Below, piece after piece: positions 1-64,000 of a stretch of DNA of 64,000 nt. The notes under the pieces were generated by a model. It was given only the letters and a program-made list of their open reading frames with translations, made no database searches and was not told the origin of the DNA. The position numbers and the translations under genes are program-made. Source of the DNA: Liolophura sinensis (taxonomy: Eukaryota > Mollusca > Polyplacophora > Chitonida > Chitonidae); assembly GCF_032854445.1 (NCBI RefSeq), contig NC_088300.1, positions 55,278,984-55,342,983 of the forward strand. Reading direction: 5' to 3'. Each line of letters opens with the position of its first letter. Position 1 is the first letter of the stretch.

Positions 1-433
1 AAAAGGATGTTTTAAGATTCTGATAACAATGTGGTGGGTAACTTGAGTCTCTTTGAGCATTAAAGAATTAAAGATCAAAAGGCAATAAGGGTGGTTTGTC
101 ATACGCTTTGTTATAAGAGAAGTATGCCTTACAATAAACTTGCATAGAAGATTTGTAATAGTCTAATTTGAAATTGGCGAGAAAACAATTATTTCTATTT
201 TCGTAACATATAAATTGAGATATCTCACACCAAATTTGTCAATTATAATTGTTTCTGATTTATTGTATAACCACATTACCATTGACAATGCATAGAAGAG
301 ATGGCATGGCATGATTTATATAAATGGTGTTTGGCAACAATAAAATCATACAAAATAAGTAAGGACAATTTTAAATGTTTTAAATAAATGAGCAAATATC
401 TGCCTTTTCTTGACATTTGTGTGGCACTCTATA

Positions 434-484
<51 letters not shown>

Positions 485-512
485 TTTAGTTAACAATGAG
501 TCATTTTCTTAC
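1..512. other. C2CD5 intron 1 with (TA)n microsatellite
   Basis: Intron sequence on the minus strand. No exon is seen in it. A pure TA dinucleotide run of about 50 bp occupies roughly 433-481. Confidence 0.7.
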
Positions 513-602
513 CTCCACAAAGGCATCTGTCAGCTCACTGGCCCTGTCCATCACTGGCAGGTCCCTTCCCGCCACAACACGCACTTTCAGACGACCAGGC
601 AT
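513..602 (-). CDS. C2CD5: C2CD5 first coding exon (C2 domain protein, partial gene)
   Basis: The exon encodes 30 residues beginning MPGRLKVRVVAGRDLP and ending ELTDAFVE. This is almost the same as the start of vertebrate C2CD5 (CDP138), the first strands of its N-terminal C2 domain. In vertebrates C2CD5 is an Akt substrate that binds Ca2+ and phospholipid and helps insert GLUT4 vesicles into the plasma membrane. The ATG is at 602-600 and the exon ends in phase 0 at a GTAAG donor just below 513. The remaining exons lie outside the window, below position 1. The gene is head-to-head with ITFG2, with about 0.8 kb between the two start codons. Identification is firm; only the first exon is visible. 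Confidence 0.9.
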
Positions 603-1404
603 TGTCTCTGAAAAGGAAAAAGCAACAACTGAATGACATCTCTTGACAGAAAAGGTTCCTTTTAACATAGGGCAAGGCTTTCAAGACCAGTTGGCTGCTA
701 ATTAAGGAATAAATTTAGGTGAGGCTGCCAAAAGTATAGCACGCACACTTGCGCAGGTTTGCACTTTCACAGGAGACATAAGATGAGTGACTGAGATGCG
801 TGGAGGCAGAATTTTGGCACTTCTCAACAAAAATTAAATATAAGAATGTATATCTCTACTGGAGTTTCAGCAATGATATAGCTTTGTAGAGATACATTAT
901 CACAAAGTCTCAGATGGTTAAAGCGCTGGTTCACTGTAATCAATGCGGTAGATTGATCGAATCCAGCTTTTATGGCCTTGCTGAAAATGCTTGCGTACAG
1001 AGTTAAACACCTATCAAGTATTGATACATAAATATATAATTACATCCAGCTTGATGTCTGTGATACAATTAAAACAGAGTATGTACTACGATTATTCGAT
1101 GACCAAATATCGCTACCACTTTGTAATTTCCCAATCGTCCATAACATTACCATGTCAAGAACTATTTATGACATAGAAACAAACACAAGATGACAATGGT
1201 ATAGAGGGAAAAGTTGAAACCCATGCAAGTACACTGAATCGACGGCTAATTACCGGTTCACGGTCCCGTCGTCTGCATAAAACTTTACACCATCCTGCCC
1301 ACACATGCGCAGGGTTTACCGGATGTCCGGCGAAAAGACAAGTTTAGCAGACGGATTTTAAGTATTTGTGTAGTTTATTGGATGACTTATATGATTTACG
1401 AGAT
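603..1404. promoter_or_regulatory. Shared C2CD5/ITFG2 promoter interval
   Basis: This is the interval between the two divergent start codons, so it must hold both 5' leaders and both promoters. No coding exon is visible. The part nearest ITFG2 (about 1240-1340) is richer in C+G, with several CpGs, than the A+T-rich flanks. I see no convincing TATA box. The promoter role is inferred from gene arrangement. Confidence 0.5.
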
Positions 1405-4400
1405 ATGAGAGCCGTATCCTTTGTAGAACGGCTTGAGATTGACTTTCACGGCGGACTGTTTAACCAGGCTGTGGCACTGGGCGATGTGGACAATGACAAG
1501 GTTGCGTGAATTGTCATTCAGATTGCGGTTTGCACGCGGATAATGTTAGCATATAAGACAGTGATACATATATGGATTCATGTGTGTTATTTTAGAATTC
1601 TGACATTCTTTATAATCACTACATGAGATATCTGGATCTTAATTTAGAGCTTCATATACAATTTCTTGAGATTGGATTTAGAGGCATGAGTGAAAAACGC
1701 AATTTGATTTAAATAAATTGTTCAGTATGTAGGCCTATTGAAGTTGGTAGTGATTTTAGTTGGGTGAAATTAAGTTGTGGCAAACACTGGACATTGTGTG
1801 ATTGTCGTCCATAAAGTGTGGAATTGGCTCTGTCAGTTGGTTCAATTCAAAATATCCTCCACTGATGCAAAATGACCACTGTGTTTAAATTCATGATGAG
1901 ACGTGACTTCTCATTAGTGATGTGAATGGTGTTAAGCGAGTGAATTTTTAAAATTCTGACATTCCTTTTAACATTTGAGTCCACTTGCCACTCATGGCAA
2001 TTTTCAGTGTTACGATATCAGAATTTTGAAACTAGCATACAGAGTCCATCTAGCTAGACTAATGTGAGTGCAGATTGGAACATGTACATTCTCAGTCATT
2101 TATACCTGAACTTCCACATTAGGAATTCTCGGCATGCTTTAGTTCATTACATTAGCATTGTTAACTATCTAATTGTGGAGATTTGCATGCATCTTATAAA
2201 TGGGCGGATTTCTATGTTTTAATTTTTTCTTGTTTCTATTTGTCAACAGGGAAATGAACTTGTTTTAGGAAACATTGAAGGGGAGTTGGCTGTGTACAAA
2301 GGAAGCAAAACCACCCCCTGGAAGAAATGTGCTGATTTGGGAATGGTTGGTTTGTGCAAAACTTTTTAATGTGCTACATGTGTTAATAGTAATACCTGCA
2401 GTGATAAAATACAATTTTTAAAGTTATGCATTTATTTTATGCATTGCATTCTTTATCTGATGTGAAAAAAGTTAAATTTTAAGGCCAGTGTCAGGGATGG
2501 AGAAACCGGAGAGCCTGAAGTGAACCATTGGCCTTTGGCAACTGAAGCCTTGACTTGCCTCTCATCGTCAGTTCATAACAAAAATGAAATTATAACAATT
2601 GCCTATAAAAGTTTTTCTCTTTGGGATTTCAGATAACCTGTGTTGGAGTAGGGGACATACACAACAATGGAAAGGTACTGGAAGCACATTTTACTGAAAA
2701 TGTGCATTAGTTTGTATTTACCATAAACATGTTTTTAATTTTCTTGATATATGTGCGTATACTCAGGGTCACCTACAATAAATATGAATTGATAACATAT
2801 TATCAGTCTTGATACTGTTAATTGATGTTGAAAAAAGTGATTATTTTTTTAAAATACACAAATCCATATAATCATGTCGGTGTTGCCAGGAGGGAGATTC
2901 TTCATTTGTATTTTAGACAGTCAGTAATTATCTTTCATATATGATTGGATACGTATGTATATAATTTTCAGAACAATGTTGTGACACTGACTGCTGAGGG
3001 ATGGTGTTACTTGTTTGATCTTTCCAGTGATGGGCTGAGTGAGGTAAGGAATTACATATCACACAGTCACTTAATAATACCAGGTGATATCTAATTCAGA
3101 TATTTATTTGAGATATGTATGATGTACTCCCAGTTGTTAAGTAGGTTCATATTACTTACTTAGAATTTAGATTTAGAAATTTATACATAAAAAGAGTTCA
3201 TTTTTTTTTTACCATAATTCCATTTAATTCCATGTCGTTTCATAAAACACATTAAAATCAAGTTATAGTATTCACATGGATAGATGTGAAACATTTTTTT
3301 GTATCCAGAAGTAAGCCTTGCTCCTTTTTTTCAGCAGGTGGGAAAAGAGTATAGTGAGGATTTGGACAGAACCATACAGCCCAGCTTTACACAACATCTC
3401 CCTGCTAATGGAAAAACTATGCTGATGGCTGATGTTGGTATGGGGTTTAAGAACAGTTGTTAGAATTTAAGTCAAATGCCATACTCCATATAAGAAGTTG
3501 CTGCTTGTATAATGACAGTTAGTATTATTGGTATAGGATACCAGTGTATAGGTGGGAAAATCTCCAACCGTATGTTAAGCTGCTGACCAGTTTTGATTCC
3601 CATGTTTGATGGACAAAGTTGCACATCATATTGGTGGCAGGCAAATGTTCTTTAATTCATGTAAGATTGTTAATGGCCCTGCAAATGTTGTTGACACCAG
3701 CACAGCTCCCACGAACAGTTAGAGCAGGGACCTTGAACATTTTACGGTTATTTCTTTGCATTGTATCTGCTATTTGTCTTCAGCGTTCTCAACAGTTAAA
3801 CATGTTATCTACACATTGAGGAGTAAAATATGAACCATAATGTTTTTAGTGCCATCACATTCACTTTAAATGTTGTTGGTTTATGCACAGTGCTATTTGG
3901 CTGTGTGTAAGAGTCTTATCATGACTAATCATCACATACTTGCTGTCCTTTCCTTTCACAGATGGAGATGGCAAAGTGGAGTTAGTGATAGGGTATTCTG
4001 ACAGAGTTGTCCGCTCCTTTCGATGGCATGAGGCAACAGGCAAGCTTCAGCAAGGAGGGAAGTGGCAGTTAACTGGACAGGTTTCTGTAATGTTTCAGTA
4101 TACACTATCTATAGCATAACTCGAGTTTTGCATAATATTGGTTATATTATCATATAATGCCTGGCAGTTAAGTTAAATGGTATATTTTCGTATGTCAAAG
4201 TGAATATTGTCATCAGCATTATCCAAAGCATATAGGAAACAGCACTTTATTATTCTCACAAAACATCAGGTGGTTTGCAAAGTCAGAAGTGTACAAATTC
4301 TTTCTACAAGAAATGTACATGTACCTGTCTGTTTTCATTGAGATCTGTTCAAGGTAGGTATTATCACCCCAAACACAACTGCCACCTGGCAAGGTTTAAT

Positions 4401-7400
4401 GATGAATAACACACCACCTCACAGCCTTCACTGAGCTCTACTGTTTTAATATTATGTTCATAATGTGTTGATAGGAGTACAGTTTTCTACCAGTTCCTTT
4501 TAGCTGTGTAGCAGCCGAACTCTAGATATGGCAAACATCACATGAAAGGTTAAGAAAATTTTTTGTGTGGTAATTTCAGATTGGCTCCATGACTGTGAAT
4601 CTGTCAGCAGATGGTATTCCAGAACTGTTGGTAGCTCAGCCAGGAGGAACATTTGTCACTCTCTTACCTCAGATACACACAGCCTTGGAAGAGCTGCTAG
4701 AGGAAGGGTGGGTATTGTCTCCATAGATGAGGACTATATAATGTAGGTTGTACTACCCAAAATGACTAAAAATTTCGCATGCAAATGTACATTTTTGGGG
4801 GGCAAATAAATGTCACAAAGGATTACTTTTGGTGCTGAATGGAAGCTGGTGCTGAAGCTACGACAGGAATGGTAGGTATTGTCTCCATAAAAGAAGACTA
4901 TATAATGTAAATATAGGTTATGGTATGTCCTGTTCAGTCAGCTGATGGTAAGCCAGAACTGATAGCAGCTCAGCACATTTGTCACGCTCTTAGGGTCTTG
5001 GGGGTGATGCTAGAGGAACAGTAGGTATTACAAGCAACGAGGACGACACGATGTAGTTTATGCTTGTCTCATTACATCAGACTTATCTGGTTTATGTACA
5101 ACTGTGATTGACCATAAAATGGTAATTTACAAGTCGACACTAGTCCTAAGCTTCATTGATTGTTCCATTTTATTAACTGTATGGGGTTTTATAACACATA
5201 CATATTATCTACATTTGGCACTTGGGGACAACCATTACCCAACTTGTCTAATTGCTTTGCATCGGTAACAAGGTACCCCCTGAATGTGTTTACGTCTCGC
5301 TAGCTGCATTGACATTGAGTAAAGCAGTGCTTTGGCCATGTATGCGACTTTTGACATGTACTTTGATCTTCCTTCACATTGCCTGCTAAAATATACTTGT
5401 ACCGAGAGCACATTGAAATGAAACCCATACTTTTAATTAACCCTGTTTGAAACAATGTGATGCTTTGAAGTATTGAACTGAAAAGTACAACTAACAATCT
5501 AACAAGCATATATAGTACAAGCATTTTGTTAACAATAACAACATCCTTGTGACATCCTTTTTGTAGAGCAGTGCTTTAGGAGGAGTTTGGGGAAGGATGG
5601 TGTGAAAACTTATTTTAGTGTCCCAATCTTATTTGGAAATGCCTGCCTGCTCCTGGTCAGCTCTGGATTCAGACTGATCAGAACACCATTTGCTCTGTGC
5701 TATAGCAGGCTGTTGCTCAAGGCTGCTGAGTGACATCACTTATGATCCACTGCTGCCTCACTGAATGTATATTAATGACCTGCACTGGCAGAGTGCAGTA
5801 AACCTAAGCAGAGTGCGGCCTCTGTCTATGAAGGGAGACCATCTAGTACTGGTCTAGTACTACATGCATATAGCACTGTGTCTTTTGTAAATGCGTAATT
5901 CACCATTATGGCATTAAAACCCACTGGCTTTGTTGTTTTCAGAGCCAGCAATCGATTAAATACATCTCTCGCTTAGAAGATGTCAAGAACCAAAGGTTTC
6001 CACTGGTCTCCTCTGACTTTTTTGCAACCCTTCTTATGGCCGTCATATAAGGGAAATATTTTTGTATCTTTGAAGATAAATCAGTGAACTAACTATTGAT
6101 CCATGAGTACCAAATGATATTTATAAGATTCTTTCATTTTGAGTTGATATATTGATTTATTGATTGGTTTTTTAATTATGTCATTTTAATACATGACAGA
6201 CGTGAGTTTCATGGGTGGAGGAACATACATAAAGTGCTAGGAGTTAACTATTGGCTTTATTAAGGATCACATAAACAATGCTATGAGCACTACCAAAGCC
6301 CAATTTATGGTGGTGGAAGGGAATCTCAAAAAATTCCCCGATGCTGGGATTGAACCATCACCTTGAGTGTATATCTCTCATACTGAATGCTCCATTGGCA
6401 ATGTTATCCTCCAATTACTTCTAACTCACATGCACATTTACCTAATATGTGGCTTTTGTACAGTGAGGATACAGCCAGCCAGTCCCTGGTGTACAGGTAT
6501 CACCCTTTGGCTTCCTCACGAGCAAGGAACAGCAGCGTGACCACAGAGATCGTCGGCTGCATCAGTCGGGGACCAGAGAGCCAATCAAACCGGGCAAGTT
6601 ACTATGCCCTGGTCACACTGGATGGTCAGTTCTCACTGCAGTCCATATTCTGTTGAGCTTTCATTCATTTCAAATTTTTTTTTTCTTGTTATAGCATGAA
6701 GTAAGCTTCAGAGATGAAGTTGTCAGGATTTATCGGAATTTAGGCTTTTTGGTAAATAGAAGTCCTGGGAAATTAGTTTACTTTAGTTCACAAAATTGTT
6801 CCTATTATTGAATCATGTCCTCATTTTTTGAATTGAACTCTCAGAGGGTTGTGAGCAGAACCACATGTATATGGACAAGTTTGTCATGTAGTTAGCAAGG
6901 CTACTTTAGGTTCACCCCCACCACTACAGCAGGCTGTATTTGTATAGCATATATTAGCACTACATTCATGTATTGGATAAATCATTACAGGACAGTCTGA
7001 AAAGGAATAATAATAATAATAAAAAGGACTAATATGAATGTGAGTAATCTGCTCTTTGTCTATAGGCACTATGATGTTGGTTCAAGATGGCTAGATAGTA
7101 TGTTCTTTGTCTACAGGAACTATGGTGTTGGTTGATAATGACAAGATAGCCTCTTCTTTGTCTGTAGGCACCATGATGTTGGTTGATGATGACAAGATAG
7201 CCTGTTCTTTGTCTGTAGGCACCATGATGCTCGTAGGATAATCTGTATCCTGTCTGTAGACACTATGATATTGGTTGAAGATGACAAGATAATCTGTTCT
7301 CTGTCTGTAGGCACTATGATGCTGGTAGAAGATGACAGGATACTGTGGAGTTTGCAAGTGGATCATCAACTTTTCTCACTGGCAAAACTTGATGTCACAG

Positions 7401-9286
7401 TAAGTGAAGTTTGTACTGGCAAAACTTATGCAGCACACCGTTACAACTAGGTGACATAAGTTTCCAAAGGAGAGCCTTTTACCTGTGGACTTTGAAATCT
7501 CCCACTTGCAACACAATGCAACACAAAGGATTTTTGTTCTCCTAGCTCGAAAAGCGAGCACATGATTTTAGGGACAAATTTTAGAGCAAAATTTAGATGG
7601 AGTTGCCAAGACAGTTGACTGTAATTCTGTAGATATTTAAAAGTGATATTTCACAACTCTGAACAAAACTATTCTCATTGTTCGGATCAAAAACTTTGGC
7701 ATGAAAATTTAGTTGATTTCAATCTGTGTATTAATATTTAGCTGTTGTCTGTCTTTCTGAGAGGCCATGTGTTGATGTCAGTACTTTACTCTGGAGAGTT
7801 ATCCCCCTTGATCCTTGTTTCAACTAGAGAATGTTTGGGGTAGCCCATTTCTCTTGACAATGGTAGAGTTATTTTTAGTGGAAAAGCTTTGGAGTGCTCA
7901 CATGTAAGTCTCCATACATTTCAGGTATGGGACCTATTAGACATCAATATCTTTTACACAAATCCAGTGAGACATGCAAAGTGTATTTATGTAGAAGGCC
8001 TGGTGTACAGTTTTTTTTAGATAAATTATTTCTTTGCAGATTTAAATGAAGTTTAATATGTCAACAGGGTAATGGCAGAGAAGAAGTAGTGGTGTCTTCA
8101 TGGGATGGGCAAACATATATTGTCAACCACAACAGAGAAGTGGTTCGTTACCAATTTGAAGAAAGTGTAGCTGCATTCCATGCTGGTAAGATAGTTATTT
8201 TTGTATTTTCATATGTTGTCTTCTAACAGATCAGAGCACCACAAGACGCCAACCTTTTTTGTTTTTGAAACTTCGTAATCAGGTGTGTTTAGGTCCATTA
8301 TATTATAGATTTAATGATCTCCATTTCCAGGTCATTATTCTGTTGTGGAGGGAAAGAATGTGCCATGTTTTGTGTACGTGACTTTCAGTAATCGTATCTA
8401 TGTCTACTACAACTTGTACCTACCTCAAGTGGAGTCTACTAGCCTGATAGAGGCCATGGGGAATCTGACAGAAACACAGCAGCTGCTGGCAAGGCTCAAC
8501 ATCAACAGTAAGTACTCTAGCATCAGGGGCAAATTACATAAATTGACTTTTGAATTATTTGAAAATTTTAAAGTTTAATATGTGTAATATATGGATCAGA
8601 AATTTGAAATTGCGTTGCAAGAGCTTTATGTTAACACTTGTTAAGTGTACACAATTTCAACTCATCCAAAAATGTGTGAAAATTTCAAAGTTTGACATGA
8701 AAGTCAAAATCCAACTTCAAGGACATGTAAAGCACACAAAGCAGGAGGGCACCTAAGTAGAACTGAAACCATTTCTGTTGACCAGTAGATACCTACCAAA
8801 CACTTTCAGTTGTTTTCATTGTGAAGTTAGAAAATGTTGGTCTGTCTAACTAAGCCAAGGCGTTCAAAACAAGTGAACATATAGTCCAATCTTAAACTCA
8901 AAGAAAACACTAAAATAAAGTATTTTTCAGATGAAAGGCCATTAAACACTGTTCAGGAAAATTTTTCTATCTGAACAAAACATATTTAAAACATATAATT
9001 CTTTGGTGGTCTGTTAGGACCCAGAGGGTATCAGTGACGTCACAGCAGTATTTGTGTCAAGATGCAACAAGCTGAATTGATTGTCCCAGTGTGGTCAGAA
9101 AAGACCCCCGTAGAATCCAAAGTTTTAAATTCCTTTTACTAGGTCGAAAAATGTTATTATATTGATAATTATACTAATGTTTGGTTCTTTATTTTTCATT
9201 CCCTATCTCCAGCCTCCAGTACTTCTCAGCTGAGACAACTGTACCGCTGGTGTCTGTATGGCAAACACAAAAGCCCCAAGACTTGA
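1405..9286 (+). CDS. ITFG2: ITFG2, KICSTOR subunit (12 exons, complete)
   Basis: ITFG2 is a beta-propeller subunit of KICSTOR, which anchors GATOR1 on lysosomes and lets amino-acid shortage switch off mTORC1. Coding exons: 1405-1500, 2250-2345, 2633-2674, 2972-3043, 3338-3437, 3962-4080, 4580-4707, 6464-6624, 7311-7399, 8068-8185, 8331-8507, 9213-9286 (TGA). All phases agree and give about 423 aa, against about 447 in human. Diagnostic segments are the start [14 protein letters not shown], the FG-GAP-like [54 protein letters not shown] and [18 protein letters not shown], and [14 protein letters not shown] near the C-terminus. Exon 5 has a tandem CAG acceptor. Exons 7 and 9 have tandemly copied splice junctions in the adjoining introns. 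The last exon ([12 protein letters not shown]) is less conserved and slightly less certain. Confidence 0.93.
4730..5065 (+). repeat. Degenerate tandem copies of ITFG2 exon 7 end and donor
   Basis: The 3' part of exon 7, its donor and the first 40 or so intron bases (GTATTGTCTCC..GACTATATAATGTA) reappear with the donor-like site at about 4872, and more loosely at about 4938-5060. The second copy again resembles exon 7 (GCTGATGG..CCAGAACTG..GTAGCTCAG). A piece of dispersed repeat C is inserted between the exon and the first copy, at about 4765-4840. The copies carry indels and no open frame matching exon 7, so they are pseudo-exons. Confidence 0.65.
5066..6463 (+). other. ITFG2 intron 7, remainder
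   Basis: Intron sequence with no recognisable exon, RNA gene or complete mobile element. It ends at the CAG acceptor before exon 8. Confidence 0.5.
7049..7330 (+). repeat. 51-bp tandem array carrying the exon 9 splice acceptor
   Basis: Six copies of a unit containing a pyrimidine tract, an acceptor AG and the first 30 or so bases of exon 9 (GCACTATGATG..GTTGATGATGAC). Acceptor AGs end at 7065, 7116, 7167, 7218, 7259 and 7310. The last is the true exon 9 acceptor. Spacings are 51, 51, 51, 41 and 51, with one copy having lost 10 bp. Splicing to the AG at 7259 would keep the frame and add 17 residues. Splicing to the AG at 7218 meets a TAA because of the deletion. Confidence 0.85.
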
Positions 9287-9589
9287 ATCCATGACATCCA
9301 ATGAAAATACTGAAACTCCAGAGATGAGCCAGTCTGTAGAACAGAACAGTTCTGCAGAAATAGGCCCAGGTTGAAGACGCACTGGTCCTTAATGACTTCA
9401 AGCATATGGAAGATAGATGTGCAGTATAAGGCATTGTGATATTGATGTACCTGATTTCTGCAAGGTATCCAGATACCTTAATGTAGCATGGAAATGGAAA
9501 TGGGTTTGGCGAAATTACGAATGATGGTTGTATCAACACAACCCTTAGGTTTGACATAAATTTCACTAATACAGGCTCTTTGATTCATG

Positions 9590-9840
9590 AAATAATGATG
9601 AATGTAGGGCATGCAGCCCAACTACTCTAAATGGCCTTAAATATTGCAAACAATAGCTCATTTTTTGATGCAAATAAATGTCACAAAATATTATTTTCGG
9701 TGCTGAAACTTACAATTTTCCAGTAAAATATCATCCCATGTTCCAAGCAAACCCCAAAATACCTTTCTAATATCAGTAGAACTCTCAGAATGAGGAAAAA
9801 TGTGTAGGTTAGTCATGGACGAAAATTATGGTCATTTTCT
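9590..9840 (+). repeat. Dispersed repeat C, copy 2
   Basis: About 250 bp containing the marker strings CAAATAAATGTCACAAAATA, GGTGCTGAAACTTA, AATATCAGTAGAACTCTCA and TTAGTCATGGACGA. The same ordered strings recur near 4775-4840 (partial), 14140-14275 and 23470-23700, always on the same strand. No coding capacity, terminal repeats or pol III boxes were seen, so the class is unknown. Confidence 0.6.
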
Positions 9841-10184
9841 ATTTGTTTTCTACCTTTATAAGACGATGTAAGAAACATTGTGGAATGACTTGTATTAAAC
9901 TCATCTCTAAACAGTGCTTATCATGAATGTAATAGCCAAAGATGAAAGGGTTAATATTATATACATGGATTGATGGTCGGGTAAGCTGTGTGTAACTCCT
10001 GCAGTGGTTACCCCCAAGCCTGCTCCTGCACCCCTCCTGCACATGTGTTTGAAATATTCCTTGGTATGGTTTAAAGTACAATATTGATTCCTGATTACAT
10101 GTATCTGTACCAGAAGTGAACTCATGTGTGCATTTAAAACTGTATTGGCTGACAAGAAACCATTTCCCTCACCCAGCTCGTGAG

Positions 10185-10320
10185 AAGGTTTGTCAGCAAC
10201 CTGCGGATGGTCGTGGGTTTCCTTCCATCATAATGCAGGCTGCCATTGTATAATTTAAGTGTTCTTTAGTATGACTTAAACTGCAATGTAATAATAAATA
10301 ATAATAATTTCAACTCACGC
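10185..10320 (+). mobile_element. SINE family A, 5'-truncated copy, plus orientation
   Basis: Contains the family core (CTGCGGATGGTCGTGGGTTT) and ends in an A/T-rich AATAATAAATAATAA tail. This is the same family as the copies at 15795-15937, 17723-17955 and 41100-41325. The tRNA-related head is missing. Confidence 0.6.
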
Positions 10321-10394
10321 TCGCACCATTTTGTTTTTCTGGAGGTTATGTTACCTTCAATATTATATTAGTCCTATCACAGCAGTGCTGCTTT

Positions 10395-10690
10395 GTATCA
10401 GGTCAGTTTCAATGTTGACAAGTTGGTAGAGTGTCCGCAGTAGATCCAGGGTCAGACATGGATTGGGCTACACCTAAGACCTTAAGAGAGGAAGTTGTAG
10501 CTTCCTCACTCACCATTTAACATTAAAGGAATAGTGGAACAACTGGTTGACCCGTATCAGTATAATGGCTCAAGTGGGGTGGCTTATTTGCCTTTGGTAA
10601 GTCGTCTCAATGAAGCAGCACTAGATAAAAGAGCGGTGGAAATCGGTCCTGCAACAAGGAGGCACATTACATGCACTCCAAAGAACTCCT
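10395..10690 (+). mobile_element. SINE family B (tRNA-derived), plus orientation
   Basis: A tRNA-like head (AAGTTGGTAGAGTGTCCGC, matching the A-box region, then a degenerate B box near ATGGATTGGG) is followed by a body shared with the copies at 27094-27390 and 59334-59601, including CACCTAAGACCTTA and a GGGTGGCTTA-type segment. The head is more diverged than in the 27 kb copy. Confidence 0.6.
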
Positions 10691-11164
10691 TTGACAACAT
10701 GTGACTGAAAAGTACAACCTTAAACCGTAAGCACTCCCACTCACTCAGTGTTGACATAATGTGCGTCTTCCATGAAATGCCTTGCCAAAGGTCCCAAATG
10801 TGATGCACAACTCAGTTACAGAACTGACAGCACACTGTTAACCATACCCCCGACATAACATTTTTGTAATCTTGACTCCGAGCTATTATTTGTACACCAG
10901 CTTTGTTGTTGTTCGGTGAACCCAATCTTTCTTACTTGATGCACTTTTATATGCTACTGGTGGATTTGGGGCATGAAAGAAATGACACCCCACAGGCTTT
11001 AATAACATTTCAGAAACCAGCCCCATTTGATACGCAGTATTAGTGTTACAGGTTTCCTAGCAGTAATGTTTAAATCCTCCACTGTGGTTGCAAAAAGCTG
11101 TTGAGCATGGTTTTACACAAATACTGTGCACATATAATGAATATACGAGGACAGAATTCTGGAA

Positions 11165-12584
11165 AAAACCTTATTGAGCTTTTATTAAAATTTCAGAAGA
11201 TACAGAAAGTTGACAATCAACGTAAACTTATGATATACATTTCCTAAAAACAACTGCTTATGACCTACTGAAAAAATATATGTATATTTACAGGTTCTAA
11301 TCAACCTTCTGACATCATTTGTTACAGTAATTGACCTACTAACTATTTATTAACATTTAGTCTCGATGGATTAGTGCAAAACATTGGAAACCTAGATTGT
11401 AAGACCAAGATCATTTACAGCAGAGCTTATTCGAAAGCAGTACACTGAACAATGAAGCTGGTGTTACAATAAACTAATCTCTATATCACGTTTTACTGAT
11501 TACTATGAATCTGTCTTAACAACTGACCTGTCCGAGAAGACTGGAGACTGCCTTATTTACAGTGCCTAATAATTTGGAGACTCGCATACAGTTTTGCCTT
11601 GACTGTGGAACACGCTCATCTATGGCAAAAATGTCTAAACGGTAATGGAAACACTAGCACGATGTGTATGTCAGATTAAAAGACCACTGAACACTTCGCA
11701 GGAAAATAGTTTGATTTATTCTTTTACAACTTTCCCAACTGGACAAAAAGCTTTTAAAACATCTGATTTTACAGTGATATGTTGGGACCCAGTTAGTGGG
11801 CATCAATGGTGTCCCTTCCATATACTTTTGCTTAAAATGGTTTGTTTCAAGGTGCATTCAGTGCATACATTCAGACCTTTACATGTATATGTTTTTTGTA
11901 GAAGTTTTGCAGTCTACATATGTGTCTGGTGACAAAAACCTGATGTGACATCACTGGTCACAATATGATTAGAAAAGGCCACCATATACTTCACTGTTTC
12001 AAGTGCATTTAACTGCACTGAAAAAATTCTGAAAACTAAATCGAACCATTTTCTTAGACAATGTATAATGGTCTTTCGTCTGAGATACTTTTCATATTTG
12101 TGCCTTTAAACATGTGTTGGAAGAATAATCAAGCTGAAGAATAGGAAAGAGAAAGTACAATATAACTAACTGTTTCACACATACATGACCATACATTCGT
12201 TCCCATTCAAACCATGCATCAATCTCATCTAAACCAACAGTAGGACGGACGACCGCAATAAATACATGTAGTAATGATATACTTATTTACAGCACATCCT
12301 TAATTTTTGCCCTGCAGAACAAAATCTGCTCGCCTATTAAAAAACAATAAAAGAAATTACTTCTACCATATTTCAAATCTCAGCAGGGTGCATGATGTTT
12401 ACTTTCCTTCCCACTTTTGTTATTCAACTGACTTGCGCATTGTCCCAAATAATTAAAATATCTTTAACGTGAAAATAAAACATGCATGTGTACCACTTTG
12501 CTAAGAGACAGTGGGATGTCGTCCATCAAACATGCTTTACATAGGCAGAAAACAGGGCTCAGTAGAGTGGAGCCTGTGTCACAA
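11165..12584 (-). other. Probable kinesin-14 3' UTR
   Basis: Follows the TGA at 12587-12585. There is no gene on either strand. Minus-strand AATAAA sequences occur, including one at 11186-11181, which could end the transcript. The extent is a guess. Confidence 0.35.
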
Positions 12585-15500
12585 TCAGCATTTGACTTTC
12601 TTCTGGGCTGTTCCAATGTTGCATTGATTCACCTGCAAAGAGAAATCATTGATATTCAGAAATTGATCCTCATTTTGTTTTACTAAAATATCTCTTGGAT
12701 ACAGCACAGTGGGTAAACAATACTGCCAGAATTGTATCAATGGTCAAATCATCAGTCATTATGAGTTCATGGTAAGTCTCTCAGTTTGGTTCCTTCCCCT
12801 GAAACTTGACAGGCTATGAGGGCTATCCATTCAAACCACTATTAACCCTTGTACCAATAGGGGTGTGTGTCTGAACATGGCTTTCACTGGAGATGAAGCC
12901 TTATGTGAAGAGATCTGTCAAGTAGTGTATATGTGTTGTCATTTCCCTCCATTTTCTACAACTTATAAATGTGACCACTGTCATATAAATGGAACACTTC
13001 TTTTGTATATAATACAACATTATAAAATAACTACCAAATAAATAGATCATAATGATGAACAGGAACTATTAACAATAAATATCACCTTTCCAAACCTATA
13101 AATGGAAATCTAAATGGGAATTTTAACAAGAAATAATAAATGATCCAAGATGTAAAGCATTTTCTCGATGATCAACTTCAGTACCTATGCACAGTTGTGC
13201 AAAGATGGAAAAGTTCTCAGATCTGTATTAGTCAGTAAAAACTTAATTACCTTTGTTGCAAATCGTAATGAGCACAATGTTTCATGGAAGCACTCTTCCT
13301 TTGGCGACACATTCACAAACATAAGAGTTTTACTGTTTCCTCCCAAAGAATTCTGTAACAAGTATGTCAATTTGCTGTTGCGATAAGGAACAAAGTTTTC
13401 CTGCAAAAATGAAAAATTTTCTGGTAAGAATAGCAAAAAGATGAATCTTAATGGACTAACAAAAAAAATTGTAACATGCTCTTAAGTAAATCAAAATATC
13501 AAAACCCATACTTATGCATTGTGATGTTAAAATGCCAGTAAAGGGATAAACATCAATTAAACAAGCATGCTATAAATGATGCACAAACATATTTTTACTA
13601 AAGCTTTTAATCCAGAAAATGACTGACCTTGTTGGCAAGAGCCATGATGACATTGCCCAGGTTGCTGAGACTTTTGTTAATACACTTGGCCTCTTTGAGC
13701 CTTTGTCCCTCTGAGCCAGACTCCTTCAGTCGCTCACTGCCCGCCAAGTCCACCAGGCTTAGCAGACCTGACAACAAACACCACAAGGGACATCTCACTT
13801 TGCTCAAGCAACTGCAAACTTGAGGTTTTTCAATGGCTTTTAAACTATAAATGCTTCACACAAGTTTAACGTCTGCAAGACTGATTGCATTGTGTTTTTA
13901 CTATACAAACATGTAACAACCTTCAAAGAATATCTCAAAATGGTACACTGTACAAATAAATTACACTTACAATTGTGTCAAAAAACATTCCATCTTTACA
14001 ATATGCAGTTATTATCCATTATTGGTTTACAACAGGTATTGAACCTTGACATGAATAGGGACTACGATCACAATGCAGACTAATATTCAGAGCCCACCAC
14101 AGTAAACTACACGCTACGATGGCATAGAGGGTAAAAGATCAAAAATAGGCGTCAAAACGTGACTTTTCGTGCTGAAACTTATGTTTTTCCCATTAGATAT
14201 CATCTTAATATCAACCAAACTCTCACAATCCTGAACACTGTGCAACTTAGTCATGTTGGAAATTTTAGCTACTGGTGACCGGACCTTGTGAACTTTCTCC
14301 TGTCAGTTGATTGCTCCCTGTTAACTTAAGCTGGAAGACCGAATGACTTCTGGAGGACCTCTCATTGCACTTAGTTTCTGCCACAGCTCGATTCTCACTG
14401 GCCTTCCTCAATAAACTATGAACCTTTCCATCAACAAATTAAAGAGACAAGCTTCAGTCCAAAAGAACAGTTGTTAATTTATCATGACCACAATGGCTGT
14501 ACAAAGCAGTGCAAAAGCTTTCTTTTACTTTACGTAGCTGAGGAGATGTTTATTTCAGAGATCTGTGTCTAACAGCAATTATTTCAAGACAACATACATG
14601 GAACAAACTCATGTATAAATTCATGCAAGAATGGAAACCATGTCAAAGCAGAAAAGTTTAACACACCTTCCATGGCTCTTGGCTGCCTAAAATATGTCTA
14701 AATAACATGCACAATATGGGTATTTAGACTACTTTAAATACAACAGTTGCTGTTTGATTGAAAATTCTTCTGATAGACTTTGATAGAATAATATTATCAC
14801 AGTATGTAGCAGACAGTATAAAAGCTGTGGTCTAAATGACTGGATATCACACATCTCCGTGAAACACACGCTTTGGGGACCAGGCGTATGTCCATTCCCA
14901 GAACTTTTCCGGTCTACATTATATGGTTAAACATGTAAGCAGAACATTTGCCATTTCCTTTATGAAGTAATCATTCACTGTAAATAGCACGAATTATGCA
15001 GTATTGCTGGAAAATAGCATAATTGGATTCTTATTTTATTTGAGTGATGTTTGATGACATAATGAAGAGTATTTCACTTACAGAATGTTGAAGGTTTCAA
15101 CAAAATGAATGCTAAATTGGAAAAAGGTGCAGAATTTTCTGGAGCCTTGTGAGCCATATTTGTATGGGACCTACCTTCTCCTCTGATTTCACAGGTACCA
15201 TTGTAAGATCTGATACCATCACATCATTTGTTCCTGAGGCCAACATTTTGATTTCATGTTTTACGTCAGCTTTACCATTGCCAAGTAAATCACGGATGGT
15301 TTCATTGTATATCTCCAGAAATGAGGCAGTGAATTCATACTGAAATTCAAACAGAATCAATTTCTCTCTCCTGAAGAAAGCACAATTATTTCTGCAATCT
15401 TAAACTCATTAGTCAGAAAGTATAAATACACACTTAGGTCAGTTTCAACTTGTGACATGACCACACATTTAAGTTAAATTTGTGTTTAATATATTGTTGC

Positions 15501-18500
15501 AGTTTGTGTAATAAATTAGTTACATCAGGTCAGTCCTTGAGATGGACAATAAAAAATAATGAGTCTTCCAAATTTACCAATGAAATCCAAAAGATGTTGG
15601 CAGTTCTTCACTGAAAAGTCAGGTTTCTGTTAACCATAAATATTCAAGATTCAGTACTGAAATATTTCTGTCTTAGCTTAGCTGGCAATTATGCCAAAGC
15701 TCATGAAGGCACATCTAATTCTGGGTTATCAGTTGCTGTGTGTTTACATTTAGATAAGTGTTATTTTCACCCTTTGCAGTGTTTCCCTGCAGGATTTGTT
15801 TATTTATTTATTTGATTGATGTTTTACGCCCTACTCAAGAATATTCCGCTTTTATGACGGCGGCCAGCATTATGGTGGGTGGAAAACGGGCAGAGCCTGG
15901 GGAAAGCCCACGACCATCTGCAGGTTGGTGCCAGACCGTTTCCCTGCAGGAGGCTGTACCAGCTTACCCGCCAACCTTTCTCCTCCAGCTCTCTGGCCGT
16001 TTCAAATATCTGCCCAACAGCTCGAGGTATCATGCCCATACTCTCCTCTGTAATATCATTCGGTCCTTCCATTGTATACGTTTTCCCAGAGCCAGTCTGA
16101 CCATATGCAAATATGCATACATTGTATCCATCTAAGGCACTCTGCAAAATCACAAGATAAAATGTCACTGTCATATACAGTTGGTAGTAGTTACATGAAT
16201 GACATTGTGCATGGTGTGATGTGGTTCCTTTACACAGAAACTTCATGTTAAAAATGTTACGTGTTACTGCCTTAGTTGACCCGCAGTACTGAGAGGTTAG
16301 AGCAAGGAAACAGGACTGGTTGGCCCAGTGTCAGTATAATGAGCTATTCGGCCCAAGGCCCGTAAAGTCATACTTGATTCCAGTGCTTTTTTGTTCAGCT
16401 GCAGCTTTAGGTCAGACAATGCATCAAAATCTTCCCAAACAACATGTACATAAGGCTGTATATACCAACAGTGCAACTGGCCAAAATGGTGCTTTAGATT
16501 AGCAGCATGCTCAGGTACACCTGCACCCAGGTTTCCCGGTAATACATGCATGAACAACATGTTGACCCCTTTAGACAACCGCACAGAACAAACCTGAACT
16601 AGTTGTGATATTTCTTCAAACACCATGGCCTGACTAGAGGCAGGCTGGAACACCCTGTCAAAGGAAAACTCGTACTTGTTTGTCCCTCGTCTCAGGCTGG
16701 CAGCCATGCTCTGAAACACAGACTACATGATATAGCAGGATATATAACTGCTATTCTCCCTACATGTAAACAGTAACAAACACATCAAAATGTGCCATTA
16801 CATAATCTTACCAGTTGGCTACATGCAGCTGTATATGCAGCAAAAAAAATAATAATAAAAAAACAACAACTCAGCTTTCTATCACTGTATGTTGGAGATA
16901 AATAAAAGCTTAACCTTCAAGTGCCCATTATACATGATACATAAAAAGAAAGCTTAACCTTCCATTCGAGAATGTACATTTACAAACATTAGACTAGGGA
17001 GCTAAAAAAAAAAAAAAAAGCTTAACCAGACACCAATACCAGCGCCACTGTCACTTCCCCTTGTCAGAATACTTCGTAATGGCAAGCTAAAAACAACAAC
17101 ACAAGTATAACAATATGTTGAATTTGTTACCTCATTTGGGTTGGTTTCTGCTAGTTTATCCAGCTCTAGCACCTTTCCATCTGTGTCGGGGAATGACATG
17201 TGCTGGATTATCCCTTCATTAGCCAACCTCTCTTCATTCAACAATGGACGCACACGACAAAACACACGAATGTTACCCTGTTTAAACACAAAATAAACAG
17301 TTGCAATTGGGATGAGATGTTGAAATAACATTTCAGGATAAACAAACCAAACTGTACGAAACCTTGTGCAGTGTCAGGAGTGCCGTCATAGTGCACATAA
17401 TCTGTTCTTTTTCAGTTTGTTAATTTCAAACAAATTACAGCAACTCGAAAGCCTTATAACTGTTCTGTTACTATCCATTTTCTTGAGATTCACAGAAAGT
17501 CGCCCTTGACTTAAAATGTATTCATCCAGGTATTGTTAATAAAAATATACGACAAACTCAAGTATTTATTAGATCAAAAATCTTTCTTCCTGGCCTTATT
17601 TACTTGTCTTGCAATAGTTAGGTTACTTAATTCTTTTTACACATTTCAACACAATATATTTATTTACTTTTCAGAGTAGGGACATATGACTCAATTTTGT
17701 GTAAAGAGAAAATACTTTATTTACATGTATTTATTTGTTTATTTTATTTGATTGGTATTTTACGCCGTACTCAAGAATATTTCACTTATACGACGGCGGC
17801 CAGCATTATGGTGGGTGGAAACCGGGCAGAGCCCAGAGGAACCCACGACCATCCGCAGGTTGCTGCAAGACCTTCCCACGTACGGCCGGAGAGGAAGCTA
17901 GCATAAGCTGGACTTGAACTCACAGCTACCGCATTGGTGGGAGACTCCTGGGTCACATCCGTTGTTCACCTTTAAATCTTGTACAGAACTGTGTAACCAT
18001 ATGAACACATTCATTGTTCACATTTAACTCTTGTACACAGTTATGTAACCATATGAACACACATTCATTGTTCACTTTTAACTCTTGTATAGAGTTATGT
18101 AACCATATGAACACATTCATTGTTCACTTTTAACTCTTGTATAGAGTTATGTAACCATATGAACACACATTCATTGTTCACCTTTAACTCTTGTATACAG
18201 TTATGTAACCATATGAACAAACATTCATTGTTCACCTTTAACTCTTGTACAGAGTTATGTAACCATATGAACACACATTCATTGTTCACCTTTAACTCTT
18301 GTATAGAGTTGTGTACCATATGAGCACACATCCATTGTTCACCGTTACCTCTTGTATAGCGTTATGTAACGATATGAACACAAATTCAATGTTCACCTTT
18401 AACTCTTGTATAGAGTTATGTAACTTTCTCCTAATGGTTTCATGTTCCCTCATCCTCTGATTAGCTTCGTCTAACTTCCCTTGCTGCTTTGCCACCATCT

Positions 18501-21500
18501 CCTTCAACTGATAAATTTCCTCGTCCTTCAGCTTCCCACTTTTCACTGATGAATCCAGACTGACCTGTCAACAAATATTAGATTTATTAGTGGCAGAGAT
18601 CTGATTGATGTTGACAGAATTTATTGATTAATTGGTGTTTTATACCAGACTCAGGAATTTTTCAATTTCCCGACAGCAGCCTACTTTACGGGTGGAAACT
18701 AGAGTGCATGGAGTAAATCACCGAACTACGCCTGGTATCTGGCAAACCTCCTGACTTAAAGCTTCAAACTTGCTCAAAGATGTGAAAAGTCCACTAAATA
18801 CATAGGCTGACTAAACACATTTCTTGACCTTTGCGATGTTATTCATGTCTGTTATGTTCACAAAGGTAATTTTGTACAGGGCAGAACAGAAAAACGATGG
18901 AGTCTATTTTAGAGACGTCAAGTTTAAGGTCCTTGATGTTACCTGAGTAGCTTCTAGCTCAGACCTGAGGCCAGCTTGAGCAGCGGTGTACTGTGACACA
19001 GCAGACTTCAGCCCAGCAATCTCCTCACGACTAGCCTTCAGCTCTCCCTCCAAGGCTTCCTTCTGTCGCTCAAGACTGGAAATCTTGAAGTTTAAATCCT
19101 CTATTTCTCTGTCATATTTCCGTCGGATGGACTCCTCAGTTTCTCGAGACTCTTGAGTGATTTCATCGATTTCTCTCTGATATTTTCTGCGTGCTGAATC
19201 CAGTTCACCTTCAACGTCTCTGTTTTGAAATAATTTAGAATATAATCAACACAGTAAAATCAACACAAGTCTAGAAGTAAGATTCTCACCTAATGCGTGT
19301 CAACAATTATTGTAATTTGATGGAATCCTCTAATTTATGCGTCAAGTATATTTTCTACTAAAACACAAAGGATCATTATCACAATGTCAACCCAGTCATA
19401 CATGTACATTAGAAGGTCATTCACTACATCTTATTTACCATTTCCGTAGAGTTCATATACACAGAACAGTGGCGAGCAGTGAGTGTTGGTTGGGTGGTGA
19501 GTGGTGAGTGGTGGGTGGTTTGTTTCCTTGTTTGATTAATTTTTAACAGTGCTTTCAACATCATTTCTGTTATATCACGACAGAATCTCCTTGTAGCAGG
19601 TTGAACTTGATGCTGACATTTTTACTGTGTTGCCACATGCACTGCCAAAGCAAGCTGAAGACACAAGACACAAAACTCTGCCCAGTCACATCATGTTGAC
19701 ACCAGGCCAACAAGTACTTGGTCCATTCCTCTTTTCCTGAGCATCGGGTGAGGCACATACAGTACCAAAATTACTTATGTTAAAGGTTTAGGTATGACTC
19801 ATTTGGATATTGAACCCTGGATCTATCATTAATGGGAGAGCCAAACACTATGCTACCGTGATGGTGGATGGTGGGAGATAAATGAAGGCCCATAGGGGTG
19901 TACCTCAGTTTCCGCTCTAGCGTTCTGGCTTCCTGAGAGATGGCTGTGGTGAGTTCCTCCTCCTTCGCTACCATTCCAGACAGCTGCGAGTTTTGCTGTT
20001 CCAGGAGGCGGATGCGCTTATCGTCCTCCTCCAGCCTCCCCTGGAGGCTCTGACTGTCTTGCTCTCGCTTGGCCATCATTTTCTCCATGTCCTCTAACCG
20101 CCCCTTCAAGTCCCATGCTGGCCGCTTGCTTTTCCCTGCTGGTGGCGCAAATATATAACATTAATCAAATGTTAGATCTTGCAAGTACCAAACCATGCTC
20201 AGGTTACACCCAAATCCTTTTATGTCAAAGATATTTAATATTTGGATCTTGAAAGCACATAATATTGAGCTTCTTTTGCTCCATATTCTCCATATTTTCA
20301 CTTTCATAGCGTATAAAGCTCTACCTGAACCGACATTGGTGAGAGGCCCTATAGTTACAGTGTAGCTCTAATACATCAGCCACTCGACAATCTTTTTAAA
20401 AAGAGACTGATATATATGTACATGCCTTTTGGATTTCTTAATTTTGCTACATTGTATTTTTAGGTTTAATTTACTAATGGAATTTTTCATTTGCTATAAA
20501 CAGTAATGCAGGAAATGATTACAATTGCAAGCTGATATGTATACAGCAATATGAGTCCAAGTCCAGCTCATGTAGGCTTATGTAGGAATATAAGTGAAAT
20601 ATTCTGAAGTATGGCCTAAAACACCAATCAAATGAATAATGAATAAATATATACAACATTAACTTGGAAAAAATTCAGCTATCAAATGAATAATAAATAT
20701 ACAACATTAACTTGGAAAAAATTCAGCTATCAAATGAATAATAAATATACAACATTAACTTGGAAAAAATTCACCAATCAAATGAATAATAAATAAATAT
20801 ACAACATTAACTTGGAAAAAATTTGGGGGACACATTTGTGAGTGTGTTGTATTGAACTAGATGTTGTAATGATAATGAGAGAGACGTGTATTTACTTGTA
20901 CTTTGATGTGCTTAAATGTAAAGCCAGGTATATCCAAGTGTTTTGTATGTTATAGCCTTGAACAATCCATTATTCTCCCTTAGGCTATGCATGTGTGTGC
21001 ATAATGAGCTCATTAAATACAACTGCTTTATCATAACCAAATCAAATGTAGCGGTATAAAGACGTATTGACAGGAGACAGTTGCAAGTTTGATGTTTAGG
21101 AAACAAGTGTGTGAAACAGAGCATGAAGTCTGCATTGTCTAACATTCTAATCAGGCTGTGAGCTATAATAACTGCACAGGTCAAAGGGTGAAGATGTTGA
21201 AAAGGCTGAACAATGGCTTTGTCATCAACCTTATCTACATGATAAAGTACACACTGATTATCCTATATATTGATCATTAAACATTCTAACATTATGGCTA
21301 GAGAAAAAAAACTTTCTTGGAAAATACTGGCTCTTGTCCAAATAACCTGTGATCCTTATGCCGGTAAGTGTATCTACTGGAGTAAGTTAGCAAGCCTTGC
21401 CTTCATCAGGTCTAAGAACAAATGAGCCAGTCTTAGGTAAGTCTGCTGCCAACACAACGTTAATCCCTTAATCAATAGCTGACAGATACAATTTATGAAT

Positions 21501-24500
21501 ATATACTTCAATGATATAATAGCTTCGGTCAGATTAATAAAACCGTATTATAAACAAGGTCATACACTGAAAGGACTAGGTCACTGCCTTAGTACTGAGT
21601 AATACATTTTGGGCAAGGACAAATGCAAGAGAAAACCACTAGCAAACTGTGAACATATGGACCAAATAGTGAAGTGGCATCACAAATGGCGCTTCATTAA
21701 CATTCTGGCTGGTGGTTGTGCTACTCAGCTGGCACTTTTCCGGTTTAGTAGCGAAGCTGAACAGTAGCTGTTTGAGCAATGAGTTCACTATTATGTATTG
21801 TTTCACATCCCATGCTTTTGGAATAAACATGTTACTGGAAGCTGACGATATTCATGTAATTGGCTATTTCTTTATCTGATTGTTCTGAATTTTTTACTTA
21901 TACTAACAATGACGACTGGTTTTTATGGGTGAAGAAGATCTTGGTGACCAGAGAAAACCACCGATCTTTGGCACGTTACTCACAAGCTTTCTCATGTCAC
22001 AATGTGTGTCAAATTGATGGAGAGCAAGAATTCTCCTGGAAACTTTATGTAAGGCCACACAAGAAGCATGATCTACCGCTTCTTAAACAGAATGCCCCAA
22101 GAGCAATAGAACGCCCAGTTTGAGAATGAGACTGAACCCATGTGTTGTGTGACATAGTGAGTAAAATAAAGTCTGAATAACTTATTGGTGGAATTGGAAT
22201 GGGAATGTAACAATAACTGTCAAGTGTAATCTTACCCAGTTTCAATAAAACAAGTTTACTGGCCCTGGAAACAGTGATGGATTAACTGTTATCTTACAAT
22301 ACCTATTACTGTTATATGCACTCAACTTCCATTGCAAAGTACTGTAGGTATTACATCACCATGGTAGTTACTTGTGCGCATAGACATAGTGCTACATGCG
22401 CTTTTTGAATTGGACCCCAGGTCTGAGAATGGTATACCTGCTATAGGTATGAAGATAGAATAATTGTAATTTGACTGTCCCTGAACTGAGAATGATAATG
22501 GGGTAAGTGTACTTTGACTGTCCCTGAATTGGGAATGATAATGGGGTAAGTGTAATTTGACTGTCCCTGAATTGGGAATGATAATGGGGTAAGTGTACTT
22601 TGACTGTCCCTGTTTTGTGAATAGAGATGGAGTAAGTGTAATTTGACTCCCTGCTTCAGGAATGGATACAGAGTAAGCGTAACCTGACAGACCAAGCTTT
22701 GAGAACAGAGATAAAATTATAAGTGTAAATGATTGTACCTGCTTTGAAATAGTGATGGAGTAAGTGTTATCTCACTGTACCTGCCCTAAAAATGGGGATA
22801 AAGTGTTATCTCATTGTACCTGCTCTGAAATGGTGATGGAGTAAGTGTTATTTCACTGTATCTTCTCTAAAAAATGTGATGGAGTAAGTGTTATCTCACT
22901 GTACCTTCTCTAAAAATGGTGATGGAGTAAGTGTTATCTCATTGTACCTGCTCTGAAAATGGTGATGGAGTAAGTGTTATCTATTGTACCAGCTCTAAAA
23001 AAAAAAAGGTGATGGAGTAAGTGCTATCTCATGGTACCTGGTCTGAAAATGGTCATGGAGTAAGTGTTATCTAATTTTCCCTGCTTTGGGAAAGTTGACG
23101 GAGTAAATGTGACCTTACAATAAGTGTTTTGAGAACAATGACAGAGTAAATGTGATCTCACATTACCTGCTTTGGGAATTGTTGTGTTGTTGGATGTAGA
23201 ACGACCAGTGACAGTAGCGTTCAGGGCTGTGCTCGAACGGCTTATTGGTTTGGTAGAACTCAGTGATGTGGTACTAGAGGATCGAGTCAATGCTGATCGT
23301 GTCTGAGCTGCACCTGGAAAAACAATTACCACATACAGAATACAACCTCATACACTGTATAATGCAGCATAGAATAACAACACTAAATCTTTGAGGCATA
23401 ATGCTGTCTCCAACACTTGTCTGGAAAGAAAAATTACCCACTTGGGAAAACAGATCATGTCAGGATGGGAACACAGAATATACTCTAAATGACCTGAAAA
23501 TTCGACCACAAAAGAGCATTTTTGCAGGCAATTAAATGTCACAAGATATTACTTCTGGAAATAAACTTTAAATTTAACCAGTAGGATAGCATCCTACCTT
23601 ACAAACACCTCTCAAAGCATTCTTTCTAAAATCAATAGAAGTCTCAGATTCTGGAAAAATTAGCAACTTAGTCATGGGCGACATTTTAGATCATTTAGGG
23701 TAGCTGGCCTTGACCTCAGGTTAAAATAGGTTACCAATCTCCAACAATAAGCTCTTGCAGCAAAGGTTAAGAGGTTACAAAAATGTTCCTTCAGCTGACC
23801 CCAAAACAGGTTGGACAGATGAGGTCATATCTGACATCTTGTTTGTTCCTAAGCCATTTGTCTTGGCATTTCTTTTCCTAGCCCTCCATGGAAGCCCCTC
23901 TAGCTTACAGAATAACTGAGATTAACCTTTAAATTTTTTTTTAAACACAAGTGACACAATCATAAATGTATAACAGCACGTCTATTGTAGTAGACTCCTG
24001 ATAATGGGCTTGCATACATGCATGTGTTTTATTGCCCATATATTTGCTTATACCTTTAGAACATTAACCTAAAAATGGAATCACAAATTCTTGTCCAACT
24101 ACTCCATAATCTTTCATGAAAATTTATGTGGCAATACAAATAACTGAGTAGTTCTTCTGTGAGATATGGTACAAGTTACATTTGAAACCTTTTTTTGAAA
24201 TGTTTGTTGATTCCTTTGGCATATCCAGCTATTTTTATCTTATATAGTTTCTGTGTAGTATCCTTCTCAGACTTCTGGAAAGAGATCCAAAAGTGGCTGA
24301 AAATGGTCATTCTATGCACTTATGAGATACACCCAGTGACCAATTTCTAAGCACCTCCAGTTACTAGAGTACATGAAATGCCTCGAATATTAACTATGAA
24401 GTTAACTACGAAGGCTTCAAACCCAAATCAAATGAATAAATAAATCTTATCAATGACAACAAATACTGAACTCACAAACTCAACTGATTTGACAGTAAGT

Positions 24501-27500
24501 GCATTGTGTTGGAAAATATTTGGGAGCAATTTTGAACTAGTTTTATGAGTTTAACTTTCAGCTATTGAAATTAATTCAATATATCTCATAAAGACGTAAA
24601 ATTTGGTCAATGCTTCCAAAAGAATTTTTGGGGATCTTCACAAATGTAGTTAACTGTTACATGTGATGCCAAACTCTGCCTGGAAGGAGTAAGCAAATGC
24701 TTACCAGGCTTCTCCTTGTCATGTGTACAGTAATGTGGCTTGTGTTTGCGGTTCAGCATACTGTTGGCCAAGTTGTGCGAGGCTGTCACGGGAGGTTTGC
24801 TCCCAGCTGCTGAAGTAGGCCTTCTTGTTGGGGGGCCAACCCAACCCCCAAATCCATTACTGTCCTGATCAGTGATATGGCTTCCATCCGAACTGTCACT
24901 CCTAGCACCAGCATTAAAACCATTCGTTTTCTTTAATGTCTCCACAAATTTGTTTGGAGAGAAGGATCCGAAGGTAGGAATTCCCGACACCTTGCCACGG
25001 GTCGGTATAGATCTCCTAGGTAAGGACTCACTGGCAGGGATAGGTTTGGGTGTCATGGGAACTATGGAGAGGGGTGAACCTACATCACTACTCTTAGAGT
25101 TAGCTACCTCCTCTGTCCCTACACAATCCACATGGTCACTTTCTTGGAGGCCCAGAACACTCCTGTGATACTCTCCTTGAGGACTCTCCAAACCACTGTC
25201 ACTGTCCTCAGTCACAATACTGTCACCCAGGCCAGTACCACTCTCCACCACTAACACAGTCCCCTCCACACTACCCTGTCCGTACCCTAATCCCTCCTCT
25301 ACAGGTGTATCTAGTCTATGCACAGAATCATTCACTGGGCTGGTGCAACTTCCACGTTGGCTGGGCTCTACATTCTGTGAGAACTTCACAGGGCAGGAAA
25401 ACTGCCGCGAAAACACAGGGATCCTGGACATGACAGTAGACATGGCACATCACAACATCTCTGTGCCAGTCTACGGCAGACTTAATCCTGCCAGGTAAAA
25501 GAACAGGTTCTTTGGCTCTGACTAGAGGAAGCTCAGCACACCTGTTGATCTTGATCACAGTGACGGTAATAACTACCAGGTGAATGCAGATCTCTGTCCA
25601 GGAGCACTGATCACACGCATATACATGTAGATCTCAAAAGGTAATTACACCAGTGTACTTGTAAGCCATAGGTGACAACAAACTCAGTCATGGCACAGTG
25701 AACAATGCATCAACTACAGATTTCTTTTCTCGCCTGGTCAGGAATTAATCACGTTAGCTTTAGCCTAATCGTGTTACGATCCCTTCTAACCCACAACAGG
25801 AATGGAAATCAGCTAAACCAATTCATGCTGAGAACCAATACTCCACGCCCCAATGCCTTCATGTTTTGCTCAACACATGAGGGCCACACAGAGCTAATGT
25901 CTACCTTCTTAACTTGGTGACTGGTGGCTCTCTATAAACATGTTCTGAAAAACAGTTGGCCTTCTGCAGAGCTCTCTTCCAGACCACTGGTCTAGGACAG
26001 TTAAAAGACTTGGCAGAAGAACAAGTGGCTATACATGACAGCCCTGACTGCCAAAGTGTTATAGCTCAGGTGTTTACACAATGTCTATCCACAAGAATAC
26101 GCCCCAGTGTGAGGTGAGACAGGTTAATGACAACCACCAAATGTCCAGTACAGCAGTACTCCTTACATCCCAATCTGACACTATGCCAACTTCTCACCTT
26201 TATAACTAATTCTGCATGTAAATGTACACATGTAGTAAGGAAAGTAATAAAAAAAAAAGTACTAGAACTTGATACCTGTATATCATGAACATTCCAGGCT
26301 ATAGTATTGTTGTACAGACTGATGTATTATGCCAGCATACACATACATGTCTGTGCTCATACAAAGCCTATCTCACTGGGTGCTTAATATTGGCCAAGCT
26401 CCAAACTGATAACAAGTAAAGCTTCAAAATACAGCAAAGAGCAATTAAAATTGCCCATACTGGGAGAACTCGCTCAAAAAAAAATGGAACAAGCAAATGT
26501 GGAAGAGTTCAATACTTCCATACTTACGAAAACAAAAAAGGACAAGTATTACTACAGAAAAAAAAAACAATGTTTTCTAATACCTCTTCATTGGCTGTTA
26601 TAGTGCTACAAGTGACAAGTATTTTTTTAGACACATGACAAGAAATAATGAGAAACATTCCAGTGCAAACATGCTTTTTGATACTACAAAAGCAGCTGAT
26701 TTGTTAATTGTGGGACAGATCTTTACATACAACTAGACTGCCTCAGCAATCAACTACTAACAAGTGTAAGACAAAGCTTTATGTTGTCACATGTTGTGTA
26801 TTTATATGTATTTGTACATGCCCTATTTCAGCTGAATCAAACCCTTTCCTTGCACAATTCGGGATAGTTTTGCAATATTTTCACATCATTTTGTAGGATA
26901 CATCTGGGCTACAGCAATTGAGCTGAACTGTTAAACTTTATCTCAAACTTTCTAAAGCTTTCTATGACATCTATAATAAATGAAGGGAACCAAATTTCAG
27001 ATCGTTAAAGGTTACATCTACAAAGTACGCTTTTGATTTCACCATGTTCACATATGCATAAAATCACAAAAGTATTAAGATGCTATCATTTGGAGTGAGT
27101 GAGTGCATGTGCGTGCAATGTGCATCCTTGTTTCAGGATGGATTTCCACACCTCTTTTATCTAGTGCTGCTTCACCGAGACGACTTACCGAAAGCAAGTA
27201 AGTCGCCCGAGTCATTATAATGACACAGGTCTACCAGTCGTAGCACTATCTCTTTCATGCTGAACCCCAAGCAAGGAAGTTACAACTTCGTCTCCTAAGG
27301 TCTTAGGTGTGACCCGACCCAGAATTGATCCTTGATCTACTACCTCCCGAAGCAAATGCTCTACCAACTGTGCTATCGGGGCCGGTCAGTTATCATTTGG
27401 GATCCTTTATAAAATCCTTTATAAGGTTTAAAAAATGCCCTGGATTAGGTTATCCAAACTTCTAATTCACAAATCCTTTATAAGATTTAAAAAATGCCCT

Positions 27501-29884
27501 GGATTAGGTTATCCAAACTTCTAACTCCCAAACCCTTTATAAGGTTTAAAAAATGCCCTGGATTAGGTTATCCAAACTTCTAACTCCCAAACCCTTTATA
27601 AGGTTTAAAAAATGCCCTGGATTAGGTTATCCAAACTTCAAATTCCCAAACCCTTTATAAGGCTTAAAAATGCCCTGGATTAGGTCATCCAAACTTCTAA
27701 CTCACAAACCCTTTAAAAGGTTTAAAAAATAGCCAGGATTAGGTCATCCAACGTCTAGGAGAATCCCTAACAGCCTGTGCATGTGTGTACAACAAACATG
27801 TATCAGTTAATTCCAGGCCTCGGGTCAGGATTATTCTATATGTATTGCCAGATTTAGTCATAACAAGCGGCTGGTTTCCTAATATTGCATCAGCATGAGA
27901 AATACAGGCACATTTAAGGCTGATGACACTTGATTCCTTGTTTCCCATCGAAACATACAATGTAGTTTGAAAATTGGAGCATGAGATGGAACAATTTATA
28001 TTGTAATTATTTCATGATAATGATAAGGCTTGTTCCCTCAACCAACCCATTCTTCTTATGTCAACAATGGGTATTGTATATGTAAGTGAGGCCAATGGCT
28101 CCTAAAATTTTAGGAGGATTTGTGCATGATAGCAGACACATTGAGGTGTGAGGAAAATATGTTATGATTTGTAATCCATGTACATTTATGATGTACTGGT
28201 ATGACTAACTCTAGATATAACATTTATGAAATCAGGCATGTGTGTCAGCAGTTAAATTAATATACAAAGAACATGGTGCTTGCCAGAGCATACATATTCA
28301 GTATCAACATACACAACTGATTGAATATCTATGGGATCTGCATGTTTAAAGTGAAATCAGATACAAAAACTGTTGTAAATAAACACGTCTGAAATGATGA
28401 TCAATTAATGTCGCTGAGCAACTTCAAGTTCACGTACAATATATATTTAGCATAGTCATTTGCTTAACAAATGTTCCCGATACAAAAAAAATACAAAAAA
28501 CATAATTATGGTAATTACATGGTTTATTAATTCAAAGAACTAGAATAACACAGTCTGTTTAACAACATAAATTCTCCTGTAAATGTTTCTGCCTTGTTCA
28601 TGTATTTGTCCACGCACAAATGTACATATAATATCTGCTTTGTAGAAAACATTTCATGTAATCTGATATGAGTTATTGTACGTGTACATGTATTTCTTGG
28701 TGTACGCCTAAAGACTCAGGTTCTATTTATTCAATAACTATATATTTATATATTACGCGGAGCACAGTATGGTTCAGTATTACAATTTACATGTAGTTTG
28801 TCCATCAATATGTATCCATATCAGGCTATAGCTCCAATCATTTTGCATGTGCTATTTTAAATTTTTGTGGGTACAAAGATACAGAGGTGATGTGCCATAC
28901 CTCACATTTTTCCATTTCTGCTATTGCCATGCTAACCCAATTGTAGTTACCAATCTGTAAATGTCCACTAGAAAGATGATTAGTATGTAAGTAGGATTTG
29001 TTCAGACATATAATGAACTGTTGTTTTTTCATTCATTCCTAAGTAGAGCAGTAAGGTATTGTAATTTTAAGGGACATTAACATCACCTATCTGGTAAGAA
29101 TCATGCATGGTATTTATTTATTTGAGTTTATTGTCAACAAACATTTGACTCCGCAAATACATGTAGCTACAGTAGAGTTTTTGACCGCTTGTTGTCTCAA
29201 AGTCCACATGAACCGAGTTGGGGGAATGTACAAATTCTCTGTCCAAGGCCTAGTTTGAACCCGCACCTCACATGTTCTAGTAATCGAAAGGCAAGCTCTC
29301 AAGCACAACCTGCTCCCCAACAAGGTGTTTAAATATTTTTATTATTTGTGTAAAGGTGAAATTTCATTGGCGTTAGATAGAGTTAGATATCACTTTTGTT
29401 ATTACACTCCCCGGTGTCATGACGTCACAAAGAAACATTTTGTTTTACGACATTCCAATCCAAGTTTAGTAGAATGACATCATAATATGAGTTCAGTCCA
29501 TTTAACATTTCCTATGTCACGCAACAAGTCAAGACATCATACAAGACGTCAAGTGCAACGTTGTATACTCAAATGCTATATACACAAGTCTGTGAAGGCC
29601 TACAGGTAAAAACATGGCTTAAAACTGTTCAAATTCACAAAATCTTGATATTGTCAAAATATAAATAATAAATCGATGATTTCACAGTGAAGGTTGAAAA
29701 TCAAATATATTTTTCTCGTGAAAGGTGGAAAATATAACCCATCGTGATCATGTTCACCTCTCACTCGAAAAATATTTATGACATTCCACACTTATTAGAC
29801 AATTCACACAAAAGTTTAATATGACAACACTTGAACAATGGTGGTCAAAACGTGAACATCACATTTTTTGGCTCACTGTAAACA

Positions 29885-29915
<31 letters not shown>

Positions 29916-32900
29916 CAATTTGGTAATACTTTATAATTATAACCACTGGCCATTACTGATGTCCCACAGACACAAGTTATAGTGTAACTATCTCATTCTG
30001 GAAAGAAAAAAACTCAAACAAACCCATATATAAACTCACAAATTCCTTAACAGTATGTTAAACTGAAAAGACCATTATGGCATAGATTGGAAAGCAGTTT
30101 TGAATTATCAGTAAGATTTCAGCTTTTTACATGGAAGCAGGTGTTTATAGAAGTCGTCTTGTCTCGCCTGTATTTGGTGCATCCATTGAATAAAAAACTC
30201 AATATCACTCGTTATACTTATTCAATTTAGGCTGTTTTTTTTGAAAATATAAATTTTTTTTACATAAACTCAATTTGAACATCTTTTAAGTTCCGCAAAG
30301 CAACCTGTTTGCGTTATGAGTTATCTCCCTTGTACGGAAATCTTCAAGACCAGCTGTGTTGATTAAACTTAAGAAGAAGTCTTTTTTTGACAAGTAAGAA
30401 TAATATTTCAAGAGAATTAAATTATGTACAGAAGAGAATTAAATTATGTACAGAACATTCATATAGATGCACTATTAGTTTCTAACATAGCTTACATGTA
30501 AGGTGTTTAATAACTTTTAAATATTTCAAATATTTTTTTTTACCTTTTAACCTGCATCATTTGTGACATGTCCTTTTATAGAATGAGAGTGATAGACACA
30601 TATTGCTTAAGCCATTAATGCGTGACCGTTGTATTTTGATCCATGACTGAACTATAGTTTGAGAGTGGTGTAAACATCAACAGGACATGTTTTGAGTTTG
30701 TTAGTTGGTTGACACTCTTAGTTGTAAGCTTTCTGGGCAGATCTTCACACTTTACTGGACACAGTTTGTGCCAGGCAGCCTTAAATACATTTAATGATAA
30801 CTGCCATTTGTGCCAGTTATCAGTTTGCAATATCATATAGGAGGTGAACTTTAATAGAATTCAAAGAGGCAGTGATAATTACTTTAATCAATGTAACAAC
30901 TTTGTTAATGATTTACCATAATGTAGCAACTTAAAAATTATTTCCAGGCTTTGTGTACTTTTAATTTCTTAATATATATTTTATGTTGCGTCCCAACATG
31001 TTTTTCAAAGGCTACATTGGTCAGTCCAGAAATTAAGTCACCAGAAATAGTGACATCAATGGTGATAGCTGTCAAAATAAAAATATGGAGGGCAAAAGAG
31101 CCTGAATGTGGGGGCGCTGTGCTGGTCGCTCTTTTCCAGTAAGTTCACAGATGACATCATTTGTGAAAATTTCATATGACTGACAAAATAACAGTATGCA
31201 TTAAGTATCAAGGTTATTACAAGATCACTTAAAAAATAAATAAATAAAAACCTTTTTTTCCCATTTTTTGGCATGACTTTATTTCCATCTTCGTCTTAGT
31301 GTGTGTGTTTTTCATGCATCTTTTAAATTTGAAAGTATGGATTTTGTCATTTCAACCTTCAAGATGGCCATATTAAATGTCACCTTCTCTATTCAAAAAA
31401 TAGGTACAATGCATTCCATTTCAGGATTTCATATCAGGCACAATGAGGATGCTTGAGTTATTCCCCTTTAGTGCCCCCCACCTTAACCAGGCTCAAAATA
31501 TTGTTTGAAAAGCTGTTGTATAACAGAAGTGTAATAATGACCTGGGCTTACCTCGGCGTGCTTTTGTGTTTCCACTGGGTACCTTAAAGCTGGTTTGTGT
31601 GCGGGGAGTGGAAGTCTTCAGGGGCTTGCCAATGGTGCTAGTGCTCTCAACACGACTCCTCTTAACATTCTCATTGGATCCAGTCAAGGACTGATAGAGA
31701 TAGGCAGAAAAAGTTAACCATTAATGGTATGGACAACCAGGCATCAGATTCTAAAATAAAATTTGCATGTAAAAAACACTGTACCTGATAATTTTCAAGT
31801 ACTAAAAATATTTAGAATCTTAGCACCAATTCACAATTTGGAAAACTTTATGCGAGGTAATATATGTAGATCAGTGTTCTGATCTTGGTTTCTAGGTAGG
31901 CTTATGGCCTGTGTGTATAAAGTCAGGGAAAAAATGTATCATATCAACATATTTTTGAACATGCACAACCTAATATTTGGGTATTTTGCTATATTTTGAA
32001 CCCTGCCAATAATTTCACTGCTTGAAGTAATCAAACTACACACGTATGAAATACCTGAAGTACCTACATGTGTTATGTACATATAGATTAGAGGTTACAA
32101 TATGTGTGATAAATATTATGAAACTCACCGAATTTTGGAAAAATTACAAATACATACATAGCGCAAGAACAAAGAGAGATGAAGTGGAGAATAAGGATGC
32201 CAGACAGCCATCAAAAGCTAACTATTTACCATGACCCCCAGAGTAAAGGGAATATCTTTGTACACAAAAAAATTTTACAAGTGTCAAAGGTGCATAGTAC
32301 CAACACAAATTTCTTGGATGGTGAATGAGATTTATGTACATGTAGAAATTCTCACCTTTTAATATAAAATGACAGTTGATCACACGCTTTTGTGCAAATG
32401 CTATGGTTTGAAGTCAGAATGTAAAAGGCTATCCTCACGTGGCATTGACACACAAATAGAACAGTACAATGTTCATATGGCTTTGCATATGATGTCAAAC
32501 TACAATCACACTTGGACTATGAAACGGTCAATACCTGGCATGTAAATGGACTTAAGAGTATATATCAGTAGCACACACCAAATATACTCAGCCAGAAGTA
32601 TACTATTATGCTTCTACATGTAAGATCCAGCTCACAATGGTTAAAACTGCAGCTTTATGTCAGGGTGGTGTATAAGACACCTTGGAAACAGAGAATAAAT
32701 TCAGTCTGAAAGAACACTGATGTCATAACAGAAACTGCATCTTCTAACAAACATAATCCCATGAGTCGCCACGTCCACATGGATCTTTGGAAGCTTATAA
32801 ATTACCCGTTCATCTGGGCTCCTGCATCTCTTCAGGGCCCCTTTTCTTTACTGTCAGGCAATGGAAGTTTGGTTGTATTTGATGGTCTGGGTAGACTGGA

Positions 32901-34630
32901 ATTGTGGCTCCGAGTAGCCAGAGCTGTCTGTAAACAAAAAAAACAAATATTATTGTAATTTCCTGAAAATCTTGGTTTGTCCACAAAAATAATATTAAAG
33001 ATAATGCATATCATCAGAATTTCAAGAACATAAAATGTTAAAAATCAGTGTGATGATGGAAGCCGTCTTACAGGTTAAAGTTTACATCTGTGCCTGAAAA
33101 ACACAAGCTTTGAGTAATACACACCATTCTTCTAGATACGGTACAATATTGCAACTTGTACATTATATTGGGACAGTCTCTTAAATCACATATAGGCCTA
33201 TTTTACCAAGGATCTCGGCCGTATGGGGTTTCACATACATCACAATCGAAGGGCCTTCCAGGTTAAAATATTGGTATTTAAGCACAAAACAAAAATCTAT
33301 GCAAACTGAACCAATACAAGGATTAACTGGGCAAAACTCCAATAAAGCATGTTCATAAAGACATTCTCTGTTCCTCTTTCAATTTTTTACACATTCTGTA
33401 GCATTTACCACCAGTATATCCAAGACAATTCACAGTTGTGACTTACACCCACGTGCCGTGTCAACATCGTGACCTAATAAATCGAGTTGTTCCTCCCCGC
33501 GCATGTGTGGTTAATCTTTCACGACTTCACCATGTTTTGATGATCAGCTGGCTCTCAGTTTTGACAGACAGAAAGCAATGTGACAGCAGAGACACAAATT
33601 TGCAACTGAAGGCTATGGAGTAGAATGACGGACCCCACAGTTTGAGCGAACTGTCAAATTAAGCTTGCAGTGAAAAAGGAGGGTTATTTTCTGCATCTGT
33701 TCCATTCAATTTCACGAAAGGTCAACCACTGCTGCGCATGGACCCAGATTTTAAAAACATGGCAGCAAGTGACGACCTGCTAATTATGAGAATGTTTTCG
33801 ATTTTGGCTAAAATTTGCAGGAGAATGGTGATGTAAAGGCAAATAGCGATTGTGGCAAAATGTGCATAAATATTAAAAAATTGGTATATATATCCTAGTT
33901 GTATAAAATAACGAAAGCTCTGTAGAAATACTCTGACTATCTGGAAAGCTGAAAATTATACAAATCCAACAGATACAGGATCATTAATAGGCATTTTCCT
34001 GTGCAACAACATTGGGAGGACCATTTTCTTCACCCACGCCGTTTCTTAATAAGGAGATCACGCGGTCTCTACTTCCGATCCGTCTTACAGAATTGGAATT
34101 GAACGAGGTAGCCTAGCTGTTTGTCATCATAATACCGAATTGGGTCCACATAACTCTTGGGCTAAAGCCTATTTGTACTCACTGCACATTAAATGACAAC
34201 AAAAACAATATACCGATTCAAGTGCTCCCTTAAACCTGTTGGGACACCTCAATTACTCAACAGAATTTAAAAGAATTTAAACGTGTTCATCAATCCTGCA
34301 TAGACTGCAAATTGTTCCCCAGCTGCTAAGATACCATGTTAAAACGTTTAGGCCTCCTTATTTGATTTGAAGATTTACTCCGTGTGCGTAGGATTTATCA
34401 AAAACTTTACAAGACAACTTCACAACTGGAGGTGCATATTCATGCTTTGATCATTCACTGCAAACTAGACATCCCTTAAAATTGTTTAATGCCATGCTCA
34501 CAGTCTCACTCGGATGCATGTTGTTGTTATTATCAGTACATCATGGCAACAAAGTGACAGTCAACGAGGTGCAGCCCCGACCTAATGCACAGTCACAAGC
34601 GAGACACTGATTACTCACCTTTACTTCCAT
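12585..34630 (-). CDS. KIFC1: KIFC1-type kinesin-14 (minus-end-directed spindle motor)
   Basis: C-terminal-motor kinesin that slides and bundles microtubules and focuses spindle poles. Shared exons, 5' to 3' on minus: 23313-23167, 20138-19904, 19219-18943, 18564-18397, 17277-17131, 16710-16594, 16141-15968, 15339-15175, 14423-14285, 13767-13628, 13400-13251, 12632-12585 (TGA). Phases agree throughout. [11 protein letters not shown] matches human KIFC1 exactly in its hallmark block. A coiled-coil stalk follows, then neck and motor start [21 protein letters not shown]-loop GQTGSGKT, switch I NERSSRSH, switch [28 protein letters not shown], and end [12 protein letters not shown]. Upstream exons 34630-34619 (MEVK), 32923-32852 and 31690-31552 form one 5' series, giving about 709 aa. 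A long first exon at 25443-24705 gives about 881 aa. Both join exon 23313 in phase 1. The 32.9 kb exon is the weakest part of the model. Confidence 0.92.
14140..14275 (+). repeat. Dispersed repeat C, copy 3
   Basis: Shares GTGCTGAAACTTA, ATATCAACCAAACTCTCA and CTTAGTCATG with the 9.6 and 23.5 kb copies. Its end lies about 10 bp from the donor of kinesin exon 14423-14285 (the NERSSRSH exon), so the repeat abuts a coding junction. Confidence 0.55.
15795..15937 (-). mobile_element. SINE family A with 14-bp target-site duplication
   Basis: A family core (CGACGGCGGCCAGCATTATG region, on plus) and a (TTTA)n end, which is the A-rich tail in minus orientation. It is flanked by perfect 14-bp direct repeats GTTTCCCTGCAGGA at 15781-15794 and 15938-15951, a target-site duplication. 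The tRNA-like head is missing (5' truncation). The insertion lies 16-30 bp inside the intron from the donor of the kinesin P-loop exon (15968). Confidence 0.85.
17723..17955 (-). mobile_element. SINE family A, near full length, minus orientation
   Basis: Carries the family core, the segment CTTCCCACGTACGGCCGGAG and, at its far end, a tRNA-like head: on the minus strand GAGTTCAAGTCCAG fits the pol III B box (GGTTCGANTCC type). The T/A-rich tail is at the low-coordinate side. This is the best evidence here that family A is tRNA-derived. It lies in the intron before kinesin exon 17277 and directly borders the 54-bp array. Confidence 0.7.
17960..18430 (-). repeat. 54-bp tandem array carrying the kinesin exon 7 donor
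   Basis: Nine copies of a unit containing, on minus, the last 27 or so exon bases (encoding HNSIQELK), the donor context AAG|GTGAAC and about 25 intron bases. The donor dinucleotides (plus-strand AC) start at 17968, 18020, 18074, 18126, 18180, 18234, 18288, 18341 and 18395; the last is the real donor of exon 18564-18397. Spacing is 52-54, mostly 54. Use of the next donor (18341) adds 18 residues in frame. The following unit has lost 1 bp and brings a stop. Confidence 0.85.
18625..18715 (-). mobile_element. SINE family A fragment
   Basis: Diverged copy recognised by TTGATTAATTGGTGTTTTATACC followed by a GACTCAGGAATTTTTCA segment (each shorter than the family core). No flanking duplication was recognised. 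Confidence 0.4.
19590..19760 (-). repeat. Diverged repeat related to family B
   Basis: Shares GTTGCCACATGCACTGCC and TTGACACC-type segments with the element at 34885-35240. It lies in the intron between kinesin exons 20138-19904 and 19219-18943. Boundaries are approximate. Confidence 0.35.
20550..20830 (+). repeat. SINE family A copy whose tail has become a minisatellite
   Basis: A family A copy (about 20550-20660) ends in AAATGAATAATGAATAAAT. The tail plus about 30 flanking bases (ACAACATTAACTTGGAAAAA) is then repeated about four times at roughly 49-bp spacing up to 20830. The SINE tail thus seems to have seeded the array. Confidence 0.6.
20831..22440 (-). other. Kinesin-14 intron interior, no gene seen
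   Basis: Part of the intron between exons 23313-23167 and 20138-19904. Open frames on both strands are short and match no protein family I know. No complete mobile element recognised. Confidence 0.5.
22440..23190 (-). repeat. 43-bp tandem array anchored on the kinesin exon 4 donor
   Basis: About 17 degenerate copies of a 42-43 bp unit. On minus each unit has an exon-end-like segment (TTCCCAAAGCAG or ATTTTCAGAGCAG), a GTA..TGAGAT donor-like context and ACACTTACTCCATCACC. The first copy is the genuine junction CCCAAAGCAG|GTAATGTGAG of exon 23313-23167. Units further away drift (TTCCCAATTCAGGGACAGTC near 22.5 kb). The period is not a multiple of three. Confidence 0.75.
23470..23700 (+). repeat. 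Dispersed repeat C, copy 4
   Basis: Contains AATTAAATGTCACAAGATAT, AAATCAATAGAAGTCTCA and CTTAGTCATGGGCGAC, in the same order as the 9.6 kb copy. It lies in the intron between the long alternative first exon and exon 23313. Confidence 0.55.
24705..25443 (-). CDS. Long alternative first exon of the kinesin-14 gene
   Basis: An open frame of 246 codons starts at ATG 25443, with an in-frame TGA 9 bp upstream. It ends KEKPG in phase 1 at a GTAAGC donor, the phase needed by the next kinesin exon (23313). It is Ser/Thr/Pro-rich, basic near its end and apparently disordered. It contains two S-x-I-P sequences (SRIP in the first 10 residues, SGIP in [12 protein letters not shown]) and a third related RRSIP. 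S-x-I-P in a basic, disordered setting is the known docking motif for EB1 at microtubule plus ends. I infer an alternative-promoter isoform. An independent gene ending inside this intron is possible but has no visible further exons. Confidence 0.65.
27094..27390 (-). mobile_element. Full-length tRNA-derived SINE, family B, with target-site duplication
   Basis: On minus the element starts with a clear tRNA-like head: CCCCGATAGCACAGTTGGTA and GAGCATTTGCTTCGGGAGG (A box), then a B-box-like GGATCAATTCTGGGTCG. A body of about 200 bp follows. Perfect 10-bp direct repeats TATCATTTGG flank it at 27084-27093 and 27391-27400. No coding capacity, as expected for a non-autonomous pol III element. Confidence 0.85.
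27401..27760. repeat. ~60-bp minisatellite
   Basis: Six copies of a unit containing CCCTTTATAAGGTTTAAAAA, TGCCCTGGATTAGG and TTATCCAAACTTCTAA. It begins immediately after the target-site duplication of the SINE at 27094-27390. Confidence 0.8.
29105..29330 (-). mobile_element. Third tRNA-derived SINE type
   Basis: On minus a tRNA-like head (GCAGGTTGTGCTTGAGAGC region, then B box GCGGGTTCAAACTAGG) precedes a body ending in a TAAATAAAT-type tail at about 29105. It differs from families A and B outside the head. Confidence 0.55.
31552..31690 (-). CDS. KIFC1: Kinesin-14 upstream exon, short-N-terminus isoform
   Basis: Part of the kinesin-14 5' series. It encodes a basic, disordered tail segment ([16 protein letters not shown], then [19 protein letters not shown]). 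It enters in phase 0 after a CTATCAG acceptor and leaves in phase 1 at GTAAGCC, the phase of the 23313 exon. The tail of KIFC1 proteins carries the second, non-motor microtubule-binding site and the nuclear import signal; KRSR and KARR are candidate basic clusters here. Confidence 0.7.
32852..32923 (-). CDS. KIFC1: Kinesin-14 exon 2 (frame uncertain)
   Basis: An acceptor TTTACAG lies at 32928-32934 and an ACA|GTAAAG donor just below 32852. A second AG sits 4 bp downstream of the first. From the first AG the frame reads [20 protein letters not shown], which looks like a kinesin-14 tail and resembles human KIFC1 around SQLPLSGSR, but it leaves phase 1 where exon 31690 needs phase 0. From the second AG the phases fit, but the peptide looks less natural. 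A small unseen exon between 31.7 and 32.8 kb would also solve it. Confidence 0.45.
34619..34630 (-). CDS. KIFC1: Kinesin-14 first coding exon (MEVK)
   Basis: ATG at 34630 followed by GAAGTAAAG and a strong GTGAGT donor. The LLEVKGN near the start of human KIFC1 is similar. The start lies about 110-120 bp downstream of a CCAAT/CHR pair. Very short, so it rests on position and donor quality. Confidence 0.6.
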
Positions 34631-34689
34631 TGTGTCTTTTACCTGATTCCTATGATACAGTTTTTAAAATCTGACATCAACTAGCAAAC

Positions 34690-34800
34690 TACAACGATTT
34701 CCGCCACTTTTCGAAAACCGCTCCGCAGAGCAACCCTTCAAAGCTGATTGGTCAAAATTGCGTTGCGCCCCTAAGCGGAAGAGCAGTAAGCGGGAGATCA
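34690..34800 (-). promoter_or_regulatory. Cell-cycle type promoter: CCAAT box next to CHR
   Basis: On the kinesin (minus) strand a CCAAT box (34751-34747) is followed after 4 bp by TTTGAA (34742-34737), the consensus of the CHR element bound by MuvB complexes. A second CHR-like TTCGAA lies within TTTTCGAAAA near 34710-34719. The surroundings are CpG-rich for this genome. NF-Y plus CHR is the established promoter grammar of G2/M genes such as vertebrate mitotic kinesins. The role is inferred from motifs and position. Confidence 0.5.
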
Positions 34801-34884
34801 CTCTTACTGGACCTTAACGTTATCACCAATATGAGCTATAACAAGCCTGAAGTAAACATTTGAATGTAATGTGTAGGCTTGAGG

Positions 34885-35240
34885 TTTTACGTTGTACAAT
34901 TTTTTCAGTCATATGACGACGAGGACTCATTAGATGTGTGTACAAATACTGTGTACACATACTGTGTCCAAACCGCCAATGTGCTGCAGGCTTTGAAGTA
35001 GGCCTATTATTATGCTGAAGACACTTGGCATGACACATCGACCCAGTCATATATCCTACTGACACCGGGTCAAGCAGTCATGGTTCCTTACTCCAACTCT
35101 GTCAGTGCTCAGCGCTATGCGAGACAGCAACATTAAGTACCATTTTTAAAGTCTTTGCATGGTCTGACCCAACCCGGGTTTGATCCCAGATCTCCCTACA
35201 TTACTATTTGAAATTCTTGGTATACATGATGACAACCACT
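34885..35240 (-). mobile_element. SINE-like repeat related to family B
   Basis: Starts with GGTTTTACGTTGTACAATTT then TTCAGTCATATGACGACGAG, as at 59.3 kb and 36.7 kb. At the other end, minus-strand GGGATCAAACCCGGGTTGGG fits a B box. Confidence 0.5.
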
Positions 35241-36714
35241 GCTCTCCCACAGTAGCTTCGACAATCACAAAAAATGTTTACATGCACCATAATTATGATT
35301 ATAGACTTATACCAAAACTTCAGTCATTAAAAACTTGATATGTTACTTTCCGTTGTTTAGCTGAAATTTTGTTTTACACTAACTTACCCAGAATTTACTT
35401 TGTCATGCAATGAATATTTTGACCTAATCTACGTAAGAAATAATAATTTTAAAGTCGTTTGAATTTTGACTTAAGCCTAAGATTACCTCGTGGTCCCGGT
35501 GCCAGAAATTTCAGTTTCCTAGCTGGGCGCTCCCATCATGATCTCCTCTGTATAGGCTTACATGTAACTTTGATACGCCTAATCGTTCATGTAGGTTCTG
35601 TTTAAAAAAGACAGTAACATATCCCTTTGGAAGCTTTTAGCTACTATAATGCAGTTTTTATCGGTGTCAAAATACAGAAGCAAATTTCGTTTCGAATCGG
35701 TAATGTTCTCCTGCGTCGTGCATATAAAACTGAATACTAGAAAACCCTCAACACACGTTGGCTTTAATTAAGTTCTTGTCCTGTCCCCTGCTACGAAAGA
35801 GGAATAGGGTATAGAAATGCTTGCCGCTGTGCATCTGTCCTTCCGTTCGATCCATCCTTCCGTCAGTTTCACCTTCCATCCGATCAGCCCAGTCCGTTCT
35901 CCGGCGTCTGTATTGGGAATATTATATCTCGAAAGCAAAAGAAGGAATCGCTTTCAACCTTTGGTATTGACTTGTAACTGCTGAAAGAATGGCTAATATT
36001 AGGTTTCGCAGAGCTCCGTGACCGAAGATGGCTGCTACCAACCATGAGAATTTTATAAATATACACTCATTCATCTGTCGATATTGACTTGCATGTTCAT
36101 GCGGTGAACGAGGTGTATAGGTCTATATAAAGAAAAGAAACAAAGAGAGCGCCTGTAAAATCTAACAGCGAGGTTAGTTTCAGTGGCACATACATAAATA
36201 TTACTGAACAGCAACGTCACAAATCCTATAAATCCATGCATATGCATGCTTGTGTATGATACACCTATTTTGTATCGATTTATATAGATGTTTCCCTCAA
36301 ACATGATCATCAGCGTGGAGACCTGATTTAGCTATTCAACTTGTTCGGTATTTAATTCTAATTAGTAGAATGGAATTGTACACGTCTATTCTATCTCCAT
36401 GTTCAAATCTATTAACCAGAACCATATTTACGCTTTACCTGGATCTAATATAAATGTATAATCTGTTATATTATTTCCGTTACTGCCAATAGAAATGTTT
36501 AACATTTTCTACTGATTTACAATGATTCAATGGACTTTTTTAATGAAATGATTACTATGAACAAAGAATTTGAAGTATATGCATAGAAGGTTTTCTCAGT
36601 GGTGTAAACGTTTTTCCCCGCGGTGTAAAGCCACCGTATAGTTTAGACACACCGTGTACAAAAATATGCGTGTTTCATATCGTGTCTACCTGAAACACGT
36701 TGCTTTTGAGGAGT

Positions 36715-36980
36715 ATATATGTATGTGTGATTGGGGTTTCATGTCATGCTTCAGAATATTTCAGTCATATGACAACGAGGCGTCATTAGGTGTGTGTACA
36801 TACACAGTATCTTATTGTGACAGGGCCAGTCCACGCCACCGAAGTGATGCCGTCAATGAGGTACCATGTCAAAGACACCATCATCACATGATGACGCGTA
36901 GCCAACCAGTGCTCTTTAATTGCTCTAACCGCTCAGTGCCGAGCGCCAAGCAAGGTAACAAATACCATGTTAATGTCTTT
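36715..36980 (-). mobile_element. SINE-like repeat related to family B
   Basis: Contains TTTCAGTCATATGACAACGA and GGCGTCATTAGGTGTGTGTA as in the copies at 34.9 and 59.4 kb, and ends near CTCTAACCGCTCAGTGCC, a tRNA-like antisense A-box region. The open frame across it is repeat-derived. Confidence 0.5.
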
Positions 36981-37209
36981 TGTATGACTCGTCCCGTGCT
37001 TTGAGGAATAAGCCTTTTGTAGATAAGCTTGTGACGTGACCTACATCTGTGAACCAAAATTTATCTTGTACATATTTACTCCTATGTACTTAAATGCATT
37101 AAGACTACACTTGCTGGAATACGTTAGAGACTGTGATATGCAGAATTTGCATGGACAACGGTAAGCAAAGCAATGCATATGGCATGTTCCGCCATTATTG
37201 TCACAGTAG

Positions 37210-38758
37210 AGTATTATACAAAACTTCAATGACTTCCGATACAAAGCGTTGGACTCATGGACTTTTCTGTCTTACACCTATGTCATAGCCACAGTGTGCG
37301 GAATAGCCCTCGTGGCGGTAGGGATGTCAATGGCCATCTACTTTAAGTTTACAAGTCATTTTGTGGAGAATCCCTCCGTGTGCAGAGTTAGGGATGTACT
37401 ACACCTGAAGGCGGACATCCCATGTTTTTGTGGCGATTATGAGGAGTTTGGCAAGTGTCAATCTAAGTACCCGTGTGTACAGGTACGGGTGGACTACACG
37501 GACTCGGTGACAGGGGAGAGTGTCAAGGACGCCTTGCTGTACGACCTTCCCCGCCATTACGAAGTGTTACATGTTGACAAGGTCAGCGTTTAGAGATAAT
37601 ACATCCTATTCATATATACAGGTATGTGCATGTACCTGATAACACATAACGTGCAGACGTTACCATGTCTACGATTCATGCTTTTATAAAGGTTTTCAGG
37701 GTAATAACTTTCAAGTTCTCACAATATGTGTACATGTCGCAACGTCATTGGCTGTAGTGAAACTAAATCTGCATATTAACATAATTCACGCATAAAACTT
37801 AGGCCTAGCTAATACTATATAATATCACAGATAGGCCTACATCAGGCGACAAAACGCGCCTGGTGACGTATAGGTGAGTTTTCTGTTTACCTATATACTG
37901 AAAGATAATTTGGCGACTCTCAGACCTCTTCCTGTTCGGTAACGCATAAATATAAAGAAAAGAAAGCGCGGAAAACAATAGCTGGAAAAGAACTCACTAA
38001 CGTCGACGCTTGAAATGACTGCGGCGTGTTGGAACTCACAGTTCCCATCAATGACTGGTTCACTGCCCCACGATGCTTCCTTCGTTTACTCGTGTTTAAC
38101 TCACTGTGCTCTACCTGGGGTCCCATCGTCCCAAGAATGAATGAATGATTATGACTTAACGCCACGTCGGCAGTGTCTCAACCATATCGTGGCGGCCATC
38201 GTCCCAAGATGTTCTATCGCCACACCTCAATTCAATTCTACCATTTCCCCATGCGCGGTTCCTTGCAGCTTCACCCGAATAGATCATTGGTAATTGTTCT
38301 TTAGTTCCGATTATAATGAATTAAATTTTTGGGCGATATAAGCATCATGGGAATGAATGAATAAATGAATGATTATGACTTAATTCCTAATATTAATAGT
38401 CTCAAGATGATGGAAGTAAAGAACTTTGCCAAGTCAGGTCAATGCTTAAATTATACTTTTATTTCAGTGCTCTACTATAGCATGTGACGAAGATTGGGAA
38501 AGTAACAATCGGACTGTCGAGGAGTTTGTCTGGACGCACGGTGTCTTTAATCAGACGTTCCCTTGTTACCACGGCCAAAGCTCGAAACCGGAAGCTATAC
38601 TCACTATCATTGAGCGATGGAAGATCTTCCTGGGCATGCTGCTACCTGCTTTACTTCTCATTCTCTCCGTCAAAGTTTTGCTCTGTTACTGTGCTGTGTA
38701 TCCTAGGTGTAAAATAAGGAACAGCAGTGCGAAAGTAGATGCAAATATTGCGTCCTAA
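37210..38758 (+). CDS. BK-channel beta / TipE-like two-membrane-segment auxiliary subunit
   Basis: Two exons: 37210(?)-37581 and 38468-38758 (TAA), joined in phase 0 by a GTCAGC donor and TTTCAG acceptor. Topology is a short N-terminus, a membrane segment (SYTYVIATVCGIALVAVGMS), a cysteine-rich extracellular loop, a second membrane segment (FLGMLLPALLLILSVKVLLC) and a short basic tail. The loop has the family signature QSKYPCVQVRVDYT, which aligns with SQYPCVQVYVN of human KCNMB4. Further on, FNQTFPCYHGQSSKPEAIL aligns with QPFTCYFNQHQRPDDVLL, and N-glycosylation sites (NRT, NQT) are present. Such subunits tune gating of Slo1 K+ channels (KCNMB) or insect Na+ channels (TipE). No ATG precedes the first membrane segment in frame, so an upstream exon is missing from this model and the 37210 boundary is tentative. 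Confidence 0.8.
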
Positions 38759-40859
38759 GAATGTATCGTTCCGGACATGAAATAATATTATACAATGGGC
38801 TGGATATCTCATTCACTAGCGATGTTGCACATGTTTAAAGACACAACGATATACTGGGACATATCGGAGTGACGAGGGGAGTGGGGGGAGGATCTCAAAG
38901 ATACTGTAGGTTTTTACCAACTTTATATGCTCATGTTGGCTTTCTCTCCAGCTGTTCGTGGGAGGGTCTGCCAGTAACTTGCGGGTTGTCGTGGGTTTAT
39001 GCTGGCTGCTGTCGTACATATTCTTGAATACCTCATAGAACATCAATCTGCCCGGTGTCCTCCAAACATAATGGTGACCGACAACGAACAACCTTTGAGC
39101 ACCGTTAGACATCAATCAATCTGTCAGTCCTATCATGCCATGCATGGTATTGAGAGGCGTATCCAGTGCGGCAGTACACTGTCAAACAATTATGGAATAA
39201 AAATCTGACTGAAGTGAATTTATTACTTGATTGTTGATTAACGCCATACTATACATAATGGTGAGGTCTGTGGGTGGAGAAAACTGAACTAACCGGCGGG
39301 TAAAGCACTGACCATTGGCAAGATACTCACGCACCTTCCAACCTGGGAGAGAAGTCGTCCATTTGTTATATTGTCACCAAAGACCCAGTGCACAGTGAGA
39401 GCGGTGAATTGGAATGAAAGCAATAAAAACATCATCAATTAAATTTGACCAGATGCCATACTTAACCTTATCGTGTTTACCTTCCTTCAGGCTTTCTGGA
39501 TTTTAGTCTAAGTAATATGCCAGTGCAGTATCCGTGCAGTGATGGAATAATTATCATTAGTCGTGGCAATTACGTCGCATGGTAGCAATATGAGTTCTTT
39601 TATTCTTAGGGCGACTTGAGAAAAGATTGACATGTGACATTTGTTCCAAAATCACGCGAACATAACATTGTTTATAGAGAAAAATGTTTCCTGAGAGAAG
39701 CTTCTGAAACCACTACTTAATTATAATAACTGTTTTTGTTATGTATGGCAATCAAACATTTTTATTCGTTCTGTTGACCATTTATATTAACTAATCAAAG
39801 GAAATCGTTAAATATAAAATAATATACGTTGCCAGGCAACGTGGTTGTGATGATTGGTCACAAGGCCTGCATGCTGATTATTTAATTGACGACGGTATAG
39901 GTTATAGCGTACATGTATATATAAATCAGCGTGGATCGACTATGCTGCATGTTGGACTTAAGTAAATATGATCATATACTTTGAAACAATTAAGACCTGT
40001 AAAATTCAAAGGTTTCAAACGCATGTTATGTATATTTACCTCGCGTGCTGCCAATAATCAGCGATAAAGATTGTTTATGAATATTGACTCATGGACTGGA
40101 ATTTGCCTTTGATGTAAAAATAATTTATTGACATTTAAATGTTATTGGTTTGTTGATGTTTTGAAAATGTTTTGTTTTCCCGGTGACATGGCCTTCAGAT
40201 CGTAGTTTGACAAATTGCTGGCATTTGCTAACCTCCTTTGCTTCTCCTAATAACTTTGCCCTACATACATTCTAATTTATGTCCATTGATGTAAACTACT
40301 TAGAAAAGTGTGTATAAGTTTGTTTTTTCAAAGCATACATACAGACGTATACTTATATTGAATTATACACACTGCATATGTATTTTTTCCAGTCTGAAAA
40401 ATGCTACAAATGCAAAATGTATATTTGGTAAAAGTCCAAAACGAGAAATAAATTTCTAACTTCACGTTTTGTTCACGTATTACTTCACGTATATCAACTG
40501 CCTGACGATACGCTAAACGATACATGGTGAGGAACTTGTGGATTAGAGAGTATGATGTGCTCGATTCCAAACATTCATGTCGATGGTTTACTCTAGGCAG
40601 TTCGATTTCCTGTGCTCATTACACTCATCGCCAGCACGCAAAAGAACAAGTGTTAAAGTGAACACAATATACGATATGTAGAAAAAAAATACCAGTATAA
40701 ACTCTGAGGGAAAGTGCTTCCCGGGTCTTGATTATAGCTTTTGTATTAAATAGGAAACTGAAAAGTACAACAAAACAAACGTTTTGACATTCAAAACAAA
40801 AGAAATGTTTTTTTAATAATTCTATAATGTGAATTATAGTTCTAATGCCGTTATTAGGT

Positions 40860-42110
40860 AATGGGATGAGGAGCACTAATTATCATCGCAGCCACAGAAA
40901 TATATATATACAAATGCCCACAGTCACCTCTGTATATATATAACCACCAAAAGCATAATAGCCATGGCAGCCACGGAGATTTTTATACAAGCGTTACCTC
41001 TGAATATATGTATTCATCAAAATCCACTCTACATAAACAAAACAGTTGGGGTTGTAGTTCAGTGATGAAGTGATACCTATTTAATTTACACACTGGGGAT
41101 ATTTATTTATTTATTTGATTGGTGTTTTACGCCGTACTAAAGGATAGTTCACTTATACGACGGTGGTGCGAGGAAACTGGACAGAGCCCAGGGGAAACCC
41201 ACGAACATACCTTCCCACGTACGGCCGGAGAGGAAGAGGGCATGCCCACTGGAGATAGGGAAACTGACTATCAGGTTGCCATGATAGCCACAGTCATCGG
41301 AGGTGACATCTGTCGTTACCCCTATATATATATATAAGCATGTATCCACTAAAAACTGTACATGCAAAACAATAGGAGTTGTAGCCATACCTATTTATAT
41401 GACAAATATAGAGAAAATAGCAATGTGGTTACCATGACCGCTGTGGAAATCTACAAACGTGAGATGCCACAGATCATCACTTCCGTGTCTAAGTATCTAG
41501 CAAGAATTAAAACTGCTCTTGAATAACAGTTGGAGATGTAGCCAACAAAACCGACATAGTATAAATAGGAATGATGGCAACGTGGTTACCATGGCAACGG
41601 TGAAACTGGACATATCGTCACTTCTGTATCTAAGTATTCACCAAGAATTAAAACTGAATATGGAAAACAACTGGAGTTGTAACTCGGACACGAAGTTTAT
41701 TCTTAATTATATAGTAGATAACAGAGAATAGCAATCTGATTACCGTGACAACCGCGGAATTGAACAAGTGGGATTAGCGACAGATCATCACATCAGTATC
41801 TATGTAACCATGAAAAAATAAAACTCTACGTGGAAAACAGATGGAGTTGTAGCCGGACAGGCTCTCATCTCTAATTATACAGTATATATAGGGAAAATAG
41901 CGATCTGGTTACAATGACAACCGCGGAAATGGACAAGTGCGAGTTACTACACATCGTCAAATCAGTATCTATGTATCTACCAAAAATTAAAACTGCACAT
42001 AACAACTGGAGATATAGCGCGTACACGACTACGAACGGAGAGACGGACGGACAGACAGACAGACGGACAGACCGACAAAATCGATATAACATGATGCGCT
42101 CCGCTTAATG
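40860..42110 (+). repeat. Degenerate long-unit tandem array ending in a GACGGACAGACA-rich tract
   Basis: Units of very roughly 160-190 bp share GTGGTTACCATG, a GGAAAT..ACAAGTG..GA segment, ATCATCAC, a TATCTA..ACCA..AATTAAAACT segment and GGAGTTGTAGCC. Four or five copies run from about 40.9 to 42.1 kb, interrupted by a SINE A copy at 41100-41325. The last unit ends in a short (ACGG/ACAG)n tract and ATAACATGATGCGCTCCGC. Confidence 0.6.
41100..41325 (-). mobile_element. SINE family A, minus orientation
   Basis: (ATTT)n, TTGATTGGTGTTTTACGCCG and CTTCCCACGTACGGCCGGAG identify the family. An internal deletion removes part of the GGCCAGCATTATGG core. Inserted within the degenerate array. Confidence 0.7.
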
Positions 42111-42149
42111 GCGACGGGCGTATAAAAATGAACATGGTATTAAAGAACA

Positions 42150-42280
42150 GTGCGGATGGTCGCGGGTTTCCCTCGGGCTCTGCGCGGTTTCTTCCAACCG
42201 TAATGCTGCTCGCCATCGTACAAGATAAACATTCTTGAGTTCGGCGTAAAACACCAAATAAATAAATAAATCAAACAACG
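42150..42280 (+). mobile_element. SINE family A, plus orientation
   Basis: Contains GTGCGGATGGTCGCGGGTTT, a CATTCTTGAGTTCGGCGTAA segment and an AAATAAATAAATAAAT tail. The head is truncated. Confidence 0.7.
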
Positions 42281-43631
42281 GGGCAATGAAATAAAATAAA
42301 TGAAACCATGACAATCAGGGGAGATTACCATTACAGTAATCGAACCGACAGGCCCGGGAACAGGTGCGCGATATCTGTTGGAAGAGAAATCCACTGGTAT
42401 TGCACATCTCAAATCTGTGAGACAAATTTGTGAAGACAATTTTTTAAGGTGTGGTTTAACATTAAATCTTAATACAAAATAGTATAGTATTCATAGTATT
42501 TCTTATTCTGTTAGTTTCTGAAAAAAAAATACATAACATCGATTCTCAACAATTCCAGAAAGTTGAAAGTTAAATCCTTAGCTTTACGTCACGTTTATGG
42601 TTTCATTTTATTAAGTGACAGTTCTGGATCCCGGTTTTACAAAGCCGCATACGACATTTTTTATCGCACATTTGTCGCACGATATTACCTATTACCGTGC
42701 CGTTGTCCTATATGTGCGATTATCGTACATGTACGACATCTTTGTGAAACTGGCCCTTGAAGTTCACTTCCTGTACACGTATGCTTTGTTACCTTTCTTG
42801 GCCGAGGGCTTCGTCAGTCTTACAATTACCACAATCTTGTAGTAGCAAAAGTTGACACCTTCACCAAAGTCTTTGGGTTAATAAACATCTAAACTAGTAC
42901 ATCTGATGAAGACAGCAAGAATTATGTGCTTGCTATTCATCTTAAAGTAAAATTTGAATATATGACTTTGAGAGAACTACATCAACTATAGATTATACCG
43001 GGTAAGATTTATTGTACGTAGCACTTGCGAAGGTCGCTCGAACATAAACACCACTGTATCATGAAGAATATACCTACTTTTGTAAGCATCAATAAAAGGA
43101 TGTGTATTGTAATGGAAATGGCAGATTGCAAGTTGCGGTTTCTCCCGAGGCCATCGTCAAAACGGTCAGAGCATTGGGTAACGAATTAAGAGACTGGGCT
43201 TTAACATAACAAGGTCATAGCGACAATAACGTGAACAAAAATTTGCGCAAGCTCAAACCCTGACGCATCCTTGATAAGCATGTATACGTTTGCACATGAC
43301 ACTAATTACAAGTGACGACATTCAGGTATAGCAATTAGCCGGCGCTAACCAAGCGTTGCCCATTAATTAATACCATGAATTAAGCTTATATACTATGATC
43401 ATACAGAGATCTGATAATGGCAATAATTGCAAAGTCAAATCACAGAGCTTGGATATAGAATGGACCAGGCGTTATTTTTTGTGCTTTGTTTTTTTTTTTA
43501 ACTTTTCCGGCCTATGTGGTCAATCACAGAGATTTGGGTAAAAAAGAGCTGATCAGGCTTTCCGATGATTCACCATTTTAACAATTTGCCCATCACGGAA
43601 TTTGCTTCTAGAATGGCCTTGAAATGCGAAA

Positions 43632-43747
<116 letters not shown>

Positions 43748-43871
43748 TACAACGCTATGTAAGTTAGAAGCATTTGCCTGTGAACTAGAAAGAGGCCAAT
43801 CTCCTGATTTTTAAGTGACTCATCCTGACACATATTCCGGTGCTCCAGCGGCTTTTCTTCAATACACTAGG

Positions 43872-46800
43872 CTACGGGTTCACTATAACATGACAGGAAC
43901 CGGGCCCGCTGTTTGGACTGGCTGGTATATCCGCCCTGAAAAGCAAAGTACATCCTGAAAAAAACAACACGGCTTCAACACACAGTGTCGGCTCTAGTCC
44001 GACGTGCTTATCACAAAAGATTAACGAAACTAGGATCGCAGATCGATGGTCTGTCTTTTAAAAAATGACCTTGAACTTAGTATCAAGCGTAAAATATTTA
44101 AGAGCACGATGTCCTGACGAATGCAATCGGAAATGCCATTGTGTAGACATTCACACTGATTCCGATTACTGCTTATTGGCGGAAGCCTCTAAGAGTTCAA
44201 CAAAATACCACAGTTACACCTGGGACGCTTCTGACAAAGCAAGGTGAATAGTTGATTCATTAGAAAAAAAGTATCCTTCAGTGATGTGGGTTGAAACGGC
44301 AAAGGAAGTTGCTGGGTCCGTTTGTAAAGGCCATTGTAATCATGAGTTCAGCATGATATTTCACTTACAAATAATCCCGACTGTCACATTTTAATGCTTT
44401 CTGACTTCTTGTTAGAAAACAAAAACACCCTGAAAATGTAGAGGGTTATGAATACTGACGGTTTGTATAGAACAAAGCTAAGTAAAACCGATCCCACCTA
44501 TTCTCATGGCATATGTTCAGCTCAATATCGAAATGGTTTTGAAAATTTAGCACTGTAAAGTAATCAATGCTGCACGCAGAAATGAGACATTTTTAGTATG
44601 CGATTAAATCTTTCATAAATCATGTGTTATAATACTGAATGATCGGCTGACTTACATGTTCTGCAGAAAATGTGATTGTATACATTGTCTCTTAGTGGAC
44701 AATTTAATATCCATAACTTATTATTATATATTACAGTATTATATTCCTATGATAACCACATTTCTGGCCACCTGTGTTCAGGTTAGTCCATTTTTGATGA
44801 CAAAAATTGACATCTGTAAACTAAGAGATAATTACAGTCTTGACGAGGAACGTTTCAAGCCTAAAGCAATTTGGCCCAAAATCACGTGTCTGCTGTTCAT
44901 GTCTGTTTAACGGATGACAATTTGTTAGCAAATTAGTAAAGCAGGCCTACTTTCACGTATTACAAAAGAACAACAGTCAATCCAGCTTGAACCTGAGTGG
45001 CAATTCTGCGGGGAAAGGTCATGTAATTTGTTATATGTATTTTACTTATTGACGAGGAAAAGGCTTGTTCAGTGGGGAAATGTAATCTAAGGTGATAAAT
45101 GTTTTTGTACGTGTGTATGCTTGGGGTTTTACGTCCTACTTAACAATTTTTGTCGAGAATTGTTTTTTTTATGCATACAAAGGCTTCTTGCTTACAGTAA
45201 CATACGGCATCGGTGTTCTTCAAAACGAGGCTCCGCTTGCGTCACGTTGGTCACGTGTGAGGCACTCCACAGCCGTTCCGCCATCGCAGACGCCCGAGGC
45301 CTGCAAAATTTGTGTATGTATCTATGTAGCATGAAATCAAGACCGGAGGCTATACATTTGGATGTTGTGTCAGAAACAAAATACAATCATGTGGAAAAAT
45401 GAGGGGAGTTGATATGTCGTATTGCCGGAAAAGGATTGAAGTCCAGGAATATGACGCCTGGTAAGTACAGTGCTAGTTATTTAAACGTCAGAAAACGTCA
45501 CGTTTTAGTGTTGCCATAATCTTCACATTTACAATATTTTATTAAAAATAATACTAACCATAATGTTTGCAGGAGGTTGGTATCGTCAATGTATTCGCCC
45601 CACAGACACGCTTCGCCGCCAATAACTAAACGTTTCGCCTCTGGTGTCCCTGATAAATGTACACACATCCATAGTTAAGCTTTACACACATCTACTTAAA
45701 CAACATCATTTCAGCTTTCGATGACAACCTTTCAACTATTACACGAAGACAGTGGAGGGATACAATGTTACTGTTTCCCGGATGTATCTGCTGAGGACGC
45801 ATTCCAATCCAACGGATCAGCATATATGTAGTACTATATAATGTTAATAGCTGATGGATGAAGATGCTAGCTCATTTATTTAAAGCCATGTTTTATTGGT
45901 TGATTAATTTATTGGAGTTTTACGCCGTACTCAAGAAAATTTCACTTATACGACGGTGTAAGCCAGCCATCGCTGAATCAGTGGCGGCTTCTGGTCAGGA
46001 GGTTTGTTAAGAGCTACCCGGAAAAGTTTTCTTCGGGCTCCATGTACAATATCTCAGTTGTATAAGTTAAAGATTTTTGAGTACGGTATTAGTAAATAAA
46101 AAATTCAATCGAATCTTAATTTGACACCAACTTGTAATGCTTCCAATTATCTTCGTACCACTTTATAAGATATAACCGTTTACCCAGCCTGGTGCTTTCT
46201 CAAGATGGCGATATACGTCTACCAATGTCCAACTGCTCCGGGTTATTTGGGGCACGAGGAAAGGCTTAACTGCTCTTGGATTTTTGAGGATGAGGAAAGG
46301 CCTACAAATGCCTGACTGCTATGGTTTCTTTTTTTTTTGAGGAAAAAGAAAGGCCTACAAATGTCGAACTGTTCTGGGGCTTTTTGAGGATGGGGACAGG
46401 TTTAATGTCTACCTGCTCTGGCTTGTTTTTTTGAGGACAAGGAAAGGCGTACAAATGTCTCACAGCTCCAGAACTTTTGGAGGATGAGAAAAGGTCTATA
46501 AATGTCTCTATAAATGTGCTCTGGGGGCCCTTTGACGAGAAAGCCTACAAATATTTAACTCTTCGGGGACTTTTGAGGATGAGAAAAGGCGTGCAAATGT
46601 CTACTTGCTCCGGGGCCTTGTGCGAATGAGGAAAAGCCTGCAGAGTGACAAATGTCTACCTGCAAGATCTGGTGCCTGTGAGGGCGGGGATTAGAGTGAT
46701 AAATATTTACCCGCAAGACCTGATACCTGTGAGGACGGAGATAAGAGTACAAATGTCTATCTACAAGATCTGGTGCCTGTTAGGACGGGATAAGAGTACA

Positions 46801-49800
46801 AATGTCTATCTGCAAGATCTGGTGCCCGTGAGGACGGGATAAGAGTATAAATGTCTACCTGCCAGATCTGATGCCTTTGAGGACGGGGATAAGAGTACAA
46901 ATGTCTAGCTGCCAGATCTGATGCCCGTGAGAACGGGATAAGAGTACAAATGTCTACCTGCAAGATCTGATGCCTGTTAGGACGGGATAAGAGTACAAAT
47001 GTCTACCTGCAAGATCGGGCGCCCGTGAGGACGGGATAAGAGTACAAATGTCTACCTGCCAGATCTCATACCTTTGTGGACGGGGTTAAGAGAACAAATG
47101 TCTACCTGCAAGATCGGGTGCCTGTGTGGACGGGATAAGAGTACAAATGTCTACCTGCAAGATCTGATGCCTTTGAGGACGGGGATAAGAGTACAAATGT
47201 CTACCTGCAAGATCTGGTGTCTGTGAAGACGGGGATAAAAGTACAAATGTCTACTTTCTATGTTGGTTTCTGAGGATCGAATGGACGTACAGATGTTAAC
47301 CCGTTCTGTATAGATTTTGAAGAAACTGTTTTTCTGGTGGGTGTGTCCGAAATCAACTTTCTACTTCAAGTAGAAGTAAATTCAACAGCTGACAAAATGT
47401 CACATAAATTCAAACAAAGTAAGGCAAGCGGAATCGATTGTTATTTGGCACAGCGTGTACTCTTTTAGTGCTCTGAGCAGGACAGTTTTACCGAAGGCAG
47501 ATTTACCCATTGGAAAGACCCGCCAGCTTCTCTTGAGGAATCAGAATTCAGACCAAGACGTTTTTCACTCCGGACAGCTGCGGGAAGAGGCAGATACAAG
47601 AAGACTGGATGTTCAATAAAGGAATTATAATACATTCCGAAGACTTCTAAATCAGGGCAGCTGCCGACGGAGGTAGATTTAAAAATATATCCACATGGGA
47701 AACACCGATGTAGATACCTCTGGATTTTCAATAAAGCTTAACTCTGAGAGGCTTATCTATCTGTACGTACATACAAACTCTGTCGGGTCGACGTTGTAGT
47801 ACTTGTCCCAGTCTTTGCCGTAGTTGACGTAATTGAGGTACCAGGCGGTGGAGTAGACCGTCCTCAATCCCATCTCTGTGGCTTTCTGAAGAATGGTTAC
47901 ATCTAAGGCTCCCCAGTTCTTCCATATTTGGATGATACTTTCACGGGGTACCTTCAGTCGTAAAAGAGAATAATTCTACCATGTAGAGGCTATAGTAAAT
48001 CAAACAAATAGTACAAGTCTGACCATTTTGAAGATGATGCTGTATTGTGAATTTTTGGTGGCATCTTCAGCCATTATGCGAGTGTATATAAACTTATACA
48101 TAATATATTTATCTATTTGCTTGTTTGTTCCTTTTTTTAATTGGATGAGTGTTTTACGCCTATCTCAAGGTATTTCAGTTATACACAAGGGTCAAGTTAG
48201 CGGACAGATAGCCGGTGCCCCCTCCAACAAACCCACTGTACAGGAGCACAGCCGTGGCGCAGAGATTAGTGCTCTGAATGATGCAATCCAGCTGGTTAAG
48301 TCCAATACAGGCCTTCAGATTGCGCACAAGTTAAATTCTTGTCGTGGGAGGTTCCCCGCTTCGCACGTTCTCTTTTGAATTCTACATTTTGAAGTGTTTG
48401 TGGGTGTCTGTTGATGACACAATGCTATTGTCCGCTGTTGATGCGTTCCAGGAAAGCATTAACCCAACAAGACATGTTCTTGGAAGAGTACCGATTTCTT
48501 TAGTTCTTGACAGGCATAACATCCATTCTTAATCATGTCAGGTGAAATAAACATTCGAACACTGAATCCGACAAGCTACTTTAAGCTAAACAATGTACAT
48601 GGATTTGACGAAAGCGTCAAACAGGTTGATATAATGACATTAGCCAACTGATAGAAGTACGTGTAATCTGCATTAAGGATTACAACTGGATTATATACAG
48701 TAATGATACCGTAATGCCGTTGTCCAAAATATCCTGCCAAAACATGTACTCTTTGTTCTTCTTCAGCTGATTAAGATTTAGTAATAATCTAGAAAAATAA
48801 AAAAAATAAGAGATTTATACAATTATTATACGGACAGGCAGATCTCACCTAAAAGAAAACTTTGATTGTAAAGACACTGGAGTGAAAAGAAAATAGAGAG
48901 GACTAGACATATCAATGGTTTTAATTTGGAGAATATAACATTCTCAGATGCACAGGTATAATGGTGTGCTATAATCGTCTGAGGCTGACGATATGCGTGT
49001 TATGCACTTCCTCTGTCACGTGCCATACAGATGTCCCCACGTGATGCAGCGACGAACGATGGTATCCTTGATCCCATGTCGCTATAATAGGATTATCCTC
49101 TATTAAAATGACAGTAACACTTAGCAGTAATCTGATTTATGCCATAAGATGTTAGTGCAAATAATCCTCCGGTCAACTGAAACCGTAGTGTACATAAACT
49201 CGCACAATGTTCTGATCTCTGTCGTCAGTCTTGTATATTATGTTCTTGCATAAACTGAGATTCTGCTGCTAGCCTGAAGCCTGATTCATTCATTCATTCA
49301 TTGCTTTCAAATGATTGTTTATTAAATGTGATATCATCACGCTATGTGATAACAACATGTCTAATAAATAGCAATTACCATCACTGCATATTTTTTAAAC
49401 AAAGTCTGCTTAAGCTATGGCGTCAGGCTGCCTTAAATACTACTATGGAGGCATTTACAAAAACAGAGTAAACTCCTATACTGAGTCAAACCGAAAAACA
49501 CTGTCGTAGCTACTCTCGTTTTACTCTCCATGCTATAGTCTTTTACCTTATTACCTGTTTACGTAATATTCCTCCAGTTGATTGAAATTCGTGCCAAAGC
49601 CCATTTCTTTCATGAACTCTCGAATCTTTAAATTTCCCTCCCTACAACATAGTAATTTAATTGAATGACTTTCATAAAAATAAATGTATTTCTTAGTGAT
49701 GTCTTAAGCATACCAAGCCCATTCTACAGGGAATATGTTTAAGTCACACAAAAGTGTTCGCAGAGTACAAAATCCGGTCTCTTATAAATTAGAAATACCA

Positions 49801-52800
49801 CTCTACCTGGCTCAGTTCTTACCACAATTGCATTTAAAGCTGGTTATAGCGCCTTTCCCTTTGAAGACAGTTAATCACTTCAGATGATATGCAGACTTCA
49901 AAGCTTGTGGGGCGTCGGGATATCTTGTTTTATAGATAAGAGGATTGTATACCGTAGGCTGATACTATACATGTTTCTATCATTAGAATTATTGTAAATG
50001 TGAGACCACTACAAAACGGAGTCTGAGCCAATGTTATAACTTTGATCACGTCAAACGTGCTCAGTTTTCGATTCAAGTGAATATTATAGAAATAGCTATC
50101 TAATGAAAAATTGTTTTATCATTTTATTTTTTTGACCAAACGTTAACAAACCTAAAACCTTAGACTGGATAAAGCGAGGTGGAAGGGGGGGGGTATAAAA
50201 TTGTTTGTAAATTTGTAGTAACTTGGATATTCCATAGAATTGCATTAAAAATATGCCAACATATGACATACGGCAAACAACAAGCAGAACTGCTGTACTG
50301 AATATGTGTTGATATGTCTTTGTGAGGCCACTCTATGCAGTGCCCCCACAGTGCTATGACCTTCGCGCATATAGTCCCAACATCCGTTTGGAATTGATTC
50401 AGTGTCCTAAGGCAAATAGACTTATCTATATTTCCTCCCGTGAGGTGTGCTTAATCTGTGTGTGTTACACCTTGGCATTTACAGGTAATTGGAACAAAGC
50501 CCTTTTTAGGATAACAAATTCGTATAATACACGATGTGTCCATGCCGCTACTAGCATCGTTATCAAAGGAAGAACAGAAAAGAAAGAACAGTTTTTAAAC
50601 TCCACGATTTCCTTGATTACTATTCTTGCTTTGTCTTTCTGAATACTTTGCTGACATTGTTATCTTTATTTGTTATATAAACCCCAATTTACTGATGTTA
50701 ATCACTCGAAAACGACGATAGTATCGGAATCGAAACATCACGTGCAATAAATAAAAAGTTATATTATCTGTAAGCAATAGCCTTGTCCTGGGAGTCTTTT
50801 ACATTATACATCAACCATTGCATAACGGACACTGCTTGCTATAGAATAAACCGGTTGTGTATGTTGTTGGGCAATCCATGGCAAACATTTAGGTGAGGGT
50901 AGATGGTGAAGTCATCTCACCAGCAGCGGAACGAGCACTCGTCACCCCCCAAGTGGATGGTTTTGTCCGGAAACAAGTCCATGACTTCAGAGAATAATTG
51001 GCTGAGGAAATGGAATGTGCCGTTCTTGGAAGGGTCCATTGGCCCGCCTCCTCCGCCTCCACATTCCGTTAGAACTTCTGGGTGACCGGCACCCCAAGAC
51101 CGCACGTGACCTATACATAAGCGAAAATCAGCCAGTAACAAAGTTCTTCAAAGATTTCTCCCGGCGTCGATCATGTATAATCGCCACTTCTGATTAGTTC
51201 TTATATGTAGCCTAAGGGTGGCGCTGAAAACAGGTTAATGACTGCAGCAGTTATGGTGTGAATGTCTCTAAAAACACCACCACCGGCAGAATGTACCTTT
51301 GACATCAAGGTGAGACTAGTACAGAGACTGGAAGAGGACTGCTTGAGAAATGTAGCCTGCTGGTGTACATAATCGTTATGGGTACTTACCAGGCGTGTCG
51401 AACTCCGGCAAGACCCGTATTCCCCGAAGGCGGCCATATTCTATAATCTCACTTATGACTATATGGTCGTATGTTTCTTTGGCGCTGTAAGCTCCCTAAC
51501 AAACAAACCAGTAATATGTAAAGAGCAGTGGATAAGAGCGTTTCGTCCATTAAGAAAAAAGATAATTCTATGTAGTTTGATTGTTTTTAAAGGATAATGG
51601 TAAAAGGGTAAGAAAGTTCGTGTACCTTGGCGCTTAAGTCTGGGAACTGACGACTCACGTAAGGAAAAGATTGATCATCGACGACGTGCCAGTGAAATAC
51701 GTTTAGCTTGTTCATCTCCATGGCGTCCTGAAATATTTAAGAAACATTATACAGACTGTGATTTTCTCATTCCAAATCCATTATTTCTAATAAACCCATT
51801 CTGAAGTGACGTGCTTCCCTGGAGTCTGAATCGGAACATTGGATTAATTATTTATGTCCTATATGGTTTGCTATCAAAATTCAATGTAAAAACACATCAG
51901 GTTTATAAATGTTTAAACACCAAATCTATAGTGTCATTACATTCTTTAGTTACATCTATCCACTATGGAAAGTCCAGTGTGACCGTTTGCCAACTCTCAC
52001 ACTGTCGTCGCTACTATGATTTTACTCGCTTTGTTTCAAGTCTTTTACATCGATCCCAAATATTCTGATAACTATTAATTAGCACCTTTTCTTTTTATTT
52101 ATTTGATGTTTAACTATAAAAGTATCTATATTTCTATTCGAAATAAACATTATTTACGGACCTGACCTAAACCTTCAGACTTAAGCTACATCAAAGCAGC
52201 CATGGGTCGAACACACGACCTTTGAAAAAGCTGTTTTCTTTGTAATTTTAGACAAAAAAAAACATACCATATTTTTTTTTATGGTTCCGGGATTGACATA
52301 GTGCCTCGAGGTGTCCAGCATGATCCCACGATGTTTGAAACGCGGGAAATCTTCTATAGATGTCTTGTTGATGCACATCTGTTCGGATAATATTTTGCAA
52401 GCAAAATAATTTGAACTTCTGAATACATTGATAAGTTACGAAAAACTCGTTCATGACTTTATCATGAAGCACTCTGCTTCATGATTGTGTCTCATTCCCT
52501 TAACCCGGGCTAGGGGCTATATATTCATCGTGTTGAATTAGATTGTCACGTTGGATATATGAACACTTGCGATCAAAACCCAACTGAGATACATATTTTG
52601 TTATCGACAATTGAGATTCTAGCATTGTACACGATTTGAATACTGATTTCACTCAGTCGCCTATAACATACCTTTGCGTCTTTCCAATATCATTGAAAAG
52701 TGTTGACTACGTCTCTTTGCATGATTCCGTCCTATTTTTGTACCTCAGATACTTTCTTGGAATGTACTTCACCTTGAATAAGGACATTCCAGGTCAATAA

Positions 52801-55338
52801 TCGCAAGGCCAGTTCTCAAATCGACGTATAACACAAACTACCAAAGAACTAAGAAAGTATATAAAGTACAAAAATAGGGCGGAATCATGCAAAGAGAAGT
52901 AGTCATCACTTTTCAATGATGTTGGAAAGCGCAATGAATGTTCTAGGCAAATGAGATTACGAATAGAAGGCCTTTATATCACGTAAAACCCCATGTATTT
53001 GTACAAATGTTACAGCTTAACTTTGTATGACCACAGGTATAGAGTACGGGTATTTGAAAATGCGTCTAAATGCCTCATAGAGTTCCTCCGATATAGAGTG
53101 CATCTTACTTTTGTATGACGACAGGTATAGAGCATTGAGAGGCCTGGAGTCCACGTGGAGCATCCCACACTTGTGCAGCTCTGCTGACATCAACATCAGC
53201 TATGGAGTACTTCAGAGAAGGTTTATATGTCGTATAGAGCTCCTCGGACGTAGTTATCTCAGCACAGCTTACCTTTGTATGATCACTGGTATACATTATT
53301 GAGAGTAGATCTAAAGACCACATAGACCTCAGACTTACATCTTACTTTTATATGATCACATGTACTTGGGGAAGATCTAAAGGCCTACACAGACTTCAGA
53401 CGTAGAGCCGTCTGTACATCTTACCTTTGTATGATCACAGGTATAAAGCATTTGGGAGAAGGTCTGGAGTCCACGTAGAGCTCCCCACACTTGTGCAGCC
53501 TTAAGGACAGCTCTGCTGGCGGCAACGTCTAACTGATCTAAACAGGCGCAAAAATATCTATTTTTACATTTTACATAGCATCAAAAACCTAAAGAAATTT
53601 ATTTATGAGCAACATGGCGTTGCAAATGTTTTGTTTGTTTTTTTTTGGGGGGGGGGGGGGGGGATAAATAACCCAAATCAATGGCAATTTGTTTTCGATT
53701 AAAAGAACCATCTGTATGCCTATTAAAACCTATTTCTAATACTACATTAGTTATTTAGTTATTGATTTTTACCTGTTTCATTGGTGTTTTACCCATACTC
53801 AAGAATATATTAATAAAGACTTGTCTTGTGGGAATACGTACACGATTCATCCGACTCCAAAGATGGGTAATGGTCACACGGGGCGTCGATAGTAACCTCC
53901 AACATCTCAACACCTCTCCGTTGTTCTCTGGGGTGTGACACAACTGACTTTGCAGAAGTGTTTTTGGGGTTATCTTCACTTTGTCTCGTAATATAACGGC
54001 CGTATCTTTCAAAGGCTGCTTTTATGATATCACAGCTATGGGATTTTTTACTCAAAGTAAATCTGAAGTTTTCAGGGTTGATCGTGATAATGTGACCCGG
54101 GTTGGTTGACATTTTCTGGGGTAAAGGCCAAGGGTATCCTCTCGATGGTGGAGCCGCTTTGTGGAATGGAAACTCGTCGACTGGGAAAGACCAAACAAAA
54201 TTCGTGATTAAATACCTATATTTTCTCTAGAAAAACGAAAAACGCTCTACTAATACCGCATGTAGGCTATCCAAATCAACTTTATACCTGCTTATAATTC
54301 CATATCAGCACTACACATTTTTAGTGCTAATGCAGACTTTTAACCATTTTTAAAGGGTGCATTATTTAGCTTGTTCGTTTTCTAAACTGATTGATTTAAC
54401 GTTTAAATCACTTGTCTGCTGCTGATCAATATTTTGAAATCCAGTGCACAAATGGTGTGGTCTCAAATGATGTGGTCTCAAAGTTCAAGGCTAAGTTGAC
54501 TGTAACTACTTTGACGTGCGTCACCATGGCAATTGCCATCAATGTACGAACGTATTAAAGAAGTGGGCCTACATACCCAGTGTTAACTTGCTCTAACGTC
54601 TGTATAACAACGGCCTGTTCGCCCTGCTAGTAGAATTACTAAGCACAGTGTTTAGTCAAGAATTCTCACAAAGGGTTCATATTTGATCCTTGATAAGCCT
54701 TCACACCGATAGTAAAAATTAAAAAAAAAAAATAACCTTGCAGCCTAAGGAAATTTGGTTTATGTTGAAATAGGACTTACCAAGTTAGTCATTGCCTTAA
54801 TCACTTTGCTGTGACCATGACAAACCTACCCATATAAGAATTGCTCCTAAGCTCTGAAAACTTGGCAGCCCAGAATTGGTCTCCCGGTGACTTCTCTTGC
54901 GAAGGAAATATGTCCACGCCAACACGAAACTGTTTGGAGAGCTGCTTCATATCCTTCGTTAAGTTTGTTTTGACTTCCTTGTAAAAGAGCAACATTTTGG
55001 GAACTCGTTGGTCACCATTCGACTTATTTATATGTCTTAAATCTTGATCACTGTGCCGTTTGCGACGGGCAGGCATTCTTGTATATCTGTCAAGAAGTGA
55101 AAACCTGTTTTTACGACGAGTTTTGTTTCTTTGTGTGTAATAAGTGTTCATGACTGCGTTTGGCCCGAGCTGCCGTTCACGGACATCTGTATTTTCTAAG
55201 GCTTCATAAGGTAACAGTTTGTTCACCTCGCTCTCATCCAGGCCGCTCAGGCTTAGCCCGGTTCCGGCCGTTGTTGTCGTGAATGTGGGCGGTTGTCTGT
55301 CATCAAATGCGCCGAGTATTTCCTGTTCATCTTTGCAT
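43872..55338 (-). CDS. GH20 beta-N-acetylhexosaminidase (13 exons, 5' end missing)
   Basis: Removes terminal GlcNAc/GalNAc from glycans. Exons on minus: 55338-54830, 54180-53842, 53537-53425, 52378-52268, 51727-51626, 51495-51390, 51110-50921, 49641-49555, 48788-48710, 47951-47771, 45649-45559, 45300-45196, 43935-43872 (TAG). All phases agree, giving about 691 residues from the first exon listed (human HEXA 529). Landmarks: [60 protein letters not shown], catalytic Asp-Glu in [30 protein letters not shown], and a last exon supplying the C-terminal Cys (SGPGSC). The first exon adds about 170 residues before the usual fold, with a furin-type RRKR, several basic runs and N-glycosylation sequons. 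It enters in phase 2, so at least one upstream exon with the signal peptide or membrane anchor is unseen. A lysosomal, secreted or fused-lobes-like enzyme cannot be told apart. Confidence 0.92.
45118..45190 (-). mobile_element. Family B-like repeat fragment beside hexosaminidase exon 12
   Basis: GCTTGGGGTTTTACGTCCTA and CTTAACAATTTTTGTC match the start of the elements at 34.9, 36.7 and 59.3 kb. It starts within a few bases of the donor of exon 45300-45196. Confidence 0.45.
45893..46115. mobile_element. Two family A fragments, head to head
   Basis: One in minus orientation (about 45893-45975, GAGTTTTACGCCGTACTCAA), the other in plus orientation (about 46020-46115, GAGTACGGTATTAGTAAATA). Together they form an imperfect inverted repeat in the hexosaminidase intron between exons 47951-47771 and 45649-45559. 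Confidence 0.5.
46210..47260. repeat. 49-bp minisatellite in hexosaminidase intron
   Basis: About 12 well-preserved copies (46640-47260) of a 49-50 bp unit with GAGTACAAATGTCTACCTGC, AAGATCTG and GAGGACGGGATAA segments, preceded by older, more diverged units back to about 46210. On the gene's sense strand nearly every unit carries TTGCAGGTAGAC, a junction-like CAG|GTAGAC. No neighbouring exon has the same sequence. Confidence 0.8.
48130..48205 (-). mobile_element. SINE family A fragment
   Basis: AGTGTTTTACGCCTATCTCA followed by a TATTTCAGTTATAC segment, diverged from the family core. It lies in the hexosaminidase intron between exons 48788-48710 and 47951-47771. Confidence 0.45.
52672..52935. 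repeat. Foldback element (inverted repeat, ~85-bp arms)
   Basis: The left arm (about 52676-52760) and right arm (about 52841-52931) are near-perfect reverse complements, sharing CATTGAAAAGTG, a CTTTGCATGATTCCG segment and CCTATTTTTGTAC. The loop is about 80 bp. It lies in the hexosaminidase intron after exon 53537-53425 and codes for nothing. A MITE-like origin is likely. Confidence 0.8.
52985..53424 (-). repeat. Degenerate copies of hexosaminidase exon 53537-53425 and its donor
   Basis: The exon end (CTGTGATCATACAAAG) with its GTAAGATG donor recurs in the following intron, with donor-like sites near 53344, 53271, 53107 and 53020 (about 73-87 bp apart, one gap of two units). The copy near 53107-53200 is the longest and still encodes [15 protein letters not shown], a decayed version of the exon's [16 protein letters not shown]. 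Deletions and frameshifts mark these as pseudo-exons. Confidence 0.8.
53645..53665. repeat. Poly-G run
   Basis: An unbroken run of about 17 G after a T-rich stretch, in the hexosaminidase intron before exon 53537-53425. Its length may be unreliable in assembly. Confidence 0.8.
53770..53826 (-). mobile_element. SINE family A fragment beside hexosaminidase exon
   Basis: TTTCATTGGTGTTTTACCCA and TACTCAAGAATATATTA match the family A tail side. It ends about 15 bp from the donor of exon 54180-53842, a second case of this family lying directly inside a splice junction. Confidence 0.5.
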
Positions 55339-55889
55339 CTGAAAAATGATCGAAACGCAACTTGAGGCATTATTACTTATTCATTTATGTTAATATTTAT
55401 TAATTGCACTACGGTATTGTCAGGGTTTTGCGTGCAAAAAGTAACTGTCTATCCAGCGGTATCCATCGCCGTCTGAATTTGAACACATCGGCGTCAATAA
55501 GTTTGGTTATCTCGTGTCGCAAAACCCTTGACAACAAAAGCTATGTTTCAAAAATGTTTTCGGTGAATCTGATAGCCAATTCCGTCCGTCCTGTGAAATT
55601 CTTATTTGTGAAGAATCGTAGAACAGAGTGTAGCGAAATTCCATTTTTTCCGTGAGACGTTTTGAGTTGTTAAGGATTTGCATCAAGCTTATACCGAAGA
55701 TTTTTTTGTAATGGTACAACAGAACTTCCTTCTTATTCCAGAATGACTTTACTTCTTGTACAGCTTTCATCAATAAGGTTGAGAAAAGTATGGTGGTAAA
55801 ACTTTTTGAGCCCACAATATATTGAGCTGTGTTTGGAGACTTTTTATTATAATCTGTTTCTTTTAGCGAGTCGCTGTGTGTAAAATCGG

Positions 55890-56575
55890 TCAAAATCAAA
55901 ATTGCCTTTAGTCAGTGACACATAACAACACGAGCTACACACATTCATATGTTGAACTTCCATATTATTACAAAGAAAATACAGTTAAATACTATTTCTA
56001 ATTCATAATGTATTCATAACAAAAACTCCATAACTTTAGTTTCGGCACAATGAACACAATGCCTCGGGTGACCTCATTATTCAGAAGCCAGTGGCATGCT
56101 GGACAATGGGCTTGGAGAGTACTTTGTTTTACACTGGTTGCACCAACAAGAGGTTAGAACAAACATCTATAACTATATTCTGCCGTGAGATGATATACTA
56201 AAAGGGATAAAATAAAATGCATTTATTAAGGTTATATTATACTAAAACGTATTAACAATATCAAACATGGACAGTGTCAGTAACAGGGTTTACAGTTCAG
56301 TCGATAGCAGTTTAGGTAACTGGTGTCGCCCTCCATCAAAACATGTTGAAACTCCGCCCAATATCCAGCATATCACTGGATTTCGAATAATTCTGACGTC
56401 ACCGGAGGCAATGAGTTCTTGGTGTCGAAACCGAGGCTTATAGACTTTAACATTATGAATTAGAAAAAATATTCTAACTCCATTTTCTTTGCAAGAATAT
56501 GAGTTTCCAACATGTCCGAGTGTGGAACTGGTGTTGTTACGTGTCATTGACTAAAGGCAATTTTGATAGCGAATA
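55890..56575. mobile_element. Possible terminal-inverted-repeat element
   Basis: About 35-40 bp at 55897-55935 (ATCAAAATTGCCTTTAGTCA then a GTGACACATAACAACAC segment) reappear as the reverse complement at about 56532-56572 with few differences. The roughly 600 bp between them codes for nothing recognisable. The ends fit a small non-autonomous DNA transposon; no target-site duplication could be fixed. Confidence 0.5.
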
Positions 56576-59333
56576 TGACTGATTTTACAGACAGCTGAAT
56601 TGAAGCGACACGCTAAAAGAAATAGACTACAGTTTCATTAATCGTAGTAATATACTTTGTGGTAAATGAAAAGAATCGAGCTTTAAAATGATTACATTTT
56701 AGTACTGTTTGTCCATGGTCGTATTCATATGAAAAACGGGTACAGAAGTGTGCCAAAAGAGGTGGGCAATCCATTTCATTCAAGACATGCACTAGTAAAT
56801 GGTATGACTGCATTTCACGTAAATGCATTTATTAGGCATAAATGCATCCGAGGGAAAATTTATTTGAATTTACGAAACTGTATGCATGTTTCTTTTGAAA
56901 ACTCATATTTCATGCAAACGCACAACCGTATCTTAAAACCGTTGTAAAACTACGCCGTCAAAGACAATGGTGTAAGTTCACCAAGCAAAGTGACTGCTTT
57001 GTATATATATTCCGGGGCCATATCGTTTGGATCAGTCACGACCCTATCTAAGAAAAGACAAGGCGTCCTTTAGTTTTTCAGTTTAACGGCAAAGCTTTTC
57101 AATACGGCACGTACTTTTCTATGGGGATAAGCCGATTCCAGATGTGAACAAACAACATTTGCCAAGCATATGTATATTTGTTTTTTTATGTTTTGTGTAA
57201 CTTCATGTTATATGTAGGTTGGCCACAACACCGCAAATACGTTAACGCTGTCTACTTAAATATCAAGATTTCTTGAAAACAATTTACTGATTCAACTCTC
57301 AGTCAGTGTATTGCTTTCGATGAACAAGAGCTGCCATAAGTCTAGATTAAGCGGGCATAATGGTTATTTCCTCATGAATGAGAAACTATTGTCTTCCACC
57401 CACTACGGCTGATGTATGTATACATCTGAAGAAAAGGAGTACGGAAGAGACACAGAATGAGCCATAGCGACCGGATCTGTCTACCGAAATAGATCCCACG
57501 TTCAGACGCTGTACAGCCCATCAGTTTGGCTACAGACCCATTATATCTCAGTTATGTAACAGACACAATTCGAGCCGACAGAAATGGGTCATGCGCCACT
57601 GTCGACCATTGTTCCGTTAACATGGTCACACCCTCGGTCAGTGACCGATTTCAAGCAGGTTACATACATCTGCAGAGAGAAACATTCTGATGGCGATTTT
57701 TTGAACAAAATATGAATAAAAACAGAAATAATAGAGTTTGTTTAATAAGAGTTGGTTTAATGGCTTTTCCTGTAAACGTTGCCTTATCAGATATGTCACA
57801 CATGTTATGAAGATACAAAAAACTGAGCCCATTTTTGGGAAGACTTTCCCGAAGAAACACAATTTTTGGGGAAGATACGAAAACCTTAGCAAATCTTTGG
57901 ATGTTTTGGGAAGATATAAGTCCTTAGCACAATCTTGGAATGATGTAAAATTCTTGGAAAAAATGTTGCGAAGATGAATAACCTTAGCACACACTTCAAG
58001 GAAAATACAAAACCTTACTACTTTATTGTAGTAATTGTAGAATATTTATTGGCGTCAGTTGTTACACTTCAAAAAATCGTCCCACTTACGCAGATGCAAA
58101 TTGTTCACTACCTGAACTCTAAGTTGTCTACTACAGAACAACTACAGATCCTAATAGAATACACCCAATAAAAGACAGCTTGTATTTGACTAAAGGCAGA
58201 TGGGTTGGCGTGCAAGCCCTCACTCAGCCAAATTTCCAGACAGGCCGAACAAGACTGATGACGGAATCAATGGTTAATAATTTAGGACGCTAGTGTGGTT
58301 AAAGGCCATCACATTTCTGGGGGAATAAAATGCATGACCTTTCAGAATAAATGATCTGGCCTAATAGTTCCCAATATCTGACACACGCAGGTTGTGAACC
58401 GAGACTGGAACCCGTTATGTACGAGTATTTTCAAAAGCCACAAGGAGATACAAAGAAGGCTAGCCTAGTGCTTAAAAAATTATAGGTAACGTATACATGA
58501 TATGTTTAAAAGTAGTTTCTCTCTTAAACTTCATAACATATTTATTTGTTTTATCAATGTAAGCCTGCAAGTTGCATTGGGCTTACATCAAGCTCTTAAA
58601 GCAAGGCTTTTTGGGTATACTCTAATTCTTCAACCTTTTCTACCACCTCTGTAACCAATATTTTGAAACATTCTGATACAACTATAGGGGGTAGAGAAAT
58701 AATATGCACGGTTTTATGAAACTTGTATCCTTAGTGACACAAACGCAATCATTTTAGAGTTATTTTCAAAAATAATTGTATGCATAAATTCCTTTAAGAA
58801 AAGTGCTTTAGAAGTCGAAAGGTTGAAAATTTACAGTAATTGGCTGCTGGAAGTGATTGTCGCTTTGCTTTGTGGCTAACAAATGAGCAACAGATCGTCC
58901 AATGACTCACGTCGGCACGCGGGCGTCTAACATTAGTTTTCAGATTGATGTATATGTTTAGCTGGTGGGACACCAGCTAAACGCATGGTGAGAGATTGTA
59001 ATCTCGGTCAATTTTACAGGAGCGGGATACAGAAAACACATTTACTCTCAGATACACAGGTTTATATGGATATTTTTTGAAGGTTTTAAAACGATCATAC
59101 AGCATATGTGATCTGTGTTAAGCAGATATCAGTGTTGCATAAAAGTAAAAAGAAGTCAAACTTGGTCATGAGGTATAAATAAATGTCTACATACTGCATT
59201 ACACAAAACACTCACAAATTCCGTGAATCCTTATGACAGCATAGTTAGTAATAAAGCCGATCTAAAGTACATCCGTCTGCACTGATGTATTATGCATACG
59301 TCTGGCTATAACAGAAAAGGGACCAGGTATGGA

Positions 59334-59601
59334 GTGAATAGGTGCTTGGGGTTTAACGTCGTACTTAACGATTTTTCAGTCATATGACGACGAAGGGATC
59401 CTTAGAATGCATGTAATGTGCCTCCTTGTCGCAGGACGGATTTCCACCACTCTTTTATCTAGTGCTGCTTTACTGAGACGCCTTACCAAAGGCAAGTAAG
59501 CAGCCCCGCCCGAGCCATTATTCTTATACGGGTCAAGCAGTAGTTGCACTATCCCCTCCATGCTGAACACCATTTCAGGAAGCTGCAGCTTCCTTTTTAA
59601 A
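59334..59601 (-). mobile_element. SINE family B with 14-bp target-site duplication
   Basis: Family B body without the tRNA head, flanked by perfect 14-bp direct repeats GGACCAGGTATGGA at 59320-59333 and 59602-59615. It shares CCACTCTTTTATCTAGTGCT and a GCTTTACTGAGACG segment with the copy at 27094-27390. Confidence 0.8.
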
Positions 59602-61486
59602 GGACCAGGTATGGATGTTGTGTTGCAACTATCTGTAGCATTAACACAGCTTATATGTATACCAGGTACAACGCACATATATTTGTTGCTGTTTTTTTCC
59701 TTTATGAAGACAAAAAAATTCACATTTTTTCTTCATTACTCAGATTTATCATCGAACAGAACTAGTTCAAGCAAGCGAAATTAAATGCATATGTGCAACC
59801 TAAACGTATGAAGGAGGAAAATGACTCGGTACTTATATGAGAGGGATTCGCCAAACATAGTTTTGTAGAAATTCATCACATGTGAAGATTATTGCAGGTA
59901 AGTGCAAATGCAGTAAATATTTTGAAAATACATGTATACAGAGTCAAATCAACATTTCATTCAATGCAATTTTAGAAAATAGTAAGAATGAAGATAAATA
60001 TTTTCCCACGTATATATAATGTAAGAATATGCACCATATTCACGTCTGTGTTCACGAACAGCACAGGATTTACAACATATCTTAATGAAGCTAGCTTGTT
60101 TGGAACATCGAAAAAAGAAAAGCTGCTGCTAAACCGGATCGTTTATAATAAGGTGATGACACGGGATAATGGATATTAGCTCCTCGTTCTCTACGTCTGT
60201 GTGCTGCCCTTATGAATACTGTTGACAGCTAATTTTAGCTTGTCATATAAGACGGAGTGCAGGGTGCCCTTTATGTCAAGATGTAGTTTGAGATGCGCAC
60301 ACACAATGCAAGTTGTATACATACAGAGGAGGCAGCAGCCTTCCTCGACCGGTAAACATGTAACAGAGACCTGCAGTTTATAAAGTCTGCTGTCTGGTAT
60401 AGAGCTTACGAAACGTTACCATATACTAAATATATAAAATGAACAAAAGCGCAGATATAAAGCCTGATTACGAATCCTTTAAATAATACATCTGAGACAC
60501 ATCCTTTCGGACAATAACTATGGAATGCTATATGGTGACAACAGTAGAACTAGATTTCACGCCGAAAAACCCTGCTAAGCGATGAAAAGCTTGACTAAAC
60601 TTAATGAACTCACTTCACCAGGATTGAGGCAAATCTGCTTTATTTAATGCACCCGTAGTATTAAACGTTAACCACAATGCATGCCATTTTACACACAAAG
60701 AATATACCAATTGTTATAAAGTTAATTTGAAACCGCTATTGTGTGGTGAGATGGGTGACGCAGTCTTGGTCCTCATGACCTGATCTTTGATATAGCAAAT
60801 AATCGGGCAGCAAAGAGCACGATGTTGAACATTAACACACATCCCGTGTATAGAAATATTATCTAGTCCCTCACGTCATCTCAACCGACAACGATTACAT
60901 CATTCCTAGGCAAAATAGAAATCATTGTCAGTGCTGTCATATATAACTCTAAATCGACACACACGACATTTGTCCACAACGGCTGTGTGTTTACCTTACA
61001 TTGAAATGAAAAGGTCTAAATATGTACTTCCATCTACAATGTATCTGTGGTACAAAAAACACTTTAAAGGAAATACTTGCTGTTCATCTATACGACGTCT
61101 GTAATTAACGACAAGTTTATTTTTCGCAAATGAAATTTAACTATCGACACGAGTAAAACGAGTTACTTTGATTTAATCTGGATTTCTGCCTGGTTCATTG
61201 CAATTCGAATCGTAACTCTTTTGAATGTGTATAATTCAGGTATAGATTTAAAAAAACACGGAGAACTGACAGAATGTGCTAACATATCTTGTCACAAAAT
61301 TTTTTTGTTTACAAAAGCAAATTGCACATTTTAAAGCACTATACGTAGGCATTCGTTTCATTTCATTCGATGACAAACATTATAGAACAAAATTAGAGAA
61401 AGTAAAAACTCTTTATTTCATAAACCTGGCAATGGTATTATCCGTCAACTCGCCTGCAAGGTCTTACCAAATTCCAAATTAATAAA

Positions 61487-63048
61487 CTAGATGCATGTTT
61501 CCACATCCGTTCCAACGACACACCAGGTTATGCACGCACACGGATTTACCCATGAACAGGTGTTCATGTCATACGTATACGGGCACTGACAAGAATCTCT
61601 GTACATGCAGGTGTAAAGATCGTTCACGGAAGGGCTGAGTCTCTTTAGGTGGGATCGCTGTATGCAAGCTATTGACTCCGAGCTTTTCCACCAAAGAACT
61701 TGCTGTAAAAATTAAAATTGTGAACTTTGGAAAATTCTTTTTTTATTATTTTGCCGGAATGTATGTTTTATTTGTGATAAATAATCAAAAATATTTGTTG
61801 TTTTTTTTTAATCATTGATTCCCTGAGAAATCCGTGTAAACTTATATGTATTATCATATTATATACATAATGTTAAGTTGAAAAAGCTGTAGCTATTAAT
61901 GCAGGGCTGAAAAGGAAATGCCAGATTTAATCTGTTTTGAAAAAAGAACAGTTCCATTGTTCTTTTTTAATTTTCATATGTTTTTTGTTCTTCTGAAAAT
62001 CGAGACTAAATGGAATGTGATATCATCTCCTGCTTGTGTTCCCTACGATATGCTATCGTAACGGTTTACACTCGTATACACAGCCTATTGTGCGCTGTAT
62101 GTGTTTTACAACGTAAACTACACATTAGAATTGCGATTTATAACAAGCAATTTTATTAGACTAAGAAATTAAGCGCAAGTATTTTTGCAACACAAATATC
62201 ACAGAATAGTTTTTTTCATTGCTACTTTTGGGTGGAAAATACTGAGTAAATCGGCATTTTGAAAAAAACTGATATACGACGTTTAAATATTTATGAGTTT
62301 TATAAATGAGTCAGGTGCTATGCATCAACATCAGGCTGTTATTTTGAAAGTATATTATGATCGAGTTAATGAATACTCTTTTCCTGTCAGCAGAGATTCA
62401 TATTTCTGGTCAGAATTCATTCGGTTCAGGGGTATAATCTGATCTATAGTTCCAAAGGCTAACATTACAGTGAACCAGGGCCCGTTTTTATCAATCGTGT
62501 TATGATTTATGTTCAAAATTCAAGCAAAGCTACAATTAAAATGCTTTGCTCTGTGAAGTTTAAAATTTGCACACTGATTCTTTACAACAGAACAATGCTC
62601 CAACAGCAATGTGAGTTCTTTCCTGTTCTTACATAGTGTTTTTAAGCATGTTCAGTTTATGGCTTAAGTCTTGAATTGGTTGATAAATGCTAGCTCTGGC
62701 TCGATTTCACGCTTTTATCTAAGTTAGATTCGGATGTTATGCCGAAGTTGTGTTTGTTCCATCAAAGTTCCATAAAGTGACCAAAAGCTGCAAAGGGTGA
62801 TATTAAAAGTTTTTTTTAATTCATCTTATTTAGAAACTGTTTGCTTCGTCATAATTCGTCACAATGCTACATAAGTTTGAACGGTATTGCACGATGAGCA
62901 CGATGTGTGAGTTAAAGAGTATAACTAGACTAGAGTAGCTGTCTGATAACGTTAGATTGGATTGATATAACTTACCTGTTACACACCAACACACTGTTGC
63001 CCAGAGCAGCGGGATCAGAGCAAGAAGGAACGTAGGACGGGCTGACAT
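61487..63048 (-). CDS. Small secreted cysteine-rich protein, function unknown
   Basis: Two-exon model: 63048-62976 (ATG and a strong signal peptide, MSARPTFLLALIPLLWATV) and 61698-61487 (TAG), giving about 94 residues. After the predicted signal peptide come nine cysteines, crowded in the last 40 residues (CMYRDSCQC, NTCSW, NPCACITWC, ETCI). I do not recognise the family. Exon 1 leaves phase 1 at GTAAGT. Exon 2 is in frame from an AG at 61700-61699; a stronger-looking ACAG acceptor 4 bp upstream would shift the frame and stop after about 40 residues. Alternatively the signal exon may belong to the hexosaminidase gene 6 kb downstream on the same strand, but its phase does not fit that gene's first known exon directly. 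Confidence 0.5.
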
Positions 63049-64000
63049 GTCGAATGCCGGACAGACTCACACACACACTGCCACTGGATCAGATGTAGAC
63101 GGTGGGTGCCAGAGGGATTTCCTTCCGTGTGATCGGAGAGAGAGCGCTCAGGGCACGGAGACACAAGAGGCCTTCTTCATCCATGCAACCAGTCCCAACC
63201 ATACGCCCATAGAGACTTTTTAATATTCTCTCATTTGATAACGCGTGAGTTAGGCTAAAAAACAGGTGACGTCATACATGCGTATGTCTGTGTACTTTGT
63301 AAACATACAACTAATCCCACGTGTTTGTAAGTCATTGTGTAAGAGGTTCAGGCATATGGTGTCACTCAAAACAAAGACTGCACGGCCAAATGTATTCATA
63401 AAAACACTCCATCATGCAAATGAAAACATTTAATATCTCGGAAGGAGCAAACTGGAAGGAAGTTCAAGGTCTCAGACATTCAGAACTCACAATCCAGTGT
63501 ATAATCATCGACATTCACCGACGGAGTAGATCGGGCATGCTGATAAAAACTGAACAGTCAGACCACACTCCACATGCTTGAAATGTCTGGCTGAATCATT
63601 CATCTGTTGGGTTATTCGCTCACACAGAGCTAGACGGTTCGTGCGAAGCGGATACAGGCTGGAGATTTACAGGCTGAACAAGGCGGAATGTCACCCGCAC
63701 AGAGCCTGAACAGTACAGACCGTGCTACGTTAACGCAAAACGGCACGTCCGTGTGGATAACAAATCAACTGTACTGCAAACCTTGCAACAAGCACTGTTA
63801 TAATGTAATGTGTAATAAAACGCAATATGTAATAATTATAAGATGGGACAATAAATGCTGAAAACAAACTTGCTACAAATTGCGTTAAAGTCTGTAGGCC
63901 TACACTATGGAAATATTCACATCGCAGCTTACCAGGTGGTAGATAAACTAAGTTAAAAAGTATCCAAGCTAACTCCCGAAAAAATGGGATCAGGTAAACA
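63049..64000. other. Upstream flank of the cysteine-rich gene, nothing recognised
   Basis: Presumably the promoter and 5' leader of the gene starting at 63048. No exon, repeat family or clear motif was found up to the window edge. Confidence 0.4.

Follow-up and report, generated by a model that had tools for sequence, protein, structure and literature searches.

Genes and exon placement in the window

The 64-kb stretch of chiton DNA that was analysed (hereafter the window) holds three multi-exon genes whose exons were placed by reading frame, phase and homology: ITFG2, a KIFC1-type kinesin-14 gene and a gene encoding a GH20 beta-hexosaminidase (HEX). The Pfam families agree with the identities of all three genes; for the kinesin the sequence evidence is that of a kinesin-14, and KIFC1 is the name of the human protein, which we presume to apply. 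The genes, the exons whose ends are copied and the arrays formed by the copies are collected in Table 1, together with the strongest cases that were found elsewhere in the genome. Some placements in KIFC1 qualify the junction set: exon 1 is without an open frame and perhaps represents UTR; the start used for exon 3 falls outside the open frame and was kept among the 72 window junctions; and both ends of exon 12 were misplaced, by 1 and 15 bases, in the scan of these junctions and in the matched test described below, the corrected ends being negative as well (scores 9 and 9). The window also contains a multi-exon membrane-protein gene at 37252-38760 on the plus strand, which by eye resembles the beta subunit of a calcium-activated potassium channel; its first exon gave no Pfam match at E 0.001.

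Table 1. Genes, copied exon ends and tandem arrays in the window (positions in the window; the bar marks the exon/intron boundary), followed by the strong cases outside the window
Feature	Position	Strand	Description
ITFG2		+	12 exons; homology to human ITFG2 in the KICSTOR complex
ITFG2 exon 7	4580..4707	+	donor end GAAGG|GTGGGT, source of the copies; placed by frame and by phase with exon 8; score 24
ITFG2 exon 7 end and donor, two copies	4856-4889 and 4934-5029 (span 4856..5029)	+	from local alignment; spacing about 150-160
51-bp array at ITFG2 exon 9 acceptor, intronic part	7049..7310	+	TRF 7049-7342
ITFG2 exon 9	7311..7399	+	acceptor CTGTAG|gcactatgatg, source of the copies; placed by phase; score 29
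KIFC1-type kinesin-14		-	15 exons; homology to KAR3 and Ncd kinesins
KIFC1 exon 4	23167..23313	-	donor AAAGCAG|GTAATG; placed by frame and phase; score 21
43-bp arrays seeded by KIFC1 exon 4 donor	22732-23110 and 22461-22682 (span 22461..23110)	-	
KIFC1 exon 7	18397..18564	-	conserved coding end; donor TTAAAG|GTGAAC; score 36
54-bp array, KIFC1 exon 7 end and donor	17954..18396	-	TRF 17954-18424
GH20 beta-hexosaminidase (HEX)		-	12 exons; homology to human HEXB and HEXA
HEX exon 3	53425..53537	-	donor CATACAAAG|GTAAGATG; alignment with human HEXB; score 26
HEX exon 3 end and donor, degenerate copies	53336-53393, 53259-53330, 53098-53179, 53011-53086 (span 53011..53393)	-	
L014			kinesin acceptor, exon starting EAMSINKSLSALGDV; 11 upstream copies, period 64
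L027			kinesin donor after STLMFGQ; 19 copies within 1.4 kb, period 73
L056			myosin donor after EDQCVII; at least 26 copies, period 66 then 50
L064			myosin donor after EGIEWQH; 17 copies, period 32
L074			dynein donor; 16 copies, period about 31
L077			dynein acceptor; 2 copies
L078			dynein donor; 5 copies, period 44

Tandem copies of splice junctions in the window

For every one of the 72 window junctions, a segment of 20 exon and 20 intron bases was compared by alignment with the junction's own intron, over at most 700 bp. Tandem copies in the adjoining intron were recovered at exactly five junctions, with scores of 21-36, while the next best junction scored 13; a score of 16 or more was reached by 0.13% of 3,000 unrelated comparisons. 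These five are the very junctions, in the same three genes and at the same exon coordinates, that had been singled out in an earlier, sequence-only reading of the window, and its unit lengths were likewise recovered (43, 51, 54, about 80 and about 150-160 bp). Most of ITFG2 exon 7 has been copied: the second copy in Table 1 corresponds to exon bases 21-128 plus the donor, with 79 of the 96 aligned bases identical. The acceptor junction of ITFG2 exon 9 has five upstream copies, all with AG (5/5). The donor of KIFC1 exon 4 has 13 matches in 1.4 kb of intron, the final two of which lie outside the 43-bp arrays, with GT in 6/13; that of KIFC1 exon 7 has eight copies, in which GT is always kept (8/8); and that of HEX exon 3 has four degenerate copies, each comprising up to 75 exon bases and the donor, with GT kept in 3/4.

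The direction of copying can be read from the proteins. The copied ends include the conserved LHNSIQELK of KIFC1 exon 7, the start of ITFG2 exon 9 and, less strictly conserved, the end of HEX exon 3. Since these exon ends are conserved in distant relatives, it is the exon that was copied into the intron and not the reverse, and in these three cases the exon is indeed the founder of the array, as had been proposed. The protein alignment with human ITFG2 runs across the junction of ITFG2 exon 9, and the alignment of KIFC1 exon 7 with KAR3 chains is unbroken across its junction. Homologous proteins align across the junctions without insertion, so that normal splicing probably uses the exon-proximal site at these three of the five window junctions. 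The sequence-only reading had also stressed that the arrays extend only into the intron. They do lie in the adjoining intron, but this is uninformative, since any tandem duplication of an exon/intron segment will look this way when the exon-proximal site is used.

Minisatellites in the surrounding introns

The introns of this genome are rich in minisatellites. TRF identified 74 arrays that make up 11.9% of the 305 kb of genic DNA sampled (median period 49; some arrays counted twice where loci overlap), and near kinesin and myosin exons a copy is present on a given side of about 13% of the intron points. Where minisatellites are this common, arrays must touch some junctions, and the window junctions were therefore held against two measures of chance. 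As a yardstick for the window we took the rate at which intron points lie in the terminal unit of an array, i.e. have a copy on one side only. Among the non-coding points of the window a copy was present on the right only at 188/12,889 and on the left only at 152/12,889, which predicts about 0.95 such cases among the 72 junctions. For the 62 window junctions that have usable controls, the expectation from points in the same introns is 0.54 at score 16 and 0.33 at score 20. The five arrays observed are well above chance and constitute a real excess. The earlier view that minisatellites would rarely fall on exon ends this often thus stands, in a form less extreme than it implied because the introns are so rich in them.

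Several arrays that are clear of junctions deserve mention. Introns beside conserved exons (loci L010, L014, L048, L068 and others) often consist mostly of minisatellites. An intron of HEX carries a 49-bp array (46642-47254, minus strand) of 12 copies with a degenerate tail to about 46200; many of its units combine an acceptor-like CTCACAG with a donor-like TTGCAG|GTAGAC, which gives them the look of a miniature exon. This array lies in mid-intron and by eye does not match the neighbouring exon ends; it was not counted as a junction array. The introns of KIFC1 contain 59-bp units at 27412-27751 and 48-bp units at 20638-20823, in both cases clear of the placed exons. The idea that ordinary intron arrays are old junction arrays was unsupported by a strand test of splice-like motifs. 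For donor-like motifs on the sense versus the antisense strand of the gene the test gave p=0.03 over all 74 arrays, p=0.052 over 66 after removal of duplicate rows and p=0.16 over 53 when the junction arrays were removed as well; for acceptor-like motifs in the set of 53 it gave p=0.14, and here the sense strand had the weaker motifs.

Junctions compared with points in the same introns

The comparison was extended to the genome assembly (609,464,459 bases in 632 contigs). Exons outside the window were located with the Pfam profiles for kinesin (PF00225), myosin (PF00063) and dynein AAA_6 (PF12774), and were taken with their flanks as loci L009-L090. The kinesin loci are the best 30 of 132 matches, two of which lie within the window and were excluded from the outside sample, and the myosin loci are the best 30 of 81; for PF12774, 83 of the 90 matches lie in the regions examined and 67 of 68 introns were modelled. 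A further kinesin set was drawn from 26 additional matches, with three previously tested ones skipped. For exons outside the window, boundaries were derived from the reading frame together with a splice-site matrix (31 window donors, 31 window acceptors); for the dynein exons the phase between adjacent exons was used in addition. The 355 junctions tested comprise 72 from the window and 283 from outside (kinesin 56, myosin 60, dynein 134, further kinesin 33). A match was defined as a junction-spanning copy scoring at least 16, and the controls were random points in the same introns, at least three per junction.

A spanning copy was found at 16/355 junctions. Usable controls exist for 303 of the junctions, all 16 among them, and predict 4.25. 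Outside the window the numbers are 11/283 versus 3.70 expected for 241 (p=0.0008), and 9/280 versus 3.52 expected for 238 (p=0.006) when the doubtful rows are omitted (L009, L062 and L076 only; L088 and L090 were retained). At scores of 20 and 25 there are 8 matches versus 2.28 and 8 versus 1.83 expected outside the window, and without the doubtful rows 6 versus 2.18 (p=0.015) and 6 versus 1.78 (p=0.005). The intervals of the latter ratios, without doubtful rows, are 1.0-4.4, 0.8-5.1 and 1.0-6.0 at scores 16, 20 and 25, respectively. The interval includes 1 for kinesin and myosin alone (0.8-4.7 at score 16) and for dynein and further kinesin alone (0.9-6.3).

Both exon ends are affected, the 16 matches comprising 12 donors and 4 acceptors (among the latter the doubtful L062), and it is the donors that carry the excess. 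At donors there are 12/178 matches versus 1.50 expected for 152, and at acceptors no significant excess was detected at score 16 (4/177 versus 2.75 expected for 151, p=0.29). The same division is seen outside the window: 8/142 versus 1.27 for donors (121 with controls) and 3/141 versus 2.43 for acceptors (120 with controls). At donors, then, the excess over the intron background is secure, and at acceptors it is not proved. The proposal that junction-spanning duplication recurs is borne out in this genome, above the intron background, by this comparison of boundaries with control points, within the sample of 355 junctions and mainly at donors.

The position of the copies points the same way. 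In the first 322 junctions, counted without the span rule at a score of at least 16, one-sided copies occur at 16/320 at the junction itself, at 6/298 at a distance of 100 bp and at 3/254 at 200 bp; the one-sided rate is highest at the junction and drops within about 150 bp. An ungapped method applied to the 355 junctions located eight array starts within the last 5-40 bases of the exon, versus roughly 2 expected (about three times the intron density), and four of these eight are window junctions.

Seven strong new cases were obtained outside the window (the last seven entries of Table 1); at L027 the first copy is identical to its source over 40 bases. Other candidates were of lesser quality. 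The copies at the acceptor of L076 are without exon bases and fail the span rule, as does a second exon of L078, at profile position 141, with a score of 18. The donor of L009 is doubtful, its boundary lying past the domain match and its copies being without GT, and so is the acceptor of L062, which has a single copy 640 bp away. The donors of L088 (score 16, a single poor copy) and L090 (score 18, a single copy with few exon bases) are weak.

Splice signals and sequence of the copies

In the 13 arrays that were inspected we counted at least 129 copies; these counts are lower bounds, based on matches with a score of at least 13 within 1.4 kb and capped at 26 for any one array. The best copy holds at least 8 exon bases and 7-25 intron bases in 12 of the 13 arrays, and only 4 exon bases in L090. 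GT or AG is kept in 102/129 copies, and 54/129 either exceed the score of the real site or come within one bit of it, so that the arrays do form the ladders of decoy sites that had been suspected. Among the arrays examined, no unit is shared across genes: units vary from one gene to the next, and each corresponds to its own exon.

It had further been suggested that such ladders may lengthen introns or create isoforms, against the background of junction duplication as a proposed route to new introns. Copies at a distance from the real site that is a multiple of three number 43/129, which is one third, the chance level, and the median period is a multiple of three in 3/13 arrays (L056 additionally begins with a period of 66). 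The splice dinucleotides are identical to their source in 246/278 instances versus 2819/3235 for the other positions (18 cases, including weak and doubtful rows); they are kept no better than the neighbouring bases, and the decoys thus appear to be neither purged nor preserved. All copies sit within existing introns at existing junctions and no new intron was seen. The ideas of isoform creation and intron gain find no support in the tests on the sampled junctions, and the data fit neutral tandem duplication rather than a supply of isoforms.

Origin of the arrays

We consider it probable that the arrays are minisatellites of the type called mirages in amphioxus, in which a junction segment is duplicated in tandem and the copies are mostly neutral passengers, with seeding above the rate of the same introns. 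As the sequences show, a segment of about 30-160 bp across the exon/intron junction was duplicated head to tail. Slippage or unequal exchange is the presumed means by which later copies then multiplied and diverged within the intron. The exon-proximal copy would provide the coding end and the site in normal use, as the protein continuity in the three window cases suggests, and the remaining copies would be spliced out with the intron although many of them match the real site in strength. Exon definition, which prefers the short exon, likely picks the innermost site, and most copies would then be neutral passengers. The frequency with which recognisable arrays are seeded, as measured in our sample, is about 2.5-5 times higher for junction segments than for segments of the same introns, mainly at donors. 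This excess may reflect either a mutational bias at junctions or a better survival and detection of arrays there.

One alternative is that the introns are rich in minisatellites, some of which straddle junctions without any junction-specific process. The density of TRF arrays and the frequency of intron points with a neighbouring copy speak for it, and the matched background does account for roughly one case in four (4.25 of 16); moreover, without the doubtful rows the outside excess amounts to about 2.6-fold, and its interval extends to 1. We nevertheless regard background alone as unlikely, given the excess over matched controls in the full sample, outside the window and above all at donors, and the peak of the one-sided rate at the junction itself. 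A better candidate, possible though still doubtful in our view, is that seeding is equal everywhere and that junction arrays are retained or remain visible for longer, both because the exon copy is under selection and because splicing stays intact after a duplication that includes a complete splice site. This agrees with the logic of one-sided decay and with the location of the exon-proximal copies in conserved coding sequence in three window cases: selection holds the exon copy while the intron copies drift, so that the time over which an array can be recognised would be longer at a junction than inside an intron, by a factor of up to about two. By the same reasoning the gain in detection is at most about two-fold, and the excess persists among very similar copies, with 6 matches versus 1.28 expected at a score of at least 30 (5 versus 1.28 without doubtful rows) and 5 versus 0.87 at a score of at least 34 (4 versus 0.87 without doubtful rows; small counts). 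Among such copies a detection bias from the constrained exon copy should, on this reasoning, matter little.

The arrays might also be functional ladders, whose alternative donors or acceptors tune isoforms or the efficiency of splicing. The number of copies with intact or even equally strong sites would suit such a role, and a precedent exists in the human gene IFI6 (6-16), where tandem donor copies at an exon end likewise form a splice-donor minisatellite; there, however, the units are of 12 bp, the copied donors are used, and the case concerns a single gene. In the chiton the chance-level reading frame of copies and periods, and the splice dinucleotides that are retained no better than their neighbours, make this role very improbable. 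The amphioxus mirages are moreover reported to leave regular splicing undisturbed (PMC3087553, PMC3902484). Least credible of all is an origin as assembly artefact or as a splice-site-carrying mobile element (introner). Tandem repeats are in general prone to misassembly. The Liolophura japonica assembly, however, is described as based on PacBio HiFi reads with a mean length of 8,347 bp at 14x (PMC11068029), which exceeds the lengths of the arrays in the stretches examined. The units vary in sequence and length between genes and each matches its own exon, which is unlike an inserted element.

Beyond the reading as mirage-type minisatellites, we tentatively raise a broader possibility, for which the odds seem to us somewhat against. 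Splice junctions, and 5' splice sites above all, may be preferred seeds of duplication, such that a few percent of the junctions, by extrapolation thousands, would carry intact decoy ladders that the spliceosome skips by using the exon-proximal site; the phenomenon may have arisen independently in lancelets and may be general in some animal genomes.

Relation to known systems

Arrays that span a junction have the structure of the amphioxus mirages, and their kind is thus already known. Mirages are described as tandem duplications that span an exon-intron boundary in amphioxus Adh3, the globin genes BflGb6 and BflGb9 and TnC (troponin C), with similar repeats in PGBD5 (PMC3087553, PMC3902484); the globin paper considers them possibly general in cephalochordates and proposes them as a route to intron gain. 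As described there, they share with the chiton arrays their minisatellite-like nature, their occurrence at either exon end, the many copies with AG/GT and their presence in several genes of one lineage, and their units are of 10-72 and 150-160 bp. They differ in that they belong to a cephalochordate and not to a mollusc, and that the chiton arrays come from a count of 355 junctions set against controls in the introns and show an excess at donors; on the other hand, splicing and somatic instability were examined in amphioxus, whereas the chiton arrays are known from sequence alone. Among the literature matches listed there is no mirage by that name outside the lancelets, and a report in other words is possible. 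What is new here is a second phylum for mirages, a rate and an intron control.

Two other systems are related. In the potato RdRp gene an intron is reported to have been made by tandem duplication across a boundary, according to the Rogers model (PMC4974935). There, as in the chiton, a boundary-crossing tandem duplication brings the splice signals along; the chiton copies differ in lying inside existing introns. In human segmental duplications, variable minisatellites occur, some of them at exon-intron boundaries, where the tandem repeats are described as altering some paralogs by lengthening exons or introns of recent copies (PMC2812944), whereas in the chiton the exon-proximal site appears unchanged.

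Each array amounts to a natural competition between splice sites, with up to at least 26 donor copies (L056) or 11 acceptor copies (L014) beside the real site, and about two thirds of all copies are out of frame. With RNA, such arrays could reveal how strictly exon proximity governs the choice of site. They also make measurable, in a second phylum, the proposed path by which duplicated junctions would lengthen introns and perhaps give rise to new ones.

Other repeats in the window

Apart from the tandem arrays, dispersed repeats were noticed by eye. Those at about 27130-27370, 10430-10700 and 59380-59600 look tRNA-derived (GGCCCCGATAGCACAGTTGGTAGAGC...) and are probably SINEs, and an intron at L064 contains a repeat similar to them; ARAGORN and Rfam reported nothing in the window. 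Another dispersed repeat occurs on either strand at about 17750-17960, 15800-15950, 41110-41240 and 42140-42270 and ends in ...GAGTACGGCGTAAAACACCAATCAAATAAA; similar repeats are known from molluscs.
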